Origin: Bathymodiolus brooksi
Taxonomy: Eukaryota; Mollusca; Bivalvia; Mytilida; Modiolidae
Reading direction: 5' to 3'
Length of the DNA: 64,000 bases
Assembly: GCA_963680875.1 (NCBI GenBank)
Contig: OY804588.1
Coordinates: 91,878,233 to 91,942,232 of the forward strand
The notes under the pieces were generated by a model. The model saw only the letters and a program-made list of their open reading frames with translations. It ran no database searches and was not told where the DNA came from. Positions 1 through 64,000 of the stretch are shown here, in pieces. Numbering within the stretch: position 1 is the first letter of the stretch; each line of letters begins with the position of its first letter. The translations under genes were made by a program, and so were the position numbers.

Positions 1-740
1 ACTCCAATTGGGACTGTAAGGCGACTCTCTAAATGCCTCAATACTCCAAAAGGAGCTATAAGTTGAGTTGCTGTCTGTATCACATGATATATCATCATTT
101 AATAAATCTTCAACTGGGAGCATAGAATTCGCCATGCTTTCCTCAGGAAGAGTCGTTGAAAACGGCAACAATTTATATTATGACGTCACGGTATGCCTTT
201 GGTCTACGTAGGCATTTGAGGGTTTCATACATGTATCCGACACATTGAAATTTAGCCTTTAGTACTTTAAAAAACAATCTGTTTTAGGTGAATTTATATT
301 CAAGTGTTTATCAAATCTTTAATTATTTCTCTGTGTTTTCATTTAATTAAAAGCATAGTAATTGCCAAGAAATAAACAGTTTAAATTTTAAATGACATGA
401 TCAGCTAAAAATAACGAAGTCGGGAAAGCAGTTGTAGTTTCTATTTGTGTAATCTGTAAATATACGTTAACTTTTTTTTGGATCGAAAGAAATCCGTAAA
501 CAAGGTATTTTTCATTAATCTTGTTCAATATAGAGGAGCTGTGTGGAAACGATGATAAGTGTTTTTTCAACAATTTTCCTACTTTGTCCAGACGTTTTTG
601 TGCATGGTTGTCCGCGTTGTAATTTTTGTCTTGGGTCTGGATCAAATGTCAGATTAATAAATAAAGCGATGAACGATGCCAAAAGTTCGATGCATGGTAC
701 ATCAAACACAGAATTCAGCAAACATATCCAGATTTTTCTC
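1..740. other. Upstream DNA with no recognised gene
   Basis: AT-rich sequence with only short fortuitous open frames. I see no exon-like conservation, RNA gene or clear repeat. The far right edge may belong to the 3' tail of the Penelope-like relic that follows. Confidence 0.5.
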
Positions 741-749
741 AAATTTTTA

Positions 750-1785
750 TCTCCACTGAGAAGAGTTAGAAGATACCAAAGGGGCAATCAGAATCCGAAT
801 ATCGAAGAAGAACCGACAACACAATGGCCAAAAGAAAAAATACAAAAGGACAAACAACGATCTACAAAACATACATATAAAACTAAAGATCGAGTAACAC
901 GAACCCCACTAAAAACCGGGGGTAAACTCAGGTGCTCCGGAAAGGTGGTAAGCCGGCAGTTCCTGCTCCACTAGTGGCACCCGTCGTGTTAATCTAGTTA
1001 CAAACCCGGTGATAAGTCGTGAATGAGGAAAGGACCGGGAAGTGTTTACGACAAGTGGAACATATCCGTGGTCATTTCAAGTGTGACACAGATATTCCAT
1101 AACGGTCAACCAAGTCATGGTGGTGACCGTAAAATTTTCGAAGTGATGACTTCAACTTTACCAAAAGGAACCCTTGGTTCAGTAGCTTCCTTGTTAGCAG
1201 CAACCCTGTATCAAGGACATCCCGATAGGAACCACAAGCTCTGGAATATCGTATCATCTGAGACATATACATTTTGTATACTCCATATGCAGGTGCTGCT
1301 GGAATGTTACTACATATAAATGGAAAGTTCACAGTGGGAAAATTGAAATCATCTCTTTTGTCGTAAAGTTTCGTTCTTAACCGACCCTCACTGTCGATTT
1401 CGAGGTGTAGGTCAAGGTATGAAGCAGATCTATATGTATCTGTGGTATCCTTTATTTCAAGCTCAATGGGATAGATGCGATCAACAAAATCACCAAACCT
1501 AGAATTATTTAGTGAAAGGACATCATCTATATAGCGGAACGTGAAATTAAAGGATCGGGCTAGCTTCTTTTCGTTTTTCTTGAGAAGCCCCTGTATGAAA
1601 TCTGCCTCATACGAATAAAGGAACAAGTCGGCGAGAAGATGAGCACAGTTTGCACCCATAGTTATGCCGACTGTTTGTTGAAAAACACGTCCACCAAACA
1701 TAACAAATATGTTGTCAATCAAAAACTCGAGCATGTTGAAAATATTAGTTTCAGATAACTTTTTGGTAGAATCAGACGCAGGCAC
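750..1785 (-). mobile_element. Penelope-like retroelement relic (reverse transcriptase fragment)
   Basis: The minus strand from 1785 to 1072 encodes 237 residues resembling the C-terminal half of a Penelope-like reverse transcriptase. Visible motifs are GITMGANCAHLLADLF, the catalytic FRYIDDV box, SYLDLHLEI followed by LYDKRDDFNFP, and a conserved tail with IRYSRACGSY, LLLTRKLLNQGFLL and HHDLVDRYGISVS. DNA from about 1070 down to 750 looks like the decayed 3' continuation of the same element. The N-terminal RT fingers and any GIY-YIG endonuclease are missing, and a four-residue insertion (KMYM) sits in the normally conserved YGVY-SQ segment, so this is a dead 5'-truncated copy. Superfamily assignment rests on motif recognition only. 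Confidence 0.75.
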
Positions 1786-1789
1786 TCGA

Positions 1790-2020
1790 CGTCAGGACCC
1801 CCTTTTTCCCGGTTGACCCCCCTTTTTCTACCGTGAAAGTTGAATTTCACTAAATTTATTGTTTTTTTCCTTAAATACGTGTCGTGTGGACCCCCTTTTC
1901 CCGGTTGACCCCCCCCCCCCCCCCTTTTCCCACAAAGTTGAATTTCACTAAATTAATTTTTTTCCCTTAAAGTTAAATACGTGTTTTAATACACGTATTT
2001 AATTTTAAGGGGGGGGGGGA
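1790..2020. repeat. C-rich imperfect duplication with a short perfect palindrome
   Basis: Two imperfect copies of a block containing CCCGGTTGACCCCCC followed by GTTGAATTTCACTAAATT lie at about 1798-1850 and 1893-1955. The second has an expanded C run of roughly 18. It is followed at about 1965-2010 by a palindrome centred on AATACGTGTTTTAATACACG. It may be the decayed edge of a transposable element next to the Penelope-like relic. Confidence 0.5.
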
Positions 2021-3498
2021 TTAGAGTGAGGATAGTCGTGTAAAGGGTAGAGAAGTCAAATGTTTTGAATGCTATTGCAGGAGGAGAGGGACCTAGATTG
2101 TATGTACTCTAACAAATCTTTCGAGTTCTTCAGAATCCACATCTGATTCACACCACCTCTGAGTAGCTAGTGTCACAGTACCTCTGAAGCCCGGTTTTGA
2201 CCGCCGATAGAATACATGTACATGTTATTTGGAAAGAGGTTTCTATCTACCAGTAATTCTTTTTTCATTATTATAAAAATGTTTTAATTTTAAAATTATA
2301 CGTTTTACACGTTTTTATAATAGTTATTTTCCTTAAACGTGGAGAAAAAATTAATTATAATGATTGTTTCTGTTATTTTATTTAGATGTAGTATCGTCAC
2401 GGTATGTGTTTTCGTGCGTCATCTGTTTTCGTTTTATCCATTTTATTTTGATTTCCACAGCGCACACATTATTTTTGACGTGTCTTCCGATTTCTATTTA
2501 TGGAACATAAACAAGACTACAGCTGACATCTGTAAAAGATGCTAAAATTTGCTTTCAAAGACGTAAGTACCAAAAAACAGTGAACCTACCTACTGAACCA
2601 TACTTTTTGTAATGCTAAAAATTTACTTCATTTATAAAGTAGCTGGAAAAAAATCCAGAAGGGCTATATAGAATTTAACTATGTCGTCTGCCTCTCAGAC
2701 ACCGGCTCTTCCTGTCATGTAACTATCATGGGGTCACTGATCGTACTTGTAAACAAAAGAGCAGACTGAAATGTGCCTGTTTCTTATATAAATACATGTC
2801 ACTTTGCAGTGCATTGTGGTTTCAGCACTAAAAAAAACATCAAAAGTAAACACAATTTTGAAAGTGATCATTTTCAAACATTCTGTTGTTTTATTTAGAT
2901 GTAGTATGATTTGGTAGATGGCCAGAACCATGAAATTTTAAAACCAGCCATTTCCAGATTTTATATTCGTTTCCATCCCGTATATCGGCCTTGTTTTTAC
3001 TTCACACGAAAACAGATGACGCCATTTTACTGACAACAAAAGTTGCCAGATAATCGAGAGTATATTAAAATACAAAAATGGCTTTCAAAACAATCTTATG
3101 TACAAAGAAATATTTAACTAGCCATTCTTTGAAAATTCCTATCGTCATATGAATGAAGGGTTAACACTGTTAATCGCTATATCTGAAAATCTATAATAGC
3201 ACGAAAACCGATAACACGATGCTACTGGTGTAGGACAAATTATCGCCAAATTGCATGTCACACACGAGCGCACAGGAATTTTTAGACCAATGTTTGAAGC
3301 AGACATCTGAAATTCTGATCTGACTGTGAGTGTGACAAGACAAGGGCAAGGACAAGGTTAGAGCTACAGTAGACAACAAAATTATGTAAGTTTGCATCTT
3401 TACATATTCGAAAGAAATTAACAGACATATCGAAAATCACTGACAACTGGTCTGACTGAAACAAAATTTTCCGTACGAAATTAAAGCCCAATAAAGTA
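2021..3498. other. Intergenic DNA with no recognised gene
   Basis: Nothing exon-like is seen. A short motif (ATTTAGATGTAGTAT) occurs at about 2380 and again near 2894, suggesting a decayed dispersed repeat. All open frames here are below 80 codons and lack recognisable domains. Confidence 0.45.
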
Positions 3499-4064
3499 AA
3501 GGAGAACGAAACCAACTGATGATTTGGGGTTTACAGAAATTAGAACTAATAAAAAAATGAAAATATGACTTTTTTAATGAAAATTTTACAAGGGCTGATG
3601 TTAAAGCATGTTTATATCTTATTGATTTTAAATTTCTCGCTAAACATGCAGACTGCCATTTTTCACTTATCAGTGTCAGTGTCGACAGTGATGTAACTCC
3701 ATCTATTCCGATTTACCTGTTCAGCTTAACTGCATCAAAACAATAATATCATTTTTGGATAGAAATTTGTTGGAATTCCATCATAATGGATAGAAATTAT
3801 CCACTATGACTGAATTCCAAAAATGATATTATTGTTTTGATGCAGTTAACTTAAAACTGAACAGGTAAATCGGAATAGATGGAGTTACGTCACTGATAAG
3901 TGAAAAATGGCAGCCTGCATGTTTAGCGGGAAATTTAAGATAAGATATAGACGTGCTTTTACACCAGCCCTTGTAAAATTTTCATTAAAAAAGTTATATT
4001 TTCATTTTTTTATTAGTTCTAAATTCTGTAAAACCCCAAATCATCAGTTGGTTTCGTTCTCCTT
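3499..4064. mobile_element. Long foldback MITE with TA target-site duplication
   Basis: A 566-bp element made of two inverted arms of roughly 260 bp around a short centre near 3785. The ends are AAGGAGAACGAAACCAACTG on the left and its reverse complement on the right, each bordered by TA (3497-3498 and 4065-4066). The arms stay well matched, so the element could form a large hairpin. TA duplication plus long inverted repeats fits a non-autonomous Tc1/mariner-type element; there is no transposase. The open frame at 3907-4101 is only a translation of one arm. Confidence 0.8.
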
Positions 4065-4660
4065 TAAGCTTCTGTTTTTACTGGGATTTGCACCAGAATA
4101 ATATTTAAAAAACGACATTAATTTATAAACAGATGGTCAGTTCAAAGTTTTTGAGTCATACTTATTGACAAAAAAAAACTGCAACTCATTGTCATTGCCA
4201 TTGGCAACTGCAAACATTTCACTTAGTATATATAGGGAACAAACATGTAAGTTTCTGTTGACATAAGATTGTATGAATATTGACAGGAACAAGTTAAAAT
4301 GAGGAAAAAGAGTTCAAATAATAAAGAAATAAAGAAATTTTATTTAAAATAAATATGTAAACAGAAAGTTAAAAGGGGGTGGGGTGGGGTGGTAATTTGG
4401 TGCCACGAGTGCCTGTGGCATGAAGTGGTCATTTTCTTTTTTGGTTTAAGGTCGAATATGCAACACAAATTACAAATTAAAGATAACAAAGAAAGGAGAT
4501 ATATTTTTGTATAAATATTTAAGAAATTAATATTTTATATCTGTTGTTTCCATTTTTAGCAGAATTTATACTTGCAAATTTTGTAGGTCTGATTTCATTA
4601 AAGCCTTGAAGGATGAATGAAGTGCTTTCCACAGTGGAGTAATCAACAAAAATGCCATCA

Positions 4661-4868
4661 GGGCCTATCACCACTAACATTGTGAGTTTGAACCCTGCTC
4701 GTGGCAAGGTGTACTTAATGATACAACATTATGTGATAAAGCTTGTTAGTGACTTGAGGCAGGTAGGTGGTGTTCTCCAGGTACCCTGGTTTCCTCCACC
4801 AATAAAACTGACTACCACGATGTAACTGAAATATTGTTGAAAGTGGCATTACACCATAACTGTAACCC
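4661..4868 (+). mobile_element. SINE-like repeat, family A
   Basis: The head carries a pol III B-box-like word (GAGTTTGAACCCTGC), the body has TTCCTCCACCAATAAAACTG and the tail is CTGAAATATTGTTGAAAGTG. The same unit recurs at least ten times in the window on both strands, which is what identifies it as dispersed. The tRNA of origin cannot be named. Confidence 0.7.
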
Positions 4869-5085
4869 CAAACCTGAAAATGACATCTCAAAGTCATACA
4901 TGATTGAATGAAAACAACAAAAACAGATAGGTCGAATTCATAAGACGGTGGAGAAAACACAATGCATGATGATATTGTGTGCCCTCTTTAAGTTAAAAGC
5001 TAGTAAGACATTTATTTTGTTTTTCCTTGTAATACTTCCAACAACAATGATAAACTCTTAGCAAGGTTAGAATGAGAAACTTTCC

Positions 5086-5692
5086 TCAGATGAAATATTT
5101 AAAAATAATTAGGTGAAGAAATGAAATGTTTAAAAATAATTAGGTGAAGAAATGAAATGTTTTAAAATAATTAGGTGAAGAAATGAAATGTTTTAAAATA
5201 ATTAGGTGAAGAAAGGAAATGTTTAAAAATAATTAGGTGAAGAAATGAAATGTTTTAAAATAATTAGGTGAAGAAATGAAATGTTTTAAAATAATTAGGT
5301 GAAGAAATGAAATGTTTTAAAATAATTAGGTGAAGAAATGAAATGTTTTAAAATAATTAGGTGAAGATATGAAATGTTTAAAAATAATTAGGTGAAGATA
5401 TGAAATGCTTAAACATAATTAGGTGAATAGATGAAAAGTTTAAAAATAATTAGGTGAAGATATGAAATGTTTAAAAATAATTAGGTGAAGATATGAAATG
5501 TTTAAAGATAATTAGGTGAATAGATGAAAAGTTTAAAGATAATTAGGTGAATAGATGAAATGCTTAAAAATAATTAGGTGAATAGATGAAAAGTTTAAAA
5601 ATAATTAGGTGAACAGATGAAATGTTTAAAAATAATTAGGTGAAGAGATGAAATGTTTAAAAATAATTAGGTGAACAGATGAAATGTTTAAA
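5086..5692. repeat. 31-bp minisatellite, about 19 copies
   Basis: Tandem AT-rich monomers with the core AAATAATTAGGTGAAGA. The distal half drifts to GAATAGATGAAAAG variants, so the array has a homogeneous left part and a diverged right part. It has no visible link to an exon. Confidence 0.9.
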
Positions 5693-6080
5693 GCATATAT
5701 ATTTAATTGTTACAAAAAGAGCTGGTCAAATCAAATTAAAAAAGAATTACACAGGTAAAAATCTTTAGGATAAATAGGTGTAAAGGCAATTTTAGATTTC
5801 ATACATTGAAGAATCTCCCTGCAGAAATGTGCAACAGACCTCCCTCTCACCTTCCCAAAAATATAGGACAGATCCCCCCTCCACTTCCAAAAATGTCCAA
5901 TCTTACATGAGATCTGTTATAATAAAAAAAGAAATAAACCTCTCACAGGTCACCTTGTTTGACATTTTTATTATAGGTTTATGGTAGTTCAAACAAAGAT
6001 TACTTCACCCACAAGTTCTTTTTTTAACAGAAAACAAATTAATTCATATATTGTCATTTTGCTGCTGGTAATATAATGTA

Positions 6081-6259
6081 CAGTCAAACCTGTTTATATA
6101 GTCACCTCTATTAAGCAGTCACCTCTATTAAGCAGTCACCCTTTTCTTGTCCTGTCATAGAAACTTTCATATAGATTGAACCTCTTTTAAGAGGTCACTT
6201 GTCTTATAAGGCCACTTTTTCATTTTCCCAAAGTTGACTTCTTAATACAGGTTTGACTG
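6081..6259. mobile_element. Short pogo/Tigger-like MITE with TA duplication
   Basis: A 179-bp element with inverted ends CAGTCAAACCTGT and ACAGGTTTGACTG, each bordered by TA. A second copy of the family lies at 45511-45692. Internal ATTAAGCAGTCACC is repeated. No coding capacity. Confidence 0.8.
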
Positions 6260-6799
6260 TACCTTTATATTTTCACTTATAATTCCAAGTAGCCACGTTT
6301 TTTTTTTACGAACAGCATGCATGCACATGAAGGCTACTTATTAATGATGTTTTATTGCATGTTTTACATGCAACTCTTACCAGCTGTGTGGGTTATCACA
6401 CAATCTCTTTTACAAACATCTATTAAATCATTGTTGAAAGGGGTCACTGCTATTCACAAAAATAACTCTAACTGTTTCTGTAACTTAATCATTAGATAGA
6501 CACTTCAGAAAAATGTACTTAAAATATATACTTAAATTATTTATTCATACTTGAAAATAGTGGATTACTTCTTAATAAGAATCTGTTTTGTGAAGTAAAA
6601 ACAAAAGAATTATTATGAAACAATATTGTGGAGATGCTATTGAGAATTTATATTTAGAACAATAGAATCAAACTTGTATATTTGGGAACTCTTTGACATT
6701 TACTCCTGTAATGTCATTATATTATATTTATTGTGGATGTTTATAGGATGATACAGTTTAACTGACCAGTGACAAGTTTATTTGTGATTTTAGAAAAAA

Positions 6800-6877
6800 G
6801 ATTAACACTGCCACTATCAGGATTTCAGGATATATTGAGATTAACACTGCCACTATCAGGATTTCAGGATATATTGA
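6800..6877. repeat. 39-bp direct duplication
   Basis: Two perfect or near-perfect copies of a 39-bp unit beginning ATTAACACTGCCACTATCAG lie about 140 bp upstream of the hemicentin start codon. They could fall in the 5' UTR or promoter, but no TATA or initiator motif is evident. Confidence 0.8.
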
Positions 6878-7016
6878 CTTACAATTACCTGAGCAGACAT
6901 AAACATACTTCTCATCTCTAGTGTGAACTTACCTATGAAAGAGGATTTTTCATAGTATTACTGTTTAAATACATGTAATTCCAAGATAAAAGTTGGAAAA
7001 TTTTCTTTCCGTCACC

Positions 7017-7257
7017 ATGGAAATACAATTATCGTTGTTATGGGTGAACATTTTGTCTATTTTCCGTGTTATTTATTCACAGAATGAAAACGTTCCAGCG
7101 GGAGCATCCTCGTTGACGTTTGTTTTTGACATTACAGGTTCTATGTATGATGATCTGGTACAGGTTATTGAGGGGGCAGAGAAGATCATGGACACAACTC
7201 TAGCTAGGAGGATCAACCCACTGTACAACTATATTCTGATTCCATTTCATGACCCAG
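7017..7257 (+). CDS. HMCN1: Hemicentin exon 1: signal peptide and start of VWA domain
   Basis: I chose the ATG at 7017 because it lies in a strong CACCATGG context and opens a signal peptide: MEIQ, a hydrophobic core [12 protein letters not shown], then a polar cleavage region near YSQN. An upstream in-frame TTG at 6993 is not a plausible start. The VWA domain begins at about residue 32, with MIDAS motif D38-I-T-G-S42. The exon ends in phase 1 after ...IPFHDP at donor GTGGGT (7258). Confidence 0.92.
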
Positions 7258-10200
7258 GTGGGTAAATTATTTATTAAGTTGAAGAGTAGTATGAGTAATT
7301 TTTACCAAGGCAGTAAGACTAGAGAAAATCATGATGATCTATCTATGAGGAGTGGGTTATGGTGTTTAATGCCACTTTCAACTATATTTCAGGAATATCA
7401 TGGTGGTCAGTTTTATTGGTGGAGGAAACCGGAGGACCCGGAGAAAACCACTGACCGGCCAGATGTTACTGAAAAACTTTATCACATAATGTTGTATTGT
7501 GTACACCTCGTCTTAGTGGGATTCAAACTCACAACATTAATGGTGATAGACACTGATTGCATAGGTAGTTGTAAATCCAATTATCATACAATCATGACCA
7601 CGACAACCCCCCTACCCTAAAGTTATTTTGAAATAACAAAATATTTTATATTGGATGATAGATATGTCTTAGTTAAATTATATGTAGATCACTCTTATAT
7701 GTCTTAGTTAAATTATATGTAGATCACTCTTATATGTCTTAGTTAAATTATATGTAGATCAGTCTTATATACTCTTATTTCTGCTATATATCTGAAATAT
7801 TGTTGAAAGTGGCATTAAACATTATAACCATTACCATTAGTCATGACCATAACTATGTTATTTCTGATTTGGGAAGACAACTCTTACCATGCAGTGAATA
7901 TGAGTAAATGAATATGAGATATTTAACAACATTAACACTTCAACTCAAATTAAAGTAATGGAACAGCTCCTACATTTCAAGTCTTCACTGTAGGATCTTC
8001 AACAATGAACTCAAATCCTAAAATGAGTGAAACAGCCCTTGGCATACATTTCAGTGCTACTCTTTACTTAATCTGCCAATTAGTATATGTGACATTGAAA
8101 AAGATTAAAAAACTGAATGTTTTATGTTGTCTTGAATGACATACATAATGTATATTACAGTGTCTAATCTAATAAACCTGAAGTCTGTATAAACCACACT
8201 TTAAATAAAGTCCTAATGTAGGAAATCTTTGTTAATTTAACCTGTATAAATCGAACACCTTTCTATTCCAAACACAAAAGTTGATACCAAGGAGTTTCTG
8301 TTTAAACAGGTCTTACTGTATATGCAGTGGAACTTGTGTAATCTGACACCTGAGTTTTCCCGACATCCTGTGACATTCGACAAAAATTTATGGTCCCAAA
8401 GTACTTCTGTTAACTAAAATAAAACCTGAGTATTTTGCCATTCTGTAAAATCTGACACATTTCCCTGGTCCCTTGGTGTGTCAGTTTATATAGTATGATG
8501 ACTTATAGGTGACTGTATTATATCTAAAGGATAAACACCTAACATCATGGGAAAGTTCAAAGTGACCTGACCTACTTATTATAAGAGGTCATATACTAAC
8601 TAGTTTGTGTGTGACAAATGAAATATTCAGGACACAGTTAGCTTATAAGTATATGTATTGGTTATGAAGCATGTTTCACGACCCCCTTAAGAAATTACAT
8701 TTTTATTTGTAGCACACTTTGTTACATAAAGTAGTGCTTGACCACAAAATCGATGACCAATGACCCAAAGGATATTAACATTAACCTATCTAATGGTAAA
8801 ATCATATGTCATTTGATGCGGATTTTGTTAACATATTTATATAGAAGATAATAGAGCTAAACCATCATTAATGGTTAACCAAACAAGAGACCTGCATTTC
8901 GAACGTTAAATGTCATCGGTTTCTTTTATGTTCTATTTTTTATGTCATTAGAAAAGCAAGATGATTGCTGGACATGGTTTAACAATAACGGATGCTATGG
9001 GAAAATGTAACGAAAGTTGTTTTCTTCTCAGAAATGCTGTACTGATAAAACCCAATGTACATGAAAGATCATTACATAGTGCTTTAAAAAGTTTAGAAAA
9101 ATCAAGATGGCTGCCCCACCATAATTTACCATAAAACCTTAATTGAAAAATGTAGCAAATGCTTTTCTTCTCAGAAAATGCTGCACTGATGAAACCAAAA
9201 CTGTACATTAATGATCTTTGGGTGTCCTCTTATAAGATTGCATTCTCTATTGTTCTCTGGAAGAACCAAGATGGCCACCATTACATGCCATACGTCAGCA
9301 TAGGACCATACGGCAAAAATGCTATTATTAAGCTGTCTTTTCATAAAATTCCCAAACTGTACATGAGAAATTTTAAACTTGAATTTCTTAAAACTTTGTA
9401 TGCTTGTTTTATGATCATATCAAGATTTTCATATCTTTACAGAAATTTGATTGGACCATTTATGAAGGAGTTATTGCCCTGTGTCTTTTAGAATGTTATT
9501 TCATAATAAAGTAATAAAGAATTGGGATGGGTGTGGGGACATTTATTTTTGCTTTAATTTAAAGATCCAATAGGAAAAGTCCAAAAATCTTCATAAAGAG
9601 GCATTAGCTACGATTTTGACTAAAAAAATTATGTTTTGGAAATTGGTAAATAGCTTTAAAATGATGAAATAAAGGTAAATATTTCACATTAAGCAGCTTA
9701 TCGTACCACTTTTCGCCTGTTGAGAACGAAAATTACCATCGATTTATTATTTCCTTGCAAGCAAATAATTTGACCTAGCTTTCTCCGTATGCAACTGACC
9801 TTACTAGTGACAGGTAAAAACAAATAATTTGTATTTTGTCACTTATTAACTGCCAACTTGCATGGTTCTTTGTCCGTAATTAATGCCGACTAAAAGAAGA
9901 TTCACAGAAAATAAGAAATAAGTGCATTGTTGTACTGATTTAATGATGATTCGGCAAACTCCGTAAACAAATAAAACAATGCCGATAATTAATAAGATGG
10001 CGTCCATTTCTTGATGATCTCAAAACACGAGCAGTTGCACCTTTTTTCCCCGATGCGCGTACATTTCATAACATGTATAAGTTACAGAAACACGTTTTAT
10101 TAAGGCATCAATCATATCTGAAAATTTTTATGGGTAACAAAAATTTACGATAATCATAAATGGAGTGAATTTAATATATTTCTCATTTATGTAATCAACC

Positions 10201-13200
10201 GCATCGGTGGTGAAATGGTTAGCGTGCTCACCTTGAGTGCGGTAGATCATGGATTCGAGCTGCTATCGGGTCAAGCCAAATCCATCTAAGCATGTTGATC
10301 TAGTACAAAGCGGACCTCATCATCATTTCATTGAAAATTAACTTGTTCTCGCGATAATATACCTGAAAAATTGCTGAGTTGGCATTAAATAACAATCACT
10401 CACTCGCTTACTCATTTATGTAATCCAAGTTTATATTTGATTTATTATTATCTCCCTTGGACTAAGTCTAATTACCACAACAGTGATATAACAACAAGGT
10501 GACGGCTTTTACTATTTCAGATATTGGTCCTGTGATAGTGACAAGAGACCCGGAGGAATTTATCCATGAATTACAGGATTTGTATGTCCACGGTGGAGGA
10601 GACTGTCCTGAAATGAGTGTGGGAGCCATTAAGGAGGCGATAGACATCTCACTACCAAACTCTTTTATCTACGTCTTTACTGATGCCAGATCTAAAGATT
10701 ATGTGTTGACGGATGATGTATTGTCTCTTGTACAACAGAAACAGAGTCAGGTCAGAATATGGGTCGAGTCAGGTCAAAATATAGGTTATGTTCTAATTTT
10801 ATACTTAAGTTCTCTGGGTCAGGGACCATTAATGGCATTAGGCAAACTGACCTTGATTTTGGACTTTTTTTTTCTGGAGATATGCCCCTTAATTGAAATT
10901 GACACATTGTGTAACAAAGTGTTTTTATGCTCTGATTTGGGTTTCCCATCAGCCAAATGTTTTGAATTTGTTTTTAAAATATTTTATACAGTTCATGTTC
11001 AGTTTTGACTATTATGCCTTTTATGGTTCTCTAGTTATGTCTCCCCTTTGAATGAAGGGAGACTTATTGTTTTAGACTGATTTTTTCTTCCTCTTCGGCT
11101 TCTGCTTCTTCTCAGCGAAGCTTGTTCAGACCATAACTTTTTGGTCTTTCGAGATAGGTCAATGATATTTGGTATGTGGGTGCATGACCATAAGGCGGTG
11201 TGTCGCGTACCGTAATGACCTTTGTTGGACCTTGACCTTTGACCTCAAGGTCAAATAATTGTTTTTTTTAAATAGTATCACTTGTTAAGGGGAGACATAA
11301 GTTTTAGGTATCTAAAACAGTTCTTCCTAGTTATGACCTTGTTTTAGCTGAAAGCGAGGGTCTTTTATCCTATGGAAACATTCTCCCATTAATTATGTCT
11401 CCCCCTCGAACGAAGGTAGACATATTGTTTTAGTCTGATTTTTTCTTCTGCTTCTGCTTCTGCTTCCACTTTCGCTTCTTCTGCCTCTTCTCATCGAAGC
11501 TTGTCCAGACCATAACTTTTCTGTCTTTCCAGATAGGTCAATTATATATGGTATGTGGGTGTATGACCATCAGGCAGTGTGTCGCATACCATAATGACCT
11601 TCGTGGGACCTTGACCTTTGACCTCAAGGTCAAATAATTGTTTTTTAAATAGTATTTTCTTGTCCGGGCCATAACATTTTTGTCATTCGAGATAGGTCAA
11701 TGATATTTGGTATGTGGGTGCATGACTATAAGGCGGTGTGTCGCGTACCATAATGACCTTTGTGGGACCTTGACCTTTGACCTCAAGGTCAAATAATTGT
11801 TTTTTAAATAGTATCATTCAACTCATAATGTGTAACTTATTGTTGTACAGATGGCCGCATTAAGGGGAGACGTAAGTTTTAGGTATCTAAAACAGTTCTT
11901 CCTAGTTTATTTCTTATTTCTCCTCCTTGTCAGTCGTGATGTGAAATATAAAAGTCACACTTTATTTTTTTTTTCAGGTAGTTTTTGTAATGACAGGAGA
12001 TTGTGGAAACCAAACACACGAGGGTTTCCAGGCCTACGAGAAAATTGCCTCAACGAGCTCTGGACAAGTTTTCTTACTGAAGAAAGATCAAGTTGATCAG
12101 GTATGTTGTAGCATAATAAGGTAAATTAGCCTGGCCATTCTGGTATAGTCCGTTTCACTTCTATAAATGTCCAGAAAAAAATTCTTAGAAACATTTTTTT
12201 CCAGATGTATATTAATAATATACAAGTGTGGACACAGAAATGTGCTGTCCAAAAGGTAAGTGTGGATGTCAATATTTCATATTATTAAACAACATTATTA
12301 AGAAAAAACTGGTGGAACGTGTTAAAGTGGGTCACGGGTCACTGTAATCGGGCGGCTGTATCGAGAAACAGATACGGTGTTGAAAAAACTGTTGATACTC
12401 ATAAAATATTGATAAATGCAATACAATTTTATGTTTGTCTTCAAGAAATATGATAGACAAAACCATGTGTGAAGTTTTATGACGAAATATCTCCGATTTC
12501 TATGTAAATTTGCGAGTTGAAGTTGCGGCTGTATTGAGAAACAGATACGGTGTTGAAAAAACTGTTGATAGTCATAAAATATTGATAAATGCAATAAAAT
12601 TTTATGTTTGTCTTCAAGAAATATGATAGACAAAACCATGTGTGAAGTTTTATGACGAAATATGTCCGATTTCTATGTACATTTACGAGTTGAAGTGGGG
12701 AAACACCCACAGGTAATTTTAGCGATGTATTTTTATCTTGGATAAGAATAATGTGCATCCTGACAATTAATTTCAGTATTTTTTATCCATTATTTAAAAA
12801 AAGGCTACTCATTAGGTCTCTATGTTAAATATATTTTCTGAAGTGTAAACATCTGTATGGATTGAGCACAAATAGTGTAAGAGCCAAACCATCAAAACAA
12901 AATAACAGACATGTGCTTCATTGTACCATGTGACATATGACATTTAAATATTAAAGTACAGCATTAACAATCTACCATCACCTTAATGGTCAATTAATGA
13001 GTAGCCTTTTAGGTATTATAGATTTAGATATCCCTGCTAGTTATTCTAGTGGAGATCTGCTTTAACTCAGTTGGTAGAGTGGTAAGGAGGTCATTCTGAG
13101 CTAGAGACGTTGCAATTATGCAGAAGAAAGGATAGCAAATTGATGTTTACATACTGAAAGAAATGAGGGGCTATTTTGCAAAACTCAATTGATAGACTTT

Positions 13201-16200
13201 AAATGTTGGGATTAGATCTAAAGCTCAAGTAGTAATCGACATATTGTACAGTTGTCCCCCCTTATTATAAGGCCACTCTCACCACACTTCTCTGTCCACC
13301 TCTTATAAGGCCACTCTCACCAAAGGCCACACTTCTCTGTCCACCTCTTATAAGGCCACTCTCACCAAAGGCCACACTTCTCTGTCCACCTCTTATAAGG
13401 CCATCCTTTTTACAAGGCCTTTGAATGGGTGTTCTTATTAGAGAGGAGCTAGTGTACATTATTCATACCTTGTTTCTAAATTTATAATTTTCTTATTGAT
13501 CAGTCAATCAATCAATCAATCAGTGCTAATCACGTCTTGCCCTACTTCCAAATTAGAGAGAGAAGTGTCTTGTCTTTCAAAGGCTCACAGGGAGTTATAG
13601 AAGAGCAATTAATACTTCTAGGAAAAGTTAAATTGTAGCATCATTTCAAAACCTTTATATAGGTTACAAAGCTTTTTAGCAACAAAGTGGAACTCAACTA
13701 TTAGACTGAATAGCTGTCGGGCATACAGGCCAGCCACATCAATGTTTTGTTTCTGAGTTTCTGAAATCCAATTAAAAAAAAATCTGACTTGATCATTCTA
13801 AGAGTTGTTCCCCTTGATTATGCAAAAAATGATGTTTTTTTTGGCATAATCTCAAGGTTTTGATATAATTTTTTTTTATATTTAGATGGATAGGTTTGAT
13901 TGTATATTCCTGACTTATTTATTTTCTGTCCCAAGTTGATGAAAATAAAATACAGTAGAACTTCGGAGGCTCGAACTCGAAGGGACTGTCAAAATGTGTT
14001 CGAGCTATCGGAAGTTCGAGCCACTGAGGTCCCGTAATTACAGAGAAAAAAAATGTGATTCTGACCCGGGACAGTTTCACTACGCTTTGATAACTAGTGC
14101 ACACTACCATGGACCTTTGTCGTAAAAATATTTAATCCTTTAGAAAGTTCTCAAAGACTACGACTTCTGAATACCTCTTTGGTATCTTCAAACGTTCCTT
14201 AGAAACGTTTTTTTCACTTTGTTCGCAATTTATTTTATATACAGGAAATATGAGGTCGGGTATTAACAGTTGGATCGATATCGGTATAATGCTTGAAAAT
14301 TCAGATATATATTTCTAATGGCCAATTTTCAGATTTTAGCCAATGATCATTTTCTTTTTTTTTATTTGAATTTGAAGCAATTATATTTGTTTCTTTGGTA
14401 TTATATATAGACATAAAAACTCAGGTTAATCGGAATTTCACTACTAGTACATTTCTATTTTTTGGGTATTTAGATTAACCTTGAGATCACGTTTGATATT
14501 ATTAAATTCCAGCAACTATAAAAATTAAAATAAACCACTCAATAATACTAATTCATGTAATAACAATTTTGGATATTGTTTTAATAAACTTTATTACGAT
14601 TGTAAACATTTGATTGTTTTAATTATTGTAAATTAAATTAGTATAGGCTCGGCTTGGTACAATCAGTGACATGTGTCTCGGGTTCAATAATCGTTCTTTA
14701 TTTCTCGTAATTAACCTTTTAATAATCAAGCCACAGCTGAATTTAATGACTAATTAACACAAATTATGACAAATTTATCCCTCTACCTGTAATCGTTAAG
14801 TAAACAATTATCTGTCAGTAATATGACATTTATCACAACTTGCGGTAAGCACATTCAACCGTAACATACCTCTGTCAATTAAATTGCAATGTTCAAGTTT
14901 GGCATGGTAAAACTCGTGATTTTATTATTGACAGGACCATTTATTGAGTTCGACTGTTCGAGGTATCGGTGTTCGAGCGAAAAGGGTTATTTTTACTTAG
15001 AAAAATAAAGAAAATTGACAGGACTTTCAAATCAGTTCGACCCATCTGAGTTTGAGGGACTGAAGTTTGACTGTATATAAAAATTGAGAGTAATCATTAA
15101 AAATTGTATTGTGTTTTAGGTTCTGGATTTTGTAAAATTAACTGTACAAGCACAGAAGGTAAACCTAATGTCAGTTAATTCTCCCAAGAAGTCTGTAAAT
15201 ACTTACACTATACCAGTGGATAATAAACTACAGGAATTTACTGTATCTGTCACTGGTAAAGCTCCTGAGATAAAACTGTGGGCTCCAGGTCAAGGTAAGA
15301 TAACTGTCACTGGTAAAGCTCTTGATATAAAACACAGGTACTTGTGGACAGGACCCTATGTTGCTCCCTTTTTTTTTTTTTTTTTTTTTTTTCTTTTTTT
15401 TGAAGATATAAGTTAGAAGGTAAGTCACTCTTCTTTGTTTACATTGAGGGACTTGTTGTGCATTCATCTTAAATTTAGTGAATAAAAAAGGTCTACCTGT
15501 CTGGAAATTGGCTTATTCCTTCTCTGTATATATTATTCTCCCTGAAAACACACATCAATATTTATTTGCAGCAGCTGACAACTCTCCATGGAACATTTTC
15601 CACTCGCAATTTGCGATTTTCAGACGACATTTTTGAAAACTAGAATTAAAGCTACGGAAGTGTGATATTAGCGACATCTGCTGGTCATTTCAAATATTGA
15701 CGATACGGTAAAACGCGAGAGTTCCGGGTAAAAAGTTCGGGAATTTTTTGGTGCAAAATTTAATTTTACCCGGAACTCTCGCCAATTTCCAGACAGGTAG
15801 GCCTTTTTTATTCACTAAATTTAAGATGAATGCACAACAAGTACCCCAATGTAAACAAAGAAGAGTGACTTACCTTCTAACTTATATCATGTCAGAAACC
15901 CTGCATGGATAGAAACTACTGTTTGATTGTATTTATTGTATATATGTCATACAGTGATACATAGAAAGTTGCAAAATGTTGTTTATATGAAAAAAAGTTG
16001 ATGTTCAACAAAAAAAAAAAAAAAAAAAAGGGGGGGGGGGGGCAACATCTTAAAAAAAAAAAAAAGGGAGCAACATAGGGTCCTGTCCACAAGTACCTGT
16101 GATATAAAACTGTGGGCTCCAGGTCAAGGTAAGATATCTGTCAGTGGTAAAGCTCCTGATATAAAACTGTGGGCTCCAGGACAAGGTAAGATATCTGTCC

Positions 16201-19200
16201 GTGGTAAAGCTCATGATATAAAACTGTGGGCTCCAGGTCAAGGTAAGATATCTGTCACTGGTAAAGCTCCTGATATAAAACTGGGCTCCAGGTCCAGGTA
16301 AGATATCTGTCAGTGGTAAAGCTCCTGAGATAAAACTATGGGCTCCAGGACAAGGTAAGATATCTGTCAGTGGTAAAGCTCCTGATATAAAACTGTGGAC
16401 TCCAGGACAAGGTAAGATATCTGTCAGTGGTAAAGCTCCTGATATAAAACTGTGGGCTCCAGGACAAGGTAAGATATCTGTCCGTGGTAAAGCTCATGAT
16501 ATAAAACTGTGGGCTCCAGGTCAAGGTAAGATATCTGTCAGTGGTAAAGCTCCTGATATAAAACTGGGCTCCAGGTCCAGGTAAGATATCTGTCAGTGGT
16601 AAAGCTCCTGATATAAAACTGTGGGCTCCAGGACAAGGTAAGATATCTGTCAGTTGTAAAGCTCCTGATATAAAACTGTGGGCTCCAGGACAAGGTAAGA
16701 TATCTGTCAGTGGTAAAGCTCCTGATATAAAACTGTGGGCTCCAGGTCAAGGTAAGATATCTGTCAGTGGTAAAGCTCCTGAGATAAAACTATGGGCTCG
16801 AGGACAAGGTAAGATATCTGTCAGTGGTAAAGCTCCTGATATAAAACTGTGGACTCCAGGACAAGGTAAGATATCTGTCAGTGGTAAAGCTCCTGATATA
16901 AAACTGTGGGCTCCAGGACAAGGTAAGATATCTGTCAGTGGTAAAGCTCATGATATAAAACTGTGGGCTCCAGGTCAAGGTAAGATATCTGTCACTGGTA
17001 AAGCTCCTGATATAAAACTGGGCTCCAGGTCCAGGTAAGATATCTGTCAGTGGTAAAGCTCCTGATATAAAACTGTGGGCTCCAGGACAAGGTAAGATAT
17101 CTGTCAGTTGTAAAGCTCCTGATATAAAACTGTGGGCTCCAGGACAAGGTAAGATATCTGTCAGTGGTAAAGCTCCTGATATAAAACTGTGGGCTCCAGG
17201 TCAAGGTAAGATATCTGTCAGTGGTAAAGCTCCTGAGATAAAACTATGGGCTCCAGGACAAGGTAAGATATCTGTCAGTGGTAAAGCTCCTGATATAAAA
17301 CTGTGGTCTCCAGGACAAGGTAAGATATCTGTCAGTGGTAAAGCTCCTGATATAAAACTGTGGGCTCCAGGTCCAGGTAAGATATCTGTCAGTGGTAAAG
17401 CTCATGATATAAAACTTTGGGCTCCAGGTCAAGGTAAGATATTTGTCAGTGGTAAAGCTCCTGATATAAAACTGTGGGCTCCAGTTCAAGGTAAGATATC
17501 TGTCAGTGGTAAAACTCCTGATATAAAACTAGGCTCTAGGTCTAGGTAAGATATCTGTCAGTGCTAAAGCTCCTGATATAAAACTATGGTCTCCAGGACA
17601 AGGTAAGATATCTGTCCGTGGTAAAGCTCCTGATATAAAACTGTGGGCTCCAGGACAAGGTAAGATATCTGTCAGTGGTAAAGCTCCTGAGATAAAACTG
17701 TGGGCTCCAGGACAAGGTAAGATATCTGTCAGTGGTAAAGCTCCTGAGATAAAACTGTGGGCTCCAGGACAAGGTAAGATATCTGTCAGTGGTAAAGCTC
17801 CTGATATAAAACTGTGGGCTCCAGGTCAAGGTAAGATATCTATCAGTGGTAAAGCTCCTGAGATAAAACTTTGGGTTCCAGGTCAAGGTAAGATATCTGT
17901 CAGTGGTAAAGCTCCTGAGATAAAACTGTGGGCTCCAGGACAAGGTAAGATATCTGTCAGTGGTAAAGCTCCTGATATAAAACTGTGGGCTCCAGGACAA
18001 GGTAAGATATCTGTCAGTGGTAAAGCTCCTGATATAAAACTGTGGTCTCCAGGACAAGGTAAGATATCTGTCAGTGGTAAAGCTCCTGAGATAAAACTAT
18101 GGGCTCCAGGACAAGGTAAGATATCTGTCAGTGGTAAAGCTCCTGATATAAAACTGTGGTCTCCAGGACAAGGTAAGATATCTGTCAGTGGTAAAGCTCC
18201 TGATATAAAACTGTGGGCTCCAGGTCAAGGTAAGATATCTGTCAGTGGTAAAGCTCATGATATAAAACTTTGGGCTCCAGGTCAAGGTAAGATATTTGTC
18301 AGTGGTAAAGCTCCTGAGATAAAACTGTGGGCTCCAGTTCAAGGTAAGATATCTGTCAGTGGTAAAACTCCTGATATAAAACTAGGCTCTAGGTCTAGGT
18401 AAGATATCTGTCAGTGCTAAAGCTCCTGATATAAAACTATGGTCTCCAGGACAAGGTAAGATATCTGTCAGTGGTAAAGCTCCTGATATAAAACTGTGGG
18501 CTCCAGGACAAGGTAAGATATCTGTCAGTGGTAAAGCTCCTGAGATAAAACTGTGGGCTCCAGGACAAGTAAGATATCTGTCAGTGGTAAAGCTCCTGAG
18601 ATAAAACTGTGGGCTCCAGAACAAGGTAAGATATCTGTCAGTGGTAAAGCTCCTGATATAAAACTGTGGGCTCCAGGTCAAGGTAAGATATCTATCAGTG
18701 GTAAAGCTCCTGAGATAAAACTGTGGGTTCCAGGTCAAGGTAAAATATCTGTCAGTGGTAAAGCTCCTGAGATAAAACTGTGGGCTCCAGGACAAGGTAA
18801 GATATCTGTCAGTGGTAAAGCTCCTGATATAAAACTGTGGGCTCCAGGACAAGGTAAGATATCTGTCAGTGGTAAAGCTCCTGATATAAAACTGTGGTCT
18901 CCAGGACAAGGTAAGATATCTGTCAGTGGTAAAGCTCCTGATATAAAACTGTGGTCTCCAGGACAAGGTAAGATATCTGTCAGTGGTAAAGCTCCCAATA
19001 TAAAACTGTGGGCTCCAGGACAAGGTAAGATATCTGTCAGTGGTAAAGCTCCTGAGATAAAACTGTGGGCTCCAGGACAAGGTAAGATATCTGTCAGTGG
19101 TAAAGCTCCTGATATAAAACTGTGGGCTCCAGGTCAAGGTAAGATATCTGTCAGTGGTAAAGCTCATGATATAAAACTGTGGGCTCCAGGTCAAGGTAAG

Positions 19201-22200
19201 ATATATATAGAATGTATAAAACTTTGGGCTCCAGGTCAAGGTAAGATATATATAGAATGTATAAAACGTTGGGCTCCAGGTCAAGGTAAGATATATATAG
19301 AATGTATAAAACTTTGGGCTCCAGGTCAAGGTAAGATATATATAGAATGTATAAAACTTTAGGCTCCAGGTCAAGGTAAGATATATATAGAATGTATAAA
19401 ACTTTGGGCTCCAGGTCAAGGTAAGATATATATAGAATGTATAAAACTTTGGGCTCCAGGTCAAGGTAAGATATATATAGAATGTATAAAACTTTGGGCT
19501 CCAGGTCAAGGTAAGATATATATAGAATGTATAAAACTTTGGGCTCCAGGTCAAGGTAAGATATATATAAAATGTATAAAACTTTGGGCTCCAGGTCAAG
19601 GTAAGATATATATAGAATGTATAAAACTTTGGGCTCCAGGTCAAGGTAAGATATATATATAGAATGTATAAAACTTTGGGCTCCAGGTCAAGGTAAGATA
19701 TATATAGAATGTATAAAACTTTGGGCTCCAGGTCAAGGTAAGATATATATAGAATGTATAAAACTTTGGGCTCCAGGTCAAGGTAAGATATATATAGAAT
19801 GTATAAAACTTTGGGCTCCAGGTCAAGGTAAGATATATATAGAATGTATAAAACTTTGGGCTCCAGGTCAAGGTAAGATATATATAAAATGTATAAAACT
19901 TTGGGCTCCAGGTCAAGGTAAGATATATATAGAATGTATAAAACTTTGGGCTCCAGGTCAAGGTAAGATATATATAGAATGTATAAAACTTTGGGCTCCA
20001 GGTCAAGGTAAGATATATATAGAATGTATAAAACTTTGGGCTCCAGGTCAAGGTAAGATATATATAGAATGTATAAAACTTTGGGCTCCAGGTCAAGGTA
20101 AGATATATATAGAATGTATAAAACTTTGGGCTCCAGGTCAAGGTAAGATATATATAAAATGTATAAAACTTTGGGCTCCAGGTCAAGGTAAGATATATAT
20201 AGAATGTATAAAACTTTGGGCTCCAGGTCAAGGTAAGATATATATAGAATGTATAAAACTTTGGGCTCCAGGTCAAGGTAAGATATATATAGAATGTATA
20301 AAACTTTGGGCTCCAGGTCAAGGTAAGATATATATAGAATGTATAAAACTTTGGGCTCCAGGTCAAGGTAAGATATATATAGAATGTATAAAACTTTGGG
20401 CTCCAGGTCAAGGTAAGATATATATAGAATGTATAAAACTTTGGGCTCCAGGTCAAGGTAAGATATATATAGAATGTATAAAACTTTGGGCTCCAGGTCA
20501 AGGTAAGATATATATAGAGTGTATAAAACTTTGGGCTCCAGGTCAAGGTAAGATATATATAAAATGTATAAAACTTTGGGCTCCAGGTCAAGGTAAGATA
20601 TATATAGAATGTATAAAACTTTGGGCTCCAGGTCAAGGTAAGATATATATAGAATGTATAAAACTTTGGGCTCCAGGTCAAGGTAAGATATATATAAAAT
20701 GTATAAAACTTTGGGCTCTATTGATGTCGCCTTCATGAAGCCAATTTTTACAAGAAATAATCTGCTTCTGCTTCTAATTCCAGAAATCGTGTCAGTGGTG
20801 TAATGGTTTGCGTGCTCGCCTCGAGTGCGGTAGATCGTGGGGTCGAGCCCCGGCCCTGTCCGTACAACCCAAAAACTATAAAATTGGTATTTGTTGCTTC
20901 TTCGCTAAGCACGCTGCATTCAAGAGTAAGAACAGAGACTAGTTGGCTCAGAATCAGAATAATATGTCCGACAGTTGTTTCAGTGAGTTAGCACTATAAA
21001 TCCAACTCAGCATGTTGGTCTAGAACAAAGAGGACATCATCATCATCTCATTGAAAATCAACTTGCTATCACCATGATATAGCTGAAAAATTGCTGATTT
21101 GTCGTTAAACAATAATAACTCGCTCACTCTAGATCTCATCTACCTTCTTTTAGAAAAATATACATATTTAGAAAGTGACGGCAGTTATGAAGGACAAGAC
21201 AGATATCACTAGTATATTGCACAGAGTCGGATTCTTGTGATAATGTGTGTTGAAACTGTCGTCATAATGTGTTTGACATTACACTGAACAATAATTTTCA
21301 TGCTTACATTACAATGCAAAAATGTCCAAATTACCGATAAACTTATATAGAATACTCCTAAAAGAATACAGAGGGTGGTATTATTAAATATGAAAAATGT
21401 ATTGCCATTGCTGATGAAAAAAAAGGGAATCATTGATTGCTGAACTGAAACAGTTACATTTTTTACGATTTTGTAATTTTCTGATTGACTTTAAATTTTA
21501 GACGGAAAAAATATCTGTGGCTTGTGGTTAACATCACATGATGTTTCTCCTTCTTGACAACATAACCCATAATCAATAACCCATAATCAATAACTGATAA
21601 CCTATAATCAATAACTGATAACCTATAATCAATAACTGATAACCTATAACCATTAACTGATAACCAAGATAAATAATGGTTGAATGTTTTTATTATACCT
21701 ATCCAGAAAACGAGTTCACAGAAATTGATGGTCTTACGAATTTACTGGATTTGAAAAAGGTTAAAATTCAGAATGTAAGAGAACCTCGACTAGGAAATTG
21801 GAAGTTACAAGTCTCCAGTAACAGCTCACACACTGTCAGAGTTCATGGACTTAGTTCTGCCAACTTCTTCAATGGTTTTTCACGTAGACTGGTCACAGAC
21901 ATGTCGTCAACAACGTTAAGACCTCTTGCTGGTAAGAGTATACAGTTTATCAATAGTGTTACATATCTTTCGCAGTGTTAATCCACTCTATGGTACAATT
22001 ATACATTACATATATTGCCACATTTCGATGACCGTGAGTGAGTGAAGGTTAATCCACTCTTTGTTAATATGTGGTTGATCCACGATGCCACATTTTCTTG
22101 ACAATGTTAATCCATTCTTTGGTAATATTATGTGGTTGATCCACGATGCCACATTTTCTTGACAATGTTAATCCATTCTTTGGTAATAGTATGTGGTTGA

Positions 22201-25200
22201 TCCATGATGCCACATTTTCTTGACAATGTTAATCCATTCTTTGGTAATATTATGTGGTTGATCCACGATGCCACATTTTCTTGACAATGTTAATCCACTC
22301 TTTGGTAATAATTTTTTGGTTGATCCACGATGCCACATTTTCTTGACAATGTTAATCCATTCTTTGGTAATATTATGTGGTTGATCCACGATGCCACATT
22401 TTCTTGACAATGTTAATCCATTCTTTGGTAATATTATGTGGTTGATCCACGATGCCACATTTTCTTGACAATGTTAATCCATTCTTTGGTAATATTATGT
22501 GGTTGATCCACGATGCCACATTTTCTTGACAATGTTAATCCATTCTTTGGTAATATTATGTGGTTGATCCACGATGCCACATTTTCTTGACAATGTTAAT
22601 CCATTCTTTGGTAATATTATGTGGTTGATCCACGATGCCACATTTTCTTGACAATGTTAATCCATTCTTTGGTAATATTATGTGGTTGATCCACGATGCC
22701 ACATTTTCTTGACAATGTTAATCCATTCTTTGGTAATATTATGTGGTTGATCCACGATGCCACATTTTCTTGACAATGTTAATCCATTCTTTGGTAATAG
22801 TATGTGGTTGATCCACGATGCCACATTTTCTTGACAATGTTAATCCATTTTTTGGTAATATTATGTGGTTGATCCACGATGCCACATTTTCTTGACAATG
22901 TTAATCCATTCTTTGGTAATATTATGTGGTTGATCCATGATGCCACATTTTCTTGACAATGTTAATCCATTCTTTGGTAATATTATGTGGTTGATCCACG
23001 ATGCCACATTTTCTTGACAATGTTAATCCATTCTTTGGTAATATTATGTGGTTGATCCACGATGCCACATTTTCTTGACAATGTTAATCCATTCTTTGGT
23101 AATATTATGTGGTTGATCCACGATGCCACATTTTGTTGACAAGATTAATCCACTCTTTGGTAATATTATGTGGTTGATCCACGATGCCACATTTTCTTGA
23201 CAATGTTAATCCATTCTTTGGTAATATTATGTGGTTGATCCACGATGCCACATTTTCTTGACAATGTTAATCCATTCTTTGGTAATATTATGTGGTTGAT
23301 CCACGATGCCACATTTTCTTGACAATGTTAATCCATTTTTTTGGTAATATTATGTGGTTGATCCACGATGCCACATTTTCTTGACAATGTTAATCCATTC
23401 TTTGGTAATATTATGTGGTTGATCCACGATGCCACATTTTCTTGACAATGTTAATCCATTCTTTGGTAATATTATGTGGTTGATCCACAATGCCACATTT
23501 TCTTGACAATGTTAATCCATTCTTTGGTAATATTATGTGGTTGATCCACGATGCCACATTTTCTTGACAATGTTAATCAACTTGTTGGTAAGTTGATCCA
23601 CAATGTAACAGTTGATTGACTCATTGCTTTATTCCACATTCAGTAATGTTTCTTGGCAACCAGGCTTGGAGGAGAAAACCAGTATTACAGTATCAATTTA
23701 TTTGTGACAGGTCAGTGGTTTTTTCCGGGTCCTACGGTTTCCTTCACCAATAAAACTGATTGTCACGATATAACTGAAATATTGTTGAAAATGGCGTTAA
23801 GCACCATAAAACAAACAAAACAAACAACAAGCAACTGTACGAAAAAGAAAACTTCCTGAATTCCTGAATGTTTTGGTAGGGGCAGTTGGGTAAAAGCAGT
23901 TTTGATGTGTTGGTATTCTTACAGCAAACTCAAAAAAAATCATGGATAGCCTAATCCAGTGTATATCTCATGTATTGAGCTTGATATATATTTGTTTTTA
24001 TTGTAGGTGTTGAATCCTACGGTTTGGTGAATACCAGCGACATTGATTTACCGGCACAGCTATATGAGATGGAGTTATTAGATCTACAAGGAAACGTCTT
24101 AGCAAGATATCCACTCGTCAAAGATAAACTCAGAGATAACATTTACAGTATATCCAAATTTAAACCTCCGAAATCTTTCTTTTATTTAAAGGTGCGTTTT
24201 GTGTGGAATCTAAACATCATTGTTTCCAAATCGGGTTAGGGTTATGGTGTTTAACACCACCTTCAACAATATTTCAGTTATATCGTGGCAGCCAGTTTAA
24301 TTGGTGGAAGAGACTGGATTACCTAATGAAAACCACCAACCTGCTGCAAGTAACTGACAAATTTTATCACATAAATTTGTATCAAGTACACCTTGCCATG
24401 AGTGGGATTCGAACTCACAACTTTAGTGATGATAGACACGATGAAGACCATGACAAGTGAGTGACTATGTACTATCCTATGAAAATAATGATTGTGAGAC
24501 TATGAAAATGTTATTAAACTGCATTGCATGTTACAAGCTATCTGATTGGCAGAAAAAGATGATAACAATATTTATCATATCATTATATATTCTTGACATA
24601 AGGTCACTCACACATGACCTATAATGGGATTTCCTCATATCTCCCACGCCACAACATATTAGTTTTAAGGGGAACACGTGAGAGATCAGGACTGGGTTGT
24701 ACAAACATTAGTTTTAAGGGGAACACATGAGAGATCAGGACTGGGTTGTACAAACCTCAATTAAATTTAAAGGTCAATTAAGACTTAATTGACACTTAAA
24801 TCTACTTGGAATGTACATGAAATTAATCTACACTTCTTAAGGTTTAAATGAGACTTAAATGTAATTGAGGTTTGTGCAATCAGTCCTGAATTTTATTAGA
24901 TTGTGAAATATCATGCTATTAAGCAGCAATTGTTGTAATATATTCCATTGACAGGTAACAGGTATTGATGACGAAGGAAACTCTCTAGAGAGGTTGACAG
25001 CCACTGCTATTAGCTCTCGTAGTCCCACCAAACCACTTGTATATATGCCGGATATAACACGAGGATATTATGATACCACAACCTTCTTGACTTGTAGAGT
25101 TATCAGTGAAATTCCTTTTACGGTTCAGTGGTCCAGAAAACGAAAAGCCTTAGGATATGAACAACATTATAGGTAAAGTATATAGATATTACTTAATTAG

Positions 25201-28200
25201 CTTTCCTGACTTGTCATCAGTGTAATTCCTTTCACGGTCCAGTGGTCAAGGAATCGAAAAGCCTCAGGATATGAACAACATTATAGGTAGAGTATAAATG
25301 ATAGACTCAGTTCAGCATCCAGACTTTGTGCCCACTCCTCAAATCCGCATCCACTGACATCATCTCAAATCGCGTTCCGATTTAAGGGTATTCTAAAATC
25401 GGCGTCCTTTCCAAATTCTCAGATCTATTGCCGATTTATTGGTTAGGGTTAGGGCATACATCAGTGACGTCATTGGACATGGATTTGAGAAAGTGAGAAA
25501 CAGCCATAGATTTGAGAATTTGAAGGACATAGTTTTGAGAATTGAACACCGATTTGAGAATTTGAAAAAGGACATAGTTTTGAGAATTGGACACCGATTT
25601 GAGAATTTGAAAAAGGACATAGATTTAAGAATTGGTCGCCGATTTGAGAATTGGAAAAAAAGGACATTGACCTGAGATACAGATGTCTATGACGTAGAAA
25701 TTGGACATTGATCTGATTCTTACATATATACATTCCTAACTTGTCATGAGTAAAATTCCCTTTGCGGTCAAGTCGTCCAGGAAACATAAAGCCTTCAAGC
25801 CTTCATTAGTTTTCATTAGATATAAGTACCGTGATATATATTGGATCATGACCTAAGTATTGTGATATATTTTGGTTCATGACCTAAGTACCGTGATATA
25901 TATTGGATCATGACCTAAGTTAAGTAGCGTGATATATATTGGATCATGACCTAAGTACCGTGATATATATTGGATCATGACCTAAGTATTGTGATATATT
26001 TTGGATCATGACCTAAGTACCGTGATATATATTGGATCATGACCTAAGTTAAGTAGTGTGATATATATTGGATCATGACCTACAGTACACTCCAAGTGTA
26101 TCAACGATCAAACTCTCAGGTCCGACATATTCCTCCCAAAATGTCTGACAAATGTCCGACAAATTTGAGAGTCAACACTCTCTAAGTCCGACTATTTGGT
26201 CGGACATTTTGGTCGGACGTGAGAGTGGATATTAAAAGATTTTTTTTTAACCTTTCTCGAGGTGAATATGTCAAACATTTTGTGACCGATGCGTATTTGT
26301 AAGCTTACTTTCTTTCCGGTGTGTAGAATGTGCGGGTACGTATATACCCTAGTGTATTTTTACCTTGCACCATATTCGCGACAGGAAAGGTAGCTCCAAG
26401 GTCAATATTTGTCACGCTCGGGCACAACAGTCGTTTGATGCATAGGAGCACCTCATAATCAAAGAATTGTACAATAATTTCGAGTTACACCGTTTGTGTT
26501 TCTTTAATCTGTTTAATTTTAATAGATCTTTCTAGTACATTTAAATTTTACGATTACAATCGGAATGCTAGAAATATCGTAACTTTTCCGAAATCTAAAC
26601 TTTAAAATTATATACGCCGAGTCCAGCCCTGGCTTGGATTTCTCGAAAAAAGTTTTCTTAACAAACCAAATTAAATTTGAGTAAAAACTCGACTTAAGTT
26701 TGCGTTTTGACTTTGTTTGTTTGGAGAAATCATTGACGATTTAAAAAAAAAATATATGTTGTCACTTAAAACAGAGTCAGTGAGGCCGGTACGGCTGTGT
26801 ACATGAGTGAATAAGAGATAATTCTTTTGGAGTGTGATATCCATATAAAGGTGAAATAACGGATGCAAAAATCACTGGCTAAAGATACACAATATTCCGT
26901 TTACAAATATTTCAAGTCCCTATACTTGTTCATCTGTGACGGCAATATGTGTATTGAACTAGGTATTACAGCCAGCTTGATATGAATTAGCTCAGGTTAC
27001 AGGTGTCAATAATGGAAGGAACATCCTGTTGACACAAATTTCCAGGTGCCAGGGGGAGAACAATTATAATTAATTCTATTTAATGTTGTTGTTTTTTATT
27101 ACTATTTGTTTGTAGGTACATTTGCAATCATTGAAGTAAATTTAATTTGAGAGTCAACACTCTCTAAGTCCGACTATTTGGTCGGACGTGAGAGTGGATA
27201 TTTAAAGATTCTTTTTACATTTCTCGAGGTGAACATGTCAAACATTTTGTGATCGATGCATATTTGTAAGCGTACTTTCTTTCCGGTATGTAGAATGTCC
27301 GGTTACGTAAATACCCTGGTGTATTTCTACCTTGCACCATATTCGCGCCAGGAAAGGTAGCTCAAAGGTCAATATATAACTGAAATATTGTTGAAAAGTG
27401 ACGTTTAAACACACATAGCCTCATATAAATTATTGCAATAAAATATCGATTAAGTAACGAAATTGATATAAATTATTTTCCAGTATATTTAGTATAAAAA
27501 GCTTGTGCTACACGTTTACTGTGAGATGTATTGCAACCGCCATTTTTTACTACAATCACGTGCGCATGCTCGTGTTTGATGGAAAGCTATAGCTATATTT
27601 AGATATTTTGTGATAATAATTTTATATTGTAAATCGATCCACCCTGTGATTTTTTTCAACAAGATACATTTTTTATAGTATATATTTTATTATAAAATAC
27701 AATATTGAACTGATTTTCGCTAACACTTCAATCATTGAATATTGATTTTTTCGGATGTTGAATATTTTATCCCCAGATTTGCACCCCCTGTTAGTATACT
27801 TTTATTGCTTTATTTATTGCTTTATTTAAAAAAAAAATAACACCAAGAACATCGATGATACGAGTCTTCTTATTCAGAAATAAACCTACAGCAAAATAAA
27901 GGTATACATTTTTTGTACTGTAAACCAAATCGTCATTTTTATCTAGATTTATCGTCTTAAAAATACGGTACTCCTCTACTATACTAATTTGGATTAGGTG
28001 ATGGGAATTAGGTGCCATCATCAAAATAAAGATTAAAAAAATGTATTTCATGATAATGATGGCTGATTAAAATTGTTTGTCATGCATTAGCTGTCAGTTG
28101 TAATATACAGGATGTAACCAATATACAGGAAGAGCCCCTACTGTGAAGCCATCTATTTTGAGGAAAATAACAACCTGACCCTATTGTTAAATAAGAATAA

Positions 28201-31200
28201 GAATTAGATAAGAAATTAAAATTTATAGAAGGCAAGGATTTATATAATTAACACATTAAGTCACATTTCATTTATTTAGCTTGGGTCATGATCAGTTATC
28301 AATTAAAAAGACAATAATGGTTTTAAAAAAAATCTGTCTAATAAGTATTTACCTAAATAACGATATCATGACGTATAATAATTTCTCACCATAAATGTAT
28401 TTATTTTATTAAGATATTTATACACATATATATATAAGAAAAAAGATATAAATTAAATTTTTTAAGTACAAATAAATTGGAAGACGGCTTGAAAATCGAA
28501 AACGCAGAATAGTTATCTATGTTTATAAGTCTTAGTAAAAAGAGTCTTGAGCAACGTTTTTTTTTAACACCTGTGATAGGTGTATTTGTATATCATGAAT
28601 GCACGATGCGACAACATGCTGAGATGGGTGATGTTTTGACAGGTAAACTTAAAAAAAAAACCAGTAGAATACACTAATAAAATATTATTTCACCTATATC
28701 AGGACTCCGCAGACTGCCAATTTTCAAACGAAAAAAATCGGGATTTACGGATTTATGACCCATTCGCCATCAACAAAATAAAACTTAAATTTTACTGATT
28801 AATTTTAATCCAAATTTGCCTTTAAAGAAATAAATGTATAAATTAGAATTATTTACCCGGGTTCGTTCGCCCTACATTTGGCAAACACGTAAAAGAGCAA
28901 ACGCACCCGATATCGTAAACCGGCAACTGTCTGCAACAAGTGAAAGGGCCTTGGCATCGATTGTCGCGAGTACATAGGGACATATTAATATTCACTTCTA
29001 GTGCACTTAAAACATGGGTACTGCATGTTAATACATTTTATTCATGAATATTATTGTATATATCGCCCGTGACAGCCGTTAACACATCTATACTTTCCAT
29101 ACCCTGTATATCACTCATTTACTTCAGCTTTACTAAGATACGCATGTTTCTTTATGCACAAATTTATTGGTTAGCAGAATTTGGGGACGTTTCCTGTTTA
29201 CAGTTTAAATATCTGAGAGTGGAGACTCTCACTCCGACCTGGGAGGATTTGGTCGGACATTTGTCGGACAATTTGGTCGGACATTTGTCGGTGTGAAGTC
29301 CGACAAAACTCTGTGTCCGACCTGAATGTTTGATCGTTGATACACTTGGAGGGATCTGTAAGTATCATGATATATATTGGATCATGACCTAAGTACTGTG
29401 ATATATATTGGATCATGACCTAAGTATCATGATATATATTGGATCATGACCTAAGGTATCGTGATATATATTGGATCATGACCTAAGTATCATGATATAT
29501 ATTGGATCATGACCTAAGGTATCGTGATATATATTGGATCATGACCTAAGTATCATGATATATATTGGATAATGACCTAAGGTATCGTGATATATATTGG
29601 ATCATGACCTAAGTATCATGATATATATTGGATCATGACCTAAGTACCGTGATATATATTGGATCATGACCTAAGTATCGTGATATATATTGGATCGTGA
29701 CCTAAGTATCGTGATATATATTGGATCATGACCTAAGTATCGTGATATATATTGGATCATGACCTAAGTATCGTGATATATATTGGATCATGACCTAAGT
29801 ATCATGATATATATTGGATCATGACCTAAGGTATCGTGATATATATTGGATCATGATCTAAGTATCATGATATATATTGGATCATGACCTAAGGTATCGT
29901 GATATATATTGGATCATGACCTAAGTATCATGATATATATTGGATCATGACCTAAGGTATCGTGATATATATTGGATCATGACCTAAGGTATCGTGATAT
30001 ATATATATTGGATCATGACCTAAGTATCATGATATATATTGGATCATGACCTAAGTACCGTGATATATATTGGATCATGACCTAAGGTATCGTGATATAT
30101 ATTGGATCATGACCTAAGGTATCGTGATATATATTGGATCATGACCTAAGTATCATGATATATATTGGATCATGACCTAAGGTATTGTGATATATATTGG
30201 ATCATAACCTAAGTATCGCGATATGGATTGTATTATTAGAAAATGGTATTGCTACAGATTTAATTTATTTCACTAGAAGCTGATACCATATTACCATTCC
30301 TGGAGAGTATTGAGTGAGTGAGTGATTATTGTTTCCACCAAATGAGCAATTTTTCAGCTATATCATGGTGAGAACAAGTTACATTTTGATGAGATGATGA
30401 TAATGATGATGCCCATTTTGTTGCAGACCAACACGCTGAGTTTGTTTTTTTTAGTGCTAGCCCAATGAAACAAGTGTTCATGAAGACATGTCACTCCACA
30501 TGGTAACATTATTCTGATTCCAAGCCAACCAGTCTTGTGTTCTTTCTCCTTAATGCTGTGTGCTTAGTGGAGCAGAAACAAATACCACCTTTATAGTCTT
30601 TGGTTTAACCCTACCCACGATCTACCACACTTGAGACAAACAGGCTAACAATGACATCACCGATGCTGGTTTAACCCTACCAGGGTTTGAACCCACGATC
30701 AACCACACTTGAGGCAAACAAGCTAACAATGACATCACTGATGCTGGTTTAACCCTACCAGGGCTTGAACCCACGATCAACCACACTTGAGGCAAACAAG
30801 CTAACAATGACATCACTGATGCTGGTTTAACCCTACCAGGGCTAGAACCCACGATCTACCACACTTGAGGCAAACAAGCTAACAATGACATCACTGATGC
30901 TGGTTTAACCCTACCAGGGCTTGAACCCACGATCTACCACACTTGAGGCAAACAAGCTAACAATGACATCACGATCAACCACACTTGAGACAAACAAGCT
31001 AACAATGACATCAATCCACACTTGAGACAAACAAGCTAACAATGACATCACTCCACACTTGAGACAAACAAGCTAACAATGACATCACTCCACACTTGAG
31101 ACAAACAAGCTAACAATGACATCACTCCACACTTGAGACAAACAAGTTAACAATGACATCACTCCACACTTGAGACAAACAAGCTAACAATGACATCACT

Positions 31201-34200
31201 CCACACTTGAGACAAACAAGCTAACAATGACATCACTCCACACTTGAGACAAACAAGCTAACAATGACATCACTCCACACTTGAGACAAGCAAGCTAACA
31301 ATGACATCACTCCACACTTGAGACAAACAAGCTAACAATGACATCACTCCACACTTGAGACAAACAAGCTAACAATGACATCACTCCACACTTGAGACAA
31401 ACAAGCTAACAATGACATCACTCCACACTTGAGACAAACAAGCTAACAATGACATCACTCCACACTTGAGACAAACAAGCTAACAATGACATCACTCCAC
31501 ACTTGAGACAAACAAGTTAACAATGACATCACTGATGCAGTTGGAGGGTATTGATACTATTGAAAAATATAACACTTCACTCCCAAAAGAGTTTATTAAT
31601 TACAATGACATTGCCTTTGTCAGGATTATGGCAAATTATCCTGTATTTGATTTAAGAACTCATTCTTGTATAATTTTACAGTGATTCCAGTAATGCTACA
31701 TTAGAGGTACCTTATGCCACAGAGAAATCAGAAGGATTTTATATGTGTAATGCTACCAACAAGGCAGGTTGGAGGGCAACACAGTCTTTCTTAGATGTCA
31801 GTGGTATGTATATGTATACAAAATATTAGATGTCAGTGGTATGTAGATGTATACAAAATATTAGATGTTAGTGGTATGTAGATGTATACAAAATATTAGA
31901 TGTCAGTGGTATGTAGATGTATACAAAATATTAGATGTCAGTGGTATGTAGATGTATACAAAATATTAGATGTTAGTGGTATGTAGATGTATACAAAATA
32001 TTAGATGTCAGTGGTATGTATATGTATACAAAATATTAGATGTCAGTGGTATGTAGATGTATACAAAATATTAGATGTTAGTGGTATGTAGATGTATACA
32101 AAATATTAGATGTCAGTGGTATGTAGATGTATACAAAATATTAGATGTTAGTGGTATGTAGATGTATACAAAATATTAGATGTCAGTGGTATGTAGATGT
32201 ATACAAAATATTAGATGTTAGTGGTATGTAGATGTATACAAAATATTAGATGTCAGTGGTAATATTCTTACTGAGAAAATCAACCATATCAGTGCAAGTG
32301 CAGTGAACCACGCACTTGTCAAACCAAAGACTGTAAAATTAGTATTTGCTGCTTCTTTGCAAAGCACCCAGGATTAAGGAGAAAGAGCAAAGGAATATGT
32401 GTCTGAGTGGAGTGACATGTCTACCCATCGCAACTAGCACTATTAAAATGTATATCGCCACTAAAGTTGTGAGTTTGAATCCCACTCATGGAGAGGTGTA
32501 CTCGATGCAACATTATGTGATAAAATTTGTCAGTGACTTGCTGCAGGTCGGTGGTTTTCTATGGGTACTTTGGTTTCCTCCACCAATAAAACTGACTCCT
32601 ATGATATAGCTAAAATATTGTTAAAAGTGGTGTTAAACACCATAATCCTATCCCCCAAACCCAAAGTTGATATTATTTTGGTTGTTGCATATTTAATTCA
32701 AATTACATGCAAGGTTTTTACATAGAAAGGCTTGGAATAGAGTTAAGGTTAGGGTTATGGTGGCTAATGCCACTTTCTACAATATTTCAGTTATATCATG
32801 ACAGTTTAGGCTTGGAATATACATGTGTGAATATTGTAATATTCAGTGTTATTAAGAATACATCGCTGTATGTGGATTCAATACCCTCTTTGAAGTCTTT
32901 GATAACGAATTCCCAAATATGATGAATTTGGATCATGAATTACAAAAAGAAGAACAAATATTTTTATATTATTTTTGATGTTGTATGATGGTATTTGTGT
33001 TTATTGGCAAATTGGACATTTTCTCTTTGATGTGTGCCGATGATCACTGAACTGACCTTGATCCACAAAAATGTTGGGTCAGTTCGTATCTCGGATTGCG
33101 CCAGTATATCGGTCAATCTGACGTAAAACACGTTATGACTCCACCGATAAAAGCAATAACAGCAGTGTTGAAGGCCTCAACAGACATTATCACAAATATT
33201 CCAGCTCGTCCTATCAGACTCGCTGAGATATTAGTGATAATGTCTGTCTCAACCTTCAACACTGCTGTTATTCTATATATCATCTTCATTGTTTTCTGTC
33301 TGTAGACACAATACTTTTTCACAATGACTTATTTTATGATCTGTGTCACAGAATAAAGGTTCAGATTTATTTCAGGGATTCTAACCATACCAATTTCCAA
33401 ACAAGAGTCCAAAAGGTGCTATAATAAATTGGTCTCGGCATCTACTGCAGTTAAATCAAGCTTCCACCAGGCTAAAAAAACTTTCACACATCGTCAAAGG
33501 AGACTGGTACCTGTATGTTAAAATTTCCATTAGCGAATGTGGAAGAAACTGTTCATGTTCACACATTTGTGGATTGTAACCATACCAATTTCCAAGCAAG
33601 AGGCTCAAGGTGTTAATACGGTCTTTATACTTGCTCAATATCAAGTCTCCTAAACTTTCATAAATGGTCAAAGGAAAATAGTACCTGTTAGTTAAAATTA
33701 CCATCATGCTTAACGAATGTGGAAGAAACTGTTCATGTTCACAAATCTTTCACCAAATTAATTTGATATTTCAGAACCACCACCAAGTATTATACCACCA
33801 CAGAATGTGTCTGCTTTACCAGGAGAGGAAGCCATCTTGTCTTGTTTTGTCTTCAGCACAGTAGATCACAATATATCATGGTATAAAGTGGGTAGAAATT
33901 CACAACTCAAGTCTAACAGAAAATTCCATGTACTGAATAATGGATCCATTATAATCAGGTACAAGAATTTCATAGAATTCATGATTTGTTTTTCTTTCAA
34001 TTTTGTAAGTTCGGGAATTATGCAGATTCTTTTTTATTTAGATTCAAATATCCTTTGCTGTAAAACCAGTAAATAAACATAGACATAACTTGACAGGAAT
34101 GGTCTTTTAGGTTGTACCCCTTTCAAAATGTTGAAACATAGGCTAAGGGTTTTGGTGTTTGACTCAGTTGTATTGGTGGAGGAAACTGAAGTACACAGAG

Positions 34201-37200
34201 ACAACCACCGACCTGTCGCAAGTCACTGACAAACTTTATTACATAATGTTGTATCAAGTACACCTTGTCATGAGTGGGATTCAAACTCACAACATTAATG
34301 GTGATAGGCACTGATTGCATATTGATTAAAAGACTATTACAATCAGTTAGGATTTATGTGTATTATACATTAGTGCATATTATACACAAACAATTACGGT
34401 AAACATATTTACTCAAATTTCAAGTTATGATGCCAAAATATTTTATTGTAGAAATATAGAAAGAAAAGACCAAGGAAAGTATGTATGTAGAGCAGGCAAT
34501 GAAGGAGGATTTACCAAGCAAAGTGTCTACCTTACTGTACAAGGTAAAGTGACAAAGTGTCTACCTTACTGTACAAGGTAAAGTGACAAAGTGTCTACCT
34601 TACTGTACAAGGTAAAGTGACAAAGTGTCTACCTTACTGTACAAGGTAAAGTGACAAAGTGTCTACCTTACTGTACAAGGTAAAGTGACAAAGTGTCTAC
34701 CTTACTGTACAAGGTAAAGTGACAAAGTGTCTACCTTACTGTACAAGGTAAAGTGACAAAGTGTCTACCTTACTGTACAAGGTAAAGTGACAAAGTGTCT
34801 ACCTTACTGTACAAGGTAAAGTGACAAAGTGTCTACCTTACTGTACAAGGTAAAGTGACAAAGTGTCTACCTTACTGTACAAGGTAAAGTGACAAAGTGT
34901 CTACCTTACTGTACAAGGTAAAGTGACAAAGTGTCTACCTTACTGTACAAGGTAAAGTGACAAAGTGTCTACCTTACTGTACAAGGTAAAATGACAAAGT
35001 GTCTACCTTACTGTACAAGGTAAAGTGACAAAGTGTCTACCTTACTGTACAAGGTAAAGTGACAAAGTGTCTACCTTACTGTACAAGGTAAAGTGACAAA
35101 GTGTCTACCTTACTGTACAAGGTAAAGTGACAAAGTGTCTACCTTACTGTACAAGGTAAAGTGACAAAGTGTCTACCTTACTGTACAAGGTAAAGTGACA
35201 AAGTGTCTACCTTACTGTACAAGGTAAAGTGACAAAGTGTCTACCTTACTGTACAAGGTAAAGTGACAAAGTGTCTACCTTACTGTACAAGGTAAAGTGA
35301 CAAAGTGTCTACCTTACTGTACAAGGTAAAGTGACAAAGTTTCTACCTTACTGTACAAGGTAAAGTGACAAAGTTTCTACCTTACTGTACAAGGTAAAGT
35401 GACAAAGTTTCTACCTTACTGTACAAGGTAAAGTGACAAAGTTTCTACCTTACTGTACAAGGTAAAGTGACAAAGTGTCTACCTTACTGTACAAGGTAAA
35501 GTGACAAAGTGTCTACCTTACTGTACAAGGTAAAGTGACAAAGTGTCTACCTTACTGTACAAGGTAAAGTGACAAAGTGTCTACCTTACTGTACAAGGTA
35601 AAGTGACAAAGTGTCTACCTTACTGTACAAGGTAAAGTGACAAAGTGTCTACCTTACTGTACAAGGTAAAGTGACAAAGTGTCTATCTTACTGTACAAGG
35701 TAAAGTGACAAAGTGTCTACCTTACTGTACAAGGTAAAGTGACAAAGTGTCTACCTTACTGTACAAGGTAAAGTGACAAAGTGTCTACCTTACTGTACAA
35801 GGTAAAGTGACAAAGTGTCTACCTTACTGTACAAGGTAAAGTGACAAAGTGTCTACCTTACTGTACAAGGTAAAGTGACAAAGTTTCTACCTTACTGTAC
35901 AAGGTAAAGTGACAAAGTTTCTACCTTACTGTACAAGGTAAAGTGTTTCAAGTGTTCAACTCCAGTCTTTGATGCATAAGTATACGACATGTTGAAAAAT
36001 GTGGCAGATTTCTTAATCTTTCACTTTATCTTCTTCTTAGACTTTATCTTTTTTATAAGAAGCCACATCTGTAATGTAATAGTTAGCGTACACGCCTTGA
36101 GTATGGTACATCTGGGTTCGAGTCCCGGTCGGGTCAAACCAATTGCAAAGATTATAAAATTGGTATTTGTTGCTTCTTCTCTAAGCACACAGCACTAATA
36201 AGAGCAAAGATTGGTCGGCTCGGAATCAGAATAATGTGTTTGAGTGGATCAACATGTCTATCAGTGTTACTTCAGTAAGCTAGCACTATAAAAATTCAAC
36301 TCAGGTATGTTGATCTGGAACAAAGTTGACATCATTATCATCCCATCAAAATGTATCTTGTTCTTACCATGATAGAGCTGAAAAATTAGCCTTAAACAAC
36401 AATCAATCACTTGCTCTTGATAAGATATTTTTCACTGGTGTATTTTAGATGGCCACCACAGTAGAAAAAAAGTAAGTGAATCAGAAAGAAGTCATTTCTT
36501 TGATATTTTCTGAAAGTGATATTAGAATATCATCTATATATAGAAATGCTGTGAAGTAGTATGAGTGTAACACAGTGTATCTATATATAGAAATGCTGTA
36601 AAGTAGTATGAGTGTAACAAAGTGTATCTATATATAGAAATGCTGTGAAGTAGTATGAGTGTAACAAAGTGTATCTATATATAGAAATGATGTGAAGTAG
36701 TATGAGTGTAACAAAGTGTATCTATATATAGAAATGCTCTGAAGTAGTATGAGTGTAACAAAGTGTATCTATATATAGAAATGATGTGAAGTAGTATGAG
36801 TGTAACAAAGTATATCTATATCTCGGGTTAATGTTTGACCCCTGTCAGTCCGTCCATTTGTTTGTCCATCTGTTCGTCCATCCACATATTTTGGGTACAT
36901 GCTTTGTCCACATAATCCCTCTTATAGTTTTCAAGGTAAGGCCATTTTATTTTTACAGCATATTTGTACAAAAAGGTATGAATTTTTTTTTCCAGGATGT
37001 TTAATTTCTTAAAATGTCCACAAAATTACAGGTACTTGAACTTAGTCCATATTTGTGAAACATAGCTCATGGGGATATAATGTCATGTAAAAAAGTGCAC
37101 TCCATGAATTATGCTCAGTCCTGTGAAATTTTAGGAAGGTATGAATTTGTGTCTAGGAGGTTATATACTGTATAACCGGTAATTTCTGCGGTTAACTCCG

Positions 37201-40200
37201 GACCGCAGAATATTATGTAAAATAAATGTTAATGTCCCGTAATGATAAATTAGTACACATTACCTTTTCAAACTCTAACTCCAATTCTGCTAGAAGTGTC
37301 AACTATTTAATTAGGCCTAATTACTATATCCAGATAAAAACAAACCTGGTACTATGTTTACACAACAATTAAAGAAATACAATGTATGATTGTACCAAGT
37401 TGATACCGACAATAATTGAAACAATCACATGATTAAATGTTTACAATCATAATAAAGTTTATGAAAGCAATATTTAAAATTGTTCTTACATAAATTAACA
37501 TTAGTGATTTTTATACGCCCGTCTTTAAGACGGGACGTATTAAGGTATACCAATGTCTGACTGTCCGTCTGTCTGTCTGTCCGTCTGTCCGTCCGTCCGT
37601 CCGTCCGTCCGTCCGTCCGTCCGTCCGTCCGTCCGTCCGTCCGTCCGTCCGTCCGTCCGTCCGTCCGTCCGTTTCACATGTCACGCTCTAACTTAAGAAC
37701 CCCTTGGCCAATTCACTTCAAACTTCGCACAGTTATTGGAATTGATAGTCTTACGGTCTGTATACTTTTTGGTGAAATTTCAATTTTTCATTCCAGAGTT
37801 ATGGGACTTTATTCATCAAATTGTAGGTAATTTTTCGTATGTCGCACTGTAAATTGAGAACCCCTTGGCCAATTCACTTCAAACTTCGCATAGTTATTGG
37901 AATTGATAGTCTTATGGTCTGTATACCTATTGGTGAAATTTCAATTTTTCATTCCAGAGTTATGGGACTTTATTCATCAAATTGTAGGTGATTTTTTGGA
38001 TGTCGCGCTGTAAATTGAGAACCCCTTGGCCAATTCACTTCAAACTTCGCACAGTTATTGGAATTAATAGTCTTATGGTCTGTATACTTTTTGGTGAAAT
38101 TTAGAATTTTCATTCCAGAGTTATGGGAAAGAAAGTCTTTACAAATATTGTATGAATGTTGACGACGGGCGTATCATGCGCTTTTGGCGCAGCTGTTTAT
38201 TTTTAATTGTTGTAGTAGATGCGATTGAATAATATCAAACTGTGTGATCTCAGGATTAAAAACCAATCAAATAGAAATGTATTAGTAGTAGAATTAACCA
38301 AAGTTTTTATATATACATTATTTAAAAAGAATTGAATATAATTGCTTCTAATCGTAATTCTTAAAAAAAATTATGCTAATGTATGAAAATTCAACTTAAA
38401 AAATATATATCCGAAATATCAAACATTATACCGATATCGATTCAACTGTTGACTTCGTATTTCCTGTCAATGAAATAGATAGCGAAAACAGTGGAAAAAA
38501 TAGTTTCTTAGATGAATTTGAAGTTAACCAAATGCGTATTCAGAAGATGTAACCTTTGAAAACTTTCCAAAGAACTAAATATGTCTTGACTTCTAAAGAC
38601 CACTGTAATGTGCACCAGTTGTTTATTGTAACATCGCTTCAGTTGTTGCTTCCTGTAATACAAACAATTTTTTTTTCAGTGCCGAGATTTTCAATCTGCA
38701 GGAAAAAAAATCTGCAAAAATTAAATGTCCTCTTTTTAGTCAAAAACCGCAGAAATTTCACACTGCAGAAATTAACGGTTATACTGTACTTCTTTATGAA
38801 AATGTGTCCAATGCATTATTTCAATATTAATTTTAAAATAGCCATATACCATGTTCTGTATATAACTTTTCACAAAATGATTTTTTTTAAATTTAACTGC
38901 TTTAACTTTGCAAGTTAACCTGGATTCACTCCCAGTATTTTGTTACTTATCTTTTTATACTTAAACCTCTGTTGTCTAAGGACTGTAATTGTGGCATGTT
39001 TTTGTCTAGTTTATCTTGAAGATCTGTTCATTTATTTTCTGTACTTTCAGTTCCTCCTGAAGTCACTATTGAGCCATCAAAACAAGATTTTCAAAATGGA
39101 AGAAAAGTGTCATTTGTTTGTGTTGCCACTGGTTACCCGGCACCGAGTTACTATTGGTTACGAGACGGTGAACTGTTGATCCCTAATGACAGAATAAAGA
39201 TAAAGGGAAGTAAATTGACGATACGACACTTGGGGAGAGGAGACGAAGGGGATTATCAATGTTTGGCGAGGAACCCAGCAGGGGAAAGTGTTGCTGTAGC
39301 ACGACTGACTTATATTGGTATGATTGTGATAGGGTTAATTATGGTGGTGGTGGAAACCAGATTACCTGCAAAAAACAACTGATGACTGCAGCAAATCACT
39401 GGCAAACTTTATTATATATTGGCCAACTTTATTACATAATGTTGTATCCAGTACACTTCGCCATGAGTGGGATTCAAACTCTCAACGTAGTCGTGATAGT
39501 CACTGATTGCATAGTTAGTTAAAATATAACTACCATGCAATCAGTCATGATGACGTCTGGTATTGTTGGAGACAATTTTATAGTTTCATATCCTAATTAG
39601 ATCTTGGCTGTGGGTTCAATTGCTTTGGTTAATTATACCCCCGCTCCCCGGAGGGGGAGGGGGGTATACTGTTTTACCTCTGTCCGTCTGTCCGTCCAAG
39701 ATATTTTTCGTCGCATTTTTCTCAGCAACTATCAATGGCAGAAATCTGATATTTGGTCCCAAGCTTCATATAGGTATGCCATATTGTGGGTAGCGTTTTT
39801 GGACCCGTCAGATTCCTACTTCCTGTTTGCGGACTTAGTTGGTTTTTATACACATTGAACATATATGCACATTTTTCGTCGCATTTTTCTCAGCAACTAT
39901 TGATGACACAAATCTGATATTTGGTGACGAGCTTCATATCGGTACCCCATATCGTGGGAAGCGTTTTAGGACCCATCAGATTTCTACTTCCTGTTTGCCG
40001 ACTTTGTTGATTTTTATACACATTGAACATATATGCTCATTTTTCGTCACATTTTTCTCAGCAACTATTGATGGCAGAAATCTGATATTTGGTCACAAGC
40101 TTCATATAGGTACCCCATATCGTGGGAAGCATTTTGACCCGTCAGATTCCTACTTCCTGTTTGCCGAAGAGCAGGGGTATCATACGTGAGCATTAGCTCA

Positions 40201-43200
40201 CAGTTCATCTTGTTCGCCCTATTTTTTTAAATATACATTAGTATTATTGGTAGAGGAAACTGGAGTATGCGGGGAAAACCACAGACCTGCCGTAAGTCAC
40301 TGACAAATTTTATTGTATAATTTATTTCGAGTACACATGGCCATGAGTGGCATTCAATCTCACAACGTTAGTGGTGAAAGGCAATGATTGCATAGGTAGT
40401 TGTAAATCCAACTACCATATTATCACGACTACGACAGCCCCCATTAGGAAGTAGCAAAAATTGCTAGTGGAGTAACATGTAGAGTTGATTGTTTATTATA
40501 CAACATTGTTAAGAAAAAAACTGGTAGAACGTGCTAAAGTGGGTCACGGGTCACTGTAATCGGGCGGCTGTATCGAGAAACAGATACGGTGTTGAAAAAA
40601 CTGTTGATACTCATAAAATATTGATAAATGCAATAACATTTTATGTTTGTCTTCAAGAAATATGATAGACAAAACCATGTGTGAAGTTTTATGACGAAAT
40701 ATCTCCGATTTCTATGTAAATATACGAGTTGAAGTTGCGGCTGTATCGAGAAACAGATACGGTGTTGAAAAAACTGTTGATACTCATAAAATATTGACAA
40801 ATGCAATACAATTTTATGTTTGTCTTCAAGAAATATGATAGACAAAACCATGTGTGAAGTTTTATGACGAAATAACTCCGATTTCTATGTAAATTTACGA
40901 GTTGAAGTGGGGAAACACCCACAGGTAATTTTAGCAATGTTTTTTTTTATCTTGGACAAGAATAATGAGCGTCCTGATTGGATGACCGATTTAAAACACA
41001 CTGACTCTGCATGGTAAAAAGAAATCTATGTTATATTTATTCATTTGTTTGATTCTGGAATATTGTTGATCATTGATTTAAACAAGAAAAAAGGGAAAAG
41101 GGGGGGGGTGAATTTTATTTGTGAATTTTACAGTTAAATAAATGTTATGTTTCGACAGTTTAAAGAGAAAAATAAAAATTTGTTGCGACTAAAGCTTAAA
41201 TCAGCGTTAAAAATCAGTGGTTTTGTAACTGAGATTTATTTTAAATAGAAAATCTGAATTTATTATTTATTAATTTATTATTAATGATACAATTTTATAT
41301 CCCTTGGGAGGGGGAGGAGGGCTATGATGAAAATTTGAAATAAAAACACAGGACCGGACTTTAAGCAAAAATAATAATCCAGGATTAGTTAATATTAAAA
41401 AAAATCTAGGACCCCTGTGTCCATGAATTTTTTGTTTAAAGTTAATAATATGAAATATTGGCATCCACATTTGCCTTTTGGACAGCACATTTCTGTGTCC
41501 ACACTTGTATCATCTTAAAAAAACCTCTCGATTTTGCTATAAGTCTTATAAAAAAAAAAATGCAACTTTGCAAAACAGAAATTATTGTTGATTTAAGTAA
41601 TGAAATGAGAAACGTTTGACAAAATGCAACACTGTCGCTATTATCAAGAGTATATTCTTGATAATGATGACTATTGCCGAAATGTTGAAGACTATATTTA
41701 TATTATATATTTCAGTAACAGACATTCATTTAATTAGTTAAAAATAACTGCATATTTCACCCACCTTTCGATCATTGTTGACAATCTGAACGGTAATACT
41801 AATCATGATTATCTAAAGTTTCTCAGAAATTGAAAGGAAAGGAAAGACAAGATGACAGTAACAAATATATATATAGATTATCGTTGATTTGTTTTGTGAG
41901 GATGGATTTCTCAGAGTAATATCATATTGAAGGCAAAGCCTGAGATATGAGATGTGATGAGAAGTCCATTCTAAAGCCTGAGATATGAGATGTGATGAGA
42001 AGTCCATTCTAAAGCCAGAGATATGAGATGTGATAAGAAGTCCATTCTAAAGCCAGAGATATGAGATGTGATGAGAAGTCCATTCTAAAGCCAGAGATAT
42101 GAGATGTGATGAGAAGTCCATTCTAAAGCCTGAGATATAAGATGTGATGAGAAGTCCATTCTAAAGCCTGAGATATGAGATGTGATGAGAAGTCCATTCT
42201 AAAGCCAGAGATATGAGATGTGATGAGAAGTCCATTCTAAAGCCAGATATATGAGATGTGATGAGAAGTCCATTCTAAAGCCAGAGATATGAGATGTGAT
42301 GAGAAGTCCATTCTAAAGCCAGAGATATGAGATGTGATGAGAAGTCCATTCTAAAGCCTGAGATATGAGATGTGATGAGAAGTCCATTCTAAAACCAGAG
42401 ATATGAGATGTGATGAGAAGTCCATTCTAAAGCCTGAGATATGAGATGTGATGAGAAGTCCATTCTAAAGCCTGAGATATGAGATGTGATGAGAAGTCCA
42501 TTCTAAAGCCTGAGATATGAGATGTGATGAGAAGTCCATTCTAAAGCCTGAGATATGAGATGTGATGAGAAGTCCATTCTAAAGCCTGAGATATGAGATG
42601 TGATGAGAAGTCTATTTCAAGCAAAACAAATCAATGATAGTATGTTTATCAAGGATTTGATAACATTATGCCAGTAACATCATTTTAACCTCATATAAGA
42701 AAACAACAATATTATGTTAATATCACTCTAGTCGCTTGATAATAGATATTATAGCGTGTAAAGATCAAAGAGAAAATGTACAAATTGTCAATAAAAGATT
42801 TTCAATATTTCAGAGAAGCCAGCCATTACACTTTATTACAAACAAATCATGGTAGCTGTAGGAGATCCAGCCATAATGAAATGTTCTACAACAGGGATTC
42901 CTTCACCTCTAGTGACATGGTATAAAGGTGACATAGAGGTAAGGATATTACATTATAGACGTAAGGACAAAATATATCTCCTCACCATGTTAGTACAGGT
43001 AATTCAGAAATTGTAAAATTTTTGTCAACGCCTTCATACGAGGCATGAATGAAAATCAGAGATCAGAGGTCAGACACCTTAATGACTTTAACCACTTTGC
43101 CACACATGTCCTGATATAGAGGTAGCAACAACACATGTCCTGATATAGAGGTAACAACAACACATGTCCTCATATAGAGGTAACAACAACACATGTCCTG

Positions 43201-46200
43201 ATATAGAGGTAACAACAACACATGTCCTGATATAGAGGTAACAACAACACATGTCCTGATATAGAGGTAACAACAACACATGTCCTCATATAGAGGTAAC
43301 AACAACACATGTCCTGATATAGAGGTAACAACAACACATGTCCTGATATAGAGGTAACAACAACACATGTCCTGATATAGAGGTAACAACAACACATGTC
43401 CTGATATAGAGGTAACAACAACACATGTCCTGATATAGAGGTAACAACAACACATGTCCTGATATAGAGGTAACAACAACACATGTCCTGATATAGAGGT
43501 AACAACAACACATGTCCTCATATAGAGGTAACAACAACACATGTCCTCATATAGAGGTAACAACAACACATGTCCTGATATATAGGTAACAACAACACAT
43601 GTCCTGATATAGAGGTAACAACAACACATGTCCTGATATAGAGGTAACAACAACACATGTCCTGATATAGAGGTAACAACAACACATGTCCTCATATAGA
43701 GGTAACAACAACACATGTCCTGATATAGAGGTAACAACAACACATGTCCTGATATAGATGTAACAACATTAAATTATTGTCTCTCTTCTCAGTGAAATAA
43801 CATTTTATGCATTGTTTCTGCAAGGGTTTTTCTCCAACCTCTCATAACTTGCTACCGATAAATATAATGGCTAGAATTAATACTGTTTTACTATTTTTAC
43901 TATGCTAAGTACAATAAATTCGTGAAAATAAAAAAACGTGGAACTATCTTGATTTTAAATACTGATTTTTTGACGTGAACACAATCACAAAATTAAAAAA
44001 TTAGTGAATGCCTTTGACCTTCAAATTTAGTAAATTAGGAAATTTTAATTTCAGTGAAATTGAACACCAGTATACCAAATAATAATATCTCGTTAGGACC
44101 TACAATTGTTTTAGCAGCCATCAATATAATTTTTTTGATTTTGTTTTACAGCTTACAGCTTTATCATACGTAAAGATTTCTGATGACGGAGAGTTGACTA
44201 TTTTAGGAACACAAAAACAAGATATAGGAAAGTATCGCTGTGTGGCAAGTAACTCTGCTGGTTCCCAGTCCATCACTACACAGTTAACAGTTGGATGTAA
44301 GTCTTGTATGTTGTATCTCAGGTTTAGGGTTATGGTGTTTAAAGCCAGTTTCAATTATATTTCAGTTATATCATGGCGATCTTTTTTATTGTTGGAGGAA
44401 ACCGGAGTACCTGGACAGATCCACCGACCTGCCGCAAGTCACTGACAAACTTTATTACATAAAAGTTTTATCGAGTACACCTCTCCATGAGGGGGATTCA
44501 AAACCACAACTGTAGTGGTGATAGGCACTGATTACATAGGTAGTTGTAAATCCAACTACCATACGATCACGCCAACAACGACCCCTGTTGTATCTTTCTG
44601 CCTCTAGACACATGTCTGTATGTCTGAAAGTAGATCCCTCTTTGTTTTCCTTTCAATATCTTAAGTTTCTGTTAAGCAAATCCTTGAAATTTGTATTCAA
44701 CACCAAGGACCCTAAAAGTAGAGTAGTGTCCCTGTTTACATTAGATAGAAGTGGGGTCATCAGTGTCATCTTAACACATTCTTCCATTTTTGTTTTAAAG
44801 AATTGGTATTCTAAGATATTTTCATTGGTAGAATTGATTTTCTTAAACACTGCTGAAATTGGCAAGGCATTAGTTGAGTAAGCACATTCTGTCAACCTTG
44901 CAAAGAGGTTTTCTAGCCCTTAATTTGTTTACATTTAATGAATAGTGCATGTAATTTATATATATATAATTTGAACCTATATATAAAGAGCAACTGTCCA
45001 TTAAAGCACATTTTGAGGTCCCTGTCTGTCCTTTCTATACAGGTTTGACTGTATTGTCTAAAGTTGTTACAAACCCATTGCCCATGTATTATCTATTTAA
45101 AGTGCACTTCCAACTTCCCCTTCTCTGTGAATATCCCTAATGAAAACTTGTGTATTGATATTTACAGCAGCACCTAGGATAACTGGTCCTCCATTGAACA
45201 CTGGAGCTGACATAGGAACAAATACTACTCTGACTTGTAGGGCAAGAGGACTTCCGCGTCCTACGATAAAATGGAGGTTTGATGGCAAGCCTGTTGTAAT
45301 GACAGGAAGGTTTACACAGCTGACTAGTGGGGAATTGTTTATCCAAGGTATAATAGTTCACTTATATCCATTCGACACTTTAGTTCTTCTTTAGTTTTTT
45401 TTCTCACGACACTAGAAACTTTATTGAACCAGACTGTAAGTGATAGAGGCTCAGGTTAGCCTTGATTTATTATCAAAGGTTGTCATCAATTATTTTTTAA
45501 ATAAGATATACAGTCAAATCTGCTCATGGGGTCACCTGTATTAAGCAGTCACCTGTATTAAAAAGTCATCTTTTTCTTGTCCTGTCATAGAAAATTTGAT
45601 ATGAATTGAACCTCTTTTAAGAGGTCACCTGTCTTAAAAGACCACTTTTTCTTTGTCCCAATGATGACCTCTTAATACAGGTTTGACTACTGTTTATGCT
45701 AATATCAAATAAAAAAAGCCCATTAGATTTGTGTATTACTTAAAGCATCCTTGATAATTCCTTATGACATCTTGATATAAAAATAAAGAAAACATTTGAT
45801 TTTCATTGATTTTGAATCTGATAAAAAATAAAATCTCAGAACTTTTTCTGGTTTGGTTCTTTGGTGTTGTATTGAACTTTCCACAATATTTCACTCGATA
45901 CAACACTATGTGATAAAGTTTATCAGTGACTTGCGGAAGGTCTGTGGTGTTTTATGGGTACTCCGGTTTTCTCCACCAATATAACTGACCGCCACAATAT
46001 AACTGAAATATTGTTGAAAGTGGCGTTAAGCACCAAAATCCCCTCCCCCCATATTTTGATCATTGTTGACTGTTTTACCCATGTACATTTGTCCGTTAAT
46101 ATATCCGGCATTTGGTTTCTGCTCAATAACTTCCGTTTCCCTTGGGAAAATCATTTGAAATTTATATGCGAGTTCAGGGATCATACAAGGAAGACTAAGT

Positions 46201-48833
46201 TTGATTTCGAATCTTTGATTTTGTCCACTCTGGAGTTATGTCCCTGTTTACTTTAGCTTGACAAAAAATGGGGCATCCATGTCCTATTGACGCATTCTCC
46301 TATTTTTCTTTAACATGCCAGTTAGACTTTTTCAGGAAACATTTCAGGTATAAAAAGGAGCAAATTATGCACTAGTGCAGATGATAAAATCTACATTAAT
46401 GAGTCAAAAATCTTTCTGCACTAGAATGTTTCCCTATTTTATTTCATATAAAACGACATATTTTCCAAAAAATTCCCAAAGTCATTTCTTGTCACATTTT
46501 CTTTTAAAAACAGAATTAATAAGAGTTTATTTTGATATTTCATATATTTTTTTTTTTACCTTTTATTTACAATTTGTTATACAGGAATAATACCAGAAGA
46601 CAAAGGCCATTACACATGTGTTGTCAAAAATAAATTTGGCATCAAAGAGCATACAGCATTCCTATCTGTGACTGGTTTATGTAAGTGTTTTAAGTTCAGT
46701 AGAGCATACAGCATTCTTATCTGTTACTGGTTTATGTAAGTGTTTTAAGTTCAGTAGGGCATACAGCATTCTTATCTGTGACTGGTTTATGTAAGTGTTT
46801 TAAGTTCAGTAGAGCATACAACATTCCTATCTGACTGGTATATGTAAGTGTTTTAAGTTCAGTAGAGCATACAACATTCCTATCTGTGACTGGTATATGT
46901 AAGTGTTTTAAGTTCAGTAGAGCATACAACATTCCTATCTGTGACTGGTATATGTAAGTGTTTTAAGTTCAATAGAGCATACAGCATTCATATCTGTGAC
47001 TGGTATATGTAAGTATTTTAAGTTCAGTAGAGCATACAACATTCCTATCTGTGACTGGTATATGTAAGTGTTTTAAGTTCAGTAGAGCATACATCATTCC
47101 TATATGTGACTGGTATATGTAAGTGTTTTAAGTTCAGTAGAGCATACATCATTCCTATATGTGACTGGTATATGTAAGTGTTTTAAGTTCAGTAGAGCAT
47201 ACAGCATTCATATCTGTGACTGGTATATGTAAGTGTTTTAAGTTCAGTAGAGCATACATCATTCCTATATGTGACTGGTATATGTAAGTGTTTTAAGTTC
47301 AGTTATTTCAAATTTTCAACTGTATTAGAAACGTATCTAATTTAGAGCAGACGACACATTTCTGGAATAAAGTCAAATGATTGGGTAAGCGATTTTTCAG
47401 CTATATCATGGCGAGAACAAGTTACATTTTTGATGAGATGATGATGATCGCTTTGTACTAGACCAACCTGCTGAGTTGGATTTTAATAGTGCCAGCTCAC
47501 TAAAACAAAATGACCCTCCACTCGAACAAATTATTCTGATTTCGAGTCAACCAGTATTTGCTCTTACTCCTTAGTGCTGCATGCTTAGCAGAGAAGCAGG
47601 AAATACCTGTTTAACAATGTCATGTTGTTGTGTTATATTTATTTACAGTGCGTCCCGTCATTGCCTACACAGTACCTTACATTGAAGTTATCACTGGGAA
47701 AAATGTTTCCTTCAGCTGTGTATTGATACAAGGAAACCCCAATCCAATTGTTCATTGGCTGCACAAAGGACATGTGATCAGTGATGGCAATAATTACATA
47801 AAAGATGGACCTGGTAAAGTGTTGATTATCAACATACAAAAGCAACATGAAGGAGATTACACATGTGTAGCTACAAATGTGGCAGGAAATTCTACTTCTG
47901 TGGTGTCTGTAAATGTACAAGGTAAAGTGTATTTATATAGTGAGTGAGTGATTGTTGTTTAACGCCCAATTAGCAATTTTTCAGCTATATTGTGGCGATA
48001 ACAAAATACATTTAATGAAATGATGATGATGATGTGCACTTTGCACTAGACGAACATGCTTAATTGGATTTCTATAGTTCTAGCTCACTGAAACAACAGT
48101 GCGGGGGTAGATATTTTGCTCCACTCGGACACATTCTGAGCCAACCAATCTTTGCTCCTTAAAGCTGCTAACAATGAGGCCATCAATGGAGAGATATTGA
48201 GAAATAATCAGAGCACACCATTCTTTACCAATTTTATTCCCTTTGGTGCCCATAATAAATGTATATGACAACGCATAGCCCAATTAAAGCTTATTAAAAA
48301 TAGATTGATTGATTTATTGGTTTTTAATGCCAATTTTAGCAGTATTTCAGCTATATCTGGTGTAAGCAAATCTTGCAAATTAATTTCCAGTAAGAATGCA
48401 TTGGTAGAACTAAACACTTTAATTATAAAACATATCATACTTTACGATGGAATTTCAGAATGATAGTGAATCTCCCTGTACAGTTTTTTCTATGAAGTCA
48501 GGTAGTTCAAAACCATTCCTATATTCTGTTTTCTTTTTAATGTAGTACCTCCAAGTTTGAATACAGACGACACTGAAGACAAGCAGACAAATTTTACTGT
48601 TAATCTTGGTTCAGGAGTTGTACTGCCATGTAAGGTTGAAGGTGATCCTCTTCCCGCCATTGTCTGGTATAAAGATGAAAGTCCCATCTCCATGACAGAC
48701 TTACATTACTTCATTAGACAAGATGGCAGCCTTGAAATATTTAGTTCTGATCAGACAGACACAGGAGAATACAGGTGTACAGCTTCTAATATAGCTGGTA
48801 ATGTGGAGAAAACAGTGTCATTGTTTGTACAAG
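7017..48833 (+). CDS. HMCN1: Hemicentin orthologue, 5' part (17 exons, gene continues past window)
   Basis: Hemicentins are very large secreted extracellular-matrix proteins that form basement-membrane-linked tracks and line junctions. The joined exons give about 1056 residues without a stop: signal peptide (1-22), VWA domain (about 32-210), the hemicentin-specific post-VWA region (about 210-400), then seven I-set Ig domains. The order and many words match animal hemicentins, for example [33 protein letters not shown] and [13 protein letters not shown]. Every intron begins GT and ends AG, and the phases are compatible throughout: Ig-domain borders are all phase 1, with internal breaks of phase 0, 1 or 2. 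Vertebrate hemicentins exceed 5000 residues, so roughly four fifths of the gene should lie beyond 64000. Introns are packed with tandem arrays and transposons. HMCN1 versus HMCN2 orthology cannot be resolved; the name means hemicentin-type. Confidence 0.93.
7352..7618 (-). mobile_element. SINE-like repeat, family A (antisense, 95 nt after exon 1)
   Basis: Near-complete copy reading from head (right) to tail (left), with the GATTCAAACTC B-box complement and the TTTATTGGTGGAGGAAACC body. A loose tail-only fragment of the same family in sense orientation is at about 7792-7830. Confidence 0.75.
7665..7775. repeat. Three-copy 36-bp tandem repeat
   Basis: Three copies of a unit containing TATGTCTTAGTTAAATTATA followed by TGTAGATCACTCT, in intron 1. 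Confidence 0.8.
7850..10199. other. Intron 1 interior, no gene recognised
   Basis: AT-rich intron with weak traces of old DNA elements, such as a CAGTGGAACTTGTGTAATCTGAC segment near 8334 that resembles a pogo-type terminus. A diverged direct duplication at about 9006-9070 and 9150-9215 shares TTTTCTTCTCAGAAA and a following CTGATGAAACC-like block. Frames up to 110 codons are present (9159-9491) but lack recognisable domains. Confidence 0.45.
10200..10415 (+). mobile_element. tRNA-derived SINE, family B
   Basis: The head is tRNA-like (GTGGTGAAATGGTTAGCGTG for box A, GGATTCGAGC for box B), followed by CATGTTGATCTAGTACAAAG and the tail CTGAAAAATTGCTGAGTTGG with ACTCACTCGC. It is shorter than the copy at 20785, lacking part of the body. 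It is not a functional tRNA because no acceptor stem is present. Confidence 0.8.
10521..10750 (+). CDS. HMCN1: Hemicentin exon 2: VWA domain core
   Basis: Acceptor ACTATTTCAG precedes 10521. The exon completes the Asp codon split after exon 1 and reads [14 protein letters not shown] ... [19 protein letters not shown] ... [13 protein letters not shown] ... LVQQKQSQ, almost word for word the hemicentin VWA domain. The TDA segment supplies a MIDAS Asp. It ends in phase 0 at donor GTCAGA (10751). Confidence 0.93.
11036..11330. mobile_element. Pearl/CvA-like Helitron-type element, copy 1 of family 1
   Basis: Begins TGTCTCCCCTTTGAATGAAG and ends TTAAGGGGAGACATAAG then TTTTAGGTATCTAAAACAG. It contains a TTCTTC-rich tract and one core with AGATAGGTCAATGATATTTG and CTTGACCTTTGACCTCAAGG. 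No protein is encoded. Class assignment is by architecture and is an inference. Confidence 0.6.
11393..11910. mobile_element. Pearl/CvA-like element, copy 2 of family 1
   Basis: A second, longer copy with the same ends as the 11036 element. It holds two core repeats about 159 bp apart (CATAAC words at 11511 and 11670). It stops about 70 nt before exon 3, so the exon 3 acceptor region sits against transposon DNA. An ATGGCCGCATTAAGGGGAG word at 11851 opens a short frame but this is element sequence. Confidence 0.6.
11978..12100 (+). CDS. HMCN1: Hemicentin exon 3: end of VWA domain
   Basis: A 41-codon exon after a strong T-rich acceptor (TTTTTTTTTTCAG). It encodes [11 protein letters not shown], then [19 protein letters not shown] and [11 protein letters not shown], matching the hemicentin segment with TGDCDDRTH and [11 protein letters not shown]. 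Phase 0 at both ends; donor GTATGT at 12101. It is nested in a shorter, unrelated-looking frame that starts in transposon DNA. Confidence 0.93.
12290..12726. mobile_element. Dispersed element with two 173-bp core repeats, copy 1
   Basis: Starts near AAGAAAAAACTGGTGGAACG, followed by GGGTCACGGGTCACTGTAAT, then two tandem cores beginning GCGGCTGTAT at 12352 and 12525, each with GAGAAACAGATACGGTGTTG and TATGATAGACAAAACCATG. It ends near GGGGAAACACCCACAGGTAA. A close copy lies at 40500-40936 in the same orientation. Minus-strand frames here are repeat translations. Confidence 0.75.
13060..13130 (+). other. tRNA-like relic
   Basis: Contains TTTAACTCAGTTGGTAGAGT, which resembles a tRNA D-arm/box A, but no matching T-arm (GGTTCGAAT) follows at the right distance. 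Probably the head of a decayed tRNA-derived SINE. Confidence 0.35.
13270..13425. repeat. Three-copy 51-bp-class tandem repeat
   Basis: Imperfect copies of a unit containing CTTATAAGGCCACTCTCACC and CACACTTCTCTGTCCACC. The TTATAAGGCCAC words resemble the terminal region of the pogo-like MITE at 6081, so the unit may derive from such an element. Confidence 0.7.
13953..15073. mobile_element. Non-autonomous pogo/Tigger-like DNA transposon (1.1 kb)
   Basis: The left end CAGTAGAACTTCGGAGGCTC and right end GAGGGACTGAAGTTTGACTG form diverged inverted repeats bordered by TA on both sides (13951-13952 and 15074-15075). GTTCGAGC-type words occur near both ends (TGTTCGAGCTATCGG left, GGTGTTCGAGCG right). 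The interior is AT-rich with no transposase frame. It ends only 46 nt upstream of exon 4. Confidence 0.7.
15120..15294 (+). CDS. HMCN1: Hemicentin exon 4: VWA exit and start of post-VWA region
   Basis: After acceptor TTGTGTTTTAG the exon reads [20 protein letters not shown] ... [32 protein letters not shown], phase 1. It matches the hemicentin stretch with EAVQASKVHLLSTD and IPFDPSLKEVTVSLSG. I placed the end at the first donor (CAAG/GTAAGA, 15295), but the same donor is repeated dozens of times in the following array and the one really used cannot be told from sequence. Without splicing, the frame stays open to 15416. Confidence 0.88.
15295..19195. repeat. 57-bp satellite made of exon 4 end plus its splice donor
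   Basis: Monomer: GTAAGATATCTGTCAGTGGT, AAAGCTCCTGATATAAAACT, GTGGGCTCCAGGACAAG. About 19 nt are intron-like and the rest copies the last codons of exon 4. About 54 monomers lie in 16102-19195, plus the first one split by the MITE. Read in the exon frame each adds 19 residues ([19 protein letters not shown]). Some monomers lost 2 nt (CTGTGGGC to CTGGGC). Higher-order copies are spaced 454 bp (16336-16750 versus 16790-17204) and 853 bp (17244-17489 versus 18097-18342). Long frames on both strands here are by-products of periodicity. Confidence 0.95.
15333..16101. mobile_element. 769-bp MITE with 8-bp target-site duplication inside the first array monomer
   Basis: Perfect or near-perfect terminal inverted repeats start CACAGGTACTTGTGGACAGG and run about 36 bp to CTCCC next to a poly-T (left) or poly-A (right) tract. 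ATATAAAA flanks both sides (15325-15332 and 16102-16109). Inside lies a second inverted pair of about 107 bp (15405-15511 and 15782-15888), with a small inner hairpin around CCGGGTAAAA/TTTTACCCGG. The 8-bp duplication suggests a hAT- or P-type non-autonomous element, possibly with a nested MITE. The duplicated target is part of the exon-4-derived monomer, so insertion came after repetition began. Confidence 0.85.
19196..20718. repeat. 45-bp satellite derived from the 57-bp array
   Basis: Thirty-three monomers plus a partial one. Each is GTAAGATATATATAGAATGT then ATAAAACTTTGGGCTCCAGG then TCAAG. It corresponds to the 57-bp unit with the GTCAGTGGTAAAGCTCCTG segment replaced by a shorter AT-rich one, and keeps the donor and the GGGCTCCAGGTCAAG exon end. 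Far more homogeneous than the 57-bp part, with only rare variants (AAAATG for GAATG, one +2 nt copy near 19651), so it is the younger expansion. It also stays a multiple of three. Confidence 0.95.
20785..21130 (+). mobile_element. tRNA-derived SINE, family B, near full length
   Basis: The best copy of the family: head GTCAGTGGTGTAATGGTTTG ... TCGAGTGCGGTAGATCG with box B GGGTCGAGCCCCGG, body AAAATTGGTATTTGTTGCTTC, then GGCTCAGAATCAGAATAAT, and tail GATATAGCTGAAAAATTGCT followed by a TCACTC end. It directly follows the 45-bp array. Confidence 0.85.
21559..21668. repeat. 21-bp minisatellite
   Basis: Four to five copies of a unit GATAACCTATAATCAATAACT with partial copies at the edges, just upstream of exon 5. 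Confidence 0.8.
21707..21931 (+). CDS. HMCN1: Hemicentin exon 5: post-VWA region
   Basis: Acceptor TACCTATCCAG. It encodes [60 protein letters not shown] and ends TTLRPLAG, aligning with the hemicentin segment that contains VNVKEPEAGMW and SGRHSVRITGLS. Starts after a phase-1 break and ends in phase 1 at donor GTAAGA (21932). The upstream in-frame ATG at 21676 is intronic. Confidence 0.92.
22034..23585. repeat. 61-bp minisatellite, about 25 copies
   Basis: Unit built of TTAATCCATTCTTTGGTAAT, ATTATGTGGTTGATCCACGA and TGCCACATTTTCTTGACAATG. Highly homogeneous in the middle, diverged at both ends. The monomer has no resemblance to exon 5 or its donor, unlike several other arrays in this gene. 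The minus-strand frame at 22168-22458 is its translation. Confidence 0.95.
23706..23810 (+). mobile_element. SINE-like family A fragment (3' half)
   Basis: Carries the body GGTTTCCTTCACCAATAAAA and the tail CTGAAATATTGTTGAAAATG; the head is missing. Confidence 0.7.
24007..24191 (+). CDS. HMCN1: Hemicentin exon 6: post-VWA region
   Basis: Acceptor TTTATTGTAG. It reads [62 protein letters not shown], matching the hemicentin stretch with LLNTSGISTPARI and PPNEAFFLKV. Phase 1 in, phase 0 out, donor GTGCGT (24192). The sheet-rich pattern is typical of this conserved region of unknown specific function. Confidence 0.92.
24236..24455 (-). mobile_element. SINE-like repeat, family A (antisense, 45 nt after exon 6)
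   Basis: Antisense copy: tail complement AACACCACCTTCAACAATAT near the exon, B-box complement GTGGGATTCGAACTCACAAC at the far end. Confidence 0.75.
24655..24760. repeat. Two-copy direct repeat of about 50 bp
   Basis: Two copies of a block containing ATTAGTTTTAAGGGGAACAC and GAGAGATCAGGACTGGGTTG, in intron 6. Confidence 0.75.
24955..25172 (+). CDS. HMCN1: Hemicentin exon 7: end of post-VWA region and first half of Ig domain 1
   Basis: Acceptor CATTGACAG. It reads [20 protein letters not shown] ... [49 protein letters not shown]. The T-C-R gives the B-strand Cys and VQW the core Trp of Ig1. Ends in phase 2 at CATTATAG/GTAAAG (25173). Confidence 0.92.
25203..25286 (+). pseudogene. Decayed duplicate of the exon 7 end with its donor
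   Basis: Downstream of exon 7 by 114 bp lies a mutated copy of its last 85 nt: ATTCCTTTCACGGTCCAGTG, then ATCGAAAAGCCTCAGGATAT and AACAACATTATAG followed by GTAGAG. A third, more degraded copy is at 25731-25800 (AATTCCCTTTGCGGTCAAGT, then GGAAACATAAAGCCTT). No plausible acceptor precedes these copies and substitutions are scattered, so I read them as remnants of exon-end/donor tandem duplication. Confidence 0.85.
25490..25678. repeat. Imperfect 45-bp-class tandem repeat
   Basis: About four copies of a unit with GATTTGAGAATTTGAAAAAG and GACATAGTTTTGAGAATTGG, between the decayed exon 7 copies. Confidence 0.8.
25826..26092. repeat. 31-bp satellite, left part
   Basis: Copies of GATATATATTGGATCATGAC followed by CTAAGTAYYGT. 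The array is interrupted at 26092 by a DNA transposon and resumes at 29359. Confidence 0.9.
26093..29358. mobile_element. 3.27-kb DNA transposon splitting the 31-bp satellite
   Basis: The termini CAGTACACTCCAAGTGTATC and, reversed, CAGATCCCTCCAAGTGTATC continue as CAACGATCAAAC on both ends. TA borders both sides (26091-26092, 29359-29360), joining the two satellite halves. Subterminal zones carry many GTCGGACA words in both orientations. Segments 26158-26412 and 27147-27375 are diverged direct duplicates (ACTCTCTAAGTCCGACTATT, CTTGCACCATATTCGCG), so an internal rearrangement or nested relative is likely. No frame above 90 codons, hence non-autonomous or fully decayed. TA duplication and CAG ends suggest the Tc1/mariner-pogo group. 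Confidence 0.85.
29359..30222. repeat. 31-bp satellite, right part
   Basis: About 27 copies of the same unit as 25826-26092, alternating AAGTATCATG and AAGGTATCGTG variants in a two-unit higher-order pattern. Confidence 0.92.
30305..30661 (-). mobile_element. tRNA-derived SINE, family B (antisense)
   Basis: Tail complement GAGCAATTTTTCAGCTATAT, then ATGATGATGCCCATTTTGTT, body complement and the head complement ending GATCTACCACACTTGAGACA. It runs directly into a satellite built from its own head. Confidence 0.75.
30662..31535. repeat. Satellite amplified from a SINE head (78-bp then 37-bp monomers)
   Basis: Four 78-bp monomers (30662-30973) contain the antisense box B word AGGGCTTGAACCCACGATC plus CACACTTGAGGCAAACAAGC and TAACAATGACATCACT. 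About fifteen 37-bp monomers then keep only the second half. So a retroposon head first repeated and then shortened. Confidence 0.9.
31682..31803 (+). CDS. HMCN1: Hemicentin exon 8: second half of Ig domain 1
   Basis: Acceptor ATAATTTTACAG. Completes a Ser codon and reads [18 protein letters not shown] then [23 protein letters not shown], giving the F-strand Tyr-x-Cys of Ig1. Phase 2 in, phase 1 out; donor GTATGT (31804). Confidence 0.9.
31804..32258. repeat. 35-bp array made of exon 8 end plus its donor, 13 copies
   Basis: Starts at the donor itself. Monomer GTATGTAGATGTATACAAAA then TATTAGATGTCAGTG, where TTAGATGTCAGTG is the last 13 nt of exon 8. The span is exactly 13 times 35. Read-through meets TAG in the first monomer, and 35 is not a multiple of three. 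Confidence 0.95.
32285..32650 (+). mobile_element. Chimeric SINE: family B body joined to family A
   Basis: 32285-32447 matches the family B body (AAATTAGTATTTGCTGCTTC, then the GTGTCTGAGTGGAGTGACAT part). It passes at about 32448 straight into a family A head, body and tail (GTGAGTTTGAATCCCACTC to AAAAGTGGTGTTAAACACC). A tail fragment of family A in antisense follows at about 32746-32806. Confidence 0.65.
33153..33272. repeat. Near-perfect hairpin with about 50-bp arms
   Basis: GCAATAACAGCAGTGTTGAA opens the left arm and the right arm closes with its near complement. The arms are joined by about 20 bp. Both strands therefore show almost the same translated frame. Could be a short foldback element; no transcript evidence. 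Confidence 0.8.
33378..33752. repeat. Two-copy direct repeat of about 190 bp
   Basis: Both copies begin AACCATACCAATTTCCAA and end GAAACTGTTCATGTTCACA, diverged in the middle. It abuts exon 9's acceptor tract. Confidence 0.75.
33775..33958 (+). CDS. HMCN1: Hemicentin exon 9: first part of Ig domain 2
   Basis: Acceptor TTGATATTTCAG. It reads [38 protein letters not shown], ... [14 protein letters not shown]-strand Cys and the ISWYK Trp are present; the TVDHNISW word parallels AVDYNLTW of hemicentin Ig2. Phase 1 in, phase 2 out, donor GTACAA (33959). Confidence 0.92.
34140..34330 (-). mobile_element. SINE-like repeat, family A (antisense)
   Basis: Antisense copy with TATTGGTGGAGGAAACTGAA and the GATTCAAACTCACAACAT head complement. 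Confidence 0.7.
34452..34543 (+). CDS. HMCN1: Hemicentin exon 10: end of Ig domain 2
   Basis: Acceptor TTTTATTGTAG. Completes an Arg codon and reads [31 protein letters not shown], with the KYVC F-strand Cys. Phase 2 in, phase 1 out. The donor GTAAAG at 34544 is the first of 42 identical or nearly identical donors. Confidence 0.92.
34544..35937. repeat. 34-bp array made of exon 10 end plus its donor, 41 copies
   Basis: Monomer GTAAAGTGACAAAGTGTCTA then CCTTACTGTACAAG. The last 25 nt copy the end of exon 10 and the first 9-10 nt copy the start of its intron. The span is exactly 41 times 34 with very few variants (GTTTCT for GTGTCT in two blocks, one TATCTT), so it is young or actively homogenised. 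Read-through reaches TAA after 12 intronic codons. Confidence 0.96.
36065..36415 (+). mobile_element. tRNA-derived SINE, family B
   Basis: Near full-length: head with GTAATAGTTAGCGTACACGC and box B GGGTTCGAGTCCCGG, body AAAATTGGTATTTGTTGCTT, tail GAGCTGAAAAATTAGCC. Confidence 0.8.
36530..36822. repeat. 47-bp minisatellite, about 6 copies
   Basis: Unit TATCTATATATAGAAATGCT then GTGAAGTAGTATGAGTGTAA then CAAAGTG. Confidence 0.9.
37171..38783. mobile_element. 1.6-kb non-autonomous DNA transposon
   Basis: Ends TATAACCGGTAATTTCTGCG and the reverse complement of GCAGAAATTAACGGTTATA form inverted termini; a second CCGCAGAA word lies inside each end. No transposase frame. A pearl/CvA-like element (37513-38205) is nested inside. 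The open frame at 38556-38918 is AT-rich and domainless. Confidence 0.65.
37513..38205. mobile_element. Pearl/CvA-like element, family 2, with CCGT microsatellite
   Basis: Starts TACGCCCGTCTTTAAGACGG, then a GTCT/GTCC microsatellite (about 37553-37673), then three core repeats spaced exactly 161 bp (CCCTTGGCCAATTCACTTC at 37701, 37862 and 38023). Ends GACGGGCGTATCATGCGC. The microsatellite plus about 160-bp cores recalls CvA-type elements of oysters; that parallel is from memory of the family. Confidence 0.75.
39051..39317 (+). CDS. HMCN1: Hemicentin exon 11: complete Ig domain 3
   Basis: Acceptor CTGTACTTTCAG. A whole I-set domain in one phase-1/phase-1 exon: [83 protein letters not shown]-strand Cys, core Trp and the DEGDYQC F-strand motif are all present. 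Donor GTATGA at 39318. Confidence 0.94.
39330..39560 (-). mobile_element. SINE-like repeat, family A (antisense, about 13 nt after exon 11)
   Basis: Degraded antisense copy running from AGGGTTAATTATGGTGGTGG to the head complement GAGTGGGATTCAAACTCTCA and CTACCATGCAATCAGTCATG. Confidence 0.65.
39634..40210. mobile_element. Pearl/CvA-like element, family 3
   Basis: Left end with CCCCGCTCCCCGGAGGGGGA, a short GTCTGTCCGTC tract, three core repeats spaced 168 bp (TTTTTCTCAGCAACTAT near 39721, 39889 and 40057), and right end GGGGTATCATACGTGAGCAT. Frames at 39604-40189 are translations of the cores. Confidence 0.7.
40225..40445 (-). mobile_element. SINE-like repeat, family A (antisense)
   Basis: Antisense copy with the TATTGGTAGAGGAAACTGG body and the GTAGTTGTAAATCCAACTAC segment beyond the head. 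It lies right after the family 3 element. Confidence 0.7.
40500..40936. mobile_element. Dispersed element with two 173-bp core repeats, copy 2
   Basis: Close copy of 12290-12726 in the same orientation; cores begin at 40564 and 40737. About 500 bp to its right, 41440-41510 is the inverted match of 12220-12290, the sequence to the left of copy 1. Confidence 0.75.
41000..41930. other. Intron 11 interior
   Basis: AT-rich, with a GGGGGGGTGAATTT run, a purine-rich GGGAGGGGGAGGAGGG run and the inverted match at 41440-41510. No exon, RNA gene or full repeat recognised. Confidence 0.4.
41938..42612. repeat. 38-bp minisatellite, about 18 copies
   Basis: Unit GAGATATGAGATGTGATGAG then AAGTCCATTCTAAAGCCT, with CCAG/CCTG variants. 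It lies 200 bp upstream of exon 12 and is not derived from it. Confidence 0.95.
42814..42938 (+). CDS. HMCN1: Hemicentin exon 12: first half of Ig domain 4
   Basis: Acceptor TCAATATTTCAG. It reads [42 protein letters not shown]; the GIP-P-VTWYKGD word parallels GIPPPQVKWFKGD of hemicentin Ig4. Phase 1 in, phase 0 out, donor GTAAGG (42939). Confidence 0.92.
43101..43762. repeat. 29-bp array, probably seeded from the exon 12 donor, about 23 copies
   Basis: Unit GATATAGAGGTAACAACAAC then ACATGTCCT. Its GATATAGAGGTAA differs at one base from the exon 12 junction GACATAGAG/GTAA, but the array begins about 160 bp downstream, so derivation is likely rather than certain. The 226-codon minus-strand frame is a repeat artefact. 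Confidence 0.92.
43765..44150. other. Intron 12 end
   Basis: AT-rich intron with no recognised repeat or exon. Confidence 0.4.
44152..44296 (+). CDS. HMCN1: Hemicentin exon 13: second half of Ig domain 4
   Basis: Acceptor TTGTTTTACAG. It reads [52 protein letters not shown] gives the F-strand Cys. The donor is GTAAGT at 44297, leaving T as the first base of a Ser codon completed by exon 14. Confidence 0.92.
44322..44588 (-). mobile_element. SINE-like repeat, family A (antisense, 26 nt after exon 13)
   Basis: Near-complete antisense copy: GGTTTAGGGTTATGGTGTTT, TTGTTGGAGGAAACCGGAGT, then the head complement and GTAGTTGTAAATCCAACTAC. Confidence 0.75.
44590..45166. other. Intron 13 remainder
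   Basis: No exon or RNA gene seen. The segment at about 44700-44890 resembles 46200-46350 (CCTGTTTAC, GTCATCTTAACACATTCTTCC), a low-similarity dispersed repeat. Confidence 0.4.
45168..45347 (+). CDS. HMCN1: Hemicentin exon 14: first part of Ig domain 5
   Basis: Acceptor GATATTTACAG. It reads [69 protein letters not shown] and PTIKWR parallel IGSNVTLPC and PTIKWRR of hemicentin Ig5. Phase 1 at both ends; donor GTATAA (45348) is weaker than the others. An alternative acceptor 3 nt downstream (CAGCAG) is possible. Confidence 0.92.
45511..45692. mobile_element. Short pogo/Tigger-like MITE, second copy
   Basis: Same family as 6081-6259: starts CAGTCAAATCTGCTC, internal TTTTCTTGTCCTGTCATAGA, ends CTTAATACAGGTTTGACTAC. 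Confidence 0.75.
45861..46045 (+). mobile_element. SINE-like repeat, family A (3' part)
   Basis: Sense copy from ACTCGATACAACACTATGTG to tail CTGAAATATTGTTGAAAGTG, with a rearranged tail-like piece (TTGAACTTTCCACAATATTT) at its left. Confidence 0.65.
46046..46584. other. Intron 14 end
   Basis: Dispersed-repeat-like sequence (TTTTGTCCACTCTGGAGTTA near 46222) and a T-rich tract before exon 15. No gene seen. Confidence 0.4.
46585..46680 (+). CDS. HMCN1: Hemicentin exon 15: end of Ig domain 5
   Basis: Acceptor GTTATACAG. It reads [32 protein letters not shown], matching the hemicentin segment with DKGTYICEAENQFGK and VTVTGL. Phase 1 at both ends; donor GTAAGT (46681) follows TTTAT, which is confirmed by the Leu codon completed in exon 16. 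Confidence 0.92.
46681..47283. repeat. 55-bp array made of exon 15 end plus its donor, 11 copies
   Basis: Starts at the donor. Monomer GTAAGTGTTTTAAGTTCAGT, AGAGCATACAGCATTCCTAT, CTGTGACTGGTTTAT; the AGAGCATAC...TTTAT part copies the last 33 or so nt of exon 15. The span of 603 nt equals 11 units minus one 2-nt deletion. More diverged than the exon 10 array. Read-through stops at TAA near the end of the first unit. Confidence 0.95.
47378..47612 (-). mobile_element. tRNA-derived SINE, family B (antisense, partial)
   Basis: Tail complement AGCGATTTTTCAGCTATATC, then GATGATGATCGCTTTGTACT and the body; the tRNA-like head is missing. Confidence 0.7.
47649..47921 (+). CDS. HMCN1: Hemicentin exon 16: complete Ig domain 6
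   Basis: Acceptor TTATTTACAG. It reads [84 protein letters not shown] full I-set domain, phase 1 at both ends, donor GTAAAG (47922). The ATG at 47630 just before it is intronic. Confidence 0.93.
47938..48170 (-). mobile_element. tRNA-derived SINE, family B (antisense, partial)
   Basis: GAGTGAGTGATTGTTGTTTA, then TTAGCAATTTTTCAGCTATA, the body and CCAACCAATCTTTGCTCCTT; starts 16 nt after exon 16. Confidence 0.7.
48546..48833 (+). CDS. HMCN1: Hemicentin exon 17: complete Ig domain 7
   Basis: Acceptor TTTTTAATGTAG. It reads [92 protein letters not shown]. The Cys, Trp and DTGEYRC motifs are complete. Phase 1 at the first donor (GTGAGT, 48834). The frame stays open to 49075, across two more identical donors (48951 and 49068), so exon forms longer by 39 or 78 residues are possible. 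Confidence 0.92.
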
Positions 48834-51800
48834 GTGAGTTATCTCCCCTGGAAATATTTAGTTCTGATCAGACAGACACAGGAGAATACAGGTGTACAGC
48901 TTCTAATATAGCTGGTAATGTGGAGAAAACAGTGTCATTGTTTGTACAAGGTGAGTTATCTCCCCTGGAAATATTTAGTTCTGATCAGACAGACACAGGA
49001 GAATACAAGTGTACAGCTTCTAATATAGCTGGTAATGTGGAGAAAACAGTGTCATTGCTTGTACAAGGTGAGTAATCACCCCTGGAAATATTTAGTTCTG
49101 ATCAGACAGACACAGGAGAATACAGGTGTACAGCTTCTAATATAGCTGGTAATGTGGAGAAAACAGTGTCATTGCTTGTACAAGGTGAGTAATCTCCCCT
49201 GGAAATATTTAGTTCTGATCAGACAGACACAGGAGAATACAGGTGTACAACTTCTATTATAGCTGGTAATGTGGAGAAAACAGTGTCATTGTTTGTACAA
49301 GGTGAGTTATCTCCCCTGGAAATATTTAGTTCTGATCAGACAGACACAGGAGAATACAGGTGTACAGCTTCTAATATAGCTGGTAATGTGGAGAAAACAG
49401 TGTCATTGTTTGTACAAGGTGAGTTATCTCCCCTGGAAATATTTAGTTCTGATCAGACAGACACAGGAGAATACAGGTGTACAGCTTCTAATATAGCTGG
49501 TAATGTGGAGAAAACAGTGTCATTGCTTGTACAAGGTGAGTAATCACCCCTGGAAATATTTAGTTCTGATCGGACAGACACAGGAGAATACAGGTGTACA
49601 GCTTCTAATATAGCTGGTAATGTGGAGAAAACAGTGTCGTTGTTTGTACAAGGTGAGTTATCTCCCCTGGAAATATTTAGTTCTGATCAGACAGACACAG
49701 GAGAATACAGGTGTACAGCTTCTAATATAGCTGGTAATGTGGAGAAAACAGTGTCATTGTTTGTACAAGGTGAGTTATCTCCCCTGGAAATATTTAGTTC
49801 TGATTGGACAGACACAGGAGAATACAGGTGTACAGCTTCTAATATAGCTGGTAATGTGGAGAAAACAGTGTCATTGTTTGTACAAGGTGAGTTATCTCCC
49901 CTGGAAATATTTAGTTCTGATCGGACAGACACAGGAGAATACAGGTGTACAGCTTCTAATATAGCTGGTAATGTGGAGAAAACAGTGTCATTGTTTGTAC
50001 AAGGTGAGTTATCTCCCCTGGAAATATTTAGTTCTGATTGGACAGACACAGGAGAATGCAGGTGTACAGCTTCTAATATAGCTGGTAATGTGGAGAAAAC
50101 AGTGTCATTGTTTGTACAAGGTGAGTTATCTCCCCTGGAAATATTTAGCTCTGATCAGACAGACACAGGAGAATACAGGTGTACAGCTTCTAATATAGCT
50201 GGTAATGTGGAGAAAACAGTGTCATTGCTTGTACAAGGTGAGTAATCACCCCTGGAAATATTTAGTTCTGATCGGACAGACACAGGAGAATACAGGTGTA
50301 CAGCTTCTAATATAGCTGGTAATGTGGAGAAAACAGTGTCATTGTTTGTACAAGGTGAGTAATCACCCCTGGAAATATTTAGTTCTGATCAGACAGACAC
50401 AGGAGAATACAGGTGTACAGCTTCTAATATAGCTGGTAATGTGGAGAAAACAGTGTCATTGTTTGTACAAGGTGAGTTATCTCCCCTGGAAATATTTAGT
50501 TCTGATCAGACAGACACAGGAGAATACAGGTGTACAGCTTCTAATATAGCTGGTAATGTGGAGAAAACAGTGTCATTGTTTGTACAAGGTGAGTTATCTC
50601 CCCTGGAAATATTTAGTTCTGATCGGACAGACACAGGAGAATACAGGTGTACAGCTTCTAATATAGCTGGTAATGTGGAGAAAACAGTGTCATTGTTTGT
50701 ACAAGGTGAGTTATCTCCCCTGGAAATATTTAGTTCTGATCGGACAGACACAGGAGAATACAGGTGTACAGCTTCTAATATAGCTGGTAATGTGGAGAAA
50801 ACAGTGTCATTGCTTGTACAAGGTGAGTAATCACCCCTGGAAATATTTAGTTCTGATCAGACAGACACAGGAGAATACAGGTGTACAGCTTCTAATATAG
50901 CTGGTAATGTGGAGAAAACAGTGTCATTGCTTGTACAAGGTGAGTAATCTCCCCTGGAAATATTTAGTTCTGATCAGACAGACACAGGAGAATACAGGTG
51001 TACAACTTCCATTATAGCTGGTAATGTGGAGAAAACAGTGTCATTGTTTGTACAAGGTGAGTTATCTCCCCTGGAAATATTTAGTTTTAATTGGACAGAC
51101 ACAGGAGAATACAGGTGTACAGCTTCTAATATAGCTGGTAATGTGGAGAAAACCGTGTCATTGTTTGTACAAGGTGAGTTATCTCCCCTGGAAATATTTA
51201 GTTCTGATCAGACAGACACAGGAGAATACAGGTGTACAGCTTCTAATATAGCTGGTAATGTGGAGAAAACAGTGTCATTGTACAAGGTGAGTAATCACCC
51301 CTGGAAATATTTAGTTCTGATCGGACAGACACAGGAGAATACAGGTGTACAGCTTCTAATATAGCTGGTAATGTGGAGAAAACAGTGTCATTGTTTGTAC
51401 AAGGTGAGTAATCACCCCTGGAAATATTTAGTTCTGATCAGACAGACACAGGAGAATACAGGTGTACAGCTTCTAATATAGCTGGTAATGTGGAGAAAAC
51501 AGTGTCATTGTTTGTACAAGGTGAGTTATCTCCCCTGGAAATATTTAGTTCTGATTGGACAGACACAGGAGAATACAGGTGTACAGCTTCTAATATAGCT
51601 GGTAATGTGGAGAAAACAGTGTCATTGTTTGTACAAGGTGAGTTATCTCCCTTGGAAATATTTAGTTCTGATTGGACAGACACAGGAGAATACAGGTGTA
51701 CAGCTTCTAATATAGCTGGTAATGTGGAGAAAACAGTGTCATTGTTTGTACAAGGTGAGTTATCTTCCCTGGAAATATTTAGTTCTGATCGGACAGACAC

Positions 51801-54800
51801 AGGAGAATACAGGTGTACAGCTTCTAATATAGCTGGTAATGTGGAGAAAACAGTGTCATTGTTTGTACAAGGTGAGTTATCTCCCCTGGAAATATTTAGT
51901 TCTGATTGGACAGACACAGGAGAATACAGGTGTACAGCTTCTAATATAGCTGGTAATGTGGAGAAAACAGTGTCATTGTTTGTACAAGGTGAGTTATCTC
52001 CCCTGGAAATATTTAGTTCTGATCGGACAGACACAGGAGAATACAGATGTACAGCTTCTAATATAGCTGGTAATGTGGAGAAAACAGTGTCATTGTTTGT
52101 ACAAGGTGAGTTATCTCCCCTGGAAATATTTAGTTCTGATCGGACAGACACAGGAGAATACAGGTGTACAGCTTCTAATATAGCTGGTAATGTGGAGAAA
52201 ACAGTGTCATTGTTTGTACAAGGTGAGTTATCTCCCCTGGAAATATTTAGTTCTGATCAGACAGACACAGGAGAATACAGGTGTACAGCTTCTAATATAG
52301 CTGGTAATGTGGAGAAAACAGTGTCATTGCTTGTACAAGGTGAGTAATCACCCCTGGAAATATTTAGTTCTGATCGGACAGACACAGGAGAATACAGGTG
52401 TACAGCTTCTAATATAGCTGGTAATGTGGAGAAAACAGTGTCATTGTTTGTACAAGGTGAGTAATCACCCCTGGAAATATTTAGTTCTGATCAGACAGAC
52501 ACAGGAGAATACAGGTGTACAGCTTCTAATATAGCTGGTAATGTGGAGAAAACAGTGTCATTGTTTGTACAAGGTGAGTTATCTCCCCTGGAAATATTTA
52601 GTTCTGATTGGACAGACACAGGAGAATACAGGTGTACAGCTTCTAATATAGCTGGTAATGTGGAGAAAACAGTGTCATTGCTTGTACAAGGTGAGTAATC
52701 ACCCCTGGAAATATTTAGTTCTGATCAGACAGACACAGGAGAATACAGGTGTACAGCTTCTAATATAGCTGGTAATGTGGAGAAAACAGTGTCATTGCTT
52801 GTACAAGGTGAGTAATCTCCCCTGGAAATATTTAGTTCTGATCAGACAGACACAGGAGAATACAGGTGTACAACTTCTATTATAGCTGGTAATGTGGAGA
52901 AAACAGTGTCATTGTTTGTACAAGGTGATTTATCTCCCCTGGAAATATTTAGTTCTAATTGGACAGACACAGGAGAATACAGGTGTACAGCTTCTAATAT
53001 AGCTGGTAATGTGGAGAAAACAGTGTCATTGTTTGTACAAGGTGAGTTATCTCCCCTGGAAATATTTAGTTCTGATCAGACAGACACAGGAGAATACAGG
53101 TGTACAGCTTCTAATATAGCTGGTAATGTGGAGAAAACAGTGTCATTGCTTGTACAAGGTGAGTAATCACTCCTGGAAATATTTAGTTCTGATCGGACAG
53201 ACACAGGAGAATACAGGTGTACAGCTTCTAATATAGCTGGTAATGTGGAGAAAACAGTGTCATTGTTTGTACAAGGTGAGTAATCACCCCTGGAAATATT
53301 TAGTTCTGATCAGACAGACACAGGAGAATACAGGTGTACAGCTTCTAATATAGCTGGTAATGTGGAGAAAACAGTGTCATTGTTTGTACAAGGTGAGTTA
53401 TCTCCCCTGGAAATATTTAGTTCTGATTGGACAGACACAGGAGAATACAGGTGTACAGCTTCTAATATAGCTGGTAATGTGGAGAAAACAGTGTCATTGT
53501 TTGTACAAGGTGAGTTATCTCCCCTGGAAATATTTAGTTCTGATTGGACAGACACAGGAGAATACAGGTGTACAACTTCTAATATAGCTGGTAATGTGGA
53601 GAAAACAGTGTCATTGTTTGTACAAGGTGAGTTATCTCCCCTGGAAATATTTAGTTCTGATCAGACAGACACAGGAGAATACAGGTGTACAGCTTCTAAT
53701 ATAGCTGGTAATGTGGAGAAAACAGTGTCATTGCTTGTACAAGGTGAGTAATCACCCCTGGAAATATTTAGTTCTGATCGGACAGACACAGGAGAATACA
53801 GGTGTACAGCTTCTAATATAGCTGGTAATGTGGAGAAAACAGTGTCATTGTTTGTACAAGGTGAGTAATCACCCCTGGAAATATTTAGTTCTGATCAGAC
53901 AGACACAGGAGAATACAGGTGTACAGCTTCTAATATAGCTGGTAATGTGGAGAAAACAGTGTCATTGTTTGTACAAGGTGAGTTATCTCCCCTGGAAATA
54001 TTTAGTTCTGATTGGACAGACACAGGAGAATACAGGTGTACAGCTTCTAATATAGCTGGTAATGTGGAGAAAACAGTGTCATTGTTTGTACAAGGTGAGT
54101 TATCTCCCCTGGAAATATTTAGTTCTGATTGGACAGACACAGGAGAATACAGGTGTACAGCTTCTAATATAGCTGGTAATGTGGAGAAAACAGTGTCATT
54201 GTTTGTACAAGATGAGTTATCTCCCCTGGAAATATTTAGTTCTGATTGGACAGACACAGGAGAATACAGGTGTACAGCTTCTAATATAGCTGGTAATGTG
54301 GAGAAAACAGTGTCATTGTTTGTACAAGGTGAGTTATCTCCCCTGGAAATATTTAGTTCTGATCAGACAGACACAGGAGAATACAGATGTACAGCTTCTA
54401 ATATAGCTGGTAATGTGGAGAAAACAGTGTCATTGTTTGTACAAGGTGAGTTATCTCCCCTGGAAATATTTAGTTCTGATTGGACAGACACAGGAGAATA
54501 CAGGTGTACAGCTTCTAATATAGCTGGTAATGTGGAGAAAACAGTGTCATTGTTTGTACAAGGTGAGTTATCTCCCCTGAAAATATTTAGTTCTGATCAG
54601 ACAGACACAGGAGAATACAGGTGTACAGCTTCTAATATAGCTGGTAATGTGGAGAAAACAGTGTCATTGCTTGTACAAGGTGAGTAATCACCCCTGGAAA
54701 TATTTAGTTCTGATCGGACAGACACAGGAGAATACAGGTGTACAGCTTCTAATAGAGCTGGTAATGTGGAGAAAACAGTGTCATTGTTTGCACAAGGTGA

Positions 54801-57800
54801 GTAATCACCCCTGGAAATATTTAGTTCTGATCAGACAGACACAGGAGAATACAGGTGTACAGCTTCTAATATAGCTGGTAATGTGGAGAAAACAGTGTCA
54901 TTGTTTGTACAAGGTGAGTTATCTCCCCTGGAAATATTTAGTTCTGATTGGACAGACACAGGAGAATACAGGTGTACAGCTTCTAATATAGCTGGTAATG
55001 TGGAGAAAACAGTGTCATTGTTTGTACAAGGTGAGTTATCTCCCCTGGAAATATTTAGTTCTGATCGGACAGACACAGGAGAATACAGGTGTACAGCTTC
55101 TAATATAGCTGGTAATGTGGAGAAAACAGTGTCATTGCTTGTACAAGGTGAGTAATCTCCCCTGGAAATATTTAGTTCTGATCGGACAGACACAGGAGAA
55201 TACAGGTGTACAACTTCTATTATTGCTGGTAATGTGGAGAAAACAGTGTCATTGTTTATACAAGGTGAGTTATCTCCCCTGGAAATATTTAGTTCTGATC
55301 AGACAGACACAGGAGAATACAGGTGTACAGCTTCTAATATAGCTGGTAATATGGAGAAAACAGTGTCATTGTTTGTACAAGGTGAGTTATCTCCCCTGGA
55401 AATATTTAGTTCTGATTGGACAGACACAGGAGAATACAGGTGTACAGCTTCTAATATAGCTGGTAATGTGGAGAAAACAGTGTCATTGTTTGTACAAGGT
55501 GAGTTATCTCCCCTGGAAATATTTAGTTCTGATTGGACAGACACAGGAGAATACAGGTGTACAGCTTCTAATATAGCTGGTAATGTGGAGAAAACAGTGT
55601 CATTGTTTGTACAAGATGAGTTATCTCCCCTGGAAATATTTAGTTCTGATTGGACAGACACAGGAGAATACAGGTGTACAGCTTCTAATATAGCTGGTAA
55701 TGTGGAGAAAACAGTGTCATTGTTTGTACAAGGTGAGTTATCTCCCCTGGAAATATTTAGTTCTGATCGGACAGACACAGGAGAATACAGATGTACAGCT
55801 TCTAATATAGCTGGTAATGTGGAGAAAACAGTGTCATTGTTTGTACAAGGTGAGTTATCTCCCCTGGAAATATTTAGTTCTGATTGGACAGACACAGGAG
55901 AATACAGGTGTACAGCTTCTAATATAGCTGGTAATGTGGAGAAAACAGTGTCATTGTTTGTACAAGGTGAGTTATCTCCCCTGGAAATATTTAGTTCTGA
56001 TTGGACAGACACAGGAGAATACAGGTGTACAGCTTCTAATATAGCTGGTAATGTGGAGAAAACAGTGTCATTGTTTGTACAAGGTGAGTAATCACCCCTG
56101 GAAATATTTAGTTCTGATCGGACAGACACAGGAGAATACAGGTGTACAGCTTCTAATAGAGCTGGTAATGTGGAGAAAACAGTGTCATTGTTTGCACAAG
56201 GTGAGTTATCTCCCCTGGAAATATTTAGTTCTGATTGGACAGACACAGGAGAATACAGGTGTACAGCTTCTAATATAGCTGGTAATGTGGAGAAAACAGT
56301 GTCATTGTTTGTACAAGGTGAGTTATCTCCCCTGAAAATATTTAGTTCTGATCAGACAGACACAGGAGAATACAGGTGTACAGCTTCTAATATAGCTGGT
56401 AATGTGGAGAAAACAGTGTCATTGCTTGTACAAGGTGAGTAATCACCCCTGGAAATATTTAGTTCTGATCGGACAGACACAGGAGAATACAGGTGTACAG
56501 CTTCTAATAGAGCTGGTAATGTGGAGAAAACAGTGTCATTGTTTGCACAAGGTGAGTAATCACCCCTGGAAATATTTAGTTCTGATCAGACAGACACAGG
56601 AGAATACAGGTGTACAGCTTCTAATATAGCTGGTAATGTGGAGAAAACAGTGTCATTGTTTGTACAAGGTGAGTTATCTCCCCTGGAAATATTTAGTTCT
56701 GATCAGACAGACACAGGAGAATACAGGTGTACAGCTTCTAATATAGCTGGTAATGTGGAGAAAACAGTGTCATTGTTTGTACAAGGTGAGTAATCACCCC
56801 TGGAAATATTTAGTTCTGATCAGACAGACACAGGAGAATACAGGTGTACAGCTTCTAATATAGCTGGTAATGTGGAGAAAACAGTGTCATTGCTTGTACA
56901 AGGTGAGTAATCACTCCTGGAAATATTTAGTTCTGATCGGACAGACACAGGAGAATACAGGTGTACAGCTTCTAATATAGCTGGTAATGTGGAGAAAACA
57001 GTGTCATTGTTTGTACAAGGTGAGTAATCACCCCTGGAAATATTTAGTTCTGATCAGACAGACACAGGAGAATACAGGTGTACAGCTTCTAATATAGCTG
57101 GTAATGTGGAGAAAACAGTGTCATTGTTTGTACAAGGTGAGTTATCTCCCCTGGAAATATTTAGTTCTGATTGGACAGACACGGGAGAATACAGGTGTAC
57201 AGCTTCTAATATAGCTGGTAATGTGGAGAAAACAGTGTCATTGTTTGTACAAGGTGAGTTATCTCCCCTGGAAATATTTAGTTCTGATCGGACAGACACA
57301 GGAGAATACAGGTGTACAACTTCCATTATAGCTGGTAATGTGGAGAAAACAGTGTCATTGTTTGTACAAGGTGAGTTATCTCCCCTGGAAATATTTAGTT
57401 CTGATCGGACAGACACAGGAGAATACAGATGTACAGCTTCTAATATAGCTGGTAATGTGGAGAAAACAGTGTCATTGTTTGTACAAGGTGAGTTATCTCC
57501 CCTGGAAATATTTAGTTCTGATTGGACAGACACAGGAGAATACAGGTGTACAGCTTCTAATATAGCTGGTAATGTGGAGAAAACAGTGTCATTGTTTGTA
57601 CAAGGTGAGTTATCTCCCCTGGAAATATTTAGTTCTGATCGGACAGACACAGGAGAATACAGGTGTACAGCTTCTAATATAGCTGGTAATGTGGAGAAAA
57701 CAGTGTCATTGCTTGTACAAGGTGAGTAATCACCCCTGGAAATATTTAGTTCTGATCGGACAGACACAGGAGAATACAGGTGTACAGCTTCTAATAGAGC

Positions 57801-60800
57801 TGGTAATGTGGAGAAAACAGTGTCATTGTTTGTACAAGGTGAGTTATCACCCCTGGAAATATTTAGTTCTGATCAGACAGACACAGGAGAATACAGGTGT
57901 ACAGCTTCTAATATAGCTGGTAATGTGGAGAAAACAGTGTAATTGTTTGTACAAGGTGAGTTATCTCCCCTGGAAATATTTAGTTCTGATTGGACAGACA
58001 CAGGAGAATACAGGTGTACAGCTTCTAATATAGCTGGTAATGTGGAGAAAACAGTGTCATTGTTTGTACAAGGTGAGTTATCTCCCCTGGAAATATTTAG
58101 TTCTGATTGGACAGACACAGGAGAATACAGGTGTACAGCTTCTAATATAGCTGGTAATGTGGAGAAAACAGTGTCATTGTTTGTACAAGGTGAGTTATCT
58201 CCCCTGGAAATATTTAGTTCTGATTGGACAGACACAGGAGAATACAGGTGTACAGCTTCTAATATAGCTGGTAATGTGGAGAAAACAGTGTCATTGTTTG
58301 TACAAGATGAGTTATCTCCCCTGGAAATATTTAGTTCTGATTGGACAGACACAGGAGAATACAGGTGTACAGCTTCTAATATAGCTGGTAATGTGGAGAA
58401 AACAGTGTCATTGTTTGTACAAGGTGAGTTATCTCCCCTGGAAATATTTAGTTCTGATCAGACAGACACAGGAGAATACAGATGTACAGCTTCTAATATA
58501 GCTGGTAATGTGGAGAAAACAGTGTCATTGTTTGTACAAGGTGAGTTATCTCCCCTGGAAATATTTAGTTCTGATTGGACAGACACAGGAGAATACAGGT
58601 GTACAGCTTCTAATATAGCTGGTAATGTGGAGAAAACAGTGTCATTGTTTGTACAAGGTGAGTTATCTCCCCTGAAAATATTTAGTTCTGATCAGACAGA
58701 CACAGGAGAATACAGGTGTTTAGCTTCTAATATAGCTGGTAATGTGGAGAAAACAGTGTCATTGCTTGTACAAGGTGAGTAATCACCCCTGGAAATATTT
58801 AGTTCTGATCGGACAGACACAGGAGAATACAGGTGTACAGCTTCTAATAGAGCTGGTAATGTGGAGAAAACAGTGTCATTGTTTGCACAAGGTGAGTAAT
58901 CACCCCTGGAAATATTTAGTTCTGATCAGACAGACACAGGAGAATACAGGTGTACAGCTTCTAATATAGCTGGTAATGTGGAGAAAACAGTGTCATTGTT
59001 TGTACAAGGTGAGTTATCTCCCCTGGAAATATTTAGTTCTGATTGGACAGACACAGGAGAATACAGGTGTACAGCTTCTAATATAGCTGGTAATGTGGAG
59101 AAAACAGTGTCATTGTTTGTACAAGGTGAGTTATCTCCCCTGGAAATATTTAGTTCTGATCGGACAGACACAGGAGAATACAGGTGTACAGCTTCTAATA
59201 TAGCTGGTAATGTGGAGAAAACAGTGTCATTGCTTGTACAAGGTGAGTAATCTCCCCTGGAAATATTTAGTTCTGATCGGACAGACACAGGAGAATACAG
59301 GTGTACAACTTCTATTATTGCTGGTAATGTGGAGAAAACAGTGTCATTGTTTATACAAGGTGAGTTATCTCCCCTGGAAATATTTAGTTCTGATCAGACA
59401 GACACAGGAGAATACAGGTGTACAGCTTCTAATATAGCTGGTAATATGGAGAAAACAGTGTCATTGTTTGTACAAGGTGAGTTATCTCCCCTGGAAATAT
59501 TTAGTTCTGATTGGACAGACACAGGAGAATACAGGTGTACAGCTTCTAATATAGCTGGTAATGTGGAGAAAACAGTGTCATTGTTTGTACAAGGTGAGTT
59601 ATCTCCCCTGGAAATATTTAGTTCTGATTGGACAGACACAGGAGAATACAGGTGTACAGCTTCTAATATAGCTGGTAATGTGGAGAAAACAGTGTCATTG
59701 TTTGTACAAGATGAGTTATCTCCCCTGGAAATATTTAGTTCTGATTGGACAGACACAGGAGAATACAGGTGTACAGCTTCTAATATAGCTGGTAATGTGG
59801 AGAAAACAGTGTCATTGTTTGTACAAGGTGAGTTATCTCCCCTGGAAATATTTAGTTCTGATCGGACAGACACAGGAGAATACAGATGTACAGCTTCTAA
59901 TATAGCTGGTAATGTGGAGAAAACAGTGTCATTGTTTGTACAAGGTGAGTTATCTCCCCTGGAAATATTTAGTTCTGATTGGACAGACACAGGAGAATAC
60001 AGGTGTACAGCTTCTAATATAGCTGGTAATGTGGAGAAAACAGTGTCATTGTTTGTACAAGGTGAGTTATCTCCCCTGGAAATATTTAGTTCTGATTGGA
60101 CAGACACAGGAGAATACAGGTGTACAGCTTCTAATATAGCTGGTAATGTGGAGAAAACAGTGTCATTGTTTGTACAAGGTGAGTAATCACCCCTGGAAAT
60201 ATTTAGTTCTGATCGGACAGACACAGGAGAATACAGGTGTACAGCTTCTAATAGAGCTGGTAATGTGGAGAAAACAGTGTCATTGTTTGCACAAGGTGAG
60301 TTATCTCCCCTGGAAATATTTAGTTCTGATTGGACAGACACAGGAGAATACAGGTGTACAGCTTCTAATATAGCTGGTAATGTGGAGAAAACAGTGTCAT
60401 TGTTTGTACAAGGTGAGTTATCTCCCCTGAAAATATTTAGTTCTGATCAGACAGACACAGGAGAATACAGGTGTACAGCTTCTAATATAGCTGGTAATGT
60501 GGAGAAAACAGTGTCATTGCTTGTACAAGGTGAGTAATCACCCCTGGAAATATTTAGTTCTGATCGGACAGACACAGGAGAATACAGGTGTACAGCTTCT
60601 AATAGAGCTGGTAATGTGGAGAAAACAGTGTCATTGTTTGCACAAGGTGAGTAATCACCCCTGGAAATATTTAGTTCTGATCAGACAGACACAGGAGAAT
60701 ACAGGTGTACAGCTTCTAATATAGCTGGTAATGTGGAGAAAACAGTGTCATTGTTTGTACAAGGTGAGTTATCTCCCCTGGAAATATTTAGTTCTGATCA

Positions 60801-63800
60801 GACAGACACAGGAGAATACAGGTGTACAGCTTCTAATATAGCTGGTAATGTGGAGAAAACAGTGTCATTGTTTGTACAAGGTGAGTAATCACCCCTGGAA
60901 ATATTTAGTTCTGATCAGACAGACACAGGAGAATACAGGTGTACAGCTTCTAATATAGCTGGTAATGTGGAGAAAACAGTGTCATTGCTTGTACAAGGTG
61001 AGTAATCACTCCTGGAAATATTTAGTTCTGATCGGACAGACACAGGAGAATACAGGTGTACAGCTTCTAATATAGCTGGTAATGTGGAGAAAACAGTGTC
61101 ATTGTTTGTACAAGGTGAGTAATCACCCCTGGAAATATTTAGTTCTGATCAGACAGACACAGGAGAATACAGGTGTACAGCTTCTAATATAGCTGGTAAT
61201 GTGGAGAAAACAGTGTCATTGTTTGTACAAGGTGAGTTATCTCCCCTGGAAATATTTAGTTCTGATTGGACAGACACGGGAGAATACAGGTGTACAGCTT
61301 CTAATATAGCTGGTAATGTGGAGAAAACAGTGTCATTGTTTGTACAAGGTGAGTTATCTCCCCTGGAAATATTTAGTTCTGATCGGACAGACACAGGAGA
61401 ATACAGGTGTACAACTTCCATTATAGCTGGTAATGTGGAGAAAACAGTGTCATTGTTTGTACAAGGTGAGTTATCTCCCCTGGAAATATTTAGTTCTGAT
61501 CGGACAGACACAGGAGAATACAGATGTACAGCTTCTAATATAGCTGGTAATGTGGAGAAAACAGTGTCATTGTTTGTACAAGGTGAGTTATCTCCCCTGG
61601 AAATATTTAGTTCTGATTGGACAGACACAGGAGAATACAGGTGTACAGCTTCTAATATAGCTGGTAATGTGGAGAAAACAGTGTCATTGTTTGTACAAGG
61701 TGAGTTATCTCCCCTGGAAATATTTAGTTCTGATCGGACAGACACAGGAGAATACAGGTGTACAGCTTCTAATATAGCTGGTAATGTGGAGAAAACAGTG
61801 TCATTGCTTGTACAAGGTGAGTAATCACCCCTGGAAATATTTAGTTCTGATCGGACAGACACAGGAGAATACAGGTGTACAGCTTCTAATAGAGCTGGTA
61901 ATGTGGAGAAAACAGTGTCATTGTTTGTACAAGGTGAGTTATCACCCCTGGAAATATTTAGTTCTGATCAGACAGACACAGGAGAATACAGGTGTACAGC
62001 TTCTAATATAGCTGGTAATGTGGAGAAAACAGTGTAATTGTTTGTACAAGGTGAGTTATCTCCCCTGGAAATATTTAGTTCTGATTGGACAGACACAGGA
62101 GAATACAGGTGTACAGCTTCTAATATAGCTGGTAATGTGGAGAAAACAGTGTCATTGTTTGTACAAGGTGAGTTATCTCCCCTGGAAATATTTAGTTCTG
62201 ATCAGACAGACACAGGAGAATACAGGTGTACAGCTTCTAATATAGCTGGTAATGTGGAGAAAACAGTGTCATTGCTTGTACAAGGTGAGTAATCACCCCT
62301 GGAAATATTTAGTTCTGATCGGACAGACACAGGAGAATACAGGTGTACAGCTTCTAATATAGCTGGTAATGTGGAGAAAACAGTGTCATTGTTTGTACAA
62401 GGTGAGTTATCTCCCCTGGAAATATTTAGTTCTGATCGGACAGACACAGGAGAATACAGGTGTACAGCTTCTAATATAGCTGGTAATGTGGAGAAAACAG
62501 TGTCATTGTTTGTACAAGGTGAGTTATCTCCCCTAGAAATATTTAGTTCTGATTGGACAGACACAGGAGAATACAGGTGTACAGCTTCTAATATAGCTGG
62601 TAATGTGGAGAAAACAGTGTCATTGTTTGTACAAGGTGAGTTATCTCCCCTGGAAATATTTAGTTCTGATCAGACAGACACAGGAGAATACAGGTGTACA
62701 GCTTCTAATATAGCTGGTAATGTGGAGAAAACAGTGTCATTGCTTGTACAAGGTGAGTAATCACCCCTGGAAATATTTAGTTCTGATCAGACAGACACAG
62801 GAGAATACAGGTGTACAGCTTCTAATATAGCTGGTAATGTGGAGAAAACAGTGTCATTGCTTGTACAAGGTGAGTAATCTCCCCTGGAAATATTTAGTTC
62901 TGATCAGACAGACACAGGAGAATACAGGTGTACAACTTCTATTATAGCTGGTAATGTGGAGAAAACAGTGTCATTGTTTGTACAAGGTGAGTTATCTCCC
63001 CTGGAAATATTTAGTTCTAATTGGACAGACACAGGAGAATACAGGTGTACAGCTTCTAATATAGCTGGTAATGTGGAGAAAACAGTGTCATTGTTTGTAC
63101 AAGGTGAGTTATCTCCCCTGGAAATATTTAGTTCTGATCAGACAGACACAGGAGAATACAGGTGTACAGCTTCTAATATAGCTGGTAATGTGGAGAAAAC
63201 AGTGTCATTGCTTGTACAAGGTGAGTAATCACTCCTGGAAATATTTAGTTCTGATCGGACAGAAACAGGAGAATACAGGTGTACAGCTTCTAATATAGCT
63301 GGTAATGTGGAGAAAACAGTGTCATTGTTTGTACAAGGTGAGTAATCACCCCTGGAAATATTTAGTTCTGATCAGACAGACACAGGAGAATACAGGTGTA
63401 CAGCTTCTAATATAGCTGGTAATGTGGAGAAAACAGTGTCATTGTTTGTACAAGGTGAGTTATCTCCCCTGGAAATATTTAGTTCTGATTGGACAGACAC
63501 AGGAGAATACAGGTGTACAGCTTCTAATATAGCTGGTAATGTGGAGAAAACAGTGTCATTGTTTGTACAAGGTGAGTTATCTCCCCTGGAAATATTTAGT
63601 TCTGATTGGACAGACACAGGAGAATACAGGTGTACAACTTCTAATATAGCTGGTAATGTGGAGAAAACAGTGTCATTGTTTGTACAAGGTGAGTTATCTC
63701 CCCTGGAAATATTTAGTTCTGATTGGACAGACACAGGAGAATACAGGTGTACAGCTTCTAATATAGCTGGTAATGTGGAGAAAACAGTGTCATTGTTTGT

Positions 63801-64000
63801 ACAAGGTGAGTAATCACCCCTGGAAATATTTAGTTCTGATCGGACAGACACAGGAGAATACAGGTGTACAGCTTCTAATATAGCTGATAATGTGGAGAAA
63901 ACAGTGTCATTGTTTGTACAAGGTGAGTAATCACCCCTGGAAATATTTAGTTCTGATCAGACAGACACAGGAGAATACAGGTGTACAGCTTCTAATATAG
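48834..64000. repeat. 117-bp megasatellite made of exon 17 end plus its donor, about 130 copies, open at window end
   Basis: The monomer has a GTGAGTTATCTCCCC head, then ends as exon 17 from CTGGAAATATTTAGTTCTGA through GGAGAATACAGGTGTACAGC to CATTGTTTGTACAAG. The period is 117 except one 4-nt deletion near 51280. Two head classes alternate: GAGTTATCT (open, Glu-Leu-Ser) and GAGTAATCA (in-frame TAA). A position after TTCTGAT varies as CAG, CGG or TGG (Gln, Arg, Trp). Other markers are AATAGAGCTGG, ACAACTTC, CAAGATGAG and GTGTAATTG. Each monomer encodes only the E-F-G strand half of an Ig domain with one Cys. Copies are about 97-99 percent alike by eye. Plus- and minus-strand frames of 75-315 codons here are consequences of the period. 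Confidence 0.97.
53950..62139. repeat. Higher-order duplication: two tandem 4095-bp blocks (35 monomers each)
   Basis: Marker variants recur at exactly +4095 (35 x 117): CAAGATGAG at 54207 and 58302, AATAGAGCTGG near 54751 and 58846, the Ile-for-Val FIQ copy near 55255 and 59350, the CTGAAAATA copy near 54577 and 58672, and GTGTAATTG near 57938 and 62033. Only scattered differences are seen (for example ACAG to TTAG near 58719). Outside about 53950-62160 the marker order diverges. Boundaries are good to about one monomer. Confidence 0.85.

Follow-up and report, generated by a model that had tools for sequence, protein, structure and literature searches.

Turri, Cuin and Porter reportedly described, in 1995, a human minisatellite that supplies multiple splice donors to an interferon-induced transcript, and we take the gene in question to be IFI6/6-16. 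This IFI6-type minisatellite is a precedent at a single locus for the arrangement described here, and the statement in the earlier note on this DNA that no named system of this kind was known was too strong. Tandem duplication has also been discussed as a route of intron gain, with ATP2A1 (Hellsten 2011) and a potato RdRp gene as examples, and genes with several copies of a 24-bp segment are described in fission yeast (both in the portion of PMC4974935 drawn on here). In mammalian cells, small tandem duplications can be formed by fill-in end joining, for which long homology is not needed (PMC8355091, in the portion used). Lastly, the CeRep25B minisatellites of C. elegans are intronic and lie near alternative exons (PMC4039745, again as far as the portion used goes).

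The window, by which we mean the whole 64,000-nucleotide stretch of Bathymodiolus brooksi DNA that was analysed, contains at 7017..48833 (+) exons 1-17 of a hemicentin-1 orthologue, with Pfam matches to VWA_4, GBD_Hemicentin and I-set. A VWA domain, a hemicentin GBD and many I-set domains follow one another in the order that marks membership of the hemicentins. When joined at their GT/AG sites, the 17 exons give an open frame of 1056 aa, and hemicentin-1 from a sea slug, Plakobranchus ocellatus, matches the product at 50% identity over 98%. Exons 18-43 were found in the 200 kb downstream of the window, at 77023-192850 (window numbering), where they are open over 1865 residues; the gene reaches at least exon 43, past the window end. 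Altogether, 17 exons in the window and 26 downstream were examined, with 43 donors and 42 acceptors. Rfam gave no matches in the window and none in 14 of the 20 downstream pieces.

Using TRF on the window and on the downstream-extended sequence, we find tandem copies across the 5' splice site at 11 of the 43 donors: those of exons 2, 4, 7, 8, 10, 15 and 17 in the window, and those of exons 32, 36, 37 and 41 downstream (Table 1). At each of these loci the end of the exon and its own donor form the first copy and the remaining copies are intronic, so that these are donor-spanning minisatellites, with a unit made of exon end plus GT donor and a first copy that is the exon's own junction. The open joined frame suggests that splicing uses the first copy's donor. 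All five arrays named in the earlier note (exons 4, 8, 10, 15 and 17) are present, as is the decayed exon 7 case that it proposed, and there are more cases than it claimed; it missed the exon 2 duplication, which lies before its start coordinate, and a probable exon 5 case. Its description of the arrays as starting at the first intronic base does not hold, as copy 1 begins within the exon and takes in the donor.

Table 1. Exons of the hemicentin gene in the window, and duplications and arrays at its donors (window numbering)
Feature	Positions	Strand	Unit (bp)	Copies	Exon part (nt)	Intron part (nt)	Description
E1	7017-7257	+					hemicentin exon
E2	10521-10750	+					hemicentin exon
E3	11978-12100	+					hemicentin exon
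E4	15120-15294	+					hemicentin exon
E5	21707-21931	+					hemicentin exon
E6	24007-24191	+					hemicentin exon
E7	24955-25172	+					hemicentin exon
E8	31682-31803	+					hemicentin exon
E9	33775-33958	+					hemicentin exon
E10	34452-34543	+					hemicentin exon
E11	39051-39317	+					hemicentin exon
E12	42814-42938	+					hemicentin exon
E13	44152-44296	+					hemicentin exon
E14	45168-45347	+					hemicentin exon
E15	46585-46680	+					hemicentin exon
E16	47649-47921	+					hemicentin exon
E17	48546-48833	+					hemicentin exon
E2 duplication	10744..10787	+	22	2	7	15	
E4 array	15244..20718	+	57		51	6	
Probable E5 case	21932..23578	+	61				array; unit like exon 5 donor junction
E7 duplication	25102..25326	+	114	2	71	43	decayed
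E8 array	31791..32261	+	35	13.5	13	22	
E10 array	34519..35946	+	34	42	25	9	
Possible E12 case	43102..43768	+	29				array; GAGGTAA core like exon 12 donor, ~160 nt downstream
E15 array	46646..47303	+	55	12	35	20	
E17 array	48730..64000 (window part)	+	117		104	13	
E32 array	downstream of window	+			50	20	
E36 array	downstream of window	+			87	46	
E37 array	downstream of window	+			29	16	
E41 array	downstream of window	+			61	17	

The eleven loci range from two copies at exons 2 and 7 to between about 12 and 217 copies at the other nine, and their units are 22-133 bp long, with 5 of the 11 periods being multiples of 3. Copy identity is graded: the two-copy relics show 84% (exon 7) and 86-90% (exon 2), and the large arrays 90-99%. 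From the gene start to the window end, donor-spanning loci occupy 23.5 of 57 kb, counting in an inserted element, bounded by inverted repeats that match at 44 of 45 bases, which interrupts the exon 4 array at ~15335-16099. From ~19170 onwards the same array continues with a derived 45-bp unit, in which the donor is still present. The exon 17 array has 130 copies in the window and 217 in total, running to 74117; 41 distinct monomers occur among the 130, and a higher-order repeat of 4095 bp (35 units) is superimposed on them. The exon 15 unit would read 29+26 if a weaker GTTTAT donor serves. As the earlier note held, the monomers are unrelated when taken as whole units. Short local matches are all that the eleven share (11-18 nt long in three cases); for 3 of the 55 pairs, no more than 2 of 200 shuffles were as good. 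A single dispersed satellite family with a common monomer is ruled out, since each unit matches the end of its own exon.

The smallest case, at exon 2, spans the donor at 10751, and its fit was equalled by 0 of 2687 control windows with the 22-nt unit and by 1 of 2692 with a 20-nt cut. The array after exon 5 probably derives from the exon 5 donor junction, judging from its resemblance to it: the share of control windows that fitted as well was 1 of 2788, 2 of 2791 and 3 of 2811 under three cuts. For exon 12, which the earlier note counted as a likely case, the resemblance stood with one cut (4 of 2800 control windows as good) and its strength did not with another (180 of 2804), and we treat donor derivation of this array as a weak, possible case. 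A candidate at exon 16 was not accepted, with 22 of 2793 controls equally good. Two further signals were dropped as non-arrays: the exon 20 donor passed the score cut (15.5) only by way of a paralogous Ig exon 1067 bp away, and the exon 25 acceptor owed its score of 16.0 to a paralogous Ig exon 1244 bp away. At the exon 19 acceptor, an ungapped match scores 16.0 at -103 bp, and inspection by eye shows a gapped resemblance closer to the exon; this is perhaps an old two-copy acceptor duplication, and was left out of the counts.

A comparison of donors with acceptors and random points, which the earlier note had put forward as a check, favours donors within hemicentin. In the window, a downstream copy across the junction occurs at 7 of 17 donors and an upstream copy at 0 of 16 acceptors, with 133 of 2267 intron points in first-copy position (binomial P=3e-5; one-sided Fisher P=0.005 for 7/17 donors and 0/16 acceptors). 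In the window, 44% of the intron points lie within repeated DNA. Placement was simulated by shrinking each array to one unit and dropping the units at random. Seven of the 29 repeat loci in the window span a donor against 0.95 expected (P=2e-5), in agreement with the earlier view that chance placement is implausible; among the 10 arrays with 10 or more copies, 5 do so where 0.25 would be expected. Over all 43 exons, with 55 repeat loci, 11 loci span donors where 1.66 are expected and 1 spans an acceptor where 1.62 are expected; for the 19 arrays of at least 10 copies the corresponding figures are 9 against 0.51 for donors and 1 against 0.50 for acceptors. Donors (11/43) and acceptors (1/42) differ (Fisher two-sided P=0.003), and continue to do so if exon 19 is counted too (acceptors 2/42, one-sided Fisher P=0.008). 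Acceptors in the hemicentin gene are near random expectation and donors are in excess. The phenomenon is not exclusive to donors, given the mirror-image array of 112 bp x ~100 that spans the exon 31 acceptor, the final copy of which is the true acceptor with 21 nt of exon.

The 26 downstream exons had not been seen by the author of the earlier note, and are an independent test of the donor claim. With loci placed across the whole 43-exon gene in the simulation, 4 of the 27 downstream loci span a donor against 0.69 expected (P=0.004), as do 4 of the 13 downstream arrays of at least 5 copies against 0.35 expected (P=0.00025). Compared with intron points in first-copy position (40 of 1847), the downstream donors are again enriched (4/26, P=0.002); set against the downstream acceptors alone (1/26), they show no significant difference (P=0.17). 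The excess thus recurs on exons that played no part in the original claim, and within hemicentin the data support separate events at donors that chance does not explain.

Outside hemicentin, a small sample of other genes shows no such excess. Kinesin motor exons of the same genome were searched for, and 30 of the 126 hits were examined; 28 donors and 22 acceptors in them scored above the cut. Their exon boundaries are motif predictions. A donor-spanning array occurs at 1 of the 28 kinesin donors against 1.25 expected (C14:83022275, a clear case of 65 bp x 2.4) and at 0 of the 22 acceptors, and 86 of 1920 intron points around kinesin exons are in first-copy position. The share of donors with arrays is higher in hemicentin than in kinesins (11/43 vs 1/28, one-sided P=0.014). 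Genome-wide, the pair CAGGTAAGT-15..45-CAGGTAAGT occurs 3960 times against 1671 for a backwards control, numbers that count copies and not loci. The single motif occurs 21630 times against 12363 for the control, so that pairs per single motif come to 0.183 against 0.135. In the first 73.2 Mb of C1 there are 10 pair loci against 3 for the control, with P=0.21 after single-motif frequency is allowed for. On these counts, a donor bias may or may not extend beyond hemicentin.

The reading we prefer is that duplications across donors have been recurrent and silent in the hemicentin gene and have then grown into minisatellites, together with a donor-anchored bias in that gene. Short tandem duplications (22-133 bp) would arise repeatedly across its 5' splice sites; as long as the first donor is spliced, a duplication across it would be silent and would not be removed; and slippage and unequal exchange could then expand it into a minisatellite. 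Growth of this sort is suggested by indirect signs, namely the homogenised copies, the 45-bp derivative in the exon 4 array and the 4095-bp repeat in that of exon 17. Tolerance is equal deep in introns, and cannot alone account for the donor excess. Because there are about 7x more arrays at donors than tolerance predicts (17x for those with at least 10 copies), we infer a donor-anchored bias, which would act on where duplications start, or survive, in the hemicentin gene. We hold this reading with moderate confidence, at about even chances, because there is no excess at the kinesin donors and no correlate of the arrays emerged: hemicentin donors with and without them do not differ significantly in strength, exon length or GC skew. 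Donors that carry arrays are neither weaker nor stronger (P=0.91), and GC skew, a crude proxy for R-loops, is no different at them (P=0.85).

The ends of the units bear on what the bias might be. On the intron side they fall at +6 to +22 in 9 of the 11 units, the +22 limit having been set after data inspection, and at +43 and +46 in the remaining two; on the exon side they are scattered from -7 to -104. Added together, the intron parts come to 227 nt, where random straddling would give 380 (P=0.01, or 0.014 with the kinesin case included). Modestly, this clustering favours the mechanism acting at junctions that the earlier note proposed. As a conjecture, unit ends between +6 and +22 could mark places where, during transcription, DNA broke or the template was switched just past the 5' splice site. 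Together with the donor-acceptor contrast, the clustering makes us lean towards duplications starting close to donors rather than surviving longer there. Since units were extended maximally leftward, the right end alone is informative on microhomology. The match beyond the last full copy is 0, 0, 0, 2 and 3 nt in five of the eight readable arrays and 8, 14 and 16 nt in the others (exons 8, 32 and 37); exon 7 could not be resolved, exon 36 was dropped as its array continues past the copy found, and exon 4 was left out. The matches of 0-3 nt agree with fill-in end joining of the kind that PMC8355091 describes, whereas those of 8-16 nt point to slippage or to an incomplete copy. On these end matches, the joins may have been blunt or may have come about by slippage between short repeats.

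Carried further, the preferred reading would make the transcribed 5' splice sites of some genes hotspots of tandem duplication. A germ-line event tied to the donor would repeatedly copy the exon end and donor, splicing at the first donor would hide the copies from selection, and introns would ratchet up from their donor end to tens of kb. The cause of such a hotspot could be polymerase pausing, U1 binding, or the edge of an R-loop or a nick located 6-22 nt inside the intron. We offer this extension tentatively, and doubt rather than expect that it will prove right.

The rival that survives best needs no special donor chemistry. Duplications may start anywhere, and a copy that lies in an exon cannot be lost and re-seeds its array, whereas purely intronic arrays are deleted or split by mobile elements. 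Coding constraint does preserve the exonic first copies, and an insertion interrupts at least the exon 4 array. The same anchoring would, however, predict the same excess at acceptors, where arrays are no more frequent than expected by chance, unless acceptor duplications are harmful; nor does it predict the clustering of unit ends at +6 to +22 or the absence of an excess at kinesin donors. It is a possible explanation, but one that we think doubtful. The next rival is that the genome is simply rich in minisatellites and that a striking gene was chosen. The large share of window intron points in repeated DNA speaks for this, as do the rate at which even the control 9-mer forms tandem pairs genome-wide and the lack of an excess in kinesins; but the three tests on the 26 exons that the author of the earlier note had not seen all give low P values, and we regard ordinary richness combined with choice of gene as unlikely.

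The idea that selection keeps the copies, whether as spare donors, which the earlier note raised, or for the sake of regulated alternative splicing, is not supported. In its favour are the periods that are multiples of 3 and the GT kept in 317 of the 321 copies examined in 8 window units. Yet 4 of 130 exon 17 copies have lost the G of GT, and across those 8 units, which include the probable exon 5 and possible exon 12 arrays, the donor 9-mers are about as variable as other windows of 9 nt, with 12 variant types where 14.6 are expected (P=0.35); the power of this test is limited because copies are homogenised. In the exon 17 unit the donor 9-mer has 7 variant types against 3.85 expected. Within the window, the exon 17 copies do not look like coding sequence, with 112 in-frame stops in 5056 codons, and for a translated piece of that array 11 database proteins were returned, none with >60% identity beyond 16% of its length, leaving the translation with no close full-length match. 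Donor strength, as noted, is no different either, and we consider selection for spare donors quite improbable. That reads were collapsed or duplicated at the junctions in assembly is hardly credible, given copies that differ by variants, the 45-bp derivative and higher-order repeat, the element inserted in the exon 4 array, and the position of the window in a 96-Mb contig.

How, then, do these loci compare with the systems described above? As in IFI6, the hemicentin repeats carry several splice donors. The IFI6 minisatellite is, however, one locus with a short unit, whereas hemicentin has eleven arrays with units of 22-133 bp and up to 217 copies, in which the inner donors are putative. Intron gain by duplication is similar in that a segment with a splice signal is duplicated and is tolerated since splicing removes the extra copy, but it makes a new intron, whereas in hemicentin an existing intron is lengthened from the donor side and the acceptor lies elsewhere (PMC4974935, in the portion drawn on). 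The AGGT model, in which the duplicate supplies both donor and acceptor, does not describe these loci, as the acceptors are at the next exons, outside the arrays. Fill-in end joining resembles our case in giving short duplications, under about 100 bp, but it concerns induced breaks in mammalian cells, and the portion of PMC8355091 used describes no link to splice sites. CeRep25B likewise places minisatellites in introns next to regulated exons, but as a family found at many places, for which the portion of PMC4039745 used describes no derivation from the adjoining exon. Among the matches listed in a search of the open-licence literature by title or abstract start, recurrent donor-spanning arrays in one gene were not found. 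The principle of tolerance and the single-locus case were already known; what is new here is the recurrence, with eleven separate donor-spanning arrays in one gene. Such arrays point to a way in which introns could lengthen from their donor side while the protein is left unharmed, and eleven duplications of graded age, each with its ancestral unit and ends known, form a natural series for testing donor bias in duplication.

The exon 4 array of the hemicentin gene is older than an insertion that it carries, an element with long inverted-repeat ends. Other repeats lie within the same gene, including a 173-bp tandem element that occurs three times and is perhaps part of a mobile element, and two arrays in intron 7 with almost identical units, to which no donor was matched. 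The intron 22 unit holds an acceptor-like TTTACAG together with a donor-like AAGGTGGG. Beyond exon 43, a 24-bp array comprises at least about 2765 copies (>66 kb), a lower bound, as the array runs to the end of the fetched stretch.

Repeat features in the hemicentin gene and at two kinesin loci of the same genome (ext., window coordinates carried on downstream)
Feature	Coordinates	Description
Element inserted in exon 4 array	window 15335-16099	inverted-repeat ends, 44/45 bases matching
173-bp tandem element	window 12352-12696, 40564-40908; ext. 131708-132052	two copies each site
Intron 7 arrays	window 25823-26088, 29359-30224	31-bp unit (TAAGTATCGTGATATATATTGGATCATGACC)
Intron 22 array	ext. 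87298-123888	37-bp unit, 994 copies
Exon 31 acceptor-spanning array	ext. 137517-148671 (L008-L009, downstream hemicentin)	112 bp x about 100 copies, 11 kb
Array 3' of exon 43	ext. 197162 to >=263767	24-bp unit
L048 kinesin exon, donor-spanning array	C14:83022275	65 bp x 2.4
L044 array	L044 2869-3057	65 bp x 3, close to kinesin hit

Among 28 kinesin donors examined, the array at L048 was the sole donor-spanning case. The L044 unit contains an acceptor-like TTATTTTTCAGGCC. In hemicentin, the unit of the exon 31 array joins about 91 nt of intron end to 21 nt of exon start, and this acceptor array is the mirror image of the gene's donor arrays.
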